Assembly: GCF_001654455.1 (NCBI RefSeq)
Contig: NZ_CP015772.1
Span: 1,302,001 to 1,366,000, forward strand
Direction: 5' to 3'
Length of the DNA: 64,000 nucleotides
Source of the DNA: Niabella ginsenosidivorans
GTDB lineage: Bacteria > Bacteroidota > Bacteroidia > Chitinophagales > Chitinophagaceae
Position 1 is the first letter of the stretch. Each line of letters opens with the position of its first letter. The notes beneath the pieces were generated by a model, which was given only the letters and a program-made list of their open reading frames with translations, was not told the origin of the DNA and searched no databases. A program made the position numbers and the translations under genes. This document shows positions 1 to 64,000 of the stretch, piece by piece.

Positions 1-2
1 TA

Positions 3-95
3 AGCGTTGTGAATAATGCCATTACTCCCGGCGTTGATTTTAGTGCTTACCCGCGTGCAAAATCTTTTGTTTTGGGTGTAAACCTATCCTTATAA
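3..95 (+). CDS. SusC-type TonB-dependent outer-membrane receptor, C-terminal end (partial)
   Basis: The reading frame is open from the window edge and ends at a TAA at 93-95. The last residues read AYPRAKSFVLGVNLSL, the typical final beta-strand of SusC/RagA receptors, which end in an aromatic or hydrophobic residue for outer-membrane insertion. It lies 20 bases before a susD-type gene, the invariant SusC-SusD order of Bacteroidota polysaccharide loci. By family knowledge it would be the TonB-driven import barrel for the glycan bound by the SusD lipoprotein. Only 30 residues are visible, so substrate cannot be judged from it; the neighbourhood suggests a glycosaminoglycan. Confidence 0.85.
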   Translation, partial: SVVNNAITPGVDFSAYPRAKSFVLGVNLSL

Positions 96-115
96 CCATT
101 AAAGCGATTACAATA

Positions 116-1993
116 ATGAAATACAGAACAGTATTCAGACCGGCAATGATCATTGCCACATTTTGGGTGCTGGTAATAGCAGGAGGCTGTAAAAAAGCAC
201 TGGAAACCACGCCTTATTCCTACTTTACCAGCGATAATTTTTATACAAGCATTGATGAGGCCTATATGGCTACCCTTGGAGTATACGGCGCAGTATCTTC
301 CTGGGACGGCTATGGCTGGAATATTCCGATGGTGTTTGATAATGATAATGACATCGGGCAAACCTCAGGAATTGCTGCCGATAACTGGCGGATCATTCCG
401 CACTATTCCGGCATCCCTGAAACGGATATGTTCTATGGTACCTGGAGCGCTTTGTACCAGGGCATTGACCGGGCAAATGTTGTTTTGGAAAAAATTCCTG
501 AAATGAGCATTTACAGCAGTGGGACAGATGATGAAAAAGCACAATTGAACCGGATGCTGGGAGAAGCAAAATTCCTGCGGGGATTTTACTATTCAGAGCT
601 GGTGCGCCTATGGGGGGATGTGCCGTTCAAAACAACCTCATCAAAAGCGGGGGACGACCTGCACCTGGGGCTTACTGACCGGTACACTATTTATGAACAG
701 ATCATTAAAGATATGCAGGAGGCTGCAGCATTGCTTCCTGAAGCGATGCCCACGGATGAACGCATCAATAAATGGGCGGCAAAAGCCATGCTGGCCCGCG
801 TGGCTTTGTTTGCGGGCGGCTATTCTTTAAGGGCCAACGGACAAATGCAGCGGCCTGATAATTATAAGGATTATTATAAACTGGCGCAACAGCAGATTAA
901 TGAAATAATGGCTGCCAATCCCTATAAGCTCAATCCAAGCTACCCGCAGGTATTTATAAATCAGTGCAAGCACGTGCTGGAGCCCACGGAAAGTATTTTT
1001 GAAATAGCGTTTTACACGCCTACAGGCCCTGCAGGTGAGGCGCCCAATGCTTCCCGTTTTGGTTATTTTAATGCGCCTGCCACGGCTACCGGCGTATATG
1101 GAGGTACTTCCGCCCGATGCTTAACGGTGCGTCCTTTTTATGAAAGTTACCAGCAAGGTGATTTCAGAAGGGATTTTGCAATAGCCCGGTTTAAGATTGA
1201 TGCAGACGGCAACAGGGTGTATATTGTTTCCGGAAAAAATGATCAGAACTGGACGGTAGGAAAATGGAGCCGGGAGTACCAGACCAATTCGCCAACAGAA
1301 ATAGGCAGTACCGATATCAATACAGTGATTATGCGTTATTCTGATCTGTTATTGATGCAGGCAGAGGTAGAGAACGAATTGAATGAAGGGCCCAACCAGA
1401 TTGCACTGGACGCTATTAACCAGGTACGCAGAAGGGCTTACGGACTGGATATGGCCGGAAGCGGCATTACGCTTTCTGTTACCAATGGAGGATCCGGCTA
1501 CACCGCTGCACCTACGGTAACCATTTCCGGTGGCGGAGGCAATTATGCTAATGCTGTTGCAACCCTTAAAAATGGCAGTGTCAGTGGCGTTACTATGTAT
1601 AATGCCGGCTTTGGATATACAGCCTTGCCTACCGTGACGGTTTCCGGGGGAGACGGAACCGGCGCTGAAATTACCGCCAGCCTGGCTGCCAAGCCATCAA
1701 AGGCCGACATTGATATTCCTTCGGGTTTAACCAAGCAGGCCTTTCTGGATACGCTGATCAGTGAGCGGGCAAAAGAGCTTTGTTTTGAAGGGATGCGCCG
1801 GGCAGATCTGATCCGCTGGAACCTGCTGGGTACCAGAATTGCCCAAACGTATGCACAACTGCAGGCCATACGTTCTACCTATCCTTATCCTGCGGGTACC
1901 AATTTTGTACCCGGCAAACATGAACTGTATCCGTTTCCTCAGAATGAAACAGATGTTAATAAGAATATTACAAGACAAAATCCCGGATATTGA
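116..1993 (+). CDS. SusD/RagB-family surface glycan-binding lipoprotein with an extra repeat insert
   Basis: A 625-residue protein with a lipoprotein signal peptide (lipobox IAGGC, Cys about residue 25). The N-terminal SusD-like region (ALETTPYSYFTS..., helical TPR-type repeats with GEAKFLRGFYYSELVRLWGDVP) and the C-terminal region (ERAKELCFEGMRRADLIRW, ending KNITRQNPGY) are both clear. SusD proteins dock on the SusC barrel and bind the glycan. Residues about 451-525 are an insertion absent from typical SusD proteins, containing two copies of a GxGYTxxPTVTxSGG motif. The insertion sits between VRRRAYGLD and the SERAKELCFEGMRR segment. The gene is preceded by susC and its stop codon directly abuts a group II intron. 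A heparin or chondroitin sulfate target is inferred from downstream enzymes only. Confidence 0.93.
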   Translation: MKYRTVFRPAMIIATFWVLVIAGGCKKALETTPYSYFTSDNFYTSIDEAYMATLGVYGAVSSWDGYGWNIPMVFDNDNDIGQTSGIAADNWRIIPHYSGIPETDMFYGTWSALYQGIDRANVVLEKIPEMSIYSSGTDDEKAQLNRMLGEAKFLRGFYYSELVRLWGDVPFKTTSSKAGDDLHLGLTDRYTIYEQIIKDMQEAAALLPEAMPTDERINKWAAKAMLARVALFAGGYSLRANGQMQRPDNYKDYYKLAQQQINEIMAANPYKLNPSYPQVFINQCKHVLEPTESIFEIAFYTPTGPAGEAPNASRFGYFNAPATATGVYGGTSARCLTVRPFYESYQQGDFRRDFAIARFKIDADGNRVYIVSGKNDQNWTVGKWSREYQTNSPTEIGSTDINTVIMRYSDLLLMQAEVENELNEGPNQIALDAINQVRRRAYGLDMAGSGITLSVTNGGSGYTAAPTVTISGGGGNYANAVATLKNGSVSGVTMYNAGFGYTALPTVTVSGGDGTGAEITASLAAKPSKADIDIPSGLTKQAFLDTLISERAKELCFEGMRRADLIRWNLLGTRIAQTYAQLQAIRSTYPYPAGTNFVPGKHELYPFPQNETDVNKNITRQNPGY

Positions 1994-3901
1994 GTGTCAC
2001 GAATAAATGATGATTTTCAAATTAGTTCTTTGACGTTATTATTTAATGCTATGTAGATGATGATGGCCGGCCCATCGGTAGCGACTTGCAGGAGTAGCTA
2101 TCAAACCACCTTTAGCTGCTTCAATTAAGAGTTGAGGTAGTGAGCATCAAAGGAAAAGGCATCGATAAAGGTGTCAGGTGAGTGTTAATGAAGGCGAACA
2201 ATAGTGAACTGTCATCAGAGGCGTCGAAAGGATAAGATGATGTCAAAACCAATATGCAGTATCAATGTTGGGATAAGCAATAAGGTTACCTGTTTACTGT
2301 TATTGCGGCATCCGGCGTATAGACAGCGCGATCGTAACACAGGCGTTTACATGGGACGTGAGAACCAGTCGTTGCAATGTTAAGAGAAAACTTCAAGCAA
2401 GAGACACTGTAAGAAGGAAAGTATCGATGTGCAGCACTGGGGCAGAAACTTCCGTAGTAGTGCTGATAGCTATTGAAAGATAGCAGTAGCGAAGGGGAGT
2501 TGTTTTCCAGTTTTTATTCATTAACGAAAACTGATATACTGACGAGTAAATCAGGAGGTACGAAGATGAGCAAAGCAAAACCGTTTAGTATTAGTAGACG
2601 ATTGATGATGGCAGCCTATCAGAAGGTGCAATCAAACAGAGGAAGCGCAGGTGTGGATGAAGTTAGTATGAGCGAATTTGATAAAGGCTACAGAAACCAT
2701 CTGTACAAACTTTGGAATCGCATGAGTTCAGGCAGCTACATGCCACCGGCGGTAAAACTGATTGAGATACCGAAGAAAGGAGGTGGACTAAGACCTCTGG
2801 GCATACCCACAATCGCAGACCGGATTGCCCAATCTGTAGTAAGAGGGCTATTAGAGCCAACGCTGGAGCCACTGTTTGTAAAAGACTCTTATGGTTACCG
2901 TCCGGGAAAATCAGCCAAACAGGCTGTAGAAAGAGTGAGGCAACTATGCTGGCAACAGTCATGGGTGATAGACCTTGACATTAAAGGGTTCTTTGACAAC
3001 ATTCCGCATGATCTGCTGATGAAGGCAGTCAAAAGGCATTGTGAAACAAAGTGGTTACTGTTATACATTGAAAGGTGGCTGACAGCGCCACTGCAGTTGC
3101 AAGATGGGACACAAGTAGCAAGAACCCAGGGAGTTCCCCAAGGTTCTGTTATCGGTCCGCTGATTGCTAATCTCTATCTCCATTACACAATGGATAAATG
3201 GTTAAGCATAGAGTATCCAAAATGTTCACTTGTCCGTTATGCTGATGATGCCATCATCATGTGCAGATCACAGAATGAAGGTCAGACAGTAATGAAAGCG
3301 TTAGAGAAAAGATTAACGGACTGTGGTCTTGAAATGCATGCATTGAAAAACAAAGCTGGTGTACTGTAAGGACAGTAACAGAAGATCTTACAAAGACTAT
3401 CCAGTTGTCTGGTTCGACTTTCTTGGTTTTACGTTTAGACCAAGACAAGCACAGAACGGTAGAAAGGATGGGTCATTCACTAATTTTCTGCCAGCGGTCA
3501 GTACAAAAGCGATGAAAGCGATGAACGAGAAGATGAAAAAGTGGGGAGCATTAACAAAGACAACAAACACGTTGCAAGAAATAGCACAAGAGATTAATCC
3601 TGTAATCCGGGGATGGATCAATTATTATGGAACATTTTATAAAACAAAAATGAAAGAGTTTATGCACTTATTAAATGTTAAGCTCGAAGGCTGGGCAAGA
3701 CGCAAATACAAAAGACTTCGAACAGGAGGTATGAAGACCGTTAGATGGCTTCATCAAATCTCTATGCGCCGACCAAAAATGTTTGCGCATTGGGAACTAC
3801 TGAACTCGAAACCAACGGTTGGAAAATCGGAGCGGTATAACGGGAGACTGTTACGTACCGTTCTAACAGAATCTCAGGCTGCGATGCCTGGGTTTACTTA
3901 C
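1994..3901 (+). mobile_element. Group II intron inserted directly after the susD stop codon
   Basis: A retroelement of about 1.9 kb between susD and the next sulfatase gene. The 5' end is placed at GTGTC (1994) because the eight exon bases before it, GATATTGA (1986-1993), can pair with TCAATGTT at 2262-2269, a plausible EBS1-IBS1 contact with two G-U pairs. Bases 1994-2565 would hold domains I-III and part of IV; the phrase GGGGCAGAAACTTCCGTAGTAGTG (split here only as a landmark, about 2439-2462) is typical of bacterial group II introns. A reverse transcriptase/maturase gene follows, then a textbook domain V (3830-3863) and a domain VI hairpin (3873-3892). The 3' boundary is approximate, between about 3899 and 3905. 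Splicing would restore a short susD-sulfatase spacer. Confidence 0.85.
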
Positions 3902-3904
3902 TAA
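2566..3904 (+). pseudogene. ltrA: Group II intron reverse transcriptase/maturase, frameshifted
   Basis: The start is the ATG at 2566, six bases after AGGAGGT. The first frame (2566-3369) carries the fingers and palm: IPKKGGGLRPLGIPT, DSYGYRPGKSA, LDIKGFFDNIPH, QGVPQGSVIGPLIANLYLH and the catalytic RYADD. Frame 1 then runs into a stop at 3367-3369. The continuation KTKLVYCKDSNRR and the thumb/domain X (FDFLGFTFRP, INPVIRGWINYYGTFY, ARRKYKRL) are in the +1 frame, so one extra base lies near 3340-3347. No HNH endonuclease domain is visible. The second frame continues through intron domain V and stops at 3902-3904, at or just past the 3' splice site, which is unusual. Intact maturases of this type are a single chain of about 420-450 residues. 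A sequencing error could give the same picture. Confidence 0.85.
3830..3863 (+). ncRNA. Group II intron domain V
   Basis: A 34-base element: GAGCGGTA (3830-3837) pairs completely with TACCGTTC (3856-3863), and AACGG pairs with CTGTT around a GAGA tetraloop, leaving a small bulge on the 3' side. The AGC catalytic triad is at 3831-3833. This matches the highly conserved domain V of bacterial group II introns. A second hairpin follows, CTCAGGC and GCCTGGG around TGCGAT (3873-3892), with a nearby A at 3896 as a possible branch point: domain VI. Confidence 0.9.
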
Positions 3905-3928
3905 CAGAGTATAAATAAAATTTAAGGA

Positions 3929-5440
3929 ATGAAAAATAAAAAGAATATACAATGGTTACTGGCGGTCCTGCTATTATTGGTACTGGGCGGATGCAAATCT
4001 TCAGAAAAAAAGGAAGAAACAAAACGTCCGAATATACTGATCATCATGTCAGATAATCAGTTTGCCGGGCATGTGGGGGTTTATGGAGACTCAACCGTGC
4101 GTACCCCTAATATGGATAAAGTAGCCGGGGAGGGCGTACGGTTTACCAATGCTTTTTGTAATTCTCCCTCCTGCACCCCTTCAAGAGCTGGCTTTCTTAC
4201 CGGGCAGGATATATGGCGGTTAAAAGAAGGAGCCGATCTGTGGAGCATATTGCCGACAGAATATAAATTATACCCGGATCTTCTGGAAGCCTCCGGTTAC
4301 CAGGTAGGATTTCAGGGCAAAGGCTGGGGGCCCGGCAGCTTTGAGGCAAATGGCCGTAAAAGGAATCCTGGTGGCAATCCCTATGAAAGCTTCGCGCAGT
4401 TTTTGCAACAGAAGAAAAAAGACGCGCCCTGGAGCTACTGGATCAGCAGCCATGAGCCGCACCGGCCTTATGAAGTAGGCATCGGTGCAAAATCAGGAAT
4501 TGATCCTGCTAAGGTAAAAGTACCGGGCTACCTGCCCGATGCGCCCGATGTGCGTACGGACATAGCAGACTATTATCATTCCGTTGAAGTATTTGATAAA
4601 GAGCTGGGTGATGCGCTGCAGCTTTTAAAACAAAGTGGCGAGCTGGAAAATACGGTCATTGTTGTGTGTAGTGATAATGGCTGGCAGATGCCGCGCGGCC
4701 TGGCCAACCTGTATGATTTTGGTACCCATGTGCCGTTGATTATAGCATGGCCCGGGAAGTTTAAGCAGGGTACGGTTGCCGATGGCCTGGTTACCCTGAA
4801 CGACCTGGCGCCAACCTTCCTTGAATTGGCGCACCTGCCGGTGCCTGCAGCAATGACGGCCAAAAGCCTGTTACCGGTTTTAGATAAGAACGGCAAAGGC
4901 ACTCAGGAAAGAGATTTTGTAGTGCTGGGAAGGGAACGGCACGCCTTTGTGCGGCAGCACGGACTGGGTTACCCCGGAAGAGCTATAAGGACAAAAGAAT
5001 ATTTATACATTCGCAATTACGAGCCTGACCGTTGGGCAGCCGGTGACCCGCCTTTATATGGAGATATTGATCCTTATATGCTCAATTACCCGGGGCCGGC
5101 CAAATTTTACATGATGGCGCATAAAGAGCAACCTGCTGTAAAGCCCCTGTTTGAGCTGGGAATGGGCAAGCGCCCCGCGGAAGAGCTGTTTGATATTGTA
5201 AAGGATCCTTACGAACTGCACAACCTGGCAGCAGACCCGGTATACAAAGACATAAAGGAAAAGCTGGCAGCACAAATGCAGGCCTACCTGGTGCAAACAA
5301 AAGATCCGCGTGCTACTGGCGGCGATGTATCCATCTGGGATAAGGCTCCTTACTTCAGTGATATTGATAAGCGGGCGCACCCAAGCGCAGAAGCCATTAA
5401 AGAATTCAAGCTGGATTCAGTATACGATTATTTAAAATAG
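3929..5440 (+). CDS. Sulfatase lipoprotein, N-sulfoglucosamine sulfohydrolase (SGSH)-like
   Basis: A 503-residue alkaline-phosphatase-fold sulfatase with a lipoprotein signal (LVLGGC, Cys22). The metal site begins at NILIIMSDN, and the formylglycine signature is CTPSRAGFLTG with catalytic Cys82. The segment VPGYLPDAPDVRTDIADYY followed by SDNGWQMPRGLANLYDFGT resembles human heparan N-sulfatase (VPYFVPNTPAARADLAAQY and SDNG...NLY...G), so removal of N-sulfate from glucosamine is the most likely activity (SulfAtlas S1_8-like, by recall). AAGGA lies directly before the ATG. It was presumably next to susD before the intron inserted. Activity needs a formylglycine-generating maturase, which is not encoded in this window. 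Confidence 0.85.
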   Translation: MKNKKNIQWLLAVLLLLVLGGCKSSEKKEETKRPNILIIMSDNQFAGHVGVYGDSTVRTPNMDKVAGEGVRFTNAFCNSPSCTPSRAGFLTGQDIWRLKEGADLWSILPTEYKLYPDLLEASGYQVGFQGKGWGPGSFEANGRKRNPGGNPYESFAQFLQQKKKDAPWSYWISSHEPHRPYEVGIGAKSGIDPAKVKVPGYLPDAPDVRTDIADYYHSVEVFDKELGDALQLLKQSGELENTVIVVCSDNGWQMPRGLANLYDFGTHVPLIIAWPGKFKQGTVADGLVTLNDLAPTFLELAHLPVPAAMTAKSLLPVLDKNGKGTQERDFVVLGRERHAFVRQHGLGYPGRAIRTKEYLYIRNYEPDRWAAGDPPLYGDIDPYMLNYPGPAKFYMMAHKEQPAVKPLFELGMGKRPAEELFDIVKDPYELHNLAADPVYKDIKEKLAAQMQAYLVQTKDPRATGGDVSIWDKAPYFSDIDKRAHPSAEAIKEFKLDSVYDYLK

Positions 5441-5506
5441 CAGTTTTCATCAAATGATTCGGCTGATACAGGTCATGCCGCTTCATGCAGTAATACTCAG
5501 ATCCCG

Positions 5507-6427
5507 TTGAACAATATATACGCCATTGGAATAGATGTAGGGGGCTCCTCGCTGAAATGCGGGGTGATAAACGGTGCAGGAGAGGTTGTGTATGCCCTGG
5601 TACAACCCATGAGCGCAGCCGGCAGTGAAGCTGCCATTATCACACTGATCACAGCGGCCATCAGGCAATGCGCTGCAGTAGTGCCCGGAGCCGTTGCCGG
5701 CGTGGGCATCGGGTTCCCGGGGATTGTGGAAGATAATGTGGTAATAGGAGGGGCAGACAATCTGCCCGGCTTTGAAAATGTGCCCCTGGGTAAACTATTG
5801 CAGCAGCAAACCGGCTACCGCATTATTATAGATAATGATGCCAATATGATGGGCTTTGGCGAGCTGACATACGGCGCAGCCAAAGGATGCAGTGATCTTG
5901 TTTTCCTTACTGTTGGCACGGGCATCGGTGGCGCCCTGGTGATCGATAAAAAATTGTATGGGGGGTATAAAAACAGGGGTACCGAACTGGGGCATATGAT
6001 CATCCAGCATAATGGAACCCGCTGCTCCTGCGGCGCCAGGGGCTGTTTTGAAGCATACGCATCCATAACCGCGCTGATCCGTAACTATAAAGCATTAAGG
6101 AATAACAAAGAGGTTGCGGTAGACGGAAAAATGATCGTGACCCGTTATTTGCAGCATCAGCCGGAGGCGGTTGCAGCTATGCAAAAGCATTTTGAATATA
6201 TGGCCGCAGGCATTGCCGGTCTGGTCAATATTTTCAGCCCGCAAAAGGTGGTGATCGGCGGCGGTATCAGTGAAGCCGGCGCTTTTTATATAAAAGAAAT
6301 AGCAACAAGGGTCAAACTGCTTGCAATGCCGGTTACCATGCAGCATACAACGCTGGCAGCGGCTGCGTTGGGCAACAGGGCCGGCCTGCTGGGCTGTGCG
6401 GCAAGGGTATTCCGGCCGCTTTCTTAA
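5507..6427 (+). CDS. ROK-family sugar kinase
   Basis: A 306-residue ROK protein without an N-terminal helix-turn-helix, so a kinase rather than a repressor. It shows the phosphate-binding DVGGSSLKCG, IGFPGIVEDN, NDANMMGFGE, TVGTGIGG and the zinc motif CSCGARGCFEAYAS. No ATG lies in frame near the start; TTG at 5507 is chosen because the resulting N-terminus (NNIYAIGIDVGGS) lines up without gap with the paralogue at 18863-19810 (TGMYAIAIDVGST). It probably phosphorylates an amino sugar such as N-acetylglucosamine released from glycosaminoglycan disaccharides; similar kinases occur in Bacteroides heparin loci. Substrate is inferred. Confidence 0.9.
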   Translation: MNNIYAIGIDVGGSSLKCGVINGAGEVVYALVQPMSAAGSEAAIITLITAAIRQCAAVVPGAVAGVGIGFPGIVEDNVVIGGADNLPGFENVPLGKLLQQQTGYRIIIDNDANMMGFGELTYGAAKGCSDLVFLTVGTGIGGALVIDKKLYGGYKNRGTELGHMIIQHNGTRCSCGARGCFEAYASITALIRNYKALRNNKEVAVDGKMIVTRYLQHQPEAVAAMQKHFEYMAAGIAGLVNIFSPQKVVIGGGISEAGAFYIKEIATRVKLLAMPVTMQHTTLAAAALGNRAGLLGCAARVFRPLS

Positions 6428-6475
6428 TATTTTATTATAAGTATCGGTTCATGCGGCCCAAATAAAAATGTACAA

Positions 6476-7735
6476 ATGCAGCAAAGAAATAATTTTTTGG
6501 TAGGGATCATATTACTGATCTGGTTTGTGATATCATTTGTTACCAATATTCTTGGCCCCCTTATGCCTATCATTATTCAAACCTATCAGCTCAGCCTTAC
6601 CATGGCTTCTTTTTTACCCTTCTCTTTTTTCCTGGCTTATGGGATTATGTCGGTTCCGGCCGGGATGATGATTGAGCGGCTGGGTGAAAAAAGATCCATG
6701 CTCATCGCCTTTGCGCTGAATTTTTGCGGTGCGCTGATCTTTGCATTGAACCCCCAGTATATTATGGCACTGGCCTCGCTGTTTGTGATCGGCATTGGCA
6801 TGGCCATGTTGCAGGTAATTATCAACCCGCTGATGCGTACCGCAGGTGGCGAGGAAAATTTTGCTTTTTTTTCGGTAATGGGGCAGCTGGTATTTGGTAT
6901 GGCTTCCTTTATAAGCCCTTTTGTGTTTTCCTACCTGTTAAAAGAGCTATCGCTACCGCCTGCCGGCAATGCTTTGATAGAGGGGCTGGGCTCCCTGGTA
7001 AAAAACGGGCTGCACTGGACAGCATTGTACTGGTTGTTCAGTTGTATTTTTTTGCTGATGCTCTTGTTGCTCCTGTGTATCCGTATGCCGGCAGTGCAAT
7101 TAAAGGAAGACGAAAAGGCCGGGGCGGCAGCCGTATATTTTGAGCTGCTGAAAAAACGCGATGTGTGGCTCTTTTTTACAGGGATTGTAGCTTACGTAGG
7201 TACAGAACAATCGCTGGCTAACTGGATGTCGGAGTTTTTAAAACGCTACCACCATGTAGATCCTGCCACGGGCGGTGCAAATGCCGTAGCCTGGTTTTGG
7301 GGGTTGATGACCATTGGCTGTTTGCTGGGGCTGATGGTGCTAAAGCTCTGGGATTCCAGGACCGTTTTAAAAGCGGCAGTATTGCTGACATTGGTTGTGC
7401 TGTCTGTTGCGCTGCTGGGCAGTAAGAGCTGGTCTTTATGGGCTTTCCCGCTTGCAGGGTTTACGATTGCGGTAATGTTCTCCGTGGTATTTTCACTGGC
7501 GCTGAATTCTGTAAGCAAACATCATGGCTCTTTTTCAGGCATCCTCTGTTCGGGCATATTTGGCGGAGCGCTGATCCCTTTTATTGTTGGTGCGTTGGGC
7601 GATTGTATCGGGCTGCGCTATGCATTGATGTTTCTGTATATTACATTAGGCTATTTGTTTTTTATTGCCGGCTATGCAAAGCCCATCATCAGTAATAAGA
7701 CCATGACGGTTAAAGAATTTTTTTCAGGAAAATAA
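6476..7735 (+). CDS. MFS sugar permease, FHS/FucP-like
   Basis: A 419-residue inner-membrane protein with about twelve hydrophobic helices. The N-terminal half shows NILGPLMPIIIQTYQLS, FFLAYGIMSVPAGMMIERLGEKRSM and GIGMAMLQVIINPLMRT, the pattern of fucose/glucose-galactose permeases (FHS family, proton symporters). The central loop (about residues 205-225) is charged. It lies 48 bases after the ROK kinase and 11 bases before the heparin lyase gene, so it is in the same transcription unit. The likely role is uptake from the periplasm of the mono- or disaccharides produced by the lyases and sulfatases. The exact sugar cannot be read from the sequence. Confidence 0.88.
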   Translation: MQQRNNFLVGIILLIWFVISFVTNILGPLMPIIIQTYQLSLTMASFLPFSFFLAYGIMSVPAGMMIERLGEKRSMLIAFALNFCGALIFALNPQYIMALASLFVIGIGMAMLQVIINPLMRTAGGEENFAFFSVMGQLVFGMASFISPFVFSYLLKELSLPPAGNALIEGLGSLVKNGLHWTALYWLFSCIFLLMLLLLLCIRMPAVQLKEDEKAGAAAVYFELLKKRDVWLFFTGIVAYVGTEQSLANWMSEFLKRYHHVDPATGGANAVAWFWGLMTIGCLLGLMVLKLWDSRTVLKAAVLLTLVVLSVALLGSKSWSLWAFPLAGFTIAVMFSVVFSLALNSVSKHHGSFSGILCSGIFGGALIPFIVGALGDCIGLRYALMFLYITLGYLFFIAGYAKPIISNKTMTVKEFFSGK

Positions 7736-7746
7736 TAAAGTAATCA

Positions 7747-8901
7747 ATGATCAAAAAAAGATTCATAGCAGGCGTTTTGCTGGTATTGGCAGCCTTCCCG
7801 GTCTTTGCACAGAACGCGGGTACGGACCCGGTAACCACCCGGGTAAATGTGCAAGCTGATTCAGCCAGGGAGGCCGATATTATAGACGGGGAATGGGTGG
7901 CTGTTGGCATCAACCGGCCTTATTCCATACAAAAAGATGCAGGGCTTCCTTTTGAAGGAAGACCTTCTTATCGTTTTGAGCTGAAGACAGATGATAATTC
8001 ACTGCAAGGCTATGAAGAAGGCAGTACCAAAGGAAGAGCGGAGCTTTGCTACTGCTATGCTACTGCCGATGACTATAAGAACCTGCCTCCGGGAACCTAT
8101 GCAACCGACCAGGTACTGAAGCTGGTATACAACAGGGGCAAGGGGCAATGCCCGCAGGGCTCAAAGTGGGCCTATCGCTTTTCGGTCTTTATACCGTCAT
8201 CACTGCCGGAAGAAGTGAACACCATCTTTGCCCAGTGGCACGGTATGCCTTCAAGAACGCTGGTACAGGACCCCTCCGGGAAAGTGATGCAGCTGACCCC
8301 GCAGCAGTTTGTAGCATTGAGTGACAGTATGATTTTTGAAAAGGATCTGGGCCATGAGAAGATAGCTGTCATTAACAAAAATGGCAAGCAATCCTTTAAG
8401 GCCGGCAAAAAGAACGGGTGGAAAGTTGAGCAGGGAGGATATCCCCCGCTGGCTTTTGGTTTTTCGGACGGCATGTTTTATATCAAAGCAAATTCCGACA
8501 GCAGGTGGATGACTGATAAAACAGACCGCACCCTTGCAAGCCCGGGTAAAGTGGGTATTATGCAGTCGGTAAGCTCTGCGTATAAAACTTCCACTATTGC
8601 TTACAAGATGCCGTTTGCAGCGTTTCCAAAAGATACCTGGGTCACGTTTGATGTAGCTATAGACTGGTCCGTTTACGGCGGTGCAAACAACAAAGTAGAA
8701 AAGCCCGGTATGCTGGATGTGGTGATGCATTATCAAAAAGATAAAAAGCCGGTAAACGATCACATCGTCAATAATCAAAAAATACTGATCGGCCGTAATG
8801 ATGAAAATGGTTATTATTTTAAGTTTGGCATCTATCGTGTAGGCAGCAATACAGCGCCTGTAGTGTATAACCTGGCTGATTTTTCTCAAAAAGAACGTTA
8901 G
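7747..8901 (+). CDS. Heparin lyase I (polysaccharide lyase family 13)
   Basis: A 384-residue secreted beta-jelly-roll lyase with a signal peptide ending near AFPVFAQ (residue 22). The mature part closely follows Pedobacter heparinus heparinase I as remembered: RVNVQADSA, WVAVGINRPY, PSYRFELKTDDNSL, GRAEL, YNRGKGQCPQGS, FAQWHGMPSRTLV, GWKVEQGGYPPLAFGFS, TSTIAYKMPFAAFPKDTW, ILIGRNDENGYYFKFGIYRVG. His165 in WHG corresponds to the catalytic His, and the C-terminal Lys and Tyr in YYFKFGIYRVG to the other active-site residues. It cleaves highly sulfated heparin or heparan sulfate by beta-elimination, leaving 4,5-unsaturated uronates. This is the most diagnostic gene for the substrate of the locus. 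Confidence 0.95.
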   Translation: MIKKRFIAGVLLVLAAFPVFAQNAGTDPVTTRVNVQADSAREADIIDGEWVAVGINRPYSIQKDAGLPFEGRPSYRFELKTDDNSLQGYEEGSTKGRAELCYCYATADDYKNLPPGTYATDQVLKLVYNRGKGQCPQGSKWAYRFSVFIPSSLPEEVNTIFAQWHGMPSRTLVQDPSGKVMQLTPQQFVALSDSMIFEKDLGHEKIAVINKNGKQSFKAGKKNGWKVEQGGYPPLAFGFSDGMFYIKANSDSRWMTDKTDRTLASPGKVGIMQSVSSAYKTSTIAYKMPFAAFPKDTWVTFDVAIDWSVYGGANNKVEKPGMLDVVMHYQKDKKPVNDHIVNNQKILIGRNDENGYYFKFGIYRVGSNTAPVVYNLADFSQKER

Positions 8902-8963
8902 TCGTATACTTTAAAAAGGGCTGTCAGCCTTGTGAAAAAAGTGTTGCAAATTTTAAAACAGGA

Positions 8964-11639
8964 ATGAAGAAACAACTATTTGCCATAACATTTTTTTGTT
9001 TATGCCTGGGGCTCCGGGCCCAGCACACACCTGTCCTTAAACTTACCAGCGAAAAGTTGCATGCCCGTGTACGTGAATGGCCTTATCCCATTAACGGCAT
9101 TACGGTGCCTGCCAACGCGCCCGCATTAATGTGGCCGGCAACCAACGGTGTAAAAATGGTATTGCCTATGGAAAGCGGTAGTGCCGTACCGGAAGATCCG
9201 GGTATCGGAAATGTATGCTACCAGGTAATGCTGGCAATGGATACAGGTTTTACCAGGCATCTTATAAAAAGTGATGTGCAGACCTGGGCCGTGTATCCAT
9301 TGCATCAGGCACTGAAGCCCGGGCACTGGTACTGGAAATATGGGTATGCGCTTAAAGGTTCCGGCAAATGGACATGGTCTCCTGTATATGATTTTGTTGT
9401 AGATACAAGGTCGGCCGGAACAAAAGTATCCCCGCCGGTAGATGCAGTATTGCAACGCAATGAAGGGCCGCACCCGCATTTGTGGAACCTGCATTCGGGT
9501 AAGGAAACATTCTATAAAAACAACCGGAATAATCCCGAAGCAAAGCAATTTATTGCCTTTGCCGGAAAGCTGATGAAAGCACCCTTACCGGATGAGCGTC
9601 CTGTGCGCCAGATTGATACGGCGGGTAAATCAGGTAAAGAGCTGGATGGCCTGATGGACAGGATGTATCATGATTTTGGCGATAAGGTAGGCGACCCCGT
9701 ACGTAATCTTTGCATTGCCTATTATTTAACAAAAGACAAACGCTTTATTAAGGATGCAAAACGCCGCGCTTTGAACCTGCTTCAGATGGACCCGGATAAA
9801 AACTGGGCTACGCGCAGTGATTTCAATAACGGTGCTGTACTGGAAGCCTTAGGCTGGTTTTACGATTTAGGAAATGATTTTATTACTGCCGGCGAGAAAA
9901 CGCTTTTTAAGAAAGTAATGATAAAGCGGGCAAAAAAAATTTATGATCACCTGCCCAACCGTTTTGAGCTGCATGTATGCGATAACCATGTGTGGCAGAT
10001 CACCCTGCGGAATCTTGCTATTGGCACTGTAGCCTTATTAGGAGAAGTGCCTGAAGCTAAAGAATGGTTTACATATATGTATGAAGTATGGTCAGCAAGA
10101 TTCCCTGTACTGGGTACCACCGATGGCGGCTGGAAAGAGGGCAACGGTTATTTCTCAGTAAATTTCCGCTCTGTCATCTACCTGTGCCAGCTGTTTGAAG
10201 ATTTTTCAGGCATGGATTATTTTCAATTGCCATGGATGCAAAACCTGCCCTATTACCTTTTGTACTCTTTTCCTCCATCAGGCACCTCTACGGCTTATGG
10301 CGACCAGTGGGAAGATCTGCGCAAGGGCATCAATGCAGGGTATGCACTGTTTGCGGATGCCCTTACTTATAAATTAGACAACCCGTATCTTAACTGGTAT
10401 GTGCAGCAAATAAGAGCAGCACATCCTGCTTTTTTTAAAGGTACAGATGATTATCTTTTCTTTCGCCTGTTAAATTATACGCCCAGTCGTAAGCTGAAAG
10501 CCCTTTCGCCGAAAAAGCTGCCGCGTTTAAGAGTCTTTAACGACATTGGTCTTGCAGCAATGAGCGATGATATCGCTAAGGCCGGGGAAAACAGTTGCAG
10601 CTATTTAATAAGTAATCCTTTTGGCTCATCGGGGCACGGGCATGCCGGTCAAAACGCCGTGACCATTAATTATAAAGGAAAAACGATCCTTGGTGCCACG
10701 GGCTACTACAGCCAGTTTAGCGACCGGCACAATTTATTAGACTATCGCAACACACGGGCTTATTGTACGATACTGGCCGATAGCCTTAGTCAAAAGATTG
10801 GCGAGGAAGGATATGGATGGATACCCCGCTCTATCAGTGGTAATGAAATCCAGTACGCTTTAGGAGATGCCTCCAATGCTTATGGTACTATAAAAAGTGA
10901 TTTTTGGCTGGACCGGTTTAAGCAGATCCACCTGGAGCCTGATGCGGCAAACGGGTTTGGAGACCCGGGTGTGATTTTGTATCGTCGTCACATGTTGCAG
11001 TTGGATGGTGGCTATATTGTGTTGTATGATGAGTTGGAAGCTAAAAAAGCTGTAAAATGGACAACGCAGTTTCATGCACCGTTTTATACAGTTGTTGCCG
11101 GCAAAACGGACAATACCAATCGGCAGGATTTTGAAGTTCAGACCGGTACGGGAAATGTAAATGCAAGTGTGTTTGCGGCTGCCCCTTTGCATAGGGTAGT
11201 ACATGATCAGTTTGCAGAGCCCGCTGTGAACTGGATGAAGTTAATGGATGGGAACCGGTTGCGGCAATATACCAATCAGTGGCATGTTGGCATTACCTCT
11301 CCTCCTGCGCAGAAATTCAGGTTTTTAACAATTATTCAAATACATGATGGCAGGACGGAGGTGGTCAAAACCGTAAGCAATGCCAATGGATGGAGGCAGG
11401 TACAGGTTGGAAACTGGAAAATGAATGTGCAACTGGATGGCAATAAACCTGCAGCTTTGCAGGTGATTGGCGGCCATTCGTTTTTCAACTATGGTGATCT
11501 GCCGGTAAATTTTTTGGGGAAAGCATTTGCGCCCCGGGTTCCGGGCAGCTCTATGTTGCTTGAGCTGCAGGGAGGCAAAGTAGCCCGGCAGGAAGTGGTG
11601 GACACATTGCCCGATGTAGCAAAATATGATGTACAATAA
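8964..11639 (+). CDS. Heparinase II/III-family polysaccharide lyase, PL15-like (DUF4962 N-terminus)
   Basis: An 891-residue secreted protein with signal peptide (LGLRAQ). Residues about 30-180 form a DUF4962-type beta domain (GHWYWKYGYALKGSGKWTWSP). A helical (alpha/alpha) toroid follows, including FELHVCDNHVWQITLRNLAIG and TTDGGWKEGNGYFSVNFRS. The C-terminal heparinase II/III sheet domain begins near residue 558 with GHGHAGQNAVTINYKGK and SQFSDRHNLLDYRNTRAY. This layout and length match the heparin/heparan lyases assigned to PL15 in Bacteroides heparin loci (BT4657-like, by recall). It probably acts exolytically on heparan oligosaccharides in the periplasm. It starts 62 bases after the PL13 gene, in the same operon. 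Confidence 0.85.
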   Translation: MKKQLFAITFFCLCLGLRAQHTPVLKLTSEKLHARVREWPYPINGITVPANAPALMWPATNGVKMVLPMESGSAVPEDPGIGNVCYQVMLAMDTGFTRHLIKSDVQTWAVYPLHQALKPGHWYWKYGYALKGSGKWTWSPVYDFVVDTRSAGTKVSPPVDAVLQRNEGPHPHLWNLHSGKETFYKNNRNNPEAKQFIAFAGKLMKAPLPDERPVRQIDTAGKSGKELDGLMDRMYHDFGDKVGDPVRNLCIAYYLTKDKRFIKDAKRRALNLLQMDPDKNWATRSDFNNGAVLEALGWFYDLGNDFITAGEKTLFKKVMIKRAKKIYDHLPNRFELHVCDNHVWQITLRNLAIGTVALLGEVPEAKEWFTYMYEVWSARFPVLGTTDGGWKEGNGYFSVNFRSVIYLCQLFEDFSGMDYFQLPWMQNLPYYLLYSFPPSGTSTAYGDQWEDLRKGINAGYALFADALTYKLDNPYLNWYVQQIRAAHPAFFKGTDDYLFFRLLNYTPSRKLKALSPKKLPRLRVFNDIGLAAMSDDIAKAGENSCSYLISNPFGSSGHGHAGQNAVTINYKGKTILGATGYYSQFSDRHNLLDYRNTRAYCTILADSLSQKIGEEGYGWIPRSISGNEIQYALGDASNAYGTIKSDFWLDRFKQIHLEPDAANGFGDPGVILYRRHMLQLDGGYIVLYDELEAKKAVKWTTQFHAPFYTVVAGKTDNTNRQDFEVQTGTGNVNASVFAAAPLHRVVHDQFAEPAVNWMKLMDGNRLRQYTNQWHVGITSPPAQKFRFLTIIQIHDGRTEVVKTVSNANGWRQVQVGNWKMNVQLDGNKPAALQVIGGHSFFNYGDLPVNFLGKAFAPRVPGSSMLLELQGGKVARQEVVDTLPDVAKYDVQ

Positions 11640-11654
11640 ATAAAAGAATAGAAT

Positions 11655-13199
11655 ATGACTATTACACAAAAAATAAAAAGCCTGCCGCTAACATTTTTAT
11701 TGCTTTTTTTTACCGCTGTCAATATTTTTGGTCAAAAGCCGAATATTGTTTTAATCATTTCTGATGATCATGCCTGCCAGGCCATAAGTGCCTATGGCAG
11801 CAGGCTGACACAAACGCCCAATATAGACAGGCTGGCCAAAGAGGGCGCTATCTTTAATAACGCGTATGTAACCAATTCCCTTTGCGGGCCAAGCCGCGCC
11901 AGCATCCTTACAGGCACGTATAGCAATATAAACGGGTTCAAAGACAACATCAGCTATAATTTTGATTTTAACCAGCCCAGCTTTGTAAAAGCACTGCAGG
12001 CCGCCGGTTATCAGACTGCCTGGATCGGGAAAATGCATTTAGGCGATAGCATTCCGCAGGGGCTTGACTATTACAATATTCTTCCAGGGCAGGGCCAGTA
12101 TTATAATCCGGATTTTATACGGTCCGGCAATGTGCAAAAAAGATATACAGGCTATGTTACCAATATTATTGAAGCCCTCTCAAACGAATGGCTGGATCAC
12201 CGGGACCGGCAAAAGCCCTTTTGTCTTATCATAGGCCATAAGGCCACGCACAGGGTATGGATGCCGGACCTGGAAGACCTGGGAAGTTTTGACGATAAGA
12301 CCTTTGACCTGCCGCACGATTTTTATGATGATTACGCCACCCGTAAGGCTGCGGCTGTACAGGATATGACCATTGCCAAAACCATGCGGATGGGCCATGA
12401 CCTGAAAATGTATGATCCTGCGGATTCGGCCACCTTTGAGGATAATATAAAACGGATGAATGCAGATCAAAAGGCAAAATGGTTTGCTTATTATGCAAAG
12501 ATCAAAAAAGACCTCGATGCAAAAAGACCGGAAGGGCGCGCGCTTACAGAATGGAAGTACCAGCGGTACCTGAAAGATTACCTGGCTACGGCAGCTTCCA
12601 TGGACCGGAACATTGGCAAGACCCTGGATTACCTGGATAAAAACGGGCTGTCAAAAAATACGATCGTGATCTATATGTCGGACCAGGGTTTTTATATGGG
12701 AGAGCATGGCTGGTTCGACAAACGGTTCATGTATGAGGAATCTTTTAGAACGCCTATGGTGATGCGTTATCCGGGTGTTATAAAACCGGGTACGGCCATC
12801 AACGATTTTATAATGAATATTGATCTTGCCCCTACGTTGATCGAGGCGGGCAAAGGACAAGCTCCGGCCCCGGTACAGGGCAGATCCTTCCTGCCGCTGC
12901 TGAAGAATCAGCACTATACGGCACGCGATGCAATGTATTATCACTATTATGAGAACGGGGAACATTCCGTATCGCCCCATTTTGGCATCCGGACAAAAAG
13001 ATACAAGCTCATCCGGTTTTACAAACGTGTGGAAAGCTGGGAACTGTTCGACCTGCAAAAGGATCCGCACGAACTGCATAATATTTATGATGAGCCGGGC
13101 TCAAAACCTGTAATAGCTGATCTGAAAGCGAAGCTGCTAAAATTGATAACAGCATATAAAGACACAGAAGCTGCAGCCATTTTTGCCCGGGCAATCTAA
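11655..13199 (+). CDS. Sulfatase, glucosamine-6-O-sulfatase-like (S1_11-like)
   Basis: A 514-residue secreted sulfatase with a signal peptide ending NIFGQ. It has PNIVLIISDDHACQAISAYG, the formylglycine signature LCGPSRASILTG with Cys77, IGKMHLGDSIPQGLDYYNILPGQGQYYNPDF and YMSDQGFYMGEHGWFDKRFMYEESFRTP. The phrases SDDHA-QAISAY and ILPGQGxYYNPDF are those of Bacteroides N-acetylglucosamine-6-O-sulfatases (BT4656 type, by recall), hence the assignment to removal of 6-O-sulfate from glucosamine. It is 15 bases after the PL15-like gene. Maturation of Cys to formylglycine must be supplied by an enzyme outside the window. Confidence 0.87.
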   Translation: MTITQKIKSLPLTFLLLFFTAVNIFGQKPNIVLIISDDHACQAISAYGSRLTQTPNIDRLAKEGAIFNNAYVTNSLCGPSRASILTGTYSNINGFKDNISYNFDFNQPSFVKALQAAGYQTAWIGKMHLGDSIPQGLDYYNILPGQGQYYNPDFIRSGNVQKRYTGYVTNIIEALSNEWLDHRDRQKPFCLIIGHKATHRVWMPDLEDLGSFDDKTFDLPHDFYDDYATRKAAAVQDMTIAKTMRMGHDLKMYDPADSATFEDNIKRMNADQKAKWFAYYAKIKKDLDAKRPEGRALTEWKYQRYLKDYLATAASMDRNIGKTLDYLDKNGLSKNTIVIYMSDQGFYMGEHGWFDKRFMYEESFRTPMVMRYPGVIKPGTAINDFIMNIDLAPTLIEAGKGQAPAPVQGRSFLPLLKNQHYTARDAMYYHYYENGEHSVSPHFGIRTKRYKLIRFYKRVESWELFDLQKDPHELHNIYDEPGSKPVIADLKAKLLKLITAYKDTEAAAIFARAI

Positions 13200-13442
13200 C
13201 GGCGGCTGCGGGTAGGCCATCAGGCAGGTAAATAGGATAGGAAGGTTTCAAACTTTCGTGCCTGGCGGCTTTTGAAAGCAATGATTGTGAAAATAAGCTG
13301 GTATCAATTTTATTATCAAATGGTTTGTGAGGACCTACCTGTCGGGGCAGGCAGGCACAAACCACGGCAATGCCCCGGTCAGTGTCCGCACTGACCGGAA
13401 AATGATAATTGTGATATCAGTTCCTTATAAAAAGTGATTTTG
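13200..13442 (+). repeat. Two strong hairpins in the sulfatase-PL8 spacer
   Basis: This 243-base gap has no gene. TGGTTTGTG (13321-13329) pairs with CACAAACCA (13356-13364), with a smaller CCTG/CAGG hairpin inside. CCGGTCAGTG (13375-13384) then pairs perfectly with CACTGACCGG (13389-13398) around a four-base loop. No T-run follows, so a classical terminator is not supported. The hairpins could set a differential mRNA end inside the operon, or be a dispersed extragenic repeat. Confidence 0.75.
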
Positions 13443-16400
13443 ATGAACAAAACAATTCTTATAGTGCTTCTGGCTGCTGTGGTGCTCAGCGTACCAGGTG
13501 CTGTGGTTTTTGCACAGCCAAAGGAAACAGCGGCCACAAAGATCATCACGGCGCAGTATGGTTTTGAGAAGGATCAGGATATTGAAGGATGGAAGGCACA
13601 GAACGGCAACCTTTCTTTTTCGGATGCGCATTATAAAGACGGTCAACGCTCACTGGAATGGAGCTGGCAAACGGGTGCAATGCTGGAAATAGCCGGCTTA
13701 AAAGGTTTAAAAGAAGCCGGAGCCGTTTACCCGGGCGGTATTCCTGAAGTATATGAACCATCCTTTTACCCTAAAGACCGTTACGGGGGAATGAAAATAT
13801 GGCTGTACCAGGAAAAGCCTTCATCAGGACAGATCGTCTTCCAGGTGGGCAGCAGTGTGGCAGCGGCCCGTATGAATCCTAAATACCGGTTTGCCGTAAA
13901 CCTTGATTTTACGGGCTGGCGTACCGTATGGGTCTGCTTTGAAGAAGATGCCCGGGTAAAAGATTACAGCGGCAGTGATGACATGCAGGCCATGGTTGCT
14001 TTTCCGCAGCATATGAAAAAAAATAAAGGCAGGTTGTTTATTGATCATCTGCTGCTGCTCAGTTTCGTGTCTAACAAAAGAAACTCAGATCTGCAGTTTG
14101 TCAACAATAAACGCAACCTGCGCTCTGCGGATGGCTATGAAATACTGAAGCCCTTCCGGGTGTACACGAATGCTGTATATAATCAGCAGGTCAATAAGCA
14201 ACTGCTGGAAAAGGAAAGTGACCGGATCGCTGCCCGGCTGGAGTTCCTGATACTGGGCGATAGAACAGACGACTGGAAGCGGCGCGGCACCGGTATTGAA
14301 AAAGAGCTTGAAGGTAAAATAAAAGGGGCGCTTTCAGTATATGAGCAGTTGCAGTTGAAAAGTACAAACGGTACCGTAAATGGTGCGCCCTTATTCGCAA
14401 TCAGAGATGAGCATTCCGCACCGGAAGGACGGGTGTTTGATAACGTAGCACAGGATGTGCTGTTTCCGCTGGCGGCAGATTACCGGCTGAACGGGAGCGC
14501 TGCATCAAAAGAAAAATTAATACAGGTGCTGGACTATTTCCTGGACCAGGGCTGGGCCAGTGGCAGCGCCTTAGGTACTGTTGATCATGTAATAAGATTG
14601 ACGCCGATTGCTACGGCTGTTTTCCTGCTGAGAAATGAGCTCCATGCGCTGAACAAATTAAAACCAGAGGTAGATATGCTGGCCTGGCATACCCGTTTGG
14701 GCAGCATGCTGCATATTGATCACACCCGCGGTGAAAATTCGGATAAGGTACGTGGCGGGGCGCTGGTAAAGCTGATCGCCATTTTACTGATGGAGAATGA
14801 TGCCCGTAAACAGGAAATGCTGCAGTGTTTTAAAGATTATATGGATTACGTGGCATCGGTAGCTCCCGGCTACAGCGATACGTTCAAACCTGATTTTTCC
14901 ATCTATCATCACCGGGGCACTTACCTCAATGTGTATGGTACCAATGCCGTAAATACCATGGCACTCATCCATTGGCTGTTGAGCGGTACTTCGTATGCAA
15001 TGTCGGCACAATCTACAGCCAATATTAAGCAGGCATTGCAGCGACAGGCAGCCATTGCTTTTGGGGTACAGATCCATTATGGGGCGGGAGGGCGGTTCCC
15101 GCTTAACAACAGCGCTATTGACGGGGATTGCCTGCCCGCATTTGCCTACATGAGCATGACGAAGGATACCATAGCCGACAGGAACCTTGCGGCGCTTTTT
15201 AATTATATTTACGGCATTGCTCCACCGGCAGCAATTAATAAAATGCTCCTTCCGGCGCTTACCTACTCCGGTACTTTTGGCACGCTGGACCTGATGGTGC
15301 GTGCGCACGAGCAGTCAAAAACAAACATACAGGGCCCTGCAGACGGTGTGGTGGTGCTGCCTTATTCCGGGCTGATGGCCTACCGGTATAAGAAGGCGTT
15401 TGCTACGGTAAAAGGGTATAATAAATATGTCTGGGACTATGAAGCGGGTAAAGGCGAAAATAACCTGGGGCGCTATCTGAGCCATGGGATGCTGATCATG
15501 GCACAGGGAGATGAGCGGAACGGGTTCGATTCCCTGGGTATGGATATGAACGATGGATTCGACTGGTCGATGCTGCCGGGAGCTACTACCAAAATGCTGC
15601 CTGCGGATAAAATGCTGTACTTTCCAAAAGCGGATAACAAATATATAGAAGGTAAGCACCGGAACTTTTCTGAAAGCGTTATTGCAAGCGGGCTGCAGCA
15701 GGGAGGCAACGGGCTGTTTGCATTGGATCTGAGGGACGATGTGTTTCCGGATGAGGACCGGTCTTTATTCGACAGCTCCTTCCGGGCAAAGAAATCCTAT
15801 TTCTTCATTGGTAATGAGATCATCTGCCTGGGTTCCGGCATCAGCAACAAGGACAGCCGTTATAATACCGTTACCACTTTATTTCAATACCATGTTAATG
15901 AGCACCGGATGAATTATTTCAACGGGAAGGTGGTGGACGATCCTACAAATCCAGAGCAAAAGGCCGATGGGGGATACTTTACGGATCAGAACGGGTTACA
16001 ATACATTATTCCCAAAGGACAGCACATTGTGTTGCAGCAGGCAATGCAAAATTCCTACCGGTCTGTTAAAGGAACATATCAGCCGGTAAGTGCCCGCTAT
16101 ATAAAAGCCTGTATTGACCATGGCTGCCATCCCAAAGACCAGGGATATGAGTATGAAGTTGTAATGAACACAGATGCCGCGGCATTACACCCCTATCTTG
16201 AAAAGAAAAGTTATACGGTATTGGAGAAAAATAATGATGTACATATTATACAGCATAAAGCTTCCGGCATTACAGCCTATGCTATTTATAAAGCCCATAC
16301 TTCTTTAAAAGGCGTTCTGTTAACCACCAGCGCTCCGCTGCTGGCGATGGCGAAAGAAGCAGCGGATGGTATGCTGCTTACCATTGCCAACCCCGATATC

Positions 16401-16643
16401 GGGCAGGCCAGATGGAATCATAATATGTCGCATATGCCGGACAGTATTACCAATGCCTGGGCAAAAGGCAGTGTGGTCACCATTACCTTAAAGGGAGCCT
16501 GGTATGCTGCAAACTATACAGGTAAGCTGATGAGTGCTGTGATCAGGAATGGAAATACGGTTCTTTCCTTGTTTTGCAGGGATGGGGAAAGTATTGATCT
16601 GCCCTTACAGCATAGGGAAGAAAGTACAGAAGGAGAGGATTAG
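13443..16643 (+). CDS. PL8-family lyase, chondroitin sulfate ABC lyase-like
   Basis: About 1066 residues, starting at ATG 13443 (NKTILIVLLAAVVLS signal peptide, cleavage near VFAQ; a GTG nine bases upstream is less likely). The order matches chondroitinase ABC: an N-terminal beta domain with YGFEKDQDIEGWKAQNG, a helical catalytic domain with FSIYHHRGTYLNVYGTNAVNTMALIHWL (His489 or His490 as the catalytic His candidates, Asn and Tyr nearby), and C-terminal beta-sandwich domains including the segment MLIMAQGDERN. PL8 enzymes split chondroitin, dermatan sulfate or hyaluronan by beta-elimination. Its presence beside heparin lyases implies that the locus handles mixed glycosaminoglycans, or that this member has changed substrate. 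Confidence 0.85.
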   Translation: MNKTILIVLLAAVVLSVPGAVVFAQPKETAATKIITAQYGFEKDQDIEGWKAQNGNLSFSDAHYKDGQRSLEWSWQTGAMLEIAGLKGLKEAGAVYPGGIPEVYEPSFYPKDRYGGMKIWLYQEKPSSGQIVFQVGSSVAAARMNPKYRFAVNLDFTGWRTVWVCFEEDARVKDYSGSDDMQAMVAFPQHMKKNKGRLFIDHLLLLSFVSNKRNSDLQFVNNKRNLRSADGYEILKPFRVYTNAVYNQQVNKQLLEKESDRIAARLEFLILGDRTDDWKRRGTGIEKELEGKIKGALSVYEQLQLKSTNGTVNGAPLFAIRDEHSAPEGRVFDNVAQDVLFPLAADYRLNGSAASKEKLIQVLDYFLDQGWASGSALGTVDHVIRLTPIATAVFLLRNELHALNKLKPEVDMLAWHTRLGSMLHIDHTRGENSDKVRGGALVKLIAILLMENDARKQEMLQCFKDYMDYVASVAPGYSDTFKPDFSIYHHRGTYLNVYGTNAVNTMALIHWLLSGTSYAMSAQSTANIKQALQRQAAIAFGVQIHYGAGGRFPLNNSAIDGDCLPAFAYMSMTKDTIADRNLAALFNYIYGIAPPAAINKMLLPALTYSGTFGTLDLMVRAHEQSKTNIQGPADGVVVLPYSGLMAYRYKKAFATVKGYNKYVWDYEAGKGENNLGRYLSHGMLIMAQGDERNGFDSLGMDMNDGFDWSMLPGATTKMLPADKMLYFPKADNKYIEGKHRNFSESVIASGLQQGGNGLFALDLRDDVFPDEDRSLFDSSFRAKKSYFFIGNEIICLGSGISNKDSRYNTVTTLFQYHVNEHRMNYFNGKVVDDPTNPEQKADGGYFTDQNGLQYIIPKGQHIVLQQAMQNSYRSVKGTYQPVSARYIKACIDHGCHPKDQGYEYEVVMNTDAAALHPYLEKKSYTVLEKNNDVHIIQHKASGITAYAIYKAHTSLKGVLLTTSAPLLAMAKEAADGMLLTIANPDIGQARWNHNMSHMPDSITNAWAKGSVVTITLKGAWYAANYTGKLMSAVIRNGNTVLSLFCRDGESIDLPLQHREESTEGED

Positions 16644-16759
16644 GAAATAGTAAAATATAAAATAGTGTCGAGTAAGCATGATTTTTCATTTGGCATTGCC
16701 CTGCATTTTATAGTTAACATAACAATAGTTTGTATTCTATAACCAGTAATAATTGACCA

Positions 16760-18130
16760 ATGTATAAAAAGTTGTTTTTTTTATGGGCAGTCCTTTGCGG
16801 CTGTCTTATCTCAAACGGACAGCAAGCCCGCAGGCCCAATATTCTTATCATTATCACGGATCAGCAAACGGCTGATGCCATGAGCAATGCAGGGAATAAA
16901 GATCTGCACACACCGGCAATGGATCTGCTGGCCGCAAATGGTGTGCGCTTTACCAGGGCTTATTGTGCGCAGCCGCTGTGCACTCCATCGCGTACAGCCA
17001 TCTTCAGCGGCCGTATGCCTTTTGAAACAGGCTTTGTGGGCAATGCCAGTGAAAAAGACGGCCAATGGCCGGACAGTTTGCTGATGATGGGCAAAATATT
17101 CAGGGAGGGCGGGTATCAAACAGGCTACGTGGGAAAGTGGCATTTGCCCATGCCCGCCGGTAAAGTAAGCCAGCATGGGTTTCAGTTTATAGAAAATACC
17201 CGCTTCCTCGATTACAACGATGCGGCCACGCCTTCCTATTGCGCCCGGTTTATAAAAGAAAATAAGGAACGGCCGTTTTTGCTGGTAGCTTCCTTCTTAA
17301 ATCCGCACGATATCTGCGAATGGGCAAGAGGCGATGCGTTGAAGATGGACCTGCTGGCCGCTGCCCCGTCACCGGATCAATGCCCGCAGCTGCCCGCTAA
17401 CTGGGCCATTCCGGCCAATGAACCCCGGATCGTAAGGGAGCAGCAAAAAGTAAGTTTCCGTACTTATCCTACCGTAAACTGGACCCGGGATCAATGGCGG
17501 CAATACCGCTGGGCGTACAACCGGCTGGTGGAAAAAGCAGATCAGTACATTGGAATGGTACTGGCATCCCTGAAAAAATATAATGTAGAAAAAAATACGA
17601 TAGTGATCTTCACATCAGATCACGGAGATGGCTATGCAGCGCACCGCTGGAACCAGAAACAGATCTTGTACGAGGAAACGGCCCGGGTGCCTTTTATTAT
17701 TTCAAGACCGGGAGCATGGAAGCCCCGGACAGATGACCAGCTGGTGTGTAATGGTACGGATATGATCCCTACCATTTGCGGTTTTGCAGGCATAAAGGCA
17801 CCGGCTTATCTGAAAGGGGCAGACATCAGCAAAAGGATCGCCAACCCTGCTGCCCCTTTACGGGATACCCTGGTAATAGAGACGGACTTTGCAGATAATG
17901 AAAAATTGCTGGGCATTAACGGGCGTGCAGTGATCACGCACGATTTTAAATACATCGTATATAATAAAGGCGCCACAAGGGAGCAACTGTTTGATTTGTC
18001 TAAAGATCCCGGTGAAATGAATAACCTGGCGGTAAAAGCCCCGTATAAAGGCAAATTACAGGCAATGAGGCATTATTTAAAAGCCTGGTGCATCAAAAAT
18101 GCAGACCCTTTTGTGAAGGATGCCTTGTAA
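16760..18130 (+). CDS. Sulfatase, specificity unassigned
   Basis: A 456-residue secreted sulfatase with a signal peptide (LFFLWAVLCGCLISNGQ). Metal and formylglycine motifs are RPNILIIITDQQ and LCTPSRTAIFSG with Cys74; later come YVGKWHLP, SFLNPHD and IVIFTSDHGDGYAAHRWNQKQILYEETARVPFI. It is the last gene of the plus-strand glycosaminoglycan block, 116 bases after the PL8 gene. With N- and 6-O-sulfatase-like genes already present, uronate 2-O-sulfatase or an N-acetylgalactosamine sulfatase would complete the set, but the sequence does not decide between them. Confidence 0.85.
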   Translation: MYKKLFFLWAVLCGCLISNGQQARRPNILIIITDQQTADAMSNAGNKDLHTPAMDLLAANGVRFTRAYCAQPLCTPSRTAIFSGRMPFETGFVGNASEKDGQWPDSLLMMGKIFREGGYQTGYVGKWHLPMPAGKVSQHGFQFIENTRFLDYNDAATPSYCARFIKENKERPFLLVASFLNPHDICEWARGDALKMDLLAAAPSPDQCPQLPANWAIPANEPRIVREQQKVSFRTYPTVNWTRDQWRQYRWAYNRLVEKADQYIGMVLASLKKYNVEKNTIVIFTSDHGDGYAAHRWNQKQILYEETARVPFIISRPGAWKPRTDDQLVCNGTDMIPTICGFAGIKAPAYLKGADISKRIANPAAPLRDTLVIETDFADNEKLLGINGRAVITHDFKYIVYNKGATREQLFDLSKDPGEMNNLAVKAPYKGKLQAMRHYLKAWCIKNADPFVKDAL

Positions 18131-18144
18131 AAGCGCTCATGGCT

Positions 18145-18509
18145 GGTACAGGAACATCACTTTGCTACTTTGGCATGTGAGGGGCTGGCCAAAAAGTAAT
18201 GTCAGCCTGAGTTTTCCATTTGTAAAACAAAATCATCCGAAAGTTCGGATGGGGCAATGACAATTATTCTTACGGGCCACCCTGAAGATGTCATCCCGGA
18301 CCTGTTCCGGGATCTGTTTTTGTTTCAGGGGCTGTTGAGTGATCATATACATAGATGCTGAAATAAATTCAGCATGACTAAAGTAGGATTGGTTTTCAAC
18401 GTATAACGTAATCTGTCATTAGCAGCTTGACGAAGGCTAACTCCTTGCTTGTCTATGTTTCGTCAGGCGAAATGCTGGTCTCCTGGCGGGTACAGGAACA
18501 TCACTTTGC
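18145..18509. repeat. 21-base exact direct repeat, two copies
   Basis: GGTACAGGAACATCACTTTG plus a C occurs at 18145-18165 and again at 18489-18509. Both copies are followed within 15 bases by a TGTGAG motif, so the duplicated unit is longer but has diverged. Both lie in the 730-base gene-free gap after the last sulfatase. Confidence 0.8.
18291..18378. repeat. Bacteroidota extragenic palindromic repeat (REP-like)
   Basis: TCATCCCGGA-CCTGT-TCCGGGATCTG (18291-18316) is a short inverted repeat, and GATGCTGAAATAAATTCAGC (18354-18373) followed by ATGAC is a second. Sequences of the form GTCATCC...CAGCATGAC are widespread intergenic repeats in this phylum (known from memory). No protein is encoded. 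Confidence 0.6.
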
Positions 18510-18539
18510 AGCTGTAATGTGTGAGTTACAGCGATGCAC

Positions 18540-18803
18540 AACTTGTCCCGCAAAGCGGGAGGCCTGTCCAAGACAAGTTTGATTTATGGGCCGAGCCGCT
18601 GGCTCTCAGCTTCTGGTTGCAGGATAATACAGCGAACTAAAGTTCATGGTTGTACAATAAAGCGAGGCGCTGCCCCTCGCATCGCTATTCTATTGGTTAG
18701 GTGCGCAGGCCGCCGGCCTGTTTTCATCGGGCAACTCCGGAATTTATTCCGGCAAAAAGGATGGAGACAAGATCATTGAGTGCCATAGGCACGGCCTATG
18801 CCA
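18540..18803. repeat. Gene-free segment with six closely packed inverted repeats
   Basis: Perfect inverted repeats seen in order: AACTTGTC/GACAAGTT (18540-18547, 18572-18579) enclosing TCCCGC/GCGGGA (18546-18560); GAGCC/GGCTC (18593-18605); GCGAGG/CCTCGC (18662-18680); CAGGCCG/CGGCCTG (18706-18720); CCGGAAT/ATTCCGG (18737-18752); CATAGGC/GCCTATG (18784-18800). Short open frames across it do not resemble a protein. The rest of the 18131-18862 gap holds only the two repeats listed separately. Confidence 0.7.
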
Positions 18804-18862
18804 GGCAAGGCGAAACTGCTCAGGTAATCAGGTAAAAGATATTCAATACAGCTCCTTATTTT

Positions 18863-19810
18863 CTATTTCCTGGTATAATTGGATTGAAAAAGAACAGGGG
18901 TGGAGAAGACCCTGCTGGCGCAGCCCAGCAGGCAGGCATTGTCGCCCGTTTGTGCCCGGACGATCACTGTATGGCTGCTGGTATCGGGCATGGCTTTTTG
19001 CAGTACCCTCCGGGTAATTTCAGGTACATAGAAATCGCCCGCTTCGGCAATGCCCCCGCCGATAATTACTTTTTGCGGGCTGAAAATATTAACCAGGCTG
19101 GCAATGCCCACAGACATATAGTTGAAGTGCTGCTTCATTGCTGTTATAGCTGCCTCTTCACCCAGCAGGTAATTTTTTATGAGGAGCTTTCTGTTCAGGT
19201 CTGCCGGGGAAATACCTGTAAGCGCAGCATAGTCACGGATCAGTGCCTTTACAGACGCATAGGCTTCAAAACAGCCCCTGCCTCCGCAGGAGCATTCAGG
19301 CCCGTTAAAATTGATCACAATATGGCCCAGCTCTGCTCCCGTATTCCTGAACCCGCCGTACAATTTATTGTTGATCACCAGGCAGCCGCCGATCCCTGTA
19401 CCCACGGTCAGGAATACAACATCCGAGCAGTTTTTACCGGATCCGTATTGCATTTCCCCCCAGGCCATCATATTGGCATCATTATCTACTATTACATTCA
19501 GCCCTGTGGAAGCTGCCACGATTGCCCCGAGGTTAACGTTTCTGAACCCCGGTAAGTTATCAGCCCCACCCACAATAATGTTGTTCTCCACGATTCCGGG
19601 AAAACCGATGCCGATCCCGAGCACCTGTTTTTCCGCCTGGCTGGCGCATTTCCGCACTGCGGCATTGATCAGCGCAATAATTTCACCTTCTGTCAGTATA
19701 TCCCTGGAAGGCATTTTAAAAGTATATACAATTTCCCCTTTTACATTGATCAGGCCGCATTTTATAAAAGTGCTGCCTACATCAATGGCTATCGCGTACA
19801 TTCCTGTCAC
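18863..19810 (-). CDS. ROK-family sugar kinase (second copy)
   Basis: A 315-residue ROK kinase without a DNA-binding domain, clearly paralogous to the gene at 5507. The two share VGTGIGG, GGADNLPGF, DNDANMM, ELGH, CSCGxRGCFEAYAS and VNIFSPQKVIIGGGI. ATG at 19810 is used; a second ATG three codons in (MYAIAIDVG) is possible. It is on the opposite strand to the lyase operon and shares orientation with the HTCS gene 128 bases upstream of its start. The likely substrate is an amino sugar. Why one locus needs two similar kinases is unclear; they may serve glucosamine and galactosamine series respectively, which is only inference. Confidence 0.9.
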   Translation of the reverse strand: MTGMYAIAIDVGSTFIKCGLINVKGEIVYTFKMPSRDILTEGEIIALINAAVRKCASQAEKQVLGIGIGFPGIVENNIIVGGADNLPGFRNVNLGAIVAASTGLNVIVDNDANMMAWGEMQYGSGKNCSDVVFLTVGTGIGGCLVINNKLYGGFRNTGAELGHIVINFNGPECSCGGRGCFEAYASVKALIRDYAALTGISPADLNRKLLIKNYLLGEEAAITAMKQHFNYMSVGIASLVNIFSPQKVIIGGGIAEAGDFYVPEITRRVLQKAMPDTSSHTVIVRAQTGDNACLLGCASRVFSTPVLFQSNYTRK

Positions 19811-19938
19811 CGTATATGAGTTTCAATTTTAAAAGACCAGGCGTGCTGGCTCTGTTTGTCAAATTAAAGACAGGCAGCAAAAAAGCGGTTTCAAAAATGA
19901 TTTAATTTCTTTAGAAATGGTTGATTTTTGCATTGTAG

Positions 19939-22900
19939 CTACTCGGTTTGCTTCTGGGCTGCGTATTCTGTAGGCAAATAACCATAATATTGTTTAAATG
20001 AGGTTGAAAAATAGGATAAGGAACTAAAGCCGGATAAATAAGCCACCTCGGTAACGGAATGTTCTTTACGCTCCAGCAGCTCTGCGGCTTTTTTAAACTT
20101 GATGCGTTTGATAAAATCCGTTGTGGATTCTCCGGTGATCGCTTTTAGCTTCAGGTACAGGCTTGACCGGCTCATACCGATCTTCCTGCTGAGCTTTAAT
20201 ACGGAAAATTCCGGATCGATCAGGCTTTCTTCAATAATGTCAATTGCTTTGCGCAAGAACTCCTCATCCAGCGTATTAAGCGCAATATTTTCCGGTATGA
20301 TCTCGGTGGCAGAGGAATAATATTCTTTTAACCTCCGGCGGGAGCGGATAATGTTCTGCACTTTGGCTTCCAGCAGGGGCACGGAAAAAGGCTTGGTCAC
20401 ATAATCATCTGCTCCGGCTTCCAGTCCCTTTACCTGGTTCGTTGTTTCATTTTTGGCCGTTAACAGGATAATGGGGATATGGCAGGTGATGATGTTTTGT
20501 TTGATCTTTTTACAGAACTGGATGCCGTCTATGCCCGGCATCATTACATCACTGATGATGATATCAATATCCCCGGCTTCAACGATCTTTAGTGCATCCT
20601 CCCCGTTAAACGCTTTGCTGATTCTGAATTGCCGCTCAAAATACCCCGTCAGGTATTCCACAATCTGCGGATTATCATCCACTATAAGCAAATGTTGCAC
20701 ATTGCCTGCATTATCGGAAGATGGTTCCACGCCTTCCGGCAGCTCCTTGTTCAGGGCATTCAGGTTGTCAAGAAGCAGCTCAAAATGATTTTCAGGTCTG
20801 AACTCATCCGCCTGGTATTGCTCCCGGTTCAGGGGAATAGCAACAATAAAGGCTGTTCCGTGGCCGGGCTCGCTTTCTATGGTTATGGTGCCATGGTGCA
20901 GTTCCGCAAGGCTTTTGGCAAATGCAAGACCTACACCTGAGCCCATGCTCATTTCTTTACTTTGTACCTGGTAGAACCGTTCAAAGACCCGCTCATGATC
21001 AACCGGGGCAATTCCCACGCCCGTATCCCGTACCGTTAAGATCATTTGTTCGTTCCTCAGGTAAAAGCTGAGCTCAATGGTATCTCCCGGCGCCGTATAT
21101 TTAAAAGCATTAGACAGCAGGTTATTGCAGATCTTTTCAATAGCATCTTTATCAAAGTGGCAGATCAGCTCTTTTTGGGTGGATTTGAAATAATACTTCA
21201 CGTTCTTTTGCCCGGATAATTCCAGGAAGCAGGTGTAGATCTCATGCAGAAAAGCAACAATGTCACCTTCAGATAACTCCAGCTTTTTTATGCCCTTTTC
21301 GGTTTTCCTGAATTCCATTAACTGGTCTACCAGCTGATAAAGACGTTTTGCGTTGGACAGCATACGCTCATGGTACTTTCTTAGCTTTTTTTCCGGTACC
21401 GGCCTGCCCAGCATTTCCTCTAAAGGTGCAATAATCAACGTGAGCGGTGTTTTAAACTCATGGGACACATTGGTGAAAAAATCCATTTTCATCTGGTTCA
21501 GGTATTCTGATCTTTCACGGTCGCTCCGTTCTATGGCTAAGGCGTTCCTTGCTTTGATGCGCTCACGGATAATGCGCCAGGCAATATATGCCATTGCCGC
21601 CAGCGTTGCCAGCACCAGCAGGTAAAACCCGTTACTGCGCCACCAGGGGGGCAAAATAGTTATTTTCAAAGAGCGTACACCGCTTTCTTCTCCCAAAGGC
21701 CCGGTTGCCTTTACCAGAAACGTATAGCTGCCGGGCTTTAGATTGCTATACGTGGCCTTGGGTATGTTCTCACACAACTGCCACCCGTAGTCAAACCCTT
21801 TCAGCATATAATAATATTTTATACTGCCGGGGGCGATATAATTGAACGCATTGAAAAAGATGGTGAACTGTTTGTATTCATGTGCCAGCCTGAGGGACTT
21901 TGCATCATTAATGTATTCTTTTAAAATGCCGGAGCTGCTATTGGGCGTAACGGGTGTATTAAAAACATCAAGGCCTGTAAAAGAAACCGCCAGGTGAAAC
22001 GGCTTCAGCATAACAGAACGGGGATAAAAATAAATGATGCCGTTCAGCCCTCCAAACAATAACATCCTGTCGCTTGTTTTGCAGAACGCAGGAAACCCAG
22101 GCTGGTTGCTGCCAAGGCCTGTCTGGCTGTTGAACAGTTGCAGCTTACCCAGCTGCAGCTCCAGTTTTACCAGCCCTTTTCCGGTTGAAACCCATATGCC
22201 CTGGTCATCGTCGGGCTGGATCCCGTAGATCATGCCTTTTATGGCATTACCGGGGCCGGAATAGGGCACAAATTTATGATGCTGTTCGTCAAACAGGTTT
22301 AACCCATCCCGTGTGCCCACCCATACCCGGCCAAGCTGGTCTTCTGCAATACAGGTTACCAGCTCATTAGACAGCATACTGCCCGGGAATACCTCAAAAT
22401 TCCCGTTGTCCGGTGTAAAAATATTGATCCCATTGATGGTGCCGACCCAGATCCTGTTTTTCCGGTCTTCCAGCAGGTAAGTAATAATGTCCGAACTAAG
22501 CCTTCGTCCGGAAGGATCCTGATTGTAATGAACAAAGGCCTGCCTTTCCGCATCCCACCGGTCAAGGCCCGAGCGGGTGCCTACCCAAATGCGCTGCTGC
22601 CGGTCCCTGAGCAATGCATGTACCATATCACCGGATATGGAAGCCGGGTTATGCGGATCATGCACATAGGTTTTTATAGTGCCTGATTTTTTATTCAGAA
22701 TATTCAACCCGGCATTAAAAGTACCGATGAACGTATTCCCGTTTGCATCAAAAGCAAGGGCCTTAATGTTGTTGGAGCTGATGCAGTTACCGCCGGATTC
22801 TTTATGGGAATAGTAGGAAATGGTGTTTGTCTGCCTGTTCCATAAATTGATGCCCTTATCATTGGTGCCGATCCAGATATCCTGCTCGGGGTCTTCCTTT

Positions 22901-24000
22901 ATAATGTTTACAACCTGGTCGTTCAGCAGAACGGTTCCTGTATTCTGGCTGAGGATATTGAACTTAATATCGTCTTTGTGATAGTAGTTGAGCCCGCCAA
23001 AAAACGTGCCCAGCCACATCCCGTTCTGGCGGTCGCGGAAAATACACCGTACAGAGTTCTGACTTAAGGTATAGTCTCCTGTAGCCTGATGCTCAAAATT
23101 GGTAAAAGTGCCCTGCTGTCCGTCAAAGATGGACAAACCCCTGAAGGTCCCGATCCATAAATTGCCGCTCTCATCAACAGCGAGGCTCCTTATGTCATTA
23201 TCAATAAGGCTGTTTGCTACCTGCGGTTCATGAACGTACCTGGCAAGCTGGTCGCTCTTTAGATCAAGACAGAACAGACCGTCACTTTCCGAGGCCATCC
23301 ACAGGCGGCCCTCCTGCAGCAGCAGGCTGTTGATCCGGGCACTGATGCGTCCGGGATGCACCCTTCCGGCGGCTTTGGAAATCCTGTTTATTTTACAGAC
23401 CCCTTTATCTGTTGCCAGGAGCAGATCGTTGCTGACGAACATCAACTGCTGAATATTGGCAACAGCCTGCCCGGGTACATTGTAATGAAAAGGCACAAAA
23501 CGGTTCTGCTCCGGATCCCGGTAATAGATCTCGCCTGTATTTGAAGCAATCCATATCCGATGCTCCCTGTCGGTTGTAATGCTGGAAATAAACCATTCCC
23601 CCGGCTTTACCGGCAGGGGATAATTTTTAAAGCGCTCCGTTTTATAATTATAGCAGCTGATCCCTTTATTGCCCCCGATCCACAGCATGCCCTCCTTATC
23701 AACAAACAGGCTTCTGATATAGCTGGAGAACAGGCTGCTGCTGTCTTCCTTTGCCGGCCTGTATACTGTAAATGTTTTGCCGTCATACCGGTTCAGCCCA
23801 TCCTGTGTGCCTACCCATATAAAACCTGAACGGTCCTGCTGGATGGCAAATACCGTGCTTTGCGATAATCCCTGGTCTATAGAAATGGTCCTGAAATATC
23901 TGTTTTTGGTATAATCCGGAACGGATTGTGCGTGAATGAAGTTGCTTATCTGTAAACAGCAGAAAAGCAGCAGCTTCAAAACTACCTCTCTTTTCATCAT
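19939..24000 (-). CDS. Hybrid two-component system sensor histidine kinase/response regulator (HTCS)
   Basis: A 1353-residue one-protein signalling system. A signal peptide (NFIHAQ) precedes about 14 two-component propeller repeats (FAIQQDRSGFIWVGTQDGLNRYDG and relatives) and a Y_Y_Y domain (YYYMLKGFDYGW, YSNLKPGSYTFLVKA). A membrane helix follows near residues 790-812, then HisKA with FFTNVSHEFKTPLT (His near 845), HATPase with NLLSNAFKYTAPG and DTGVGIA, and a receiver with SDVMMPGIDG (Asp near 1150). A C-terminal AraC helix-turn-helix ends in SYFSTSFKQYYGYLP. HTCS proteins bind an oligosaccharide in the periplasm and activate the neighbouring SusC/D operon; here a glycosaminoglycan disaccharide is the probable ligand. 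It is transcribed towards the lyase operon. Confidence 0.95.
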   Translation of the reverse strand: MMKREVVLKLLLFCCLQISNFIHAQSVPDYTKNRYFRTISIDQGLSQSTVFAIQQDRSGFIWVGTQDGLNRYDGKTFTVYRPAKEDSSSLFSSYIRSLFVDKEGMLWIGGNKGISCYNYKTERFKNYPLPVKPGEWFISSITTDREHRIWIASNTGEIYYRDPEQNRFVPFHYNVPGQAVANIQQLMFVSNDLLLATDKGVCKINRISKAAGRVHPGRISARINSLLLQEGRLWMASESDGLFCLDLKSDQLARYVHEPQVANSLIDNDIRSLAVDESGNLWIGTFRGLSIFDGQQGTFTNFEHQATGDYTLSQNSVRCIFRDRQNGMWLGTFFGGLNYYHKDDIKFNILSQNTGTVLLNDQVVNIIKEDPEQDIWIGTNDKGINLWNRQTNTISYYSHKESGGNCISSNNIKALAFDANGNTFIGTFNAGLNILNKKSGTIKTYVHDPHNPASISGDMVHALLRDRQQRIWVGTRSGLDRWDAERQAFVHYNQDPSGRRLSSDIITYLLEDRKNRIWVGTINGINIFTPDNGNFEVFPGSMLSNELVTCIAEDQLGRVWVGTRDGLNLFDEQHHKFVPYSGPGNAIKGMIYGIQPDDDQGIWVSTGKGLVKLELQLGKLQLFNSQTGLGSNQPGFPAFCKTSDRMLLFGGLNGIIYFYPRSVMLKPFHLAVSFTGLDVFNTPVTPNSSSGILKEYINDAKSLRLAHEYKQFTIFFNAFNYIAPGSIKYYYMLKGFDYGWQLCENIPKATYSNLKPGSYTFLVKATGPLGEESGVRSLKITILPPWWRSNGFYLLVLATLAAMAYIAWRIIRERIKARNALAIERSDRERSEYLNQMKMDFFTNVSHEFKTPLTLIIAPLEEMLGRPVPEKKLRKYHERMLSNAKRLYQLVDQLMEFRKTEKGIKKLELSEGDIVAFLHEIYTCFLELSGQKNVKYYFKSTQKELICHFDKDAIEKICNNLLSNAFKYTAPGDTIELSFYLRNEQMILTVRDTGVGIAPVDHERVFERFYQVQSKEMSMGSGVGLAFAKSLAELHHGTITIESEPGHGTAFIVAIPLNREQYQADEFRPENHFELLLDNLNALNKELPEGVEPSSDNAGNVQHLLIVDDNPQIVEYLTGYFERQFRISKAFNGEDALKIVEAGDIDIIISDVMMPGIDGIQFCKKIKQNIITCHIPIILLTAKNETTNQVKGLEAGADDYVTKPFSVPLLEAKVQNIIRSRRRLKEYYSSATEIIPENIALNTLDEEFLRKAIDIIEESLIDPEFSVLKLSRKIGMSRSSLYLKLKAITGESTTDFIKRIKFKKAAELLERKEHSVTEVAYLSGFSSLSYFSTSFKQYYGYLPTEYAAQKQTE

Positions 24001-24069
24001 AGGCTAAAATTAGGCAAATTCAGCTTTGTTTTATGAAAACAGCGCTATCAAAATATGCCTGTTGCTGCT

Positions 24070-24921
24070 TCAGGATTTATTCAGCAAAATTTTATATTCT
24101 TTTGGGGTAAGGCTTGTTTTCTTTTTAAAGAAGTAACCAAAATAGGCCGGGTTCGGGAATCCTAAATGAAATGCTATTTCTTTTATGGACATACCGGAGC
24201 TATGCAACAAACGCTTTGCTTCCAGCAGCACCCGTTCCTGTATGAATTCCAGCGCAGACATTCCATACTGTTTTCTGCAAATAATACCCAGGTAATTAGG
24301 TGTTATGTGCAAATGCCGCGCATAGAATGCCACAGATTTCTGTGTTGTAAAGTGCTTTTCCACCAGGGAATGGAACTTATAGGATGCGGAACCTGAACAG
24401 GAGGGAGGCGTATTGCCAAACTGGTGTTCCATCCACAGGTTGATCATTAAGCAGATCAGCCTGCATCTTGCATTGACCAGTTCCAGGAAGATGGTAGCTG
24501 TGGACAGCTCTTTTTTAATGGCTAAGAATTCAGCGCTTATCTTCTGATAAGCGGTAATATCCAGGTTTAGCACCGGGTGCGCATTGTGCTCGGAAAAAGG
24601 GAACTGTAGTGCAGCAGGGAAGGTTTCCAACAATGCCCGTTTTATGGTTAGCCACTGCCCTTTTACCGGTGGCTGCAGTTTCCATTGCTGCTTTTGCCCG
24701 GGATACAGTATATGGATCTGTTTTGCTTTTATTGTATAATCTTCAGCATTGATGGAATGGGTGCCATTTCCTTTTTGAAACAGCACCAGCGCGAACAAAT
24801 TGTCCGCGCCGGTTTCCCAATCGCTCCCGTTTCCAAGCTCCAGATAGCTGACATAGATTCCTTTTCCGGATTGGATGGAAGTGCCCTTTACCGGGGCATA
24901 GTTTTTCGTTTTTTTTCTCAT
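24070..24921 (-). CDS. AraC-family transcriptional regulator
   Basis: A 283-residue regulator with an N-terminal cupin-like sensing part (residues about 20-120, QKGNGTHSINAEDYTIKAKQIHILYPGQKQQW) and a C-terminal double helix-turn-helix (SVAFYARHLHITPNYLGIICRKQYGMS, SIKEIAFHLGFPNPAYFGYFFKKKTSLTPKEY). No signal peptide, so cytoplasmic. It lies 69 bases upstream of the HTCS start in the same orientation and may act on the same locus, possibly responding to an imported sugar. The ligand is unknown. Confidence 0.88.
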   Translation of the reverse strand: MRKKTKNYAPVKGTSIQSGKGIYVSYLELGNGSDWETGADNLFALVLFQKGNGTHSINAEDYTIKAKQIHILYPGQKQQWKLQPPVKGQWLTIKRALLETFPAALQFPFSEHNAHPVLNLDITAYQKISAEFLAIKKELSTATIFLELVNARCRLICLMINLWMEHQFGNTPPSCSGSASYKFHSLVEKHFTTQKSVAFYARHLHITPNYLGIICRKQYGMSALEFIQERVLLEAKRLLHSSGMSIKEIAFHLGFPNPAYFGYFFKKKTSLTPKEYKILLNKS

Positions 24922-25572
24922 ATCAAAAGCACGATCTGTTTTAAAAGCTTTTACAGATACCGCAGCATTGTTTCACAATTAAATACCCGGTGGGTTTGTG
25001 AGCTCTGTCATAAGGCTCCTACAGCCATTGCCGGAGCAATAAAAATACGCTATTAACAGGAATACGGTAAGTAGTCTTCTTTGTATGAATAAGTGAAAAT
25101 AGCTTTAATATCATAATAGTTTGAGCGCTGCTTTCCAAAACTTCAGGATGCAGGGGGTGATCAAAAAGTACTATCAGCCTGAGGCAATCCTGAAAGCATT
25201 TATATTTATTACCGTTGAAAATAACAGTTAAGTTGCCAAAGCAGCTGTCATGGTGAGCCTCAAATAAAGGTGTTGCATTTAAGCTGATTGGGATGGCAAT
25301 TTTTTTAATCGTCATCCCGGGCGCAGTCGAGGGGTCTTTAATATTATAGAGATTTACCTTCGGTGAAATTGTTCTCCACTCCGCTTCGCTACCAATGACG
25401 AAACTATATATTATTGATCTTCAAAATAATACAACACTTGTCAGTAACAGCCCGCCTGGATGGCAGATATAATGATCAGTGTCATGTCATTCCCTGCCTC
25501 GCCGGCCGATGCGCGATCTGCAGAAGACATATCCTGTTAAGGCTGTTTTGAAATCCAGTTGTACACTATCAG
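24922..25572. other. Gene-free gap, about 650 bases
   Basis: No convincing coding region. It holds one REP-like extragenic repeat (25310-25400, listed separately) and otherwise nothing recognisable. A 98-codon minus-strand open frame at 25019-25315 has no family features and runs into the repeat. Confidence 0.6.
25310..25400. repeat. Bacteroidota extragenic repeat (REP-like)
   Basis: Bounded by CGTCAT (25310-25315) and ATGACG (25395-25400), with CCCGGGCGCAGTCGAGGGG near the left end and ACTCCGCTTCGCTACC near the right end. This is the common CGTCATCCCG...GTCGA...CTTCGCT...ATGACG intergenic repeat remembered from Bacteroidota genomes. Confidence 0.6.
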
Positions 25573-26007
25573 TTATTTTTGCGACTTTTCGTTGAAGCTG
25601 ATCATCCAGTTAATGCCAAACTGGTCGATGATCATCCCGAAAAAATCGCCCCAGAACGTGTCGGCAAGCGGCATGGTTATCTGCCCGTATGTTGCCAGGC
25701 CGCTGAACAGCTTTTCCGCCTCGGCTTTACTGTCGGCCAGTACAGACACGGAAAAATTATTTCCCTGCACAAGCGATGCCGCCCATTGCGGGCCCATATC
25801 GCAACCCATCAGCACCGAAGCGCCAATGGGCAGTGAAATGTGCATGATCCTGTTCCTGTCGGCATCGGTAACGGTATATCCCTGTTGCTGCGGCAGTTCG
25901 CTGAACCGTGCCAGGTGGCTGAAGTTGCCGCCAAATACGGATCTGTAAAAGTTGAAGGCTTCTTCACAATTGCCGTTAAAGGTGAGGTATGTGTTTGTTG
26001 TTGCCAT
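25573..26007 (-). CDS. VOC-family protein, PhnB/glyoxalase-like
   Basis: A 144-residue single-domain vicinal-oxygen-chelate protein of the PhnB/3-demethylubiquinone methyltransferase-like group: TYLTFNGNCEEAFNFYRSVFGG at the start, GASVLMGCD, FSVSVLADSKAEAEKLFSGL, and the closing WGDFFGMIIDQFGINWMISF. These proteins are small cytoplasmic metal-dependent enzymes or binding proteins of mostly unknown substrate. It is the last of a minus-strand series after cbpM, with a 95-base gap. Confidence 0.88.
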   Translation of the reverse strand: MATTNTYLTFNGNCEEAFNFYRSVFGGNFSHLARFSELPQQQGYTVTDADRNRIMHISLPIGASVLMGCDMGPQWAASLVQGNNFSVSVLADSKAEAEKLFSGLATYGQITMPLADTFWGDFFGMIIDQFGINWMISFNEKSQK

Positions 26008-26102
26008 TGCGTGATTTTTTTTAAGGTGTTGAATTTCTTATTGCGGTTCCTGACCGGGTATTGATCAGCCGTTTCTTTTTTTTACAGCAATTTCTGTTAC
26101 GT

Positions 26103-26390
26103 TTAGTTTTCGCCCAACCGGTTTTGCAGCTTTCTTATTTCCTGCTGAAGATCCTGCATGCGGTTCAGCAAATGCATGATGGCTTCCATTCCTTCCATAT
26201 TAATGTCCAGGTCATAATAAAGATGCATGTACTTTTCAAGATCTGTCAGCTGTTCGTACGCAATAAAATTCTTTTTACCGGAACGGGTCAGGCGGATCAG
26301 GCCATGCTCATCCAGCTCCTGTACAAAAGAGGCCTCAATCTTATAATAGATACAGCATTGCTCTACAGATATTCTTTTTGCTTTTTCCAT
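26103..26390 (-). CDS. cbpM: Chaperone modulator CbpM-like protein
   Basis: A 95-residue protein starting at ATG 26390 (MEKAKRISVEQCCIYYKIEASFVQELDEHGLI), ten bases after the CbpA stop codon. The N-terminus is a MerR-like winged-helix motif, and the C-terminal half is a coiled coil (MEAIMHLLNRMQDLQQEIRKLQNRL). In Escherichia coli CbpM binds the J domain of CbpA and inhibits it; the pairing with a CbpA gene immediately upstream supports the same role here. A longer frame upstream overlaps cbpA and is not needed. Confidence 0.85.
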   Translation of the reverse strand: MEKAKRISVEQCCIYYKIEASFVQELDEHGLIRLTRSGKKNFIAYEQLTDLEKYMHLYYDLDINMEGMEAIMHLLNRMQDLQQEIRKLQNRLGEN

Positions 26391-26400
26391 CGTTGTTTTT

Positions 26401-27321
26401 TTAGCGTTCCTTTGCCAGCTGTTCAAATAATTCTTTTTCTTTTGCGGTAAGCTTTGTTGGTACCTGTACCTGGTAAGTGATATACAGGTCGCCAAAGCTG
26501 CCTTCTTTTTTATAAACGGGGAAACCTTTTCCTTTCAGGCGGATCTTTGTACCGTTCTGTGTTTCGGGAGCTACTTTTAATTTTACCTTTCCACCCATAG
26601 TGTCTGTGGTTGTTTCTCCGCCCAGCAGGGCTATATAAAGATCCAGCGGCACATCGGCATAAAGGTCATTGCCTTTACGTGTAAAATGCGTGTCGTTTTT
26701 TATTTCAAAGGTAATATACAGGTCGCCGTTGGGGCCGCCGTTTACACCCGGTGCGCCATAGCCTGCTATTTTTATTTCCTGGCCATGTTCTATTCCTGCA
26801 GGCACGGTGATCCGGATGTTTTTTCCATTAACAGTAAATGTTTGCTGGTGCGTTTTGCAGGCTTCGGATAAATTTACCTGTACCATTGCCCGGTAATCCT
26901 GCCCTTTAAACCGGTTTTGTGTGCCCCTGCCGCTACGGTTGCCAAACAGGGAGGCAAAGAAATCGGAATAATCGCCGTCTTCGTCTCCATCAAAAGAATA
27001 GTATTCCCCTCCATTTCCGAAAGGATTGCCGCCAGTTCCGAACGGGTGACCGCCTGCCGCCTGTTGTTGTTTCCGGGCTTCCTCAAACTGCTCTGCATGT
27101 TTCCAGTCTTTTCCGTACTGGTCGTATTTTTTTCTTTTTTCCGGGTCGCTCAACACCTCATTTGCTTCATTGATCTGCTGGAATAGTTTTCCTGCACCCG
27201 GATCATTGGGGTTCAGATCAGGATGATGCTTGCGGGCCAATTTCCGGTAAGCCTTTTTTATTTCATCCGCGGATGCATTTTTGCTTACGCCTAAAATTTT
27301 ATAATAATCAATATAATCCAT
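26401..27321 (-). CDS. cbpA: DnaJ-type co-chaperone CbpA (curved DNA-binding protein)
   Basis: 306 residues from ATG 27321 (a GTG one codon earlier is possible). The J domain occupies residues 1-70 ([36 protein letters not shown]) with the HPD tripeptide that stimulates DnaK. A Gly/Phe-rich linker follows ([31 protein letters not shown]), then two C-terminal beta domains ([69 protein letters not shown]). No zinc-finger cysteines, which separates it from DnaJ itself. It works with DnaK in protein quality control and forms an operon with cbpM. Confidence 0.93.
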
Positions 27322-27386
27322 CACTTCAAAAAATTTCAGGTAGTCTTCCGTATTACTGATTGCTCTGAGCCGGTGCCCGATCCCTT

Positions 27387-28346
27387 TTATGAGCCGGGGT
27401 CGGCGGAATACTGATCTAACATCTCTATTGTGGGCACAAAGAACAGGGATCCTGTTTGCGCTGTGCTGAAATCCAGCAACCGGTCATAATTCCCCGGAGG
27501 ATCTCCGATAAACATATTTTCAAGCATTTTTTTTGTGGTGCTGAAGGTATTGGCATAGGAAATGAAATAAGTGCCTGCCTCACCTTTGGAAGGATGCCCG
27601 AATGGCATATTGTCCCGGACGATTTTCAGGTCGTTGCCCTGCTCATCCGTTATGCCGGCAAGGGCGCTGTGCGAGTTGGAAGGCTTTACCGCATCCGTCA
27701 TTTCAATATCGCTTAATTTATACCGCCCGATCACCCTTTCCTGTTCTTCTGTGGTTAAGCTTTCCCAGGCCTGCATATTGTGAAGGTATTTCTGTACAAA
27801 CTGGTAACTGCCGCCTTTGTAAACGGGGTCTTCATCGCCTACCAGCGCAAACAACCGGCGTTCCCCGCCGATCGGGTTTTCGGTGCCATCTACAAAACCA
27901 ATAATAGAGCGCCCGTCCCAATACCTGAATCCGTGTACTTCCTCCAGGCAAAGAGCCACGGGGCTCAGCACAGCCGCTATGTCGGTTGCCATATCAAAGC
28001 AAATGCCCGCATTAATGGCCCTCAGATGAAAATGAAGATCGGCCGGGGTGGCCACAGCTGTGTGTTTTGTGCCTGTAATGGGCTCAAAATTTTTCAGCTC
28101 TTTCGGCAGCGGTTGCGGCAATCCCAGTTTTATCCAGGCGTCATGACCCACCCCCATCACGCAACTGGTTCTGCCATCGGCCACGCGTATCGTAAAGGAA
28201 TGGTTCAGATTTTCTATCAAAGCGCAAAGCCTTTCAAAAACCGGCCGGATGTCGGCGTTCTCTTTAAACTTCCAAACGGAAAATATTGTATTGTTATTGG
28301 GATAATCCGTTACATTCTGCGATTCATATACTGTTTCTTTTTTCAT
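27387..28346 (-). CDS. Dyp-type haem peroxidase (YfeX-like)
   Basis: A 319-residue dye-decolourising peroxidase. The diagnostic GxxDG motif appears as GFVDGTENP, with [52 protein letters not shown] and [33 protein letters not shown]. The Asp of GFVDG and the Arg of VRDNMPFG are the expected distal haem residues. No signal peptide, so cytoplasmic. These enzymes reduce hydrogen peroxide with an organic donor. The start region carries a 13-base tandem duplication (28335-28360) that places a second, out-of-frame ATG 13 bases upstream. The upstream region has a putative -7 element (28453-28460) and the box shared with the molybdenum-cofactor operon. Confidence 0.92.
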
Positions 28347-28360
28347 ATTCTTTTTTCATA
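28335..28360 (-). repeat. 13-base tandem duplication over the Dyp start codon
   Basis: TTCTTTTTTCATA (plus strand) occurs twice in tandem at 28335-28347 and 28348-28360, followed by a partial third copy. On the coding strand each unit contains an ATG; the copies are out of frame with each other because 13 is not a multiple of three. Confidence 0.85.
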
Positions 28361-28452
28361 TTCTTTTTCAGCAGTTGCCGCTATGGCAGGTTGGCTGCGG
28401 GCCCCACCCATAACTGCATTGCCCTGTGATCTTTCCGGTAATCAAATTTGAA

Positions 28453-28525
28453 CAAATTTAGCAGCTATTATCCGTTGTCTTTATATCCGTGGGATTGATT
28501 AATAATATTCGATATTTTTTTCACC
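28453..28525 (-). promoter_or_regulatory. Putative promoter and upstream box of the Dyp peroxidase gene
   Basis: On the minus strand TAAATTTG (28453-28460) fits the Bacteroidota -7 form TAnnTTTG, 107 bases before the Dyp ATG; no -33 TTTG is present at the proper distance. Starting 44 bases further upstream, plus-strand ATATTCGATAT then TTTTTTCACC (28505-28525) matches a site at 42264-42284 in 20 of 21 bases with almost the same spacing. Confidence 0.55.
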
Positions 28526-28534
28526 GTTTTTAAC

Positions 28535-28551
28535 AGGAACAATTGTTTCCT
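28535..28551. promoter_or_regulatory. Near-palindromic operator candidate
   Basis: AGGAACAATTGTTTCCT reads almost the same on both strands (AGGAA-ACAATTGT-TTCCT with one base missing on the left). It lies between the divergent Dyp peroxidase and TauE/moaD genes next to the shared 21-base box. A regulator dimer could bind here; none is identified. Confidence 0.35.
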
Positions 28552-28746
28552 CTTAATATTATAATAATTATTATTGTACACCATTCAATAAGCACCGCTT
28601 TTTGGGCAGTATTACAATACAATTTACTAAAGAATTGACTTATATAATGGGCGGAATTTAACGGGTTCCTGCATTAAAAGACAATAATGCAGATTTTTCC
28701 GGGAAAACCGGTATGTCTTTTCAAAAGTTTCCTTTTGCAGAAGGTA

Positions 28747-28754
28747 TATCTTTG
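28747..28754 (+). promoter_or_regulatory. Putative -7 element of the TauE-moaD-moaE-fdhD-fdhF operon
   Basis: TATCTTTG matches the Bacteroidota -7 consensus TAnnTTTG and lies 41 bases before the TauE/SafE ATG. It is identical to the -7 element of the initiator tRNA gene at 51469. No TTTG is seen 19 bases upstream of it, so the -33 half is weak. Confidence 0.45.
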
Positions 28755-28795
28755 TAACAGTCAGCACCGGATTTAAAATTGTTGATACCTGTACC

Positions 28796-29557
28796 ATGCA
28801 GCACTGGGAATTATTGCTTTTTTTTGGGATCATCGCTTTTATTTATGCTTCTGTGGGGTTTGGCGGCGGATCCAGCTACCTGGCGGTTTTGGCCCTGTAT
28901 GCGCTTCCTTTTAAAGAACTGCGTTTAATAGCGCTGATATGCAATATTATAGTGGTTACCGGTGGTGTTTATATTTATATAAAGAATCATCAGGTACGCT
29001 GGAAAAAGATCCTTCCGCTTGTGGTGCTGAGCGTGCCGATGGCGTATTTAGGCGCAATTGTGCGCATCAGCCAGGATGTTTTTTTTGTTATTCTCGGGTG
29101 CAGCCTGGTTATTGCAGCCGTTCTGTTATGGATAAAGAGCAGCCCTGCTTCCATTGCTGATATAAAGGAACCGCAAAAGAGCAGCTTTATAAAGAACGGC
29201 GCATTGGGGGGTGCTATCGGTTTTTTATCGGGTATGGTAGGCATTGGTGGCGGTATTTTTCTTTCGCCGGTACTGAATTTAATGAAATGGGATACGCCGC
29301 AGAAAGTAGCAGCCACTGCCAGCCTGTTTATACTGGTAAACTCTGTGGCGGGTATTGCAGGGCAGCTTACAAAGCTTCCCGGGGAGATGAATTATTACAG
29401 GATCGTTCTGTTATGCCTGGCGGTTTTTATCGGGGGACAGGCAGGATCCCGGATGGCCATAAAATTCAACCCGCTGGTCATCCGCCGCCTGACGGCCCTG
29501 TTGGTACTGGGCGCCGGGGTGGAAGTTCTGTTCAAACATTTACCTTTGTTTTTTTAA
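28796..29557 (+). CDS. TauE/SafE-family membrane permease
   Basis: A 253-residue protein with about eight hydrophobic segments and the two TauE/SafE halves: IAFIYASVGFGGGSSYLAVLALY at the N-terminus and GALGGAIGFLSGMVGIGGGIFLSPVLNLM in the middle. The family exports sulfite, sulfoacetate or related sulfur anions across the inner membrane. It is the first gene of the moaD-moaE-fdhD operon, 15 bases before moaD. A link with sulfur trafficking for cofactor synthesis, or with an anion substrate of the molybdenum enzyme, is inference. Confidence 0.88.
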   Translation: MQHWELLLFFGIIAFIYASVGFGGGSSYLAVLALYALPFKELRLIALICNIIVVTGGVYIYIKNHQVRWKKILPLVVLSVPMAYLGAIVRISQDVFFVILGCSLVIAAVLLWIKSSPASIADIKEPQKSSFIKNGALGGAIGFLSGMVGIGGGIFLSPVLNLMKWDTPQKVAATASLFILVNSVAGIAGQLTKLPGEMNYYRIVLLCLAVFIGGQAGSRMAIKFNPLVIRRLTALLVLGAGVEVLFKHLPLFF

Positions 29558-29572
29558 ACCGGGTTATAAAAA

Positions 29573-29815
29573 ATGGAAATAGCTGTATTGGCATTTGGTA
29601 TTGTAAAAGAGATCTTCGGGGCAGCATCCGTGCACAGGGAACTGCATGATGGAGCTACGGTACTGGAATTAAAAAACGGGCTGGCAGCTTCTTACCCGGC
29701 TTTGAAGAAATTAAGCACCTGCCTGATTGCTGTAAATAATGAATATGCCGGCGACGACCAGGTCATTCACCCGGATGATGAAATAGCCGTTATTCCACCG
29801 GTAAGCGGCGGGTAA
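29573..29815 (+). CDS. moaD: Molybdopterin synthase sulfur-carrier subunit MoaD
   Basis: An 80-residue ubiquitin-fold protein ending in IPPVSGG. The C-terminal diglycine is the site that becomes a thiocarboxylate and donates sulfur to precursor Z (cPMP). MEIAVLAFGIVKEIFG and YPALKKLSTCLIAVNNEYA fit the family, and the length is normal. It is activated by the MoeB-like protein at 36176 and pairs with MoaE, encoded nine bases downstream. Confidence 0.92.
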   Translation: MEIAVLAFGIVKEIFGAASVHRELHDGATVLELKNGLAASYPALKKLSTCLIAVNNEYAGDDQVIHPDDEIAVIPPVSGG

Positions 29816-29824
29816 AAAGAATGT

Positions 29825-30241
29825 ATGATTGATGTAATTATATCTGACCGGCCACTGGATACTGCTGCCTGCATCAGCAGCGCAACAGATGCAGCATGTG
29901 GCGGTGTGGTTAGTTTTGCCGGCGTTGTAAGGAACAGCACCAACAACAAAAAAGTGCTGCGGCTGGAGTATGAATGTTATGAACCGATGGCGTTGAAGGA
30001 AATGAAGAAAATTGCGAAGGCAGCTATTCGTTTATATGCTGCCCGGAGCATTGTCATTCAACACCGCACCGGTATTTTATATACAGGGGATATTGCTGTG
30101 GTCATTGTAGCAGGCGCACCGCACCGGGAAGCGGCTTTTGATGCCTGCCGCTACGCCATTGATACGCTGAAGCAAACAGTGCCTATATGGAAAAAAGAAG
30201 TTTTTGAGGACGGCGAAGAATGGGTGTCGGCGCATGCATAA
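29825..30241 (+). CDS. moaE: Molybdopterin synthase catalytic subunit MoaE
   Basis: A 138-residue protein with the MoaE pattern: GGVVSFAGVVRNSTNNKKVLRLEYECYEPMALKEM, IVIQHRTGILYTGDIAVVIVAGAPHREAAFDACRYAIDTLKQTVPIWKKE. The Lys residues of the closing VPIWKKE segment and the His/Arg of HRTG form the active site that receives the MoaD C-terminus. It converts cPMP into molybdopterin. It follows moaD by nine bases. Confidence 0.95.
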   Translation: MIDVIISDRPLDTAACISSATDAACGGVVSFAGVVRNSTNNKKVLRLEYECYEPMALKEMKKIAKAAIRLYAARSIVIQHRTGILYTGDIAVVIVAGAPHREAAFDACRYAIDTLKQTVPIWKKEVFEDGEEWVSAHA

Positions 30242-30319
30242 GAACCGCAGCTTTCCTGTTACTGTTGTTTTTTTTTATTAAATTTATAGAGCCGTCTTTT
30301 TTACTTAGAATTATACGGA

Positions 30320-31186
30320 ATGAAACATCCGCAAACAGCATCCATTAAGCAGATCCCCATTCAAAAAGTGAAGGATTTTACAAGCGCCCACCTGTCTGAT
30401 ATTCTTTCCGTTGAGGAGCCGCTTGAAATAAGGATCGGCTATGGCACACCGGGTAACCGGGTAGGAAAAAGCATTTCTGTGACAATGCGCACGCCGGGCA
30501 ACGACCCAGAGCTTGCGGTGGGCTTTTTGTTTACAGAGGGAATTATTGCTTCCGGCGACCAGGTACAGTCAGCTGGGCAGGTGCATATGGAATGCGTATC
30601 GCAAAAGGAAAATATTATCCGGGTAGAGCTGTCGGAAAATTTTATACCTCAGCTGGCACAATCGGACCGGAACTTTTATACTACTTCCAGCTGCGGGGTT
30701 TGCGGCAAAGGCTCTATCCAGTCTATAAGAACGGTTAGCCCTTTCAGCCAACTGGAAAAGCCCCGGCTAAGCCTGGCCGCAGCACTTCTTTACCAGCTAC
30801 CGGCAACATTAAGGGCGGCTCAAAGCGGCTTTGCGGCTACAGGTGGCATCCATGCGTCCGGGCTTTTCACCACCGGCGGAGAGCTGGTCTTGCTGCGTGA
30901 AGATGTGGGCCGGCATAATGCCCTTGATAAGCTCATTGGCAGTGCGCTGACAGATAAGCTGCTTCCGCTGAACCGGCATATTTTGCTTCTTAGCGGAAGG
31001 GCAAGCTTTGAGCTGATTCAGAAGGCAGCGATGGCGGGCATTGCCATTGTTGCTGCTATTGGCGCCCCATCGAGCCTGGCGGTTGATTTAGCCGGGGAAT
31101 TTGATATGACGCTTATCGGCTTTTTGAAGGAGAACCGATTCAATATTTATAACAAAAGCAGCTGTCATGAATTCATTAATCAGTAA
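30320..31186 (+). CDS. fdhD: FdhD, sulfurtransferase for formate-dehydrogenase-type enzymes
   Basis: A 288-residue protein with the FdhD signature: ISVTMRTPGNDPELAVGFLFTEGII, the catalytic loop TTSSCGVCGKGSI (CxxC), ATGGIHASGLF, LREDVGRHNALDKLIG, LLSGRASFELIQKAAMAGI and GAPSSLAVDLA. FdhD moves sulfur from a cysteine desulfurase to the bis-MGD cofactor, which activates formate-dehydrogenase-like molybdoenzymes. Its position between moaE and the FdhF-type gene indicates that the oxidoreductase at 31603 is its client. Length is normal. Confidence 0.95.
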   Translation: MKHPQTASIKQIPIQKVKDFTSAHLSDILSVEEPLEIRIGYGTPGNRVGKSISVTMRTPGNDPELAVGFLFTEGIIASGDQVQSAGQVHMECVSQKENIIRVELSENFIPQLAQSDRNFYTTSSCGVCGKGSIQSIRTVSPFSQLEKPRLSLAAALLYQLPATLRAAQSGFAATGGIHASGLFTTGGELVLLREDVGRHNALDKLIGSALTDKLLPLNRHILLLSGRASFELIQKAAMAGIAIVAAIGAPSSLAVDLAGEFDMTLIGFLKENRFNIYNKSSCHEFINQ

Positions 31187-31236
31187 TCACCATGGATAAA
31201 AACAATCCGTGCATTCGTGGCTAAAAAATAGAAAGA

Positions 31237-31590
31237 ATGAAAATCAGGATTAAAGGTAACTCATTAAGATACCGGTTGACCCGGTCTGAAGTAGCAAAAC
31301 TTTGGGAAGAAGGTTTTTTGGAGGAGCGGACAGCATTTACCGGCAATGCACTGGTGTATGCAATAGAAGCAGTAAGCAGTGATCAGCTTTCCGCCGATTT
31401 TAATGCGAACAGGCTTGTGCTGCATATACCAAAGCAAATGGCTGACGCGTTGTACAATACCGACAAAGTAGGCTTTGAGGATCAGTCCGGTACCGTAAGC
31501 CTGCTTGTGGAAAAAGATTTTGTATGCATTGACAATACAGAGGAAGACCAGAGCGATAATTATCCCAATCCATCCATTTCCTGTCAATAA
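31237..31590 (+). CDS. Small hypothetical protein, DUF7009-like
   Basis: 117 residues, cytoplasmic (no signal peptide): MKIRIKGNSLRYRLTRSEVAKLWEEG, then FTGNALVYAIEAV, LVLHIPKQMADALYNTDKVGFEDQS and an acidic C-terminus with two cysteines. I recall a family of this form (DUF7009) with the opening IKGNSLRYRLT, found next to molybdenum oxidoreductase genes. It sits 50 bases after fdhD and 12 bases before the FdhF-type gene, so it probably assists that enzyme. No function is known to me. Confidence 0.75.
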   Translation: MKIRIKGNSLRYRLTRSEVAKLWEEGFLEERTAFTGNALVYAIEAVSSDQLSADFNANRLVLHIPKQMADALYNTDKVGFEDQSGTVSLLVEKDFVCIDNTEEDQSDNYPNPSISCQ

Positions 31591-31602
31591 AATAATAACA
31601 AG

Positions 31603-34065
31603 ATGAAAGATGAACATCAGATGGAAGATGACAGCCGTTTAAAAAAAAAGGATCATTTCAATGAAAATGGGGGTTTGAAGGACAAGGGCTCTTTGAATGG
31701 GGATGCATATGAAAACGGAAAAGGAAAAAAAGATGATAAAGAACCGGATGCAGAGAACCCATATAAACTTACCGGCCACCTTAAGGTAACGCATGTAGAA
31801 AAAAAGGCTGCGGGCATACCGGCTGTAATAGCTTCTTTTGCCGATCTGATTGAAGAAAAAACGCTCATAAGGGGTACACGCGCTTTATTTAAGATGAACC
31901 AGTTTGGAGGTTTTGACTGCTCCAGCTGTGCCTGGCCCGACCCGGACGATGACCGCTCGCCAATTGCTGAATACTGCGAGAACGGTGCCAAGGCATTGGC
32001 AGAAGAAGCCACTACCAAAAAAGTAACGCCCGAATTTTTCCGGAAAAACTCGGTGTATGAGCTTTCTCAATTGGATGATTACCGGATAGGGAAAATGGGC
32101 CGGCTTACAGACCCGGTATACCTGCCCAAAGGCGGTACGCATTACCAGCCTGTTAGCTGGGAAGATGCGTTCCGGAAAATTGCGGCGCACCTTAATGCAC
32201 TGGATTCGCCGGACGAAGCAGCATTTTATACATCGGGCAGAACAAGCAATGAAGCCTCTTTTGTTTACCAGCTTTTTGCCAAAGAATACGGTACCAACAA
32301 TATGCCGGATTGTTCCAATATGTGCCATGAAACATCCGGATCCGGGCTGCGGCCTACCATCGGCATCGGAAAAGGAACAGTAAAGCTGGAAGATTTTTAC
32401 GATGCGGATGTCGTTATTATCATTGGGCAAAACCCCGGCACCAATGCTCCGCGTATGATGAGCGCGCTGGCAAAGTGTAAAGAAAACGGGGGAAAGATCA
32501 TCGCCATCAATCCTTTGCCTGAAACAGGGCTGATGGGCTTTAGGGATCCACAGGAAATAAAAGGCATCCTGGGGGATGGTGTAAAGCTTGCCGACCTTTA
32601 CCTGCCTGTAAAAATTAACGGGGATATGGCTTTGCTGAAAGCCCTTGAATGGCTGCTGCTTGATTTTGAAAAGAAATCGCCCGGGGAAGTGCTGGACAGG
32701 CAATTCATAGAAGAAAAAACGGTAGGCTATGATGCTTTCATTAAACAGTTTGAAGAATACCAACTGGAGGATCTTGCAGCAGAATCCGGCGTGGCTCCGG
32801 CCCTGCTTTATGACGCGGCCCAGATGATGGCTTTTAAAAAGCGCATCATCATCTGTTGGGGCATGGGCATCACACAACAGCCCAATGGAGTGGATATGGT
32901 AAAAGAGATGCTCAACCTGCTGCTGCTGAAAGGAAGTGTCGGTAAAAAGGGCGCAGGTGTTTGCCCGGTCCGGGGGCACAGCAACGTGCAGGGCAACAGG
33001 ACCATGCTGATTGATGAAAAGCCAACTGATGAGCAGCTGGATCGTCTTGAAAACTTCTTTGGATTTAAGATGCCCCGCAAGCACGGTTATGATGTGGTAA
33101 GGGCTATTAAAGCCATGTACGAAGGGAAGGTGAAAGTGCTGTTCTGTATGGGGGGAAATCTCCTGTCTGCCGCGCCGGACACCACTTACACTGCCAGCGC
33201 TTTAAGAAAGCTGAACCTTTTAGTTTGTGTTTCTACAAAATTGAACCGCGGGCACTTAATTCACGGAAAGGAAGCGCTGATCCTGCCCACTTATTCCCGT
33301 TCAGATTTTGATATAGTGAACGGCGAACTGCAGATCGTAAGCACGGAAAACTCAATGGGCGTGGTGCAGTCGTCAAAAGGTGTTTTAAAGGCGGTGTCTG
33401 ATAACCTGATCAATGAAACACAAATTGTTTGCCGCATGGCAATGGCTACTTTGGGCAGCAGGTCGGTGGTTGACTGGCAGCGTTTCCACGACAGTTATGA
33501 TGCGGTAAGGGACGCTATTGAACAGTGTATTCCCGGTTTTGAGAACTATAATGTACGGGTGCGCCGGAAAGGCGGTTTTTATTTGCCAAATGCAGCAAGG
33601 GATGAGCAGCGTTTTGCAGCGCAATATGATTACCGTGCGCCGTTTACCCTTACGGAAATTCCTGATAACAGGCTGGCTGACGATGAATATATGATGGCGA
33701 CCACCCGCACGCACGACCAGTTTAATACCACTATCTACGGGCTGGAGGATCGTTACCGCGGTGTTCATAACGGGCGCAGGGTGATCTTTATGAACAAAAG
33801 TGATATTGAGAAAGCCGGGTTTAAACCAGGGGAGAAGGTAGACCTGTTCAACTATGACGATGGTATAGAGCGCATTGCCCCGCTGTTTATTATTGTTTCC
33901 TATCCGATACCCAAGCGGAATACGGTTACTTATTTTCCAGAAACCAATGTGCTGGTTTCGATTAATAATGTTGTAAAGGAAAGTAATATGCCGGCGTCAA
34001 AATATGTGAAAATTAAGATCTGCAAACACGATCCTGAAATATACCAACGGATCAACCGGTTGTGA
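31603..34065 (+). CDS. FdhF/YdeP-family molybdopterin oxidoreductase
   Basis: An 820-residue bis-MGD enzyme of the group annotated FdhF/YdeP (formate dehydrogenase H-like alpha subunit). Residues about 100-130 carry GGFDCSSCAWPDPDDDRSPIAEYC, the altered N-terminal cysteine motif of this group. Cofactor-binding segments include FYTSGRTSNEASFVYQLFAKEYGTNNMPDCSNMCHETSG, VIIIGQNPGTNAPRMM, CPVRGHSNVQGNRTM and the C-terminal TTRTHDQFNTTIYGLEDRYRG. The first 50 residues are an unusual, strongly charged low-complexity tail. No twin-arginine signal, so cytoplasmic. Electron partner and substrate are unknown; formate is only a guess from fdhD. Confidence 0.92.
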   Translation: MKDEHQMEDDSRLKKKDHFNENGGLKDKGSLNGDAYENGKGKKDDKEPDAENPYKLTGHLKVTHVEKKAAGIPAVIASFADLIEEKTLIRGTRALFKMNQFGGFDCSSCAWPDPDDDRSPIAEYCENGAKALAEEATTKKVTPEFFRKNSVYELSQLDDYRIGKMGRLTDPVYLPKGGTHYQPVSWEDAFRKIAAHLNALDSPDEAAFYTSGRTSNEASFVYQLFAKEYGTNNMPDCSNMCHETSGSGLRPTIGIGKGTVKLEDFYDADVVIIIGQNPGTNAPRMMSALAKCKENGGKIIAINPLPETGLMGFRDPQEIKGILGDGVKLADLYLPVKINGDMALLKALEWLLLDFEKKSPGEVLDRQFIEEKTVGYDAFIKQFEEYQLEDLAAESGVAPALLYDAAQMMAFKKRIIICWGMGITQQPNGVDMVKEMLNLLLLKGSVGKKGAGVCPVRGHSNVQGNRTMLIDEKPTDEQLDRLENFFGFKMPRKHGYDVVRAIKAMYEGKVKVLFCMGGNLLSAAPDTTYTASALRKLNLLVCVSTKLNRGHLIHGKEALILPTYSRSDFDIVNGELQIVSTENSMGVVQSSKGVLKAVSDNLINETQIVCRMAMATLGSRSVVDWQRFHDSYDAVRDAIEQCIPGFENYNVRVRRKGGFYLPNAARDEQRFAAQYDYRAPFTLTEIPDNRLADDEYMMATTRTHDQFNTTIYGLEDRYRGVHNGRRVIFMNKSDIEKAGFKPGEKVDLFNYDDGIERIAPLFIIVSYPIPKRNTVTYFPETNVLVSINNVVKESNMPASKYVKIKICKHDPEIYQRINRL

Positions 34066-34166
34066 TGTGCGAGGGTTGGCAGGTTCAGGGCGCAACTCGT
34101 CACGCTGGTTCCTTATGTGCGTCGCAAATTGTATTTCCCCGTCACTCCTGGCTAACGCATTCTTCT

Positions 34167-34565
34167 TTAGAGCCCTTCCATATAAAAGACATTAAACTTA
34201 TGGCCATCCGGGTCGGCAAAAACAAAACCGTAATAGCCCTTTCCGAATTCTTCAGGAGGGGAAATGATTTTTCCACCCGCTTTTTCCACTTCTTTTGCCC
34301 AATGATCTGCCTGGTCTTTACTTTCAGCAGAGAGGGTGAAACAAACTTCGGTTACATCTTGTGCGTTGGCTATTTCACTTTTTATATTGTTTTTGAGGAT
34401 GTCTTTCAAAAAAAAGTGTATCACAAAACCATTCTTACCCACCAGGAAGCTGGTAAGTTCCGCATTGGGAGCTCCATTGGGCTTAAATCCAAGTTCAGTA
34501 TAAAATTTTGTTGTTCGCTCTAAATCGCTTGCGGCTAAATTTGCCCATATCATTTTTGGATTCAT
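34167..34565 (-). CDS. VOC-family protein (glyoxalase/bleomycin-resistance-like)
   Basis: 132 residues: MIWANLAASDLERTTKFYTELGFKPNG, FLVGKNGFVIHFFL, EVCFTLSAESKDQADHWAKEVEKAGGKIISPPEEFGKGYYGFVFADPDGHKFNVFYME. The two beta-alpha-beta-beta-beta halves are visible, and the terminal DPDGHKFNVF carries a typical metal-ligand region. Substrate unknown. It converges on the FdhF-type gene and is followed upstream on the same strand by a reductase and an SRPBCC gene, a common small-enzyme cluster in this phylum. Confidence 0.88.
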   Translation of the reverse strand: MNPKMIWANLAASDLERTTKFYTELGFKPNGAPNAELTSFLVGKNGFVIHFFLKDILKNNIKSEIANAQDVTEVCFTLSAESKDQADHWAKEVEKAGGKIISPPEEFGKGYYGFVFADPDGHKFNVFYMEGL

Positions 34566-34715
34566 ATCATTAAAATTTAGAAAGTTTCAGATTGGATGCA
34601 CCTGCCTGATCTTTCATGAACGGTATATTGTTTTTGCGGTTTCAGCATCCGGCCGGGGCGCTTTTGATTTGAGCAGGCATCCCTGTAAACGTTTGGATTG
34701 TCACCTTAAACTGTT

Positions 34716-35300
34716 TTAAGGCAGCCGGTAGGTGGCAATAATGACACCGGTATCTGCAGCCACGGTATCAACTAACCGCAGCCTGGTTAACTGTTTACTA
34801 TCCTTAAAAAGCTGATGTCCCTTTCCAAGCACCAGCGGGTGGATCTGCAATAAATATTCATCAATCAGATCCTGCTGCATCAGCGACCGGACCAGTATAC
34901 CACTGCCAAAAATGATCAGTGTTTTGTTGTGCTCCTTTTTGAGCTTGGCAATGCTGCCGGCGGCATCGCCTGCCAGCAAAGTGGAATGCTCCCAGGGAAG
35001 CTTATAATCAGGGTTGTGAGAAACAACAAATTTCTGAACACTCGTAAGCGCCTGTGCCATAGGATGAGCGGGTTGCCGTACATGCCAGGCTTCATAAAGA
35101 TCTTCGTATGTTATGCGCCCTGCAAGCAACGACCAGCCGCCGCCCATATATTTACCGACCACTTTTTGTATTTCAGGATCATTCCCTGCTACCGCCCAAC
35201 CACCGTATTCAAAACCATCGCGGGTATCCTCGTCCGGGCGGCCGGGTGCCTGCATCACACCATCGAGCGTCAGGGCCTCAACTGCTATTATTTTGCTCAT
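34716..35300 (-). CDS. Dihydrofolate reductase-family protein (RibD C-terminal-like)
   Basis: 194 residues: IIAVEALTLDGVMQAPGRPDEDT, GGWSLLAGRITYEDLYEAW, KFVVSHNP, IAKLKKEHNKTLIIFGSGILVRSLMQQDLIDEYLLQIHPLVLGKGHQLF. This matches the YyaP/YwjB-type group that shares the NADPH-binding fold of the RibD reductase domain and dihydrofolate reductase. The physiological substrate is not known. It is separated from the SRPBCC gene by nine bases, so co-transcribed with it. Confidence 0.9.
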   Translation of the reverse strand: MSKIIAVEALTLDGVMQAPGRPDEDTRDGFEYGGWAVAGNDPEIQKVVGKYMGGGWSLLAGRITYEDLYEAWHVRQPAHPMAQALTSVQKFVVSHNPDYKLPWEHSTLLAGDAAGSIAKLKKEHNKTLIIFGSGILVRSLMQQDLIDEYLLQIHPLVLGKGHQLFKDSKQLTRLRLVDTVAADTGVIIATYRLP

Positions 35301-35309
35301 CCGGAAAGG

Positions 35310-35729
35310 TCAATGGGTTTCTGTATAAGTCTTAAAATTGTCCAGTATTGCCTGCCAGCCTTGTTGTTGCATGGCTACGGGGTTTTCATTTTCTGCTTCA
35401 AACAAGGTTGTTGTTTTTGTTTTATCGCCCGCCTCTTCAAAAGTGATCGTTACTTTTCTGCCATCCGCTATAGTATATACTATTTTTTTACCGTCAATGA
35501 TCTCATCATACACTGCTTCAAAATCAAAGCCGGCGCTGCCGTCTTTTGCTTCCATGCGGGCAGTATATTTCCCGCCTGCTTTTAAATCGTTTACTGCACG
35601 TGGGCAATACCAATCATCTGAAGCAAAATTCCAACGGGTAATATGCCCGGGGTCTGTATAATATTCCCAAACCTTTGCTGCATCAGCGTTTATGATAGTT
35701 TGTACGGAGATCTCCTGTCTTTTTTTCAT
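35310..35729 (-). CDS. SRPBCC/AHSA1-like domain protein
   Basis: 139 residues from ATG 35729, preceded by AAGGATACA; an ATG eight codons upstream lacks a ribosome site. Sequence: ISVQTIINADAAKVWEYYTDPGHITRWNFASDDWYCPRAVNDLKAGGKYTARMEAKDGSAGFDFEAVYDEII, then KVTITFEEAGDKTKTTTLFEAE and QQGWQAILDNFKTYTE. This is the START-like helix-grip fold of AHSA1-type proteins, whose ligands are mostly unknown. It starts a three-gene minus-strand cluster. A possible -7 element TACTTTTG lies about 110 bases upstream (35839-35846, minus strand). Confidence 0.88.
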   Translation of the reverse strand: MKKRQEISVQTIINADAAKVWEYYTDPGHITRWNFASDDWYCPRAVNDLKAGGKYTARMEAKDGSAGFDFEAVYDEIIDGKKIVYTIADGRKVTITFEEAGDKTKTTTLFEAENENPVAMQQQGWQAILDNFKTYTETH

Positions 35730-35753
35730 TGTATCCTTTTTTTTAATGAGCAA

Positions 35754-36175
35754 TCCTGCTTTTCAGTTATGTTTATGCCCTTGTGCATGATAATACCAAC
35801 AAAGTCAGTCATGTCAGCCTGTTAACTCACGGGCAATACAAAAGTAGCAATGGAAATAAAAGATAATGATATGGGTTTACGGCATTTTAAAGGGGCAATT
35901 GCGGCAAAAGGGCCTTTTAATACTAAAGATGTTTCGCGCTAGCCGGAAAGGCGGTACCGGCATTTTAGAGAACTTGTCAATAACAGGCACTCATAAAAGC
36001 GCTGCATTTAAGCCTGCCGGCAGGGAGTTCATTGGTCCGATCATTTGAGCTGAACATTCAGAACGGGAGACCTCATCTGTTATAGAGGCTTTTCCATTGC
36101 TGCCGCTATCGCGGCATCCGGTCGGTCCCGATGGCTATCAGATGGCGCCCTTAGGTACACTCATTTCCAGTAACT
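35754..36175. other. Gene-free gap of about 420 bases
   Basis: No convincing gene. It contains the possible minus-strand -7 element of the SRPBCC gene (TACTTTTG, 35839-35846). A 60-codon open frame at 35866 has no recognisable features. Confidence 0.5.
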
Positions 36176-37234
36176 TTATGTTATTATTTTTTCTATACCC
36201 CCCTTTAATGAGTATACAGTTACATCAGGAAAATGTTCTTTGATCAGCCGTACAGCAATGGCACTCCGGCTGCCCGAAGCGCAATAACAGATGACGGGAC
36301 CGGAAAAAGAAAGCCCGTCTAAATGATCGCTCAATTCATCAAGCGGAATATTTTTTCCGCCAATATTAAAGTGCTCATGTTCTTTTTTGGTGCGCACATC
36401 TATCAATTGATGATTGCTGGCTTGCTGCAAATCGGTAAAGCTGATGGTTGCAACGGTTACAGGCAGCTCCGTAATTTTTACATCCGGTCTTTTTTTCAGA
36501 TGAATGATACGGGTGCTGCCGTCCCGGGCATTGATCATCCATAATTTCCCGGCCAGCAGTTCCTCAGCCCCGGTAAAATATTTTATGGCTTCGTTTGCCT
36601 GCATACAACCCACAATGCCTGCCAGGGTTGGGATTACCCCACCTTTGGCACAGTTGGGCACCTGCGCTTTTTCTGCATCAGGAAACGCATCCCGGTAATT
36701 GGGTGAATAGCTGCCGTCCTGCTGCAATACATTCCAGATGCTCATCTGCCCTTCATACTGATAGATAGCGCCATATATCAAAGGTCTGCCGGACAGCACG
36801 CAGGCATCATTTAATAAATATTTTGTTTCAAAGTTGTCTGTTCCTTCTATCACCAGGTCAACCTCTGCGATCAGCTCCATGATATTGGATGCCGTAATAC
36901 GGAAAGGATAGGAGATCAGGTTGGCCGATGGATTTTGCTGTTGTAGCTTTTTAGAGGCTACCTCAGCTTTCAGCAGGCCCAGATCCTGCGGTGTATATAA
37001 AAGCTGGCGGTGCAGGTTGCTTTCTGCCACCGTATCATCATCTGCAATGCAGATTGTGCCTATACCGGCTGCTGCCAGGTATTGCGCAGCAGGGCAGCCC
37101 AGGCCACCGGCTCCTACAATCAGTACCCGGGCCTTTTGCAAAAGCTGTTGAGCACTTTTCCCGAAACCCGGCAGGGCCATCTGGCAATGGTAACGTTCAA
37201 AGTAATCGGTCATTGCGGTTGATTGCTTTACCAA
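36176..37234 (-). CDS. moeB: MoeB/ThiF-family adenylyltransferase fused to a rhodanese domain
   Basis: 352 residues. Residues 10-245 are the E1-like domain: ARVLIVGAGGLGCPAAQYLAAAGIGTICIADDDTV, SNLHRQLLY, DLVIEGTDNFETKYLLNDACV, GMQ-like IYQYEGQMSIW, PNCAKGGVIPTLAGIVGCMQANEAIK. Residues about 265-350 are a rhodanese domain with LIDVRTKKEHEHFNIGGKNIP and the active-site loop CYCASGSRS. It should adenylate and help sulfurate the C-terminus of MoaD. The two CxxC zinc pairs of Escherichia coli MoeB are missing (SPNYRDAFPD where CYRC would be). The start may be the second ATG (MTDYFERYHCQ). Confidence 0.9.
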   Translation of the reverse strand: MVKQSTAMTDYFERYHCQMALPGFGKSAQQLLQKARVLIVGAGGLGCPAAQYLAAAGIGTICIADDDTVAESNLHRQLLYTPQDLGLLKAEVASKKLQQQNPSANLISYPFRITASNIMELIAEVDLVIEGTDNFETKYLLNDACVLSGRPLIYGAIYQYEGQMSIWNVLQQDGSYSPNYRDAFPDAEKAQVPNCAKGGVIPTLAGIVGCMQANEAIKYFTGAEELLAGKLWMINARDGSTRIIHLKKRPDVKITELPVTVATISFTDLQQASNHQLIDVRTKKEHEHFNIGGKNIPLDELSDHLDGLSFSGPVICYCASGSRSAIAVRLIKEHFPDVTVYSLKGGIEKIIT

Positions 37235-37261
37235 TAATTAATAATCTTTTATTCAATTTAT

Positions 37262-37951
37262 TCAATTATTTAATGCCAGTATATATTTATCAATATACAA
37301 TTGCTTTTCTCTGGATTTGTATTGTTGTATAAAACGCGGATGTTCCAGTACGGTTAAATGGCCAAAAAGCTTTGCTTCCCTGTTCAGCTTACTGATAAAA
37401 GCTGCATTTTTCTTTCCCAATATAAACACTTCCGAAGTATCCAACCCAAGGCTGATATGCTTTTTCAGAGAGCTTATCATAAAGTCTTTTACCGTTTCAA
37501 AAAGGACCGTATCATCATAATAATTGGCATTGAGCCATTTGCCGTCTTTTGTTTGCCGGGTGATTGCCAATGGAAAGGGAGAGTTGATATAAAAACGCTG
37601 ATAGAAATCTGCCACACCTCCATAAGCGGCTATCATTTCATACATAAAAACAGAAGACACTTCGTGTGTGTACGCTGATCTCATTTCAATGCCGCAAACG
37701 CTTTTCAGCCGCTTGGTATCAGTAAATGGCACGCCGGTTACACCTGCGCCGTGCCTGCTGGGATTGATCCCTATAATGAACTTGCGTTGCAGGGTGTCCC
37801 TGTAATACTTGTGGTAAAACTGTTGCATGATCTCTATCGTTTCAGGATTGTCCAGGTAGGGATTGATTACCTGGAAACCTGCGGGCAGCTTGCCGGAGTA
37901 CCGCAGCTGGCGGTTGAAATCAACAACTTTATCGGCAAAGGTTTTTGTCAT
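37262..37951 (-). CDS. SMUG2-like uracil-DNA glycosylase-superfamily protein
   Basis: 229 residues. IIGINPSRHGAGVTGVPFTDTKRL is the active-site and substrate pocket segment, and VLEHPRFIQQYKSR near the C-terminus is the HPR(x) DNA-intercalation motif of the superfamily; EVFILGKKNAAFISKLN precedes it. The DUF4918/SMUG2 group in Bacteroidota has this exact pattern (by recall). It would excise uracil or damaged pyrimidines from DNA. It stands between moeB and mobA on the same strand, without an obvious functional link to molybdenum cofactor synthesis. Confidence 0.82.
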   Translation of the reverse strand: MTKTFADKVVDFNRQLRYSGKLPAGFQVINPYLDNPETIEIMQQFYHKYYRDTLQRKFIIGINPSRHGAGVTGVPFTDTKRLKSVCGIEMRSAYTHEVSSVFMYEMIAAYGGVADFYQRFYINSPFPLAITRQTKDGKWLNANYYDDTVLFETVKDFMISSLKKHISLGLDTSEVFILGKKNAAFISKLNREAKLFGHLTVLEHPRFIQQYKSREKQLYIDKYILALNN

Positions 37952-38023
37952 AAAAAACAGTTTGAGGCCCCGGTGCGATAGTAACCGTTTTTATTATTCA
38001 CTGCAATGCTTCGGTCCCTATTA

Positions 38024-38629
38024 TCATTTGCTCAGCAGGACTTTTGCTTTTTCTGCATCCTCAGGCGTGTTTACGTTCATCAGGGCTTCGGGTTGGGCTG
38101 GTCGCAGGAGCGTAAGATTACTGTTCTGCAATACTTTCCTAGGGCAGGTAATTCCTTTTCCTAAAAAGTCCAATAGTACAGGATAGCTTTCCGGTTCCCA
38201 AATTGCGGTCAATGGTTCGGGCAAACCATCATGCGGGCTTTCATAAGCGGTTGCGATCCTTTTCCTATCTCTGTTTTCAATTAAAAAACGGATCGTTGCT
38301 TCACCCAGCAACGGAAGATCGCAGGCAATGACCAGCCAGGCCTTATCCCTTTGGGAGCGCAGGGCAGAAAGGATACCGCCAAAAGGCCCCATGTTCAGAA
38401 ACGTATCGGGCAGTGTTTTATAAGCAGCATCCATCTCTTTTGCCTGATCCGGGCGGCAGGAAATAAACACTTCCTCACAAAAATGGCTCAGCAGATCTGC
38501 TGCATAATAGCGTTGTTCTTTATTATGCCATCTGATCAGGTCTTTGTCTGTTCCCATGCGCCTGCTTTTGCCACCGGCAAGCACCAGGCCGTTTAACGGG
38601 AGCGTATTATTTTTTTCTTTTGAGATCAT
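38024..38629 (-). CDS. mobA: Molybdenum cofactor guanylyltransferase MobA
   Basis: 201 residues with the nucleotidyltransferase P-loop LVLAGGKSRRMGTDKDLI, GPFGGILSALRS, and the metal-binding ACDLPLL. C-terminal LRPAQPEALMNVNTPEDAEKA is typical (the NVNTPED motif). MobA attaches GMP to molybdopterin to give MGD, needed by the bis-MGD enzyme at 31603. Its start overlaps the 3' end of moaC by 23 bases, which suggests translational coupling. Confidence 0.93.
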   Translation of the reverse strand: MISKEKNNTLPLNGLVLAGGKSRRMGTDKDLIRWHNKEQRYYAADLLSHFCEEVFISCRPDQAKEMDAAYKTLPDTFLNMGPFGGILSALRSQRDKAWLVIACDLPLLGEATIRFLIENRDRKRIATAYESPHDGLPEPLTAIWEPESYPVLLDFLGKGITCPRKVLQNSNLTLLRPAQPEALMNVNTPEDAEKAKVLLSK

Positions 38630-39086
38630 TTTTACCTCCGCTTTTTTCTATCAGCTTTATTTCCCGGATCACCATATCGTGGCTCAGTGCCTTGCACATA
38701 TCATAAATAGTAAGTGCCGCTACCGAAGCGCCGGTGAGTGCTTCCATTTCTACGCCGGTCTTGGCCTCAACGCCCGCTGTACAATAAATGACCATGTCCT
38801 GCTGACCGTTCAGCTCAATATTGATCTCGCAATTGTCCAGCCCTATGGGATGGCAAAGCGGTATCAGCCCGCCGGTTTTCTTGGCTGCCATAATTCCTGC
38901 AATGACCGCTGTCTGAAAAACCGAACCTTTACGGGTCATAAAATCATCTTTCCGTAGCGTTTCCATAACCTGTTCCGGCAGGGTTATCATTGCCCGCGCA
39001 ACTGCATTTCTGCGGGTGATCTTCTTTTCACTTACATCTACCATAACCGGTTGGGAGTTCTTATTTACATGAGAAAGTTCAGCCAT
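38607..39086 (-). CDS. moaC: Cyclic pyranopterin monophosphate synthase MoaC
   Basis: 159 residues with the full MoaC pattern: RNAVARAMITLP, KGSVFQTAVIAGIMAAKKTGGLIPLCHPIGLDNCEI, VYCTAGVEAKTGVEMEALTGASVAALTIYDMCKALSHDMVIREIKLIEKSGGK. The catalytic Lys lies in AKTGVEMEALTG and the final KSGGK is characteristic. It converts the MoaA product into cPMP. A 320-base gap separates it from moeA, so moaC-mobA may have its own promoter. Confidence 0.96.
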   Translation of the reverse strand: MAELSHVNKNSQPVMVDVSEKKITRRNAVARAMITLPEQVMETLRKDDFMTRKGSVFQTAVIAGIMAAKKTGGLIPLCHPIGLDNCEINIELNGQQDMVIYCTAGVEAKTGVEMEALTGASVAALTIYDMCKALSHDMVIREIKLIEKSGGKNDLKRKK

Positions 39087-39408
39087 AAGTAAAATTATAA
39101 ATTAAAAATTGTATACTTATCTACAGGGAATACTATACTTTGCCCTCCATTTAAATTGCGCTATATTCATTTTATTTTGCCCTGAATATCTTTTTCAAAG
39201 ATAATCGAATTTATTTGAGGTATCGGGTGTTCCGCTGCATGCTATCAGCTATCAAATGTTGCCGGTTGTTAAAAACTGACCTTAATTACGGATACAGGGC
39301 TCTTTTAAACGAGGCCGGGCAATTGCAGTCTGCCGGGTAGTGCATCAGTGGCGATAAAAACAAATAAAAACAATTGCAGAAGAATTGATACAGCCCCTGA
39401 TAGCATTA
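39087..39408. other. Gap of about 320 bases upstream of moaC
   Basis: AT-rich and gene-free. On the minus strand TATCTTTG (39196-39203, approximate) fits a -7 element about 110 bases before moaC, without a clear -33. AATATCTTTTTCA near 39186-39198 resembles part of the 21-base box found at 28505 and 42264, but the match is short. Confidence 0.35.
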
Positions 39409-40611
39409 CTATGCCGGCTGGTAGCGCCACACCTTATAAACCTCGCCCTTCTTAAACTCATTTTTCTCCAATGGTAATTCTATAAAAGCATCCGTATAGA
39501 TGAGGTTGGAAAAATCACCGGAGCCGTTGGTATCAACAGGTGTTGCCTGCCAAAGGCCCTGATGGCTGGTATCCAGTTTTACCTGTGCAAAATATTGCAG
39601 GGGATAAGGAAAATAAATGTCCTTTTGTAAAACGGCATACCCCTGTAACTGTGATTGTATTCCCAGGGTATTTTCCAGCCAGGGAATAAAATACCGGTGC
39701 AGGCACATGAATACGGAAACCGGGTTGCCCGGAAACGCAAATACTAAGGTGCGGTTCCCCTGCGTACCAAACCAGAAGGGTTTTCCGGGGCGCTGCTGCA
39801 CTTTGTGAAATAATTTCTCCACACCCAGTTCTTCCAGCACCTGCGGCACATGATCAAATTTCCCCATAGAAACACCACCGCTCATCAGCAATACATCATA
39901 GTTGCTCAGGCAGCGGGCCAGTTGGTTGCTAATCAGCTCAGCATCGTCTTTCCAATGCTGCAGTTGTGCATTGATCTTATATTTTTCCAGTACCGATTTG
40001 ATTACAGTTCCGTTGGAACGCCGTAACTGGTAAGGCGTGGGCGTTTCTTCAGCGTTTACCAGTTCATCGCCTGTGGTAATGATCACTGTCCGGGGAAGTT
40101 TTTTGACCCAAAGCTTTGTTTTTCCAACAGCGGCGGCCAGCCCGGTCAGTGGGGGAGTAATGATCCTGCCGGCATTGGCTACCACATCTCCCTGCTTTTT
40201 ATCCTTTCCCCTAAGATGAATATTCTGGCCCTTTTTGATCTCAATATTTTTTATGGTGGCTATGCCATCAGCTATATCAATGTCTTCATACCGGATCACA
40301 GTGTCTGCAGAATCATCCAGCGCCGCACCGGTCATTATTTCAATACAATCATCTTTTGCTGTAATCGTAACAGGATTTTCACCTGCGGCTTGCGTCGCCT
40401 TTATTTTGAAAGAACGCAAGCCATCATTATACGTACTGAATTTTATTGCGATACCATCAACGGTGGATCTGTTGAACGGCGGTAAATCTCTGTCGGCATA
40501 AAGGTGCTCAGCTAACACACGCCCTAACGCTGTTTCATAAAAAACTTCTTCAACACCAAAGTGGCGAAGCTGTGATTGAATAGTTTTTTCTGCCTGTTCT
40601 ACGGTAATCAT
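39409..40611 (-). CDS. moeA: Molybdopterin molybdenumtransferase MoeA
   Basis: 400 residues: ALGRVLAEHLYADRDLPPFNRSTVDGIAI at the start (the PPFxxSxxDG motif), IMTGAALDDSADTVIRYED, VVITTGDELV, and LLMSGGVSMGKFDHVPQVLEELG in the MPT-binding domain, then FAFPGNPVSVFMCLHRYFIPWL. It inserts molybdate into adenylated molybdopterin. It lies four bases after the moaA stop codon, so the two are one operon. Confidence 0.95.
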   Translation of the reverse strand: MITVEQAEKTIQSQLRHFGVEEVFYETALGRVLAEHLYADRDLPPFNRSTVDGIAIKFSTYNDGLRSFKIKATQAAGENPVTITAKDDCIEIMTGAALDDSADTVIRYEDIDIADGIATIKNIEIKKGQNIHLRGKDKKQGDVVANAGRIITPPLTGLAAAVGKTKLWVKKLPRTVIITTGDELVNAEETPTPYQLRRSNGTVIKSVLEKYKINAQLQHWKDDAELISNQLARCLSNYDVLLMSGGVSMGKFDHVPQVLEELGVEKLFHKVQQRPGKPFWFGTQGNRTLVFAFPGNPVSVFMCLHRYFIPWLENTLGIQSQLQGYAVLQKDIYFPYPLQYFAQVKLDTSHQGLWQATPVDTNGSGDFSNLIYTDAFIELPLEKNEFKKGEVYKVWRYQPA

Positions 40612-40615
40612 ACTA

Positions 40616-41602
40616 TCAGCCTCCTATTGTTGCCATTGATTGCTGCGCTGATTTTTGTGCCGCCAGTCTGTTCTCTGCTTCCCATCCGTCTGTTGGTTTT
40701 TTTAGGACGGCATTGGTGATCATTGTTTCCAGCTCTTCATCGGTACATCCTCCACGTATTATTTCTTTTAAGTTGAATGTGCCTGCATCATACAGGCAGG
40801 TCCGCAAAACTCCTGTAGGCGTAACGCGCAACCTGTTGCAGGAGCCGCAAAACGACCGGGTATAGGCGGCTATGATGCCTATATTTCCCTTATGCCCGGG
40901 AATATGATAATTAAAAGAAGTGGAATGGGGCGCGTCTGTAATTTTCTGAATACCGGGAAAATGTTCCCGGATATGTTCCAGTATGCGCAGGTAACTCCAT
41001 GCCGGCGAAACGGGATGCGTGCCGCCGTTGAAGGGCATTTCTTCAATGAAGCGGACGCTTACCGGTGCTGTTTTAGTGAGCTGTATCAAAGGAACAATAT
41101 CAGTAATATTGCAGTGTTCCATTACCACTGTATTTATCTTTACGGCAATATCGTCAGCTAAAAGCGCATCAAGCGTTTTTAATACTTTATCCAACCCGTC
41201 TCGGCGGGCGATGCGGATAAAACGGTTTTTATCCAAAGTGTCCAGGCTAAGGTTTACAGATTTAATGCCCATTCTTTTTAATTCAGGAACCAAAGGTGCG
41301 GTCAGTAACCCGTTGGTGGTAAGCGTCAGCTCCTGCAACCCGTTCATGAGCGAAAGGTTTTGTAAGAAGGGCAATACATCTTTTCTTACAAAAGGCTCAC
41401 CACCGGTGATGCGTATTTTTTCTATGCCCATCTTTACCAGCAGCGAACAGATGCGCAGCATTTCTTCATAGGTCATCAGCTCTTTGCGGGAGCGCCAGTC
41501 CAGTCCTGCTTCGGGCATACAATAGGTACAGCGCAGGTTGCACCTGTCCGTAACGGCAAGCCGCAAATAATTGATGATGCGTCCGTAGCTGTCTGTTATC
41601 AT
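40616..41602 (-). CDS. moaA: GTP 3',8-cyclase MoaA
   Basis: 328 residues from ATG 41602; this start overlaps the upstream stop codon as ATGA and gives the expected N-terminus MITDSYGRIINYLRLAVTDRCNLRCTYCMP. The radical-SAM cluster is CNLRCTYC, and the second iron-sulfur cluster is in FCGSCNRLRVTPTGVLRTCL. The chain ends in the diglycine IGG that MoaA needs. ITGGEPFVRKD and LTTNG are also present. It starts molybdenum cofactor synthesis from GTP. Confidence 0.96.
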   Translation of the reverse strand: MITDSYGRIINYLRLAVTDRCNLRCTYCMPEAGLDWRSRKELMTYEEMLRICSLLVKMGIEKIRITGGEPFVRKDVLPFLQNLSLMNGLQELTLTTNGLLTAPLVPELKRMGIKSVNLSLDTLDKNRFIRIARRDGLDKVLKTLDALLADDIAVKINTVVMEHCNITDIVPLIQLTKTAPVSVRFIEEMPFNGGTHPVSPAWSYLRILEHIREHFPGIQKITDAPHSTSFNYHIPGHKGNIGIIAAYTRSFCGSCNRLRVTPTGVLRTCLYDAGTFNLKEIIRGGCTDEELETMITNAVLKKPTDGWEAENRLAAQKSAQQSMATIGG

Positions 41603-42123
41603 GGCTGTTCCTGTTCTGCCCGGCTCACCACTACTTTGCTCAGGCATTTAATAAACCTGCGCCCTGTTTTGAAATCGGTTGGCGTTACCACTAAGATCCT
41701 GCTGCGCATATCCTGCAAAGCCTCACCGTTTATTGAAGTGACGATAAAAATATGATTACCTGTGGGCGAATTAAAGATCTCATTCCAGGAATATACCACT
41801 TTGTACTGATCGCTTGCAACAAAGGTGAAATAAAACTCGCTGAACCGTTTCAGATTATCTTCTTTTAGCGGTATGTCTTTCAACAGGTCTTTTACCAGAA
41901 CGCCCTTTAGCTGTTTTAATGTGTCGCGTGGCTCTCCTTTATGATTGGTGATGACGATGTCGGGGATAGGGCCGGAAGGCGATCGCTCAATAGCTGCAAG
42001 CGTAAACTTCAGCTCGTTTGTGACCGCCCCGGTGACCAGGAATTCGTTGGTGGCTTCGATCGCCTTCTGTCCCCGGGTGGCTATGCATAAAAGCATCAGC
42101 ATTATTGTTATCAGTTGCTTCAT
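41599..42123 (-). CDS. Secreted protein with possible sulfite-oxidase-type molybdopterin-binding fold
   Basis: 174 residues with a signal peptide (LITIMLMLLCIATRGQ). The mature part begins FLVTGAVTNELKFTLAAIERSP, like the VTGxVxxPLxxTLxDL opening of sulfite-oxidase-fold molybdopterin domains. YFTFVASDQYKVVYSWNEIFN and IFIVTSINGEALQDMRSRILVVTPTDFKTGRRFIKCLSKVVV also recall that fold, but no cofactor Cys is in the usual place and the protein is short. It overlaps moaA by four bases, so the two are translationally coupled. It may bind or deliver the cofactor outside the cytoplasm, or be a degenerate relative. Function unproven. Confidence 0.6.
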   Translation of the reverse strand: MKQLITIMLMLLCIATRGQKAIEATNEFLVTGAVTNELKFTLAAIERSPSGPIPDIVITNHKGEPRDTLKQLKGVLVKDLLKDIPLKEDNLKRFSEFYFTFVASDQYKVVYSWNEIFNSPTGNHIFIVTSINGEALQDMRSRILVVTPTDFKTGRRFIKCLSKVVVSRAEQEQP

Positions 42124-42590
42124 CTTTAATGATTCGTTATTCCCGGCTGGTGCATTTGTATTTAAAAACCGCCATCCGGCTTTTCCTGTTTAATAAACGG
42201 ATGATTACTGCCCCAAATTTAGCATAAGTTGAACCATGAATTGCTCATTTCTGATAATAGATGATATTCGACATTTTTTTCACCTTTTCTGATACAAATA
42301 ATTCCCTGCCTGTGCCTGCTAATTATTATTTTGCAATAACCTGCTGCAGCGCAGTTTTATCATGTATTTCAACATACTTATGCAGGGGTACCGGACTGTG
42401 GTACATACGATAGCATCATTACTCCGGGCAGGAACAGAGCGGATGTTTGTAACAGTGACCGTTGTCATAAAAAATTAAGCAGCGCTTGGGGTTTGCTGCA
42501 TTCCCGGCTATGTAGATCCCTGAAGACAGGAGACGCTTCAAAAATGATTCCTTTGCTTACTTCAATCTTAATAAATCTTAAATTCTTTTT
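42124..42590. other. Divergent intergenic region between the moaA operon and dnaK
   Basis: 467 bases with no gene. The left half carries the minus-strand promoter candidate and the shared 21-base box. Downstream of the box TAATTATTATT (42320-42330) also has a counterpart at 28565-28575. I found no convincing TTTG-N19-TAnnTTTG promoter and no CIRCE-type inverted repeat before dnaK. Confidence 0.5.
42214..42284 (-). promoter_or_regulatory. Putative promoter and upstream box of the moaA-moeA operon
   Basis: On the minus strand TAAATTTG (42214-42221) fits the -7 form TAnnTTTG, 91 bases before the first ATG of the operon; the flanking CAAATTTAGCA is identical to that at 28453-28463. Starting 42 bases further upstream is plus-strand ATATTCGACAT then TTTTTTCACC (42264-42284), 20 of 21 bases equal to the site at 28505-28525. 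No -33 consensus is seen, as expected for an activator-dependent promoter. Confidence 0.55.
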
Positions 42591-44501
42591 ATGGAAAAGA
42601 TAATCGGTATAGATCTGGGAACAACCAACAGCTGTGTGGCTGTAATGGAAGGCAACGAACCGGCCGTGATCGCCAATGACGAAGGGCGCCGCACCACACC
42701 GTCTGTTGTAGCATTTTTGAAAAACGGGGAACGCAAAGTGGGGGATCCTGCAAAAAGGCAGGCCATCACTAACCCTCAGAATACTATTATGTCCGTAAAG
42801 CGATTTATGGGGCGTAAATATGATGAAGTGCGGCATGAGCTTTCGCATGTAAGCTATAAAGTAGTGCGGGGAGATAATGATACCATCCGCATTGATATTG
42901 ACGGACGTCTGTTTACGCCACAGGAAATTTCTGCCATCATCCTGCAAAAAATGAAAAAAGTTGCGGAAGACTACCTGGGGCAGGAAGTAAACGAAGCGGT
43001 GATCACCGTGCCCGCTTATTTTAATGATGCACAGCGCCAGGCCACCAAGGAAGCCGGAGAAATTGCCGGTTTAAAAGTGCGGCGCATTGTAAACGAGCCA
43101 ACGGCAGCCGCCCTGGCCTACGGTTTGGAGAAAGGGGATAAGAGCCATAAAATAGCGGTGTTTGACCTGGGTGGCGGTACGTTTGATATTTCCATACTGG
43201 AGCTGGGCGATGGCGTTTTTGAAGTGAAATCCACTAATGGTGACACGCACCTGGGGGGTGATGATTTTGATAAGATCATTGTAGACTGGCTGGCCGATGA
43301 GTTTAAAAAAGATGAAGGCATTGATCTTCGCAAAGACCCTATGGCCTTACAACGGCTGAAAGAAGCCGCAGAAAAGGCAAAGATTGAACTGTCTTCCGCT
43401 ACGGAAACAGAGGTTAACCTGCCTTATATCACCGCTGTTGACGGGGTGCCCAAGCACCTGGTTAAAAAACTGACCCGTGCAAAATTTGAACAACTGGCCG
43501 ATCCTTTGTTTGAGCGCTGTTTAAAACCCTGTGAGGCTGCGTTAAAAGATGCAGGGCTTACTGCAAAGGATGTTGATGAAGTGATACTGGTAGGGGGCAG
43601 TACCCGTATTCCCAGGGTACAGGAGATTGTTGAAAAATTCTTTGACAAAAAGCCCAACAAGGGCGTAAACCCCGATGAAGTGGTAGCCATTGGTGCCGCT
43701 ATCCAGGGCGCGGTACTGACCGGGGAGGTAAAAGATGTGGTGCTGCTGGATGTAACCCCGCTTTCTTTAGGCATTGAAACAATGGGGGGAGTAATGACCA
43801 CCCTTATTCCTGCCAATACGACCATACCGGCAAAAAAATCAGAAGTGTTCTCTACTGCCAGCGATAATCAGCCCGGCGTGCAGGTGCATGTGCTGCAGGG
43901 CGACCGTTCCATGGCTACAGATAATAAAAGCCTGGGGATCTTTAACCTGGATGGGATCCCACCGGCTCCCAGGGGCGTACCTCAGATTGAAGTAATTTTT
44001 GACATTGATGCCAATGGTATTTTAAATGTGAGCGCAAAGGACAAGGGAACCGGTAAAGAGCAAAAGATCCGCATAGAAGCCGGCAGCGGCTTAAGCAAGG
44101 AAGAAGTGGAACGCATGAGAGCGGATGCCAAAGCCAATGAAGCAGCAGATAAAGCAGCCAGAGAAAAGATTGACAAATTAAACCAGGCAGACAGCCTGGC
44201 CTTCCAGACAGAGAAACAACTGAAAGAATACGGGGATAAGATCTCCGCGGAAAAGAAAACGGTCATTGAAGGGGCACTGGCAGCTTTGAAATATGCGCAT
44301 GAACAGCAGGATATACCGGGTATAGACAGGGCCGTTGCCGATCTGAACACAGCCTGGTCCGCTGCCAGTGAAGATATGTATAAAACAACGCAACAGGGCG
44401 CGGCAGACGGAGCACAGGCCGGTAACGCACCGCAGGGAGGCGACCATCAGCCCGGTGGTGGAGAAGATGTAACCGATGTGCCTTTTGAAGAAGTGAAATA
44501 G
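42591..44501 (+). CDS. dnaK: Molecular chaperone DnaK (Hsp70)
   Basis: 636 residues: the ATPase domain with [49 protein letters not shown] and [13 protein letters not shown]; the linker [15 protein letters not shown]; the substrate domain with [24 protein letters not shown]; and a helical lid ending in a Gly-rich tail and [11 protein letters not shown], the acidic end that recognises co-chaperones. It is monocistronic here, without grpE or dnaJ; CbpA at 26401 is a possible J partner. Length is normal. Confidence 0.97.
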
Positions 44502-44561
44502 AACCGGTCCTGAGGTGTTCTGTGAATGGTTTAGTGAGGATTTAATTATAAACTGTTTATT

Positions 44562-44605
44562 GAATGCGGCGATTGAAATTCCGCTGGTAGGCAGGTGCCG
44601 CATTC
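44562..44605. repeat. Inverted repeat downstream of dnaK
   Basis: GAATGCGGC (44562-44570) pairs perfectly with GCCGCATTC (44597-44605) across a 26-base loop. There is no T-run after it, so a terminator role is possible but not supported by the usual signal. Confidence 0.4.
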
Positions 44606-44766
44606 CGGCCGGAGGCATAATTCATTAACCGCGGCACTATCAGGCAGCAGGCCAGGTATTCCTCTTTATGCATTCACAGGATACAGCCAATCCGGCCGGT
44701 AAACAGGAAAAGTGTAAATTTACTTTCTGATAATTGGTTGAGTAGCGATATTTTTTTAGTGATGAC

Positions 44767-45315
44767 GTGAGCCTTCCTGTTAAACATAAGATCTATACCA
44801 TCGGGCATTCCACCCATAGCTTTGCTGTATTCCTGGAGATGCTGCAATCTTTTGATATCAGTACCCTGGCCGACATCCGGCGCTTTCCAGGCTCGCGAAA
44901 ATATCCCTGGTTTAATAAAGAAGATCTGGCAGCAGCGCTGGAAAAGAACGGGATCCGTTATATGCACCTGGAAGAACTGGGCGGAAGGAGGAAAGTACAA
45001 AAAGACTCGGGGAACAGCCGCTGGCGCAATGCGTCCTTCAGGGGATATGCGGATTATATGGAAACAGCCGCTTTTGAAAAGGCTGTCCTGAAACTGGAAG
45101 CGCTTGCCCTGGCACAGCCAACGGCTTATATGTGCTCAGAAGCCGTATGGTGGCGCTGCCATCGCTCTATGGTGTCGGACTATTTAAAAGCAAAGGGGTG
45201 GAAGGTACTGCATATTATGGCAGCAGGCAAAGCAGAAGAACATTCGTACACGTCGCCTGCCCGGGTTGTTGGCGACCGTGTTTTTTATTCAGACGAAAAT
45301 CTGTTTGATCAATAA
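44767..45315 (+). CDS. DUF488-family protein
   Basis: 182 residues starting at GTG 44767 (the nearby ATG at 44762 is out of frame). It shows the family's signatures: IYTIGHSTHSFAVFLEML, LADIRRFPGSRKYPWFN, YMHLEELGGRRK, RGYADYMET, and YMCSEAVWWRCHRSMVSDYLKAKGWKVLHI. The C-terminal CSE...CHR cysteine-histidine pattern suggests a metal or catalytic site. Biochemical function is not known to me. The next gene begins 12 bases later. Confidence 0.9.
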   Translation: MSLPVKHKIYTIGHSTHSFAVFLEMLQSFDISTLADIRRFPGSRKYPWFNKEDLAAALEKNGIRYMHLEELGGRRKVQKDSGNSRWRNASFRGYADYMETAAFEKAVLKLEALALAQPTAYMCSEAVWWRCHRSMVSDYLKAKGWKVLHIMAAGKAEEHSYTSPARVVGDRVFYSDENLFDQ

Positions 45316-45327
45316 AAAAATCTGATA

Positions 45328-45546
45328 ATGGCTACAACATTCAAAGTAGGCGATGTGGTAAGCTGGAACTCTGAAGCCGGAAAGGTTTCAGGAACAATAA
45401 TAAAAGTGCATACGAAAGATTTTGATTACAAAGGCTATACGCATCATGCAACAGAAGCCGATCCGCAATATGAGATCAAAAGCAGTAAATCGGATCACAT
45501 TGCAGCCCATAAAGGCACTGCGCTTACAAAGGTTACGAACCGTTAA
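45328..45546 (+). CDS. DUF2945/HVA1-family small protein
   Basis: 72 residues: TFKVGDVVSWNSEAGKVSGTIIKVHTKDFDYKGYTHHATEADPQYEIKSSKSDHIAAHKGTALTKV. The KxGDxVxWNxxxGxxxGxI opening and YEIKSxKSDHIAAHKGxAL ending are those of the DUF2945 (hypervirulence-associated, TUDOR-like) family. Small, cytoplasmic and of unknown function. It is 12 bases after the DUF488 gene, a likely operon. Confidence 0.9.
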   Translation: MATTFKVGDVVSWNSEAGKVSGTIIKVHTKDFDYKGYTHHATEADPQYEIKSSKSDHIAAHKGTALTKVTNR

Positions 45547-45786
45547 GCCATAGGCATTAAGATTTAACTGTGTTTAATTTTAACGCCTGCATGCAGGAGC
45601 AGGCCTGTTTTATTCATATCAGCTTCTGCCCGGTATAGTTTGGCATTGATCCTTTTTTCATAATTTTGATCAGCTCTTTTTGGGATCACGATCAGGCAAT
45701 GGAACTGATTAGTGGGCACCATACACACATAGCATTTCCTCAGGCCGTATTCTGATGAAACCCAATCGTAAAATTGTTCAATTAAA

Positions 45787-46709
45787 ATGATCACAAGGCA
45801 ACGCACCAACTGGCTGCAAATGTTATTTATCTGGAAAGGTTCTGTGTTAAGGAATATCATCATCCAGCTTATTCTAATTGCAGTATTTTCATTAACCATT
45901 CTTTATTTTAACGGAAGAATATATCATTATAAAGTGCACCTGAACCCTACCATTTTTACCCTCATAGGGCTGGCGTTAGTGATTTTTATGGGTTTTTATA
46001 ATACAGCAAGCTATGACCGTTTCTGGGAAGGCCGGAAATTATGGGGCACCCTCATTATAGAGGCAAGAATGCTTACAAGGCAGGTGCTGACCTTAGTAAG
46101 GATTCCTCGCCTGAATCCGGGGAAAGTAAGACGTCCTTTATAAAAATGATCGCAGCCTTTGGATGGTTGCTCAATTACCGGTTAAGGCATAATACAGGTA
46201 CAGAACAGCTTTCCCGTTTGCTTACTGAAGAACAGCTCAGCTATTTAGAAGACAAAAAATACATCCCGGTAATGATCCTGGATCTGCTGGGTAAATGGAT
46301 CAGTGAGCAAAACAGAAAAAAATATATTGACAACATTGTTTGGGTTGCTATGGACAAACAACTGAATCATTTTTCTCAGATCGTTGGCGGATGCGAGCGG
46401 ATCTCTAATACCCCTTTACCTTTTGCATACAGCGTTTTGCTGCACCGGACCGTTTATTTCTACTGTTTCTGGCTGCCCTTTGGCCTGGTGGACAGTCTGG
46501 GCTGGATGATACCGGTAGTGGTACTGCTCATCAGTTATACTTTTATAGCACTGGATGCGATCATCCAGGAAATTGAAGAGCCATTTGGAGAAAAGGAAAA
46601 TGACCTGGCATTGAATACTATCTGTCAGAGCATTGAATATTCAATCTTTGAACAGGCACAGATCCCGCAGGAAGAATACAAACCTTCCGGCTCATATTTT
46701 ATTGACTGA
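45787..46709 (+). pseudogene. Bestrophin-like ion channel, disrupted by a one-base frameshift
   Basis: The first frame (from 45787) gives the N-terminal membrane segments LRNIIIQLILIAVFSLTIL and FTLIGLALVIFMGFYNTASYDRFWEGRKLWGTLIIEARML, the classic bestrophin (UPF0187) opening, then VLTLVR and a frame ending at 46143. The rest (SSPESGESKTSFIKMIAAFGWLLNYRLRHNTG, HRTVYFYCFWLPFGLVDSLGW, ALDAIIQEIEEPFGEKENDLALNTIC) continues in the -1 frame to 46709. Restoring one A near 46098-46100 (GTAAGG to GTAAAGG) would join the two parts as VLTLVKDSSPES, giving about 307 residues. It is either a recent null mutation or a sequencing error in the short A run. Confidence 0.85.
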
Positions 46710-46930
46710 TCCGGGCAGATAACAGCCGGTTACAGAATGCTTGTCCGCTAGGCTATTACAGGGGCATTATTATTCTGTGTTTCCCGCGCAGAGAAGCGCT
46801 GATTGTAAATTATATAAAAAAAGTACCTTTAAGCATAAAGGCTCATACCGGTGCCGGTAAAGGCCTGCACTCCCTGTTAACAGAAAAAGTATAGTAATGG
46901 ATAGCAGATAAACATTTAAAATGATTTTTT

Positions 46931-48301
46931 ATGGCAATGCAATCGATCAATCCGGTAAACGGTAAAATTATCAGAACATATAAAGAGGATACCCAAAAAG
47001 CGCTTGTACAAAAAATTGAATCAGCAGAAAAAGCCTGGCAGCGATGGAGAACAACTTCCTATGAAAAAAGAGCGCAACATCTGTTAAAAGCGGCTTCTTT
47101 ATTAAGACAGCAGGAAAATGAGCTTGTAAAACTGATGGCATTAGAAATGGGAAAACCCCTGAAGGATGGTGCCGCGGAAATTGAAAAATGCGCCCTGGCC
47201 TGTGAATATTATGCAAAGAACGGAGCTGCCTTTTTGAAGGATGAAGTTATAAAAACAGATGCCAGGAAGAGCTTTGTTACCTTTCAGCCCATAGGGGTTG
47301 TACTGGCCGTTATGCCCTGGAACTTTCCTTACTGGCAATGCTTCCGTTTTATTGCGCCGGCCTTAATGGCCGGCAATGTGGGGCTGCTAAAGCATGCCTC
47401 TAATGTGCCCGGCTGCGCGCTGTCTATTGAGCAACTGCTTTTAAAGGCAGGGTTTCCGAAAGGAGTATTTCAAACCCTGCTTATTGGCAGCAAAACAGTA
47501 AACAAAGTAATTGCGCACCCTTTGGTAAAGGCCGTAACCTTAACGGGCAGCACTGAAGCGGGCATGCGCGTTGCGGAGCAAGCCGGAGCGCTGATCAAGA
47601 AAACGGTTCTGGAGCTGGGCGGCAGCGATCCTTATGTGATCCTTGAAGATGCAGACCTGGAGCAGGCTGCAACGGTCTGTGCAGAAAGCCGTTTGATCAA
47701 TAACGGACAAAGCTGTATTGCGGCCAAACGCTTTATAGTGGTAAAAAAGGTGGAAAAAGAATTTGTTCGTTTATTCAAAGAGAAAATGAGCCATAAAAAG
47801 CTGGGAGATCCCCTGGACGCGCAAACGGAGCTGGGGCCGATGTCGCGGGCAGACCTGAGAGATCAGCTGCACCGGCAGGTACTGGAAAATATTAAGGCAG
47901 GGGCTACCTGTATACTGGGAGGGGCGATCCCCGGTTTTAAAGGAGCGCATGCATTCTATACGCCTACAATACTGACCGGTATCAAAAAGGGGATGACCGG
48001 CTATGAGGAAGAGCTTTTTGGGCCAGTGGCCTGCGTGATTACTGCAAGGAATGAGGCGCATGCAATTGCAATTGCGAATGACACTGTTTTCGGACTGGGC
48101 GCTGCGGTGTTTACAAAAGATATAGCCAAAGGAGAACGGATAGCCAGGGAAGCATTGCAGGCCGGATCCTGTTTTGTGAACGGGCTGGTAAAATCTGATC
48201 CGCGTGTGCCGTTCGGCGGCATCAAACAATCCGGTTACGGGCGTGAACTGGGCAGCTTTGGAATCAAAGAGTTTGTTAATATAAAAACGGTCTGGCGGTA
48301 A
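46931..48301 (+). CDS. NAD(P)-dependent aldehyde dehydrogenase, succinate-semialdehyde-type
   Basis: 456 residues of the aldehyde dehydrogenase superfamily: SINPVNGKII start, PIGVVLAVMPWNFPYWQCFRFIAPALMAGN, LTGSTEAGMRVAEQAG, the catalytic Glu in VLELGGSDPYVILEDADLE, the catalytic Cys in NNGQSCIAAKRFIV, ELFGPVACVI and PFGGIKQSGYGRELG. The short form and the GGSDPYVI/GQSCIAAKRFIV variants are those of the GabD-like succinate-semialdehyde dehydrogenases. Cytoplasmic. No pathway neighbours, so the true aldehyde is uncertain. Confidence 0.92.
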   Translation: MAMQSINPVNGKIIRTYKEDTQKALVQKIESAEKAWQRWRTTSYEKRAQHLLKAASLLRQQENELVKLMALEMGKPLKDGAAEIEKCALACEYYAKNGAAFLKDEVIKTDARKSFVTFQPIGVVLAVMPWNFPYWQCFRFIAPALMAGNVGLLKHASNVPGCALSIEQLLLKAGFPKGVFQTLLIGSKTVNKVIAHPLVKAVTLTGSTEAGMRVAEQAGALIKKTVLELGGSDPYVILEDADLEQAATVCAESRLINNGQSCIAAKRFIVVKKVEKEFVRLFKEKMSHKKLGDPLDAQTELGPMSRADLRDQLHRQVLENIKAGATCILGGAIPGFKGAHAFYTPTILTGIKKGMTGYEEELFGPVACVITARNEAHAIAIANDTVFGLGAAVFTKDIAKGERIAREALQAGSCFVNGLVKSDPRVPFGGIKQSGYGRELGSFGIKEFVNIKTVWR

Positions 48302-48891
48302 GACTCTTTCCTTTTTTTGATTACAGGCTTTCAACCCCTTCAGAAGCATCGCTTCCGGTCGTTGATCGCAGCCGCTCAATCACATTTTTAATATTGCGGC
48401 GTCCTGCGCCTTGGGCCCGTTATTGTTTGTTGCTACGAATGTTTGGCTGCGGAGCAGCCAGGCTTCGTCAGTTGTTAATAGCAAGTGTTGTAATTTATTG
48501 AAAATAATTCTGCATAGAGAGTTGCATAGAGAGTATCATCCGATAACCATCGGATCCGGCCGGAATTTTTCCCAAAAGCAAAACGGACGGAAGAACTATT
48601 TCCGTACTGACCGTGAAGAAAAATAATTTTGATACCGGTTCCTTATAAGGTGCAGCGCCCCCGGTACTATTTATAAAACCCTTCAAAATGATCACAGAGC
48701 CGCAGCGCGGCATGATGTAAGCCTCCGCCGGCATGTTGCTGCCAGTAACATTGTTTTGAAGAAAATAGTTGTGCCCGCACTACACAGGCCAGGGTATTAC
48801 AGCTTAAGACAAAAATACCCGGATAGCGCTGCTGTCCGGCTGTGCGGGTATTAATTTGTTCATGTTGCAAGGAACTTTAAAGGCACCTCAC
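48302..48891. other. Gene-free gap between converging genes, with a 12-base tandem repeat
   Basis: 590 bases with no convincing coding region. TGCATAGAGAGT occurs twice in tandem (48511-48522 and 48523-48534). No terminator-like hairpin with T-run was found for either neighbouring gene. Confidence 0.55.
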
Positions 48892-51156
48892 TTATAAAGA
48901 AAAACTGATGCCTGCATTCCAGTTGGTGCCTGCCTGGGGAAAATAATAGTTTTCGGTAGTGAAGCTGCCTCCCGTTAAATAACTGTAGGTATAACCATTG
49001 TTTTCATATTTTTTATTGAGCAGGTTATTAACCAGTACAATAATGCTGATCTCTTTAAATGCCCTTGTGCGCAGTTGATAGCGCAAACGCAGATCCGTTA
49101 AAGCATAAGGGTTAATGCTTTTCATTTTATCGGAGGCATTGTCCAGGTACTGACGGCTGATGTATTTTTCAAGAATATCCACATACAGATGCTGGTTGCC
49201 GGTGATCTTATACAAAGGTTCCACGGTAACGCTTCCGCCTGCAATTGTATTCGGCGAAAACGCAATATCCGTATTACTGTACTGAACGGACAGCTGTCCG
49301 CCGTTATCATAATCATCTGAGTACTGCGTAATATTTCGGATCCTGTTCCTGCTGAAAGTAGCATTGGCATTGATCTGTATCCAATCTGCCGGTTTGGCAC
49401 CGGCCGTCAGCTCTATGCCGGCACGGTAGCTGTTGTCTACATTGGTTCTGGCATAAGCGCCCACATCATTGATCTTCCCGGTAAGGATCAGCTGATCCTT
49501 ATATTTCATATAATAGGCGTTGATACCTGCCTGGAACAGGTGGGCATTGTATTGATAGCCGGCTTCAATATCCTGCAAATGCTCGGGACGGGGTTGTTCA
49601 GATAAGCCGGCTTCAAAGTCATCCCTGTTGGGTTCTTTATTGGCAATAGCATAGGATGCATATAGCTTGCTGCTGCCCTGGTTGTGGTGGTTGATGAAAT
49701 AGCTGATCCCTACTTTGGGATTAAAAAAATGATACGTGTTGCTGATATGTATGCTGGTATCTTCCCTGAAACCATCAATCGTGTAAACAACATTGCGGTA
49801 TTGCAGGTCTGCAAATGCATAAAAGTTGGGGGCTATTTGCTGCTGTAACTTTGCATAGATATTAAAATCACCTTTAAAGGAAGGCAGGTCATACCATTTA
49901 TAATCAAGCGGTACCCCATAGTCTGCCCAGGTTACATAACCATATTGCCCGCCATCATAACGGGTGTAGGCACCGCCGAAAGTGAAATTGGTTTTGGCGG
50001 TATTATAGCTGGTTGAAAAAACGGTTCCGTAATAATAATTATCCAGCCAGAGCTGTCGGGTAAGGTTGGTTGTTTTCAGGGTGTCGCCCGGCGCCTTTAC
50101 AAAACCGGGTAAATAGTAGTCTGCAAAAGACTGGTCGCTCTTGTATTCATTGTAATACCCTTTTCCCCTTGTTAAAAACGTTGCGATGTTTAAAGACCAG
50201 TTATTGTTGAGCTTTTGATTCAGAAAGAGCTGGTAATAGTCCTGCCAGTAATTATCCGTCTGGTCGTTATAATAGGTGCTGTCATTAATCTGGCCCAGGG
50301 TGTTGGTCCTTCTGCCTGTCTGATCCAGCACTGTTTCATAATTAAAATCAGCCGGATCGTCTTTATCGGTATAGGTTACCCCGATCCCGTTCCAGGCCTG
50401 GCCGGTACGCTCTTTGCCCGTGAGGTAATTGAATTTGATGTTGGTGGCTTCATTTTTTGATGTCCAGGACCCGATCACCTGTGCTGCGGACAGGCTGGAG
50501 GAGGAACGATCTATATACCCGCCGGAGCTCATCTTGGATAAGCGGATATCAAACTGGAAGCCCCCTTTCAGCATCCCTGTTCCGGCGCGCAGCGTATGCT
50601 TCCACGTGTTATAAGACCCATAGGAGTTGCTGAGGGATGCACTGGCTTCCCTGCTTTGTTCCAGGTTGGAGATATTAATGGACCCGCCAAATGCCCCTGC
50701 ACCATTGGTAGAGGAGCCGGCGCCCCGCTGGATCTGTATGGTAGAGGTAGATGATGCAAGATCGGGCAGGTCTACAAAAATGGCGGCCTGGGATTCTGCA
50801 TCATTTACAGGGATCCCGTTCATGGTTACGTTAATACGCGTCATATCGGTTCCCCGTATTCTCAGAGAAGAATAACCCACTCCCAGGCCATCATCTGCGT
50901 TCACGATCAGCGACGGAGTCTGGTTTAACAGATAGGGTAAGTTTTGCCCCAGGTTTTGTTTCGACAGTTCTGATGCCATAACATTGGATGTGGCAAAAGG
51001 GGCGCGGTTGCTCAATCGCAGGGAGCGTACTTCTACAGGAGACAGCTGGTAAAAGCTGTCTGTTTTTGCGGCAATAGTGTCTGTTTGTGCAAAAGAAAGT
51101 TGTGCTGCCATTATAAGGCACGCGGAAAGAAACATCCTCTTCATTTGTTTTTTCAT
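48892..51156 (-). CDS. TonB-dependent receptor, probable thiamin uptake (TPP-riboswitch controlled)
   Basis: 754 residues from ATG 51156; an in-frame start at 51246 lies inside the riboswitch and is rejected. The signal peptide is LSACLIMAAQLSFAQ. The plug domain is present (LSKQNLGQNLPYLLNQTPSLIVNADDGLGVGYSSLRIRGTDMTRINVTMNGIPVNDAESQ; QRGAGSSTNGAGAFGGSIN) and the barrel ends GTNWNAGISFSL, with terminal hydrophobic Leu. A TPP riboswitch stands in its leader, so transport of thiamin or a precursor is the best inference (the Omr1-type receptors of Bacteroidota). It is monocistronic here. Confidence 0.9.
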   Translation of the reverse strand: MKKQMKRMFLSACLIMAAQLSFAQTDTIAAKTDSFYQLSPVEVRSLRLSNRAPFATSNVMASELSKQNLGQNLPYLLNQTPSLIVNADDGLGVGYSSLRIRGTDMTRINVTMNGIPVNDAESQAAIFVDLPDLASSTSTIQIQRGAGSSTNGAGAFGGSINISNLEQSREASASLSNSYGSYNTWKHTLRAGTGMLKGGFQFDIRLSKMSSGGYIDRSSSSLSAAQVIGSWTSKNEATNIKFNYLTGKERTGQAWNGIGVTYTDKDDPADFNYETVLDQTGRRTNTLGQINDSTYYNDQTDNYWQDYYQLFLNQKLNNNWSLNIATFLTRGKGYYNEYKSDQSFADYYLPGFVKAPGDTLKTTNLTRQLWLDNYYYGTVFSTSYNTAKTNFTFGGAYTRYDGGQYGYVTWADYGVPLDYKWYDLPSFKGDFNIYAKLQQQIAPNFYAFADLQYRNVVYTIDGFREDTSIHISNTYHFFNPKVGISYFINHHNQGSSKLYASYAIANKEPNRDDFEAGLSEQPRPEHLQDIEAGYQYNAHLFQAGINAYYMKYKDQLILTGKINDVGAYARTNVDNSYRAGIELTAGAKPADWIQINANATFSRNRIRNITQYSDDYDNGGQLSVQYSNTDIAFSPNTIAGGSVTVEPLYKITGNQHLYVDILEKYISRQYLDNASDKMKSINPYALTDLRLRYQLRTRAFKEISIIVLVNNLLNKKYENNGYTYSYLTGGSFTTENYYFPQAGTNWNAGISFSL

Positions 51157-51230
51157 TTTAAGATCCCGCCGCCGGCGGAACAGGTAAAAAAATAATGAGA
51201 GGGAAATGCTGAAAAAGAAAGGAACCATCC
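51157..51230 (-). promoter_or_regulatory. Riboswitch expression platform: hairpin at the ribosome site
   Basis: In the minus-strand leader CCGCC-GGC-GGCGG (plus-strand 51166-51178) can form a five-base-pair hairpin whose 3' arm runs into GGGATC, the only purine-rich stretch near the ATG. This could hide the ribosome-binding site when ligand is bound, which would be translational control. No T-run terminator is present. Confidence 0.5.
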
Positions 51231-51316
51231 TTCCCTGCGCAGGCATTACCCTGATCAGGTTTACGGGTATTATCTCAGCCTTTATCCGTTATTAGCGGAA
51301 TCAAGCACCCCGGGAA
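51231..51316 (-). ncRNA. TPP (thiamin pyrophosphate) riboswitch aptamer
   Basis: The minus strand reads CCGGGGTGCTTGATTCCG, then GGCTGAGATAATACCCGT, then ACCTGATCAGGGTAATGCC and GCGCAGGGAAGG. These are the conserved THI-box elements GGGGTGC, CTGAGA, ACCC, ACCTGATC.GG.TAATGCC and GCG.AGGGA. TTCCC and GGGAA close the P1 stem. It lies 75 bases before the TonB-receptor ATG and is expected to repress it when thiamin pyrophosphate is abundant. Confidence 0.96.
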
Positions 51317-51384
51317 CGCTGAAAACTTTATTGGCTTGCTGAACATTCAAACAAGCGCGCTTTCATTTTTTGAAAGAACGGATG

Positions 51385-51392
51385 CAAAATTA
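51385..51392 (-). promoter_or_regulatory. Putative -7 element of the riboswitch-TonB receptor transcript
   Basis: TAATTTTG on the minus strand matches TAnnTTTG and lies about 70 bases upstream of the riboswitch. No TTTG is seen 19 bases further upstream. Confidence 0.35.
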
Positions 51393-51445
51393 TAAAAAAA
51401 ATCAAGATAAAAGGAACTGTGTAAAATAATTAATTCCGGAATGCT

Positions 51446-51476
51446 TTTGTTATATCGGTTTTTTGTTCTATCTTTG
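51446..51476 (+). promoter_or_regulatory. Consensus Bacteroidota promoter of the initiator tRNA gene
   Basis: TTTG (51446-51449), a spacer of exactly 19 bases, then TATCTTTG (51469-51476): the full TTTG-N19-TAnnTTTG consensus. The mature tRNA begins four bases after the -7 element, so the start point should coincide with or nearly abut the tRNA 5' end. Confidence 0.85.
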
Positions 51477-51479
51477 TAG

Positions 51480-51551
<72 letters not shown>

Positions 51552-51557
51552 CTAACC

Positions 51558-51590
51558 AAATCCCGTTCTATAGCAGGCGGGATTTTTTAT
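51558..51590 (+). terminator. Intrinsic terminator of the tRNA gene
   Basis: AAATCCCG (51558-51565) pairs with CGGGATTT (51578-51585) around a 12-base loop, followed by a T-rich run. Confidence 0.85.
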
Positions 51591-51613
51591 TTTGCATATA
51601 TAATACATATAAT

Positions 51614-51706
51614 ATGTGCAGGGTTTATATAGTATATGGTAAAAAACCAGCAAAAATTTATACCGGTTTAAATTCCCGATGCCGATTCAAATCCAATGGA
51701 TTTTAA
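51614..51706 (+). pseudogene. Possible remnant of a GIY-YIG nuclease domain
   Basis: A 30-codon frame reads MCRVYIVYGKKPAKIYTGLNSRCRFKSNGF. The pattern VYIVY...KIYTGLNS resembles the first strands of GIY-YIG nuclease-domain proteins, which in this phylum often lie behind tRNA genes (recalled). No further part of the domain, no ribosome site and no catalytic Arg or Glu follow. It may equally be chance. Confidence 0.3.
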
Positions 51707-51805
51707 GTTTATTTTTGTTCTCCGGGGCAACAGCATAAGGGATGCCGGCAAAGACGCCCCGGACAGCGAAATAAATCGTTTAACCATACCAGGGTCTATA
51801 CAGTA

Positions 51806-52678
51806 ATGAAGGCAGGTTTTGTAAATATTTTCGGAAGGCCTAATGCGGGTAAAAGCACTTTGCTGAACGCCTTAATGGGGGAGAAGCTGGCCATTGTTTC
51901 GCCGAAAGTACAAACCACGCGGCACCGGATCAAAGCCATACTTACAGAAAAAGAATACCAGATCATTTTTTCAGATACCCCGGGTATTATTGAACCCCAG
52001 TACAAGCTGCATGAAAAAATGATGCAGGCAGTAAAGAGCGCACTGGAGGATGCCGATGTGGCTTTGCTGATGGTGGATATTAATGATAACCGGGAAGAAT
52101 GCGATCAGATCTTTTCGGCCCTTAAGCTTAAAGTACCCTGCATTTTGGTGATCAATAAAATTGATAAGGCTTCAAAAGAAAAAATTGAAGAAACGGTCGC
52201 CTGGTTTAAGGATAAGCCTTATGCAAAAAACATTCTGACCATTTCTGCGCTGGCGGGTGTGGACTATGAGCATTTTATAAAACCGATCGCTGACCTGTTG
52301 CCGGAGGGCGCGCCTTTTTATGATACCGACGAGATCAGCGACCTGCCTACAAAGTTCTTTGTCAGCGAGCTGATCCGCGAAAAGATCTATGAGCTGGCAC
52401 AGGATGAAATACCTTATCATACAGCTGTTTTGATCCGCGAATTTAAAGAAAAACAAACCCTGGTAAAGATTATTGCAGATATTATTGTGCACCGGGAGAC
52501 CCAGAAAATGATCCTGATCGGCGAAAAAGGAAGCATGGTCAAAAAAATTGGTACGGCCGCCCGTAAGGATATTGAGGCGTTTTTAGACCGGAAAGTGTTC
52601 CTGGAGCTGTTTATAAAAGTAAAACCCAAATGGCGGGATAACGAGTTGTATTTAAAAGAATACGGGTATGGAGCTTAG
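51806..52678 (+). CDS. era: GTPase Era
   Basis: 290 residues. G1 is GRPNAGKSTLLNALMG, the effector region TTRHRIKAILT, G3 SDTPGI, G4 NKID. The C-terminal KH domain contains ETQKMILIGEKGSMVKKIGTAARKDIEAFLDRKVFLELFIKVKPKWRDNELYLKEYGYG. Era assists 16S rRNA maturation and 30S subunit assembly at the membrane. A TATTTTTG sequence at 51710-51717 could be its -7 element. Length is normal. Confidence 0.96.
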   Translation: MKAGFVNIFGRPNAGKSTLLNALMGEKLAIVSPKVQTTRHRIKAILTEKEYQIIFSDTPGIIEPQYKLHEKMMQAVKSALEDADVALLMVDINDNREECDQIFSALKLKVPCILVINKIDKASKEKIEETVAWFKDKPYAKNILTISALAGVDYEHFIKPIADLLPEGAPFYDTDEISDLPTKFFVSELIREKIYELAQDEIPYHTAVLIREFKEKQTLVKIIADIIVHRETQKMILIGEKGSMVKKIGTAARKDIEAFLDRKVFLELFIKVKPKWRDNELYLKEYGYGA

Positions 52679-52841
52679 CCCGGAAAAGGGCAGCTGCCTG
52701 GAAAAATAAAATTGCAGGACTGATAATATTTCGCCATTTTTGCCAAAATAAATAACTTGCCTTGCCCGAAAGGCTTATAAAACAAAATAAGATTTACATT
52801 GGTTCCCGGGCAGAAACAGTGAGGAGAATTTAAAAAATTAA

Positions 52842-53465
52842 ATGGCAGTACCACAAAAACCAACTTACAGACCACCAGGTACAGGATTTAAACCGGGTGG
52901 CGGTAACAGGCCCAAAGGAAATTTCAGAGGAAGATTTCAACCTCAAAAAGAAGCAGAACACCGCATCAATCATTTTATTCGTGTGCCACAGGTACGGCTT
53001 GTTGGCGATAACGTTGAGCAGGGTATTTACCCTACTCAGGAAGCACTTAAAATGGCACAGGACATGGAGCTGGACCTGGTGGAAATTTCACCAAAAGTAG
53101 ACCCACCTGTTTGCCGTATTATAGATTATAATAAGTTTTTATACGATAAGAAGAAAAAAGAAAAGGAACTAAAGGCAAAAAGCAAGACCACCGAGATCAA
53201 GGAGATCCGGTTTACGCCGAATACAGATGATCACGACTTTGACTTTAAAGCCAAACATGCTGAAGGCTTCCTGAAAGAAGGAAACAAGGTAAAAGCCTAT
53301 GTGCAGTTTAAAGGACGTGCCATCCAGTTTCAGGATCGCGGGCAGCTATTGCTGCTGAAATTTGCAGAGCGCCTGGCAGAGTTTGGCACATTGGAGAATA
53401 TGCCTAAGCTGGAAGGCCGGCGTATGCTGGCAATGATTGCTCCTAAACCTGCAAAGAAGAAATAA
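52842..53465 (+). CDS. infC: Translation initiation factor IF-3
   Basis: 207 residues with a basic N-terminal extension (KPTYRPPGTGFKPGGGNRPKGNFRGRF), then HRINHFIRVPQVRLVGDNVEQGIYPTQEALKMAQDMELDLVEISPKVDPPVCRIIDYNKFLYDKKKKEK and the C-terminal domain IKEIRFTPNTDDHDFDFKAKHAEGFLKEGNKVKAYVQFKGRAIQF. It starts at ATG rather than the rare AUU/AUC start known from Escherichia coli infC, so the self-control by start-codon discrimination is not expected. No rpmI or rplT follows; a strong terminator does. Confidence 0.96.
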   Translation: MAVPQKPTYRPPGTGFKPGGGNRPKGNFRGRFQPQKEAEHRINHFIRVPQVRLVGDNVEQGIYPTQEALKMAQDMELDLVEISPKVDPPVCRIIDYNKFLYDKKKKEKELKAKSKTTEIKEIRFTPNTDDHDFDFKAKHAEGFLKEGNKVKAYVQFKGRAIQFQDRGQLLLLKFAERLAEFGTLENMPKLEGRRMLAMIAPKPAKKK

Positions 53466-53486
53466 ACATCGTTTTTAATTGTTTTT

Positions 53487-53522
53487 AACAGGAAGGCCCA
53501 TTTTGTATGGGCCTTTCCTGTT
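53487..53522. terminator. Strong hairpin terminator after infC
   Basis: AACAGGAAGGCCCA (53487-53500) pairs with TGGGCCTTTCCTGTT (53508-53522) with one bulge, around TTTTGTA. The stem of about 14 pairs has flanking T and A runs, so it can end both infC and the convergent chitinase transcript. Confidence 0.75.
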
Positions 53523-53554
53523 GGTATGCAGAAGCAGGCGGGTACTAAAGCGCA

Positions 53555-54628
53555 TCAGAAACGGATATCATTCAGCAGCCCGCTTTTAAAGGTGTCATAG
53601 AACAGCTCCCAGAACATAATGCCCCCCAGGTGATTTTGCCGGATGTATTCCGTTTTTAATTGCAGGGACCGCTTATTGTCGCCTGTTACAAAAAGCTTTC
53701 GATCTTTATTGAACCAGTAAGGTGCTGCAGCATGCTCGTCCCAGTATTGGATAAACCCGCTGCTTGCCGAAAGAGAATCCGTATTCCACCGGTAGCCACT
53801 CATGAACAGGAATTTGCCAGGCTGGAAAAGGCCGTTATTGATCGCAGTATCTACCTGAAAAGCGCGTACATAAAAAGGTACGCCCACAACAATCTTCCGG
53901 AGCGGAAAATTTATTTTTCTGAAGAACCGGATAGCCCTTTCAACAGACTCTTCATCGGGCGCAGCAGAATATAAGGATGACTGATGCCCCGTTTTTGTGG
54001 AATAGCCATGCACCAGGTCATAAGTCATCAGATTCACAAAGTCTACTGTGCCGGCGATCTTCTGCCATTCAACAGATTCGTTTAAATAATATTGAAAGCC
54101 TCCTGCAGCGAATGTTACCAGCTTTTTGGCGCCCAGTTTTTTTCTCAGGCTTACCACCAGGCTGGTGAAGTTTTGCTGATCGGCGGGTGAGAAGGGGTGC
54201 CCGGGTACTCCCTGTATGGCGGGATACTCCCAGTCAAGATCAATGCCGTCAAGCCGGAAGTCCGCTAAAAAATTCTTTACGGATGCAGAAAACTGTTCAA
54301 TACTATCCGGGTGACTGAATGTACCTGAGCAGGGTCTGCAACCGCCCCAGCCACCGAGCGCGATCATTGTTTTGAGATGCGGATACCGGCGCTTTATGAT
54401 CTGGAATGCCTTTAATGCTGCTGTATCTTTTGCCCTGAATACGGCAAACTTTCCCAGGCTGTCCAGGTGCCCGAATCCGTATATAAGATGAGTAATCCTT
54501 CCCAAATCATACTGTAACAGGGTAGCACTGTCGCCGGAATAGTAAGCAACGATCTTATAATTTGTTTGCCGGGCGTTTGCACTGAGCAATACCAGGAAGA
54601 AAACAGCTGTTAAACTCCAATTTTTCAA
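53555..54628 (-). CDS. Glycoside hydrolase family 18 (chitinase-like)
   Basis: 357 residues with a signal peptide (FFLVLLSANARQ). TIM-barrel motifs of GH18: KIVAYYSGD, LKTMIALGGWGG (the SxGG strand), the catalytic DGIDLDWEYPAIQG with acidic Glu, NLMTYDL, VVGVPFYVRAF and GGIMFWELFYD. This family cleaves chitin or N-acetylglucosaminidic bonds by substrate-assisted catalysis. It is a single-domain secreted enzyme, without a carbohydrate-binding module, convergent to infC. It is not linked to the glycosaminoglycan locus by position. Confidence 0.93.
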   Translation of the reverse strand: MKNWSLTAVFFLVLLSANARQTNYKIVAYYSGDSATLLQYDLGRITHLIYGFGHLDSLGKFAVFRAKDTAALKAFQIIKRRYPHLKTMIALGGWGGCRPCSGTFSHPDSIEQFSASVKNFLADFRLDGIDLDWEYPAIQGVPGHPFSPADQQNFTSLVVSLRKKLGAKKLVTFAAGGFQYYLNESVEWQKIAGTVDFVNLMTYDLVHGYSTKTGHQSSLYSAAPDEESVERAIRFFRKINFPLRKIVVGVPFYVRAFQVDTAINNGLFQPGKFLFMSGYRWNTDSLSASSGFIQYWDEHAAAPYWFNKDRKLFVTGDNKRSLQLKTEYIRQNHLGGIMFWELFYDTFKSGLLNDIRF

Positions 54629-54749
54629 AACTATTTGGTTTTGTACCGGAATATACTACAATTCAGCAATACATGCCGCTAAAAACCGGATCGGCCCTCG
54701 TGCTTTTGCAGGACCGGAAGGAGGGCCAAAAGAATGTAGATATGTGCAA

Positions 54750-55184
54750 TCAACAGTCCTGCATAATCAGCCCATCTGCTTTCAGGTGCCCGAATAATAA
54801 TAGAACGCCCGGTACCTGTGCCGGTTCTTTTCGGTAGGAGGGCTCATCAAAAAACCGCACTGCTGCAATTTCATTTCGGGGCTCTATATCCTGTGTCAGT
54901 TCATACAGAAAGCAGTCCTGCTCCATTATAATATAATCCGCTTCTCCATAGGCAGGCGCAGTAATGTGCCGGAAAAATGTCAGTTCCTGTTCTTTTATAA
55001 CCAGGCTCAGTTCTTCTTTTATTTCTCTTATAAGTGATTGAACGGCTGTTTCTCCTTTGTCAATTTTGCCACCGGGTAAATACCATGCCTGCCTGTTCTT
55101 GCTATAAGCTAATAAGAGCTGCCTGTTTTTTATAACCACCAGTCCGGCGGTTGGCAGCTCTTTTATTGTATTGTTCCTGTTCAT
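54750..55184 (-). CDS. NUDIX hydrolase
   Basis: 144 residues with the NUDIX box GKIDKGETAVQSLIREIKEELSLVI (GX5EX7REUXEEXGU pattern: the G, E, RE and EE positions are present). The preceding strand AGLVVIKNRQLLLAYSKNRQAWYLPGG is typical. These enzymes hydrolyse nucleoside diphosphates linked to other moieties; the substrate here is unknown. Confidence 0.92.
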   Translation of the reverse strand: MNRNNTIKELPTAGLVVIKNRQLLLAYSKNRQAWYLPGGKIDKGETAVQSLIREIKEELSLVIKEQELTFFRHITAPAYGEADYIIMEQDCFLYELTQDIEPRNEIAAVRFFDEPSYRKEPAQVPGVLLLFGHLKADGLIMQDC

Positions 55185-55248
55185 TTTCCTGCAAACTTTA
55201 AAATAGCGCCGGCAAAGATAACGCCCGCGCCTAATAAGGCAAAGTGGA

Positions 55249-55968
55249 TTAAAGGATCAGTTGCTCTGACCAGTGAAGCCCTCCGCTAAGCCCAGCATCT
55301 GAAAATTCAATATGGATGACCCTTCTTCTTTTTTTATTAACGGTTCTGCCTGACCTATGCAGGAGCAGGGGCTTCATGATCATGATACCGCCCCGCGGAA
55401 CTTTGCAAATGGTGGGTTGCTCCCTGTGCTTATTAAAACGATCCGGTGAAAGAATCCCGCTTTTATGAGAACCGGGAATAACTTTTAATGCACCATTGTA
55501 TTCATCTGTATCGTCCAGGTGAATACGGATGGTAAAGTTGTTCTCTAAAATTTCAACGGGTGGCTGAACTGCATATTGACCCTGCTTAACCGTCCATAAA
55601 CTGTAGCCGTCCGTATTTATTTTTTTATCCACTGAAATGGTCAGATCCTGATGGTATGCCACGTACCAGTTGGATGTTTCAGGCTTATCGAAGTAAATGC
55701 TTTTGGTTACAAAATAGATGCTTCCAAACACCTCATTAATGACTGCTTTCAGCCGTTCATTAAAAATTAACGGCAATACTTCAGGTATCTCTTTTAAGAA
55801 CTGCCGTATTGCAAAGAGATCCTTTGATCTCCGGAACGTGTTGTGGTGGGTATCTGTATTGCTGATGGCAGCAATGAGCGTATCTATTACGCCGGGGGTA
55901 TAAATATCCGGGATGATTGCGAACCCATTGGTGTTTATAGCGGATTGGACCTGGTCAGGATGGTTCAT
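55249..55968 (-). CDS. Phytanoyl-CoA dioxygenase (PhyH)-like protein
   Basis: 239 residues: NGFAIIPDIYTPGVIDTLIAAIS at the start, YVAYHQDLTISVDKK with the HxD iron ligands, VQPPVEILENNFTIRIHLDDTDEYNGALKVIPGSHKSG, PRGGIMIMKPLLLHRSGRTVNKKRRRVIHIEF with the distal His and Arg. This is the Fe(II)/2-oxoglutarate-dependent oxygenase fold of the PhyH group. Cytoplasmic; substrate unknown. The NUDIX gene lies 64 bases downstream on the same strand. Confidence 0.9.
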   Translation of the reverse strand: MNHPDQVQSAINTNGFAIIPDIYTPGVIDTLIAAISNTDTHHNTFRRSKDLFAIRQFLKEIPEVLPLIFNERLKAVINEVFGSIYFVTKSIYFDKPETSNWYVAYHQDLTISVDKKINTDGYSLWTVKQGQYAVQPPVEILENNFTIRIHLDDTDEYNGALKVIPGSHKSGILSPDRFNKHREQPTICKVPRGGIMIMKPLLLHRSGRTVNKKRRRVIHIEFSDAGLSGGLHWSEQLIL

Positions 55969-56090
55969 AAAAAATCAGATTAACAATAAGAGCTCCGGCC
56001 GGATTACAAGTCTTTCAATAAAATTGGGCCCGGCCCATTATAAGCAGTCACTCCCGGGTTTAAAAACCAGCCTTTTTATAATTTTATATA

Positions 56091-56753
56091 TCATCTTTCG
56101 CTGAGCGCGTTAATGTCTTTAACTTCTAATACCTGCTGCAGACTTCCTTTTGTTACAGCATTGATCATTGCCCTGCCTACCTGCTGCAGGGTGCTTACGC
56201 TATCGGGAGCAATTGCTTTAAGCACCGGGTAAAGCCAGCTCAGGTACCTGTAAGCGCGCAGGGTAAACTGCTGCCCGGGCACTGCTTTCATAAATGCTGG
56301 CCGGAACATAAAGGCATTGCTGAACCCGGCTGCCAGCAGGCCGTTTTCTGTTTTTCCTTTTACCCGGGCCCACATGGAGCGCCCTTTTTCCGAGCTGTCG
56401 GTACCGCGTCCGCTTACATAAATAAAAGTTATCTGCGGGTTCTGGCGCAGCATCACCCTGGCAAAATGCATAGTTGTATCATAGGTAATGGTACGGTATT
56501 GATCTTCCTTTATGCCGATACTGCTGATGCCCGCACAAAAGAAGCAGGCATCATAGCCTTTCAGCATTTCATCATCCATCTGAAGTTCCCGGAAATCGGG
56601 CACCAGGTATTCTTTTAATTTAGGATGTGTTTTCCCTGCCGGCCTGCGGCTTACAGAAAGAACTGCTGCTACCTGGGGGCTCTGAAGGCATTCCAGTAAA
56701 ACGCCTTCACCAACCATTCCGGTGGTTCCGGTAATTATTATTCTGATCCCCAT
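56091..56753 (-). CDS. NAD(P)-binding SDR-type protein (epimerase-like)
   Basis: 220 residues from ATG 56753, where the Rossmann motif begins at once: MGIRIIITGTTGMVGEGVLLECL (TGxxGxxG). An in-frame upstream extension reads as non-family sequence. Later motifs include DACFFCAGISSIGI, ITFIYVSGRGTDSSEKGRSMWARVKGKTENGLL (a YxxxK-like RVKGK position) and FRPAFMKA. It resembles atypical extended short-chain dehydrogenases of the NmrA/oxidoreductase type. Substrate unknown. Confidence 0.86.
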   Translation of the reverse strand: MGIRIIITGTTGMVGEGVLLECLQSPQVAAVLSVSRRPAGKTHPKLKEYLVPDFRELQMDDEMLKGYDACFFCAGISSIGIKEDQYRTITYDTTMHFARVMLRQNPQITFIYVSGRGTDSSEKGRSMWARVKGKTENGLLAAGFSNAFMFRPAFMKAVPGQQFTLRAYRYLSWLYPVLKAIAPDSVSTLQQVGRAMINAVTKGSLQQVLEVKDINALSER

Positions 56754-56893
56754 GTTTTTTATTATTATAATGGTTTGTGTAACGCTACTGCACCTTTTTG
56801 GGAGGCACAGTATTGCCTGTTGTTTTTTTAAATGCCCACCCCATACAAACCGGCCATAGTTTACCGGTGCCTGAAAATGGACCCGTTTTATGA

Positions 56894-57352
56894 TCAGGCT
56901 GGTCCCATCACTGCAAAGACATAAGTCCAGATAATGAAAAAAAGCTGCAGTGGAATCCGGAACCACAGGTACTTTACTCCCTGCCCTGTAAATGTTGTTC
57001 TTGCTCCGCCTTCTCTGGAAACTGCAGCATAAATATTTGCGGGCAGAATAACCAGGAAAAAGCAAATAAGCATCCAACCTGTAAGGATGCATGTTTGTGT
57101 AAATAAAAGTCCTGCAGCTGCGGCTATTTCGAGGATCCCGGTAAGCAGAATGAGCAATATCCTGCCCGGAATGGCTTTGGGCAGCATCAGGGCCATTTCC
57201 TTTGGCTTTGCAAAATGCGCAATGCCGGTAAAGAGCAGCATTACTGCCATTGCAATGCGCCCTGCCAGGGAATAGTCGTATACGCCACTCACAAGCCTGA
57301 TGACGAGCAGGCTGAGTATAAAGGCAATGATAAGGATCAAAAAGGGCTTCAT
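56894..57352 (-). CDS. DoxX-family membrane protein
   Basis: 152 residues from ATG 57352 (PFLILIIAFILSLLVIRLV), chosen because the upstream in-frame sequence is polar and unlike the family. Four hydrophobic helices, with AGRIAMAVMLLFTGIAHFAKPKEMALMLPKAIPGR and LLILLTGILEIAAAAGLLF, the DoxX pattern. Inner-membrane; role in redox or sulfur metabolism is described for some relatives, unknown here. Confidence 0.86.
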   Translation of the reverse strand: MKPFLILIIAFILSLLVIRLVSGVYDYSLAGRIAMAVMLLFTGIAHFAKPKEMALMLPKAIPGRILLILLTGILEIAAAAGLLFTQTCILTGWMLICFFLVILPANIYAAVSREGGARTTFTGQGVKYLWFRIPLQLFFIIWTYVFAVMGPA

Positions 57353-57491
57353 ATGTTCAATAAATGGGTTTTTACTTTTGTGTATGATGTTCCTGAAATT
57401 GCAGGAGTTATTTTTAAAGATAATAAAAAACAGGCAGCGCTGACAGTGAACCACATTGCTGTTCATTTTTCGTTCAGCAAGATCCGCAAAA

Positions 57492-57824
57492 TTAATGAAT
57501 ACTGGTTTTTGAGAACACATGGATCACTATTACTCCGGCTATGATCAGCGACAGGCCAATAATAGCAGGAAGATCCGGTATCTGCCTGAAAAAAACAATG
57601 CCCACTAATGTGATCAGTACAATGCCCACGGCCGACCATATGGCATAGGCAATGCTAACTGGTATTGTTTTAAGGGTAAGGCCCAGGAAGTAAAATGCCA
57701 GTATGTATCCTGCAATGGTTGCTACAGAGGGCAGGGGCTTTGAGAATTGTTCGGATGTTTTTAGTGCCGAGGTGGCGATGGTTTCAAATAGAATGGCAAG
57801 GAACAGGAAGATGTAATTTTTCAT
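57492..57824 (-). CDS. Small multidrug resistance (SMR) family transporter
   Basis: 110 residues with four membrane helices. The essential Glu in helix 1 is in LAILFETIATSALKTSEQF, then IAGYILAFYFLGLTLKTIPVSIAYAIWSAVGIVLITLVGIVFFRQ. This is the EmrE/QacE subclass (ETxATxxLK and AYAxWxGxG-like motifs). It works as a dimeric proton antiporter for cationic compounds. Length is that of the family. Confidence 0.93.
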   Translation of the reverse strand: MKNYIFLFLAILFETIATSALKTSEQFSKPLPSVATIAGYILAFYFLGLTLKTIPVSIAYAIWSAVGIVLITLVGIVFFRQIPDLPAIIGLSLIIAGVIVIHVFSKTSIH

Positions 57825-57925
57825 TGCATATTTTTTACACAGGCAAAAATAGGACTGTTGCTGATGAAATGTTGCTGGTTTGCAGTAAAACGGAGCGGTT
57901 TCTTAAAAGCCTGGTGACAGTATTT

Positions 57926-58690
57926 CTAATTATGATCGATCATCCACATACTGATGCCGAAACCGGCATAAGTGCCTTGCGGGTTATCCTCATTGGGCCC
58001 CTGGAAATCATAAATGTCGTTGTGCCGGTACACCATCCCGATGCCCTTTGCATACTTTTCAAATCCCACTTCTTTTAAGCCTAACTGTGTGCCGGACGTT
58101 GGGGGAATGTTTAAGACGGTATTGTTTTGCTGAACGGACCATACGTCCCTGTAGGTGTGGTTATCAACCGTTGTATCTCCAAAGTTATAGTAGCTGAAAT
58201 TCCAGGTATTCATATCCCTGCCGGCCTGTGTATCATACAGATCGGCATAAGGGTCTGCTGCCAGGTAGGCATTGCCTTTCCAGCTGGCACCTGTGTAAAT
58301 AGGGTTGGTAATCTTTATTACCTTTATATTGTCTTCAGTAACTTCAATGCTGTTCTCAGCCGGCGTTATGTAATAAAGGCCATCATCTTGCCAGTTGCCC
58401 GTTCCATCGGCATTACGGAGGGTACGGTGCACAACAAAGGTTTGCCTGCCCTGGTTATCGGTGGTTACGGATTCTATTAAGTGCTTTACCTGGTACTGAT
58501 GCACCGCTACCTGGCTGCCGCTTCTGACAAATACGGTAGAATCAACCCGGTAGGTGATATATTTCCCTACTGAAAGCGGGTAATAATCCTTTATACTGTC
58601 TTTCGGCACAAAATCGCTGTTCTTATTTCCGCAGGAAAATAAAAGAACGTTCAGGATAAAAAGGGGCAGTAGGAAAAACAGTTTTTGCAT
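57926..58690 (-). CDS. Hypothetical lipoprotein
   Basis: 254 residues from ATG 58690 (QKLFFLLPLFILNVLLFSCG), a clean lipoprotein signal with Cys near 20. The mature part opens with DYYPLSVGKYITYRVDSTVFV and alternates short strands (YQVKHLIESVTTDNQGRQTFVVHRTLR, WNFSYYNFGDTTV), suggesting a beta-sandwich. The YYPLxxGxxxxYxVDS pattern recurs in Bacteroidota lipoproteins of unknown role. It is 30 bases after mnmA on the same strand. Confidence 0.85.
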   Translation of the reverse strand: MQKLFFLLPLFILNVLLFSCGNKNSDFVPKDSIKDYYPLSVGKYITYRVDSTVFVRSGSQVAVHQYQVKHLIESVTTDNQGRQTFVVHRTLRNADGTGNWQDDGLYYITPAENSIEVTEDNIKVIKITNPIYTGASWKGNAYLAADPYADLYDTQAGRDMNTWNFSYYNFGDTTVDNHTYRDVWSVQQNNTVLNIPPTSGTQLGLKEVGFEKYAKGIGMVYRHNDIYDFQGPNEDNPQGTYAGFGISMWMIDHN

Positions 58691-58720
58691 TTGGCGTTGC
58701 TTTGAATACAATGAACAGGA

Positions 58721-59836
58721 TTACCGGGCAAAAGGCGATCTGTTGCCGGAGCGGATGATGCCCCCACCAATAACGTCATCGCCTTCATAAAACACAGCGC
58801 TCTGGCCAGGCGCAATGCCTTTGGCATTCTGGTAAAAAGCCACTTTTATATCGTTCCCTTCGGGGTACAAATTGGAAAGGGTGCCGCTGTCCTTGTAGCG
58901 GATCTTTGTAATGGCTTCCATGCCTGGCGTAATGCTGTCGTATTTTATATAGTTGATCTTTGTAACCTGCATTTCATTTTTCTCAAGATCCACTTCATCC
59001 CCCAGCATAACGGTATTGGTGTCCGGATTGATCTCTGTAACAAAAGCCGGCCTGCCAAGGGCTATATCAAGCCCCTTCCGCTGCCCGATGGTATAAAAGG
59101 GATATCCTTTATGCTGCCCCAGCACTTTCCCGTTCTTATCTATAAAATTGCCGCCGTTTACACGGTCTTCCAGTCCGTCTACCCTTCTTTTCAGGAAGGA
59201 GCGGTAATCATTGTCCGGCACAAAGCAAATTTCATAACTTTCGCTTTTTTTTGCCAGTTCCGGATACCCGTAATCCATTGCCATCTGGCGGATTTCCGTT
59301 TTATGAAAGCCACCCAGGGGCAGGATGGTTCTTTTGAGCAGGTCCTGTTCAACGCCCCAAAGCACATAGCTCTGATCTTTGGCAGGGTCAACCGCCTTGC
59401 TGATCACATAGCGGCCGTTGTTATGCCGGCGAACTTTTGCATAATGCCCGGTTGCAATAAAATCGCAGCCCAGGGCATCGGCTCTTTTTAACAGCGCACG
59501 CCATTTAATATGTGTATTGCAAAGCACGCAGGGGTTGGGTGTGCGCCCTGCCAGGTATTCCTCTACAAAATCATTCACCACAAAGTCGCCAAATTCTTCG
59601 CGGATGTCCAGGATAAAATGCGGGAACCCGTGCTGCACAGCCGCCATACGGGCATCATTAAAACTATCCACATTGCAGCAGCCGGTTTCTTTTTTGCTGC
59701 CACCGCTGCCCGTGTAATCCCATGTTTTCATAGTAATGCCGATCACTTCATAGCCCTCATCATTCAGCATCAGTGCTGCCACTGTGCTGTCGATGCCGCC
59801 GCTCATTGCTACTAAAACTTTTCCTTTTTTGCTCAT
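58721..59836 (-). CDS. mnmA: tRNA-specific 2-thiouridylase MnmA
   Basis: 371 residues from ATG 59836 (SKKGKVLVAMSGGIDSTVAALML). The ATP pyrophosphatase motif SGGIDS, the first catalytic Cys in RTPNPCVLCNTHIKW, KDQSYVLWGV, the second Cys in SESYEICFVPDN and GQRKGLDIALGRPAFV are present. MnmA places sulfur on the wobble uridine of tRNA-Lys, -Glu and -Gln. Length is normal; an in-frame upstream extension is not conserved. Confidence 0.96.
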   Translation of the reverse strand: MSKKGKVLVAMSGGIDSTVAALMLNDEGYEVIGITMKTWDYTGSGGSKKETGCCNVDSFNDARMAAVQHGFPHFILDIREEFGDFVVNDFVEEYLAGRTPNPCVLCNTHIKWRALLKRADALGCDFIATGHYAKVRRHNNGRYVISKAVDPAKDQSYVLWGVEQDLLKRTILPLGGFHKTEIRQMAMDYGYPELAKKSESYEICFVPDNDYRSFLKRRVDGLEDRVNGGNFIDKNGKVLGQHKGYPFYTIGQRKGLDIALGRPAFVTEINPDTNTVMLGDEVDLEKNEMQVTKINYIKYDSITPGMEAITKIRYKDSGTLSNLYPEGNDIKVAFYQNAKGIAPGQSAVFYEGDDVIGGGIIRSGNRSPFAR

Positions 59837-60048
59837 AATAATAGTTTGCAAAGATAAACCAAGAAATCGGAATAAAACAGCGCCCATTTTTTATGGCACC
59901 ATCTGGCGGGCATACAGGGCTGGCACTGCAGGTAACGTGTTGTGAATCAGATGATACGCACTTTATCACCGGAGGGTAAAATTTTATGGTGATTCTGCCT
60001 GAAAAGATTATCTTGCCGGATGAATTTGTAAATTAAAATAAGAGCACT

Positions 60049-60471
60049 ATGTTAAAAATGCAGATCATCGGCAATCTGGGAAGGGATTGCGTTGTAAATA
60101 ATGTGAATGGAAAAAGCGTGATCAATTTTACGGTGGCGCATACTGAAAAATACCGGGACAGCCAGGGCAATAACCAGGAAAAGACCACCTGGGTGGATTG
60201 TGCCTGGTGGACAGACCGCACCACCATTTCTCAATATTTGACCAAGGGAAAACAGGTATATGCGGAGGGAACTCCCGAGGTAAGAAGCTTTACCCGTACT
60301 GATGGTACCAGCGGTGCCGCGTTATCGCTCAGGGTTCGGGAGGTACAGCTGCTGGGCGGCCGTGCAGACGGCAGCGCTCCTGTAGCTAACGGGGGATATA
60401 GTTCTGCTTCCGGGAACGCTTCCAACCCGCCTGTTGGTGGCGACGATACGGTTGATGACCTCCCGTTCTGA
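60049..60471 (+). CDS. ssb: Single-stranded DNA-binding protein
   Basis: 140 residues: an OB fold with MLKMQIIGNLGRDCVVNNVNGKSVINFTVAHTEKYRDSQGN, TTWVDCAWWTDRTTISQYLTKGKQVYAEGTPEVRSF, and a flexible Gly/Ser/Ala tail ending in DDTVDDLPF, the acidic tip that recruits replication and repair proteins. Monocistronic, ended by the terminator at 60491. Confidence 0.95.
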   Translation: MLKMQIIGNLGRDCVVNNVNGKSVINFTVAHTEKYRDSQGNNQEKTTWVDCAWWTDRTTISQYLTKGKQVYAEGTPEVRSFTRTDGTSGAALSLRVREVQLLGGRADGSAPVANGGYSSASGNASNPPVGGDDTVDDLPF

Positions 60472-60490
60472 TCAATTGATTTTTTTTAGC

Positions 60491-60514
60491 AGCCCCTGCA
60501 TAAGGGGCTTTTTT
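60491..60514 (+). terminator. Intrinsic terminator of ssb
   Basis: AGCCCC (60491-60496) pairs with GGGGCT (60504-60509) around TGCATAA, followed by a T run. Confidence 0.85.
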
Positions 60515-60832
60515 GTGAACGGTATTCTGTGCAGGGGCAGGGTCAAAACAAAGCGGTCCGTTTTGCCGGGCGCTTTTTGATCGGGCTAAATGCCTCTTTC
60601 TTACCAGCACCCTGTTGTTATGCCTGTGTTTAATGCCTGTGAATGCACGGCCCCCGTTTGCGGAAGCGTGATTGAATGTAAAGCCGGTACAGGCCGGACT
60701 GATGGGTCCGGGGTTTTTATACAGCTTCTCAAATACGTTCGTGCCATAGTGGCGATTGATCCCATTAAATTTATGTGCCTTACCTCAATTTTGCGCTCTA
60801 TTCATTTTATCTTTACAAAAAACGATAACTGA
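60515..60832. other. Gap of about 320 bases after ssb
   Basis: No convincing gene; an 80-codon frame at 60590-60832 has no recognisable features. The last part would hold the promoter of the next gene, but no full consensus is visible. Confidence 0.5.
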
Positions 60833-61687
60833 ATGAGACCTGTTTTTATTGTTGCGCTGGGCGTAGTACTGCTTGGAGGTTGCAACCTTAAACTGAAATC
60901 CAATACAGATATTCATAAACTTTCAGCCAAAGAGGCTGAAGCTGTTTTACAGGGTAGCTGGCTGATTTACGAGGTAGGTGTTAAAGAAACGGACGATGAG
61001 GTACAGGATTTCTTCAGGGATACGCTCCTGCATCTTAAAAATGCAGCAGAATTAACAACGCTGGCCATTACACCCGGTCATCATTTTATTACGGAGGACA
61101 GTCTGGGCAACCAGACCCAAAGAACCTGGGAGTTCTTTCCTCCCAACCTGATCGGTTTTAAGCACGATGATATGGTGTTTGAGATTGCCGGTTTATCTGA
61201 CAGCACGCTCACCCTGGATCTGAGGCTGGATCATAAAAAAAGAACTGTAAATGTGCTGCTGGCCTGCTACAGGGTGAGCCCGCAGCAATATGGAAAAGCG
61301 CTTACTGATCCCTCCTTAAACAAATGGCGGGCAAAACCGGGCAGGGCCGAAGATCCTGCAGCCATTGCACAGCGCGTGGTCAGCCTGTTGCAATACAATG
61401 CTGTTTATTTAAAGGCGATTGCTGATTCCCGCGCAGATTATTTTAATACGCGCAGGTTCCATTTGCCATTCTCCTATTATAACGGAGGCGTCGGATTAAG
61501 AAGTTTTGATTCCACCTCACAGTTTGCCGGTTTGTTTTTTAATACAGAAAATGCCAGAGAAGCTTATGCATTGTTAAAAGAGAACCTAAATGTACGGCCG
61601 TATCCCCGTATAGATAATTACATGCTGGCCTATGCCGCCTTCTTCAAAGACCTGGGAGAAGTGATTGCGTTAAACACATTCCAATAG
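60833..61687 (+). CDS. Hypothetical lipoprotein
   Basis: 284 residues with a lipoprotein signal (VALGVVLLGGC, Cys17). Residues 35-150 have alternating strands (GSWLIYEVGVKETDDEVQDFF, LTTLAITPGHHFITEDSLGNQTQRTWEFFPPNLIGF), reminiscent of lipocalin-like lipoproteins. Residues 165-280 are helical (AAIAQRVVSLLQYNAVYLKAIADSRADYFNTRRFHLPFSYYNGG). I do not recognise a family. It is monocistronic. Confidence 0.82.
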   Translation: MRPVFIVALGVVLLGGCNLKLKSNTDIHKLSAKEAEAVLQGSWLIYEVGVKETDDEVQDFFRDTLLHLKNAAELTTLAITPGHHFITEDSLGNQTQRTWEFFPPNLIGFKHDDMVFEIAGLSDSTLTLDLRLDHKKRTVNVLLACYRVSPQQYGKALTDPSLNKWRAKPGRAEDPAAIAQRVVSLLQYNAVYLKAIADSRADYFNTRRFHLPFSYYNGGVGLRSFDSTSQFAGLFFNTENAREAYALLKENLNVRPYPRIDNYMLAYAAFFKDLGEVIALNTFQ

Positions 61688-61727
61688 GACATTTCAAAAG
61701 CAGGCCCGTTGTTATTGAACCACCTGG

Positions 61728-61979
61728 TCAGACGCGTCGGCGGAAGATAAGGTTTAACACAAATAGGATCACAACAGCACCTAATGCACCTTGTAAAATG
61801 GTGCCGATAGTGCCGGAGCCAAAACTGATATGCAGTTTGCCCAGCAACCAGCCGCCTACAAAAGATCCTAAAATACCAATGATGATATTTCCGATCAGCC
61901 CCAGGCCGCTGCCCTGGAAAATAACGGATCCCAGCCAGCCGGCAACGGCCCCGATAAGCAACGTCCAAAGTATATCCAT
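61728..61979 (-). CDS. GlsB/YeaQ/YmgE-family small membrane protein
   Basis: 83 residues with three hydrophobic segments and Gly-rich turns: ILWTLLIGAVAGWLGSVIFQGSGLGLIGNIIIGILGSFVGGWLLG and GTIGTILQGALGAVVILFVLNLIFR. This is the stress-associated transglycosylase-associated family, found in the inner membrane. Function unclear. Confidence 0.93.
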   Translation of the reverse strand: MDILWTLLIGAVAGWLGSVIFQGSGLGLIGNIIIGILGSFVGGWLLGKLHISFGSGTIGTILQGALGAVVILFVLNLIFRRRV

Positions 61980-62101
61980 TTGTTGTAAGATTTAAATGTT
62001 CAGGTCTTTTATTTCTAAATATATTGATTCTTTTTGTTCCGGCGCTTAAAGGCCAGATTTTTTTTACAGAAGATTTATGGCTATTGTTGTTACTTTGTAA
62101 G

Positions 62102-63181
62102 ATGCAGGAAATGAACTATTCCCTTGAACATTTACGTGATTTTACGATACAGGTTTTTAAGAAAATAGGCTGTTCTGATAAAGACGCAGCAACGGCAGCA
62201 GCAGTATTGCTTTCGGCTGATTTGCGTGGGGTGGATTCGCATGGAGTGGCACGCCTGGCCGGCTATGTGCGGCTTTGGGAAGTACAGCGCGTAAATGCAA
62301 CGCCTGGTATAAAGGTGATCCATGAAACCCCGTCTACAGCTGTTGTTGACGGAGACAGGGGGCTGGGCCTGGTAGTGGCTCCCTTTGCCATGCAGATTGC
62401 TATTGAAAAGGCAAAGAAGGTTGGCACCGGCTGGGTAAGCGTACAGAACAGTAATCATTATGGTATTGCAGCAGCACATGCTATGCAGGCACTGGCGCAT
62501 GATATGATTGGTATTTCTATGACCAATGCAAGCCCGTTGGTTGCCCCAACTTTTTCAACGGCAAAAATGCTGGGCACCAATCCTATTTGCGTGGCAGCTC
62601 CGGCCGGCCGGCAGCCCGCGTTTGTGGCAGACCTGGCAACCACTACAGCGGCAAACGGGAAGCTGGAGATTTTACAACGTAAAAATCAGAAGGCACCGCC
62701 TGGCTGGGTACAGGATGCGGAAGGAAACCCGACTACCGATGCGGATATTTTAAAGCAAGGCGGCGCTTTGCTGCCCCTTGGTGGCGACAGGGAGCATGGC
62801 AGTCATAAAGGATATGCATTGGGCGCAGTGGTAGATATTTTTTCGGCAGTATTAAGCGGAGCTAACTATGCACCCTGGGTACCCCCGTTCCCGGTATATG
62901 TACCGATGCCGCAAAAGCAGCCTGGTAAGGGGATCGGGCATTTTTTTGGTGCCATGCGCGTGGATGCCTTCAGAACGGTGGATGCTTATAAACGGGATAT
63001 GGATGACTGGATCGAAGGGTTCCGGAATGCAGCTACCATAAAGGGGCAGGATAAAGTACTGATACCGGGCGACCCGGAGCGTGAAACAGAAATAGTAAGA
63101 AGACAGGAAGGAATACCGCTGTTGCCTGCAGTTGTAGCCGACCTGAAAGCCCTCGGAGACAAACTGGGTGTGGCTTTTTAA
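62102..63181 (+). CDS. Ldh-family (malate/L-lactate/ureidoglycolate) dehydrogenase
   Basis: About 359 residues. ATG 62102 (MQEMNYSLE) is taken; ATG 62111 is also possible, with AGGAA right before it. Motifs: ADLRGVDSHGVARL, DGDRGLGLVVAP, VSVQNSNHYGIAAAHAM (catalytic His), GISMTNASPLVAPTFSTAKMLGTNPICVAAP, FVADLATTTAANGKLE, GSHKGYALGAVVDIFSAVLSGA and the closing LGDKLGVAF. The group reduces or oxidises 2-hydroxy acids with NAD(P). Substrate not decided. Confidence 0.9.
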   Translation: MQEMNYSLEHLRDFTIQVFKKIGCSDKDAATAAAVLLSADLRGVDSHGVARLAGYVRLWEVQRVNATPGIKVIHETPSTAVVDGDRGLGLVVAPFAMQIAIEKAKKVGTGWVSVQNSNHYGIAAAHAMQALAHDMIGISMTNASPLVAPTFSTAKMLGTNPICVAAPAGRQPAFVADLATTTAANGKLEILQRKNQKAPPGWVQDAEGNPTTDADILKQGGALLPLGGDREHGSHKGYALGAVVDIFSAVLSGANYAPWVPPFPVYVPMPQKQPGKGIGHFFGAMRVDAFRTVDAYKRDMDDWIEGFRNAATIKGQDKVLIPGDPERETEIVRRQEGIPLLPAVVADLKALGDKLGVAF

Positions 63182-63320
63182 AATGAATGCTGTTTACTGA
63201 TGATTTTTTACGAAATTCGCGACCGGGCAAAATTGACGGGCGCTGCCGGGCATGGCAATGCTTTTTGTCAGGAACGCTTCAAAAAAACAAAAAATAAAAA
63301 AGAAATAAACAGGGACACTC

Positions 63321-64000
63321 ATGAAGGTAATGAAATTTGGAGGTACCAGTGTTGGTAAACCGGAACGGATGAAACATATTGCAGCGCTTTTGCAGAAAGA
63401 AACAGAGCCTGCTATTGTAGTGCTTTCCGCGCTTTCCGGAACCACTAATGCACTGGTTGAAATTGGCAATGCGATTGCAGGGGGCGACAGGCATACTGCG
63501 CAGCAACTGATCAATAATTTAACAGAGCACTATAATCAGTTTATACAGGAGCTGTTCTCAAAAGCGGAATCATTGGCAAAGGCCCAGTCAATTGTTGACG
63601 AGCATTTTGAATTTTTGAACATCATTCTTAAAATATCTTTTAGTGAAGCGCTGAGCAAGGACATCCTGGCCCAGGGCGAGCTGCTTTCCACCAAAATATT
63701 TTCAGCATACCTGGAAGAGATCGGCGCTTCCTATGCGCTGTTGCCCGCGCTGGAGTTTATGAGCATTGATGAGAACGAGGAGCCCCAGATTGGCAGTATT
63801 CGTATTAAGCTGACACAACTGCTGAACCTGAATAAGGATAAAAGAATACTGGTAACACAGGGCTATATCTGCCGGAATGCAAGAGGAGAGGTAGACAACC
63901 TTAAAAGGGGCGGCAGCGATTATTCCGCGTCCCTGATCGCAGCGGCCATTAATGCATCGGTTTGTGAAATATGGACGGATATTGACGGCATGCATAATAA
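63321..64000 (+). CDS. Aspartate kinase, N-terminal part (cut by window edge)
   Basis: An open frame from ATG 63321, preceded by AGGGACACTC, runs off the window edge after 226 residues. It begins MKVMKFGGTSVGKPERM, the aspartokinase nucleotide-binding start, then AIVVLSALSGTTNALVEIGN, ILAQGELLSTKIFSAYL, ILVTQGYICRNARGEVDNLKRGGSDYSASL and EIWTDIDGMHN. Aspartate kinase starts the lysine, threonine and methionine pathway. Whether homoserine dehydrogenase is fused at the C-terminus cannot be seen here. Confidence 0.92.
   Translation, partial: MKVMKFGGTSVGKPERMKHIAALLQKETEPAIVVLSALSGTTNALVEIGNAIAGGDRHTAQQLINNLTEHYNQFIQELFSKAESLAKAQSIVDEHFEFLNIILKISFSEALSKDILAQGELLSTKIFSAYLEEIGASYALLPALEFMSIDENEEPQIGSIRIKLTQLLNLNKDKRILVTQGYICRNARGEVDNLKRGGSDYSASLIAAAINASVCEIWTDIDGMHN

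Follow-up and report, generated by a model that had tools for sequence, protein, structure and literature searches.

In the window, the whole 64,000-nucleotide stretch of DNA that we analysed, genes for a chaperone machine, a haem peroxidase, an oxidoreductase and molybdenum-cofactor synthesis lie around two copies of a short element, A and B, each of which is located between divergent genes (Table 1). The fdhA product belongs to the FdhF/YdeP family (TIGR01701 subfamily model, 850 bits versus a cut-off of 582) and falls below the YdeP NCBIfam equivalog cut-off (672 versus 1473 bits). The MerR_2 protein is presumably CbpM, a name that we take from its position behind the cbpA-like gene. The initial annotation had one promoter facing the Dyp peroxidase and the other facing the secreted protein-moaA-moeA operon, and we find the same; however, it overlooked the genes on the other side of each element, tauE-moaD-moaE-fdhD-DUF7009-fdhA at A and dnaK at B.

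Table 1. Genes, boxes and predicted sites around elements A and B in the window
Feature	Position	Strand	Remarks
AraC-family regulator, candidate element binder	24070..24921	-	PF12833, 3.7e-21
CbpM-like MerR_2 protein	26103..26495	-	MerR_2 match
DnaJ-family protein, CbpA-like	26401..27324	-	
Dyp-type haem peroxidase	27387..28346	-	
TAAATTTG, putative -7 box facing Dyp-cbpA-cbpM (element A, + side)	28453..28460	-	same box at +70 in PedB, PnoB and G1016a, upstream of Dyp
Predicted half-site 2, element A, TATCGAATATTATT	28501..28514	-	alignment columns 16-29
21-base box A, GGTGAAAAAAATRTCGAATAT	28505..28525	-	
Predicted half-site 1, element A, TGTTAAAAACGGTG	28522..28535	-	21 bp from half-site 2
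TATTATTG, possible -7 box facing tauE (element A, - side)	28569..28576	+	also upstream of tauE in G154A and G157A, at -38/-39
tauE-moaD-moaE-fdhD-DUF7009-fdhA	28796..34065	+	gene order kept in G147, G154, G157 and G158
Secreted protein-moaA-moeA-moaC-mobA-UDG-moeB	36176..42123	-	
TAAATTTG, putative -7 box facing secreted protein-moaA-moeA-moaC-mobA operon (element B, + side)	42214..42221	-	
Predicted half-site 2, element B, TGTCGAATATCATC	42260..42273	-	
21-base box B, GGTGAAAAAAATRTCGAATAT	42264..42284	-	
Predicted half-site 1, element B, TATCAGAAAAGGTG	42281..42294	-	
TTATTTTG, weak -7-like box facing dnaK (element B, - side)	42326..42333	+	
dnaK	42591..44501	+	

Boxes A and B differ from each other by one A/G. 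When the window was scanned with up to three mismatches, they were the sole matches, and dinucleotide shuffles of the window gave a mean of 0.02 matches and reached two in 0 of 100. In the whole 5.63-Mb genome at the same tolerance, we found boxes A and B plus a single match with three mismatches, and the reversed control pattern likewise gave one match; there is no further copy with fewer than three mismatches in this genome (5.6 Mb). The two positions and the single difference that had been annotated are thus borne out by both scans, and the genome scan and the model search of genus genomes described below show that the box is not scattered at random. The bare 21-mer was rejected as a probe for relatives. 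It has a match with up to three mismatches in 83 of the 147 family genomes; it is too short and too rigid, because matches to the reversed control are about as frequent and every match, apart from the window's own two, is at least two mismatches away.

The 21-base box is real, but its extent had been drawn short: the invariant columns extend over 38 bp, and conservation also takes in two outer boxes. As read from the alignment, the box is the core of a conserved element of about 125 bp with two putative 14-bp half-sites (consensus approximately TRTCGAATAnYATG) and a -7-like box on each side, and the half-sites are probably arranged as a direct repeat 21 bp apart. This repeat scores 7.07 of 14 identities, a value reached by 7 of 5000 random column sets, and a 56-bp shift scores as well (7.1). 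Compared with its own reverse complement, which it overlaps, half-site 2 scores 8.19 of 14 and is thus partly self-complementary, and the site may instead be read as a palindromic core that scores as well as the direct repeat; our preference is for the direct repeat, since this reading also covers half-site 1. That the conserved columns reflect a structured RNA (a cofactor riboswitch or sRNA) instead of a DNA site is extremely improbable. Although molybdenum-cofactor genes are known riboswitch targets, there was no Rfam match at the gathering threshold in either intergenic region, RNAalifold returned 0 consensus pairs on the 10-site alignment, and on either side the inferred start is downstream of the site.

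Each TAAATTTG is embedded in an identical CAAATTTAGCA, 44 bases from the box at A and 42 bases at B, and on the other side of the box 39 (A) and 35 (B) bases separate it from TAATTATTATT. The annotated distance of 42-44 bases to a minus-strand -7 element within this shared sequence is therefore correct, and the 36-40 bases annotated to TAATTATTATT differ by a one-base counting convention. Sigma-A promoters of Bacteroidota have a -33 TTG element. Neither window site has a TTG within the 35 bases upstream of its TAAATTTG, in line with the annotated lack of a -33 element. The -7 box itself matches the consensus TAnnTTTG (-12 to -5) reported for Flavobacterium psychrophilum (PMC9723704); in contrast to that promoter type, there is no -33 element at the window sites, and the - side box of the element is TAnnATTG.

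An exact TAnnTTTG is present at +68 to +72 in 7 of the 9 sites that have a gene on the + side (the remaining two have TTAATTTG) and in none of the 5 sites that have no + side gene before the next element; in the window this motif occurs once per ~3300 bases per strand. The TAAATTTG columns were part of the search model, so the model favours sites that carry TAAATTTG. TAnnATTG is found at -38/-39 in 11 of 14 sites. The - side boxes have this form in place of TAnnTTTG. At window site B the position holds only TTATTTTG; the dnaK-side elements of relatives have TATTATTG or TAATATTG. A canonical TATCTTTG is also present before tauE (28747-28754).

The same arrangement could belong to a repressor or nucleoid-protein site between divergent promoters, from which the genes would be released under stress. 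Geometry alone cannot tell activation from repression, AraC proteins are able to do both, and half-site 2 is partly palindromic; however, the site lies upstream of the inferred promoters and not over them, and the absence of a -33 TTG upstream of the window TAAATTTG boxes fits activator dependence, so we consider repression unlikely.

We searched relatives with a sequence-only model built from 10 sites, which include those of Pedobacter AK013 and P. nototheniae. Exactly two matches of 62-78 bits each were found in 3 of 17 genus genomes (G000, G154 and G157), and the best of the remaining listed matches in the genus scored 19.5 bits. Pedobacter AK013 and P. nototheniae, which had both contributed sites to the model, each gave two strong matches and nothing else at E 0.01. 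Among 399 Pedobacter-family genomes, the carriers outside the model-building set were G1016 (65.3 and 60.7 bits, with an additional match of 28.9) and G1138 (39.9 bits), whose second site, at 24.0 bits, is no stronger than chance matches elsewhere. Other matches reached at most 23.2 bits in 394 family genomes and 23.0 bits in 395 class genomes, in scans with strict filters and 8 candidates scored per genome. Of the weak matches we checked 9 of 9 in the family, 4 of 13 in the Pedobacter family and 0 of 5 in the class, and none of those checked adjoins island genes; one is near a 31% hybrid-kinase match and one near a 45% bestrophin-like protein fragment. Only the position of two weak matches makes G150 count as a carrier: with 19.0 and 18.9 bits they do not rise above background, and the best match in this genome (19.5 bits) lies ~170 kb off.

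The element is thus present in two genus relatives and four Pedobacter-family genomes beside the same genes. These represent few independent events: G154 and G157 are alike throughout, and the sites of L062, L065 and G1016 are near-copies. In all seven clear carriers, one element flanks dnaK, the most constant neighbour, and the same or a second element flanks Dyp, cbpA, tauE or moaA. L062, L065 and G1016, all of the Pedobacter family, have an element upstream of Dyp, and there TAAATTTG is at +70; in G154 and G157, the element is located before moaA and before tauE, and Dyp is on other contigs. The presence of the element upstream of both gene sets in relatives supports the annotated idea of a shared site at a fixed promoter distance linking Dyp and molybdenum-cofactor genes. 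Conservation upstream of orthologues is partial: it holds for these Dyp, moaA and tauE genes, but not for the cofactor clusters of G158 and G147. Orthologues of this cluster are present in four genus relatives, only two of which have the element, and the box was rejected as a property of the cofactor cluster on that ground. The element-less G158 and G147 are the ones with the closer moaA (77% and 75%, versus 64% and 63% in the carriers). Six genus genomes that lack the box still encode a Dyp of 65-82% identity. Dyp orthologues were rejected as a guide, since the element was found at only L062 and L065 of 44 Dyp loci (matrix scan of all; model on L057-L076).

Strong elements are paired within one region per genome. 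This pairing could mean that A and B share ancestry only, as a recent intergenic duplication or mobile sequence kept without function. We regard this as very unlikely: the sequence between the conserved columns differs widely within a genome, each site type is kept separately in its relatives, and the + side promoter box is kept only where there is a gene on that side.

An activator was part of the initial annotation and is supported, but the candidate regulator, the AraC-family protein at 24070-24921, was not named there. Its HTH_18 domain scores 75.7 bits versus a cut-off of 33.6, and its match to AraC_binding, the N-terminal cupin domain for sensing and dimerisation, scores 19.7 bits versus a cut-off of 21.1; a structure prediction has N-terminal strands, but at a mean pLDDT of only 44.7 with 3 sequences. 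In a 44-row whole-protein tree, it falls in a clade with support 100/99 and the HTH-1 signature NYLG. The signature is present in 9 of 9 clade proteins, all from element genomes, and in 0 of 35 other AraC proteins; it was chosen after viewing the alignment, and the clade itself rests on the tree. All eight carriers (G150 in addition to the seven clear ones) encode a clade AraC; a sample of 10 box-less genus genomes contains none. In 6 of 8 carriers, the gene is part of the island; in G154 and G157, gene and island are on separate contigs. The element therefore tracks the NYLG AraC clade and not the target genes, because G147 and G158 keep the cofactor/YdeP cluster and six genomes keep Dyp without it. 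An AraC search of plasmids gave no match at 1e-30, and a class-wide search at 1e-75, a threshold too strict for more, returned only G000 (1 of 395).

Another protein might instead bind an operator of the same type, with AraC as a passenger; examples are an unlinked factor and the hybrid two-component system encoded at 19939-24000, which also has an AraC-type HTH at its end. The hybrid kinase, which carries HTH_18, is encoded next to araC in the same orientation. Homologues are found close to the NYLG AraC genes in G157 (52%) and G154 (60%), where AraC is unlinked to the elements, and in G150 a 35-42% match lies directly before the weak site upstream of fdhD. However, neither Pedobacter island (L062, L065) holds a match to the hybrid kinase at E 1e-5, the stretches of G1016 and G1138 hold only partial ones (33% and 25%), and the NYLG AraC is the only regulator clade seen in all carriers. 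We consider another binder a minor possibility.

We observe a conserved site with its geometry and gene context, and its co-occurrence with one AraC clade. We think it likely, from sequence comparison, that boxes A and B are operators of an AraC/XylS-type activator, most likely AraC 24070-24921, for a chaperone/peroxidase/molybdoenzyme stress regulon. An AraC dimer would bind the two 14-bp half-sites, 21 bp apart in direct repeat. The centre of the site would lie upstream of the inferred start, by ~60 bp on the + side and by ~52 bp on the - side. The TAAATTTG promoters would have a sigma-A -7 box without a -33 element, and bound AraC would recruit RNA polymerase in one or both directions. Element A would drive Dyp-cbpA-cbpM in one direction and tauE-moaDE-fdhD-DUF7009-YdeP-like oxidoreductase in the opposite one; element B would do the same for secreted protein-moaA-moeA-moaC-mobA and dnaK. 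The predicted result is a co-ordinated stress response of chaperone and co-chaperone, haem peroxidase, and molybdenum oxidoreductase with its cofactor supply. We infer the start sites, operon extents and inducing signal; the target genes fit protein-damage, peroxide or acid stress no less than the redox regulon put forward in the initial annotation.

More tentatively, the NYLG AraC clade might be an undescribed one that commands a portable Bacteroidota stress island via as few as two bidirectional operators per genome. This island would couple DnaK/CbpA/CbpM and Dyp to a YdeP-like molybdoenzyme that depends on FdhD and, within one genus, also to the cofactor pathway of that enzyme. If true, this would be a proteostasis response that makes a molybdenum enzyme one of its tools.

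In arabinose AraC operators, the half-sites are spaced ~21 bp apart, or about two helical turns. For the AraC-family regulator of Pseudomonas aeruginosa sphA, PMC3900636 describes three promoters with two direct-repeat half-sites, and the genome has a single additional predicted site. If read as a direct repeat, the proposed element shares with both AraC/XylS systems two direct-repeat half-sites upstream of a promoter and a two-HTH regulator. In contrast, it lies about midway between divergent promoter-like boxes, with its centre 52-60 bp upstream of the inferred starts, and its genes are stress and cofactor genes, unlike catabolic-pathway targets. Among the papers listed by our literature search, which mostly covered journals outside subscription, none deals with this island or operator. 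The analysis offers a concrete prediction of a regulator and its operator, half-sites and promoters included, for a stress island that occurs in two families of Bacteroidota. It also places the poorly understood FdhF/YdeP oxidoreductases beside a chaperone machine and Dyp under one predicted control, which would make their role under stress testable by single knock-outs. YdeO of E. coli is an AraC-family protein, and the EvgA-YdeO-YdeP acid-stress circuit likewise has an FdhF/YdeP-family oxidoreductase in a stress regulon with an AraC-type regulator. Raised YdeP alone can give acid resistance in E. coli (PMC4283999). Unlike in that circuit, the window protein is under the YdeP equivalog cut-off, its neighbours are dnaK, cbpA-cbpM, Dyp, fdhD and molybdenum-cofactor synthesis genes, and the phylum differs.

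We found that the two 21-base boxes described in the initial annotation occupy the positions claimed for them and differ by one base. They are the only matches within three mismatches in the window (shuffle mean 0.02; 0/100 shuffles gave two), and in the complete 5.63-Mb genome there is one extra match, at three mismatches, as many as in the reversed control. The spacing from the box to TAAATTTG is 44 bases for A and 42 for B, and to TAATTATTATT it is 39 and 35 bases. On this gene order, a pair of divergent transcription units flanks each box; the initial annotation had seen the minus-strand partner gene of each box and missed the plus-strand partner, tauE or dnaK.

Window features (window coordinates; genes identified by Pfam and NCBIfam scans, RNAs by Rfam)
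Feature	Position	Strand	Remark
Group II intron piece	2062-2179	+	
Hybrid two-component kinase	19939-24000	-	directly behind araC
AraC	24070-24921	-	
Glyoxalase/3-dmu-like protein	25573-26007	-	
MerR_2/CbpM-like	26103-26495	-	
DnaJ/CbpA-like	26401-27324	-	
Dyp	27387-28346	-	box A next in order
Box A	28505-28525		
Canonical TATCTTTG	28747-28754		shortly upstream of tauE
tauE-moaD-moaE-fdhD-DUF7009-FdhF/YdeP-family oxidoreductase	28796-34065	+	right of box A
DUF7009	31237-31590		between fdhD and YdeP-like gene
Three small genes			between FdhF/YdeP-family oxidoreductase gene and moeB
moeB-UDG-mobA-moaC-moeA-moaA-secreted protein (left to right)	36176-42123	-	box B next in order
174-aa protein, probably secreted	41599-42123		overlaps moaA
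Box B	42264-42284		
dnaK	42591-44501	+	right of box B
Gene taken to be bestrophin-like	45787-46709		near dnaK and DUF488; first half without family match
TPP riboswitch	51215-51322	-	

When ten sites are aligned, the boxes are part of a wider element in which invariant columns span -5 to 32 (38 bp), columns kept in 8/10 sites reach out to -11, and there are two outer boxes besides. Within half-site 2, T16, G20, A22, A24 and T28 are invariant, and the positions 21 bases upstream of these hold T in 10/10 sites, G in 7/10, A in 10/10, A in 6/10 and T in 10/10. Across 14 sites, shifting by 21 bp yields 7.07 of 14 identities, more than any other direct shift of 12-45 and a score reached by 7/5000 random column sets. 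Two other readings speak against it: a 56-bp shift, which takes in the outer AT-rich box, gives 7.1, and half-site 2 compared with its reverse complement gives 8.19. The element is probably a direct repeat of half-sites 21 bp apart. This geometry suggests an AraC/XylS-type protein as the binder, and the island has a gene for one; among solved structures, AraC-type domains match the DNA-binding half of this protein (best 3.5e-13; 2.2e-9 for AraC itself).

We searched with a sequence-only covariance model, R1. Among 17 genus genomes, the window's included, in each of which the 150 top first-pass candidates were scored, there are two matches of at least 62 bits each in the window's genome and in the relatives G154 and G157, and none above 19.5 bits among the other matches listed. 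Under strict filters with eight candidates per genome, other matches top out at 23.2 bits in 394 family genomes and 23.0 bits in 395 class genomes. In a set of 18 genomes, strong matches are present in two Pedobacter only, two in each (best other 23.5), and 399 Pedobacter-family genomes yielded the new carriers G1016 (65.3 and 60.7 bits), which has the full island, and G1138 (39.9 bits, between dnaK and cbpA); the best match in the remaining genomes is 24.9. A second G1138 site, background-level by score (24.0 bits), lies before another AraC-type gene (HTH_18) and has TAAATTTG at +72. G1016 has a possible third element 13 kb from the other two (G1016c, L210:7454-7523, 28.9 bits); its TATATTTG is at +80, roughly one helical turn beyond the usual place, and there is no TAnnNTTG on the - side. 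In G150, a damaged assembly (72% complete), there are weak matches in the cbpA/dnaK gap (19.0 bits) and before fdhD (18.9), others being 14.0 within dnaK and, the best, 19.5 about 170 kb distant; we count it as a carrier on the position of its weak sites only. The carriers represent few independent lineages.

To compare regulators, we assembled 44 AraC proteins (genus homologues listed at at least 140 bits, some weaker ones, and Pedobacter-family island neighbors). A signature chosen from the alignment itself, NYLG where the first recognition helix begins, is present in 9/44, all from the eight carriers (two in G154), and absent in the other 35, which include paralogues within carriers and cover the best homologue of 10 of the 13 box-less genus genomes; in the other three the best match is no better than 1e-17. 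A whole-protein tree supports the grouping independently, with all nine on the same side of a branch (support 100/99). With clade members in all carriers and NYLG lacking from the other 35 AraC proteins compared, the occurrence of the element thus goes with this clade rather than with the genes it would control. Six carriers (the window's genome, both Pedobacter, G1016, G1138 and G150) have the clade gene within the island. G154 and G157 carry it on a separate contig, next to a ~100-aa protein (L141:10228-10530 and L140:8072-8374) that by eye looks like one directly after cbpM in G1138 (L212:10895-11203). Homologues of the window's kinase (52-60%) lie near the clade genes of G157 and G154 even though these are not part of the island, and G150 has a 35-42% match before fdhD.

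The Moco/YdeP cluster keeps its gene order in four of the 17 genus genomes (G147, G154, G157 and G158). In G154 and G157, dnaK faces moaA as in the window, and there is one element in the moaA/dnaK gap and another upstream of tauE; their Dyp is on a separate contig, so the tie of box A to the tauE side is no weaker than its tie to Dyp. The element is absent from G147 and G158, both with a moaA nearer to the window's (75% and 77% identity, versus 63-64% in G154/G157), and in the parts of these loci covered (just 1.5 kb or so in G158) moaA has no dnaK next to it. A 33-bp matrix built on five genus sites also matches two Pedobacter loci (L062 and L065, from AK013 and P. nototheniae), with two sites each between dnaK and Dyp (in L065 a 3-dmu-like gene is also in between), so the Dyp link first proposed is conserved. 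The order there is (fdhA-DUF7009-)fdhD-dnaK facing Dyp-cbpA-cbpM-AraC, with the L065 stretch beginning at fdhD; the fdhD/YdeP-like genes come after dnaK on the same strand, and the AraC is 56-57% identical to the window's.

Because the model contains the promoter-box columns, sites found with it lean toward having these boxes; among nine sites with a gene on the + side (in the window, the side of Dyp or the moaA operon), exact TAnnTTTG is present at +68..72 in seven, and the other two (G154B, G157B) have TTAATTTG. Five sites serve as an internal control (G154A, G157A, PedA, PnoA and G1016b, which represent roughly two independent lineages): reading from the + side, no credible gene turned up within 2 kb or short of the next element, and 0/5 have TAnnTTTG at +68..72. 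On the - side, TAnnATTG is at -38/-39 in 11/14 sites, the exceptions being winB (a weak TTATTTTG), PedB and G1138b; G1016c is excluded from these counts. In a mapped flavobacterial transcriptome, TAnnTTTG spans -12 to -5 (PMC9723704). On this register, the half-site centers are calculated to lie near -60 and -81 from the inferred start of the + promoter and near -52 and -73 from that of the - promoter. The canonical TATCTTTG may give tauE a further promoter that does not depend on the element.

Most likely, a dimer of the AraC protein would bind the element and activate the -33-less promoters to either side. The targets DnaK, CbpA, CbpM, Dyp, FdhD and the YdeP-like protein are consistent with a response to protein damage, peroxide or acid. 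FdhD activates FdhF/YdeP-type enzymes, which need the Mo cofactor, and this would account for Moco genes in the predicted regulon. In E. coli, YdeP confers acid resistance, an effect for which that study offers no explanation (PMC4283999).

DUF7009, possibly a maturation factor, likewise separates fdhD from the YdeP-like gene in G147, G150, G154, G157, G158, Pedobacter L062 and G1016, and was not detected in G155. In the same seven, homologues of the presumed bestrophin-like gene (about 51-53%) are beside or near fdhA, so this gene looks like a further island member. The 174-aa protein has no Pfam/NCBIfam match, and its homologues stand before moaA in G147 and G158 (partial in G158). Lastly, a contig labeled Candidatus Dadabacteria (L057) has a Dyp 83% and a DUF488 75% identical to the window's and is probably a mislabeled or mixed bin.
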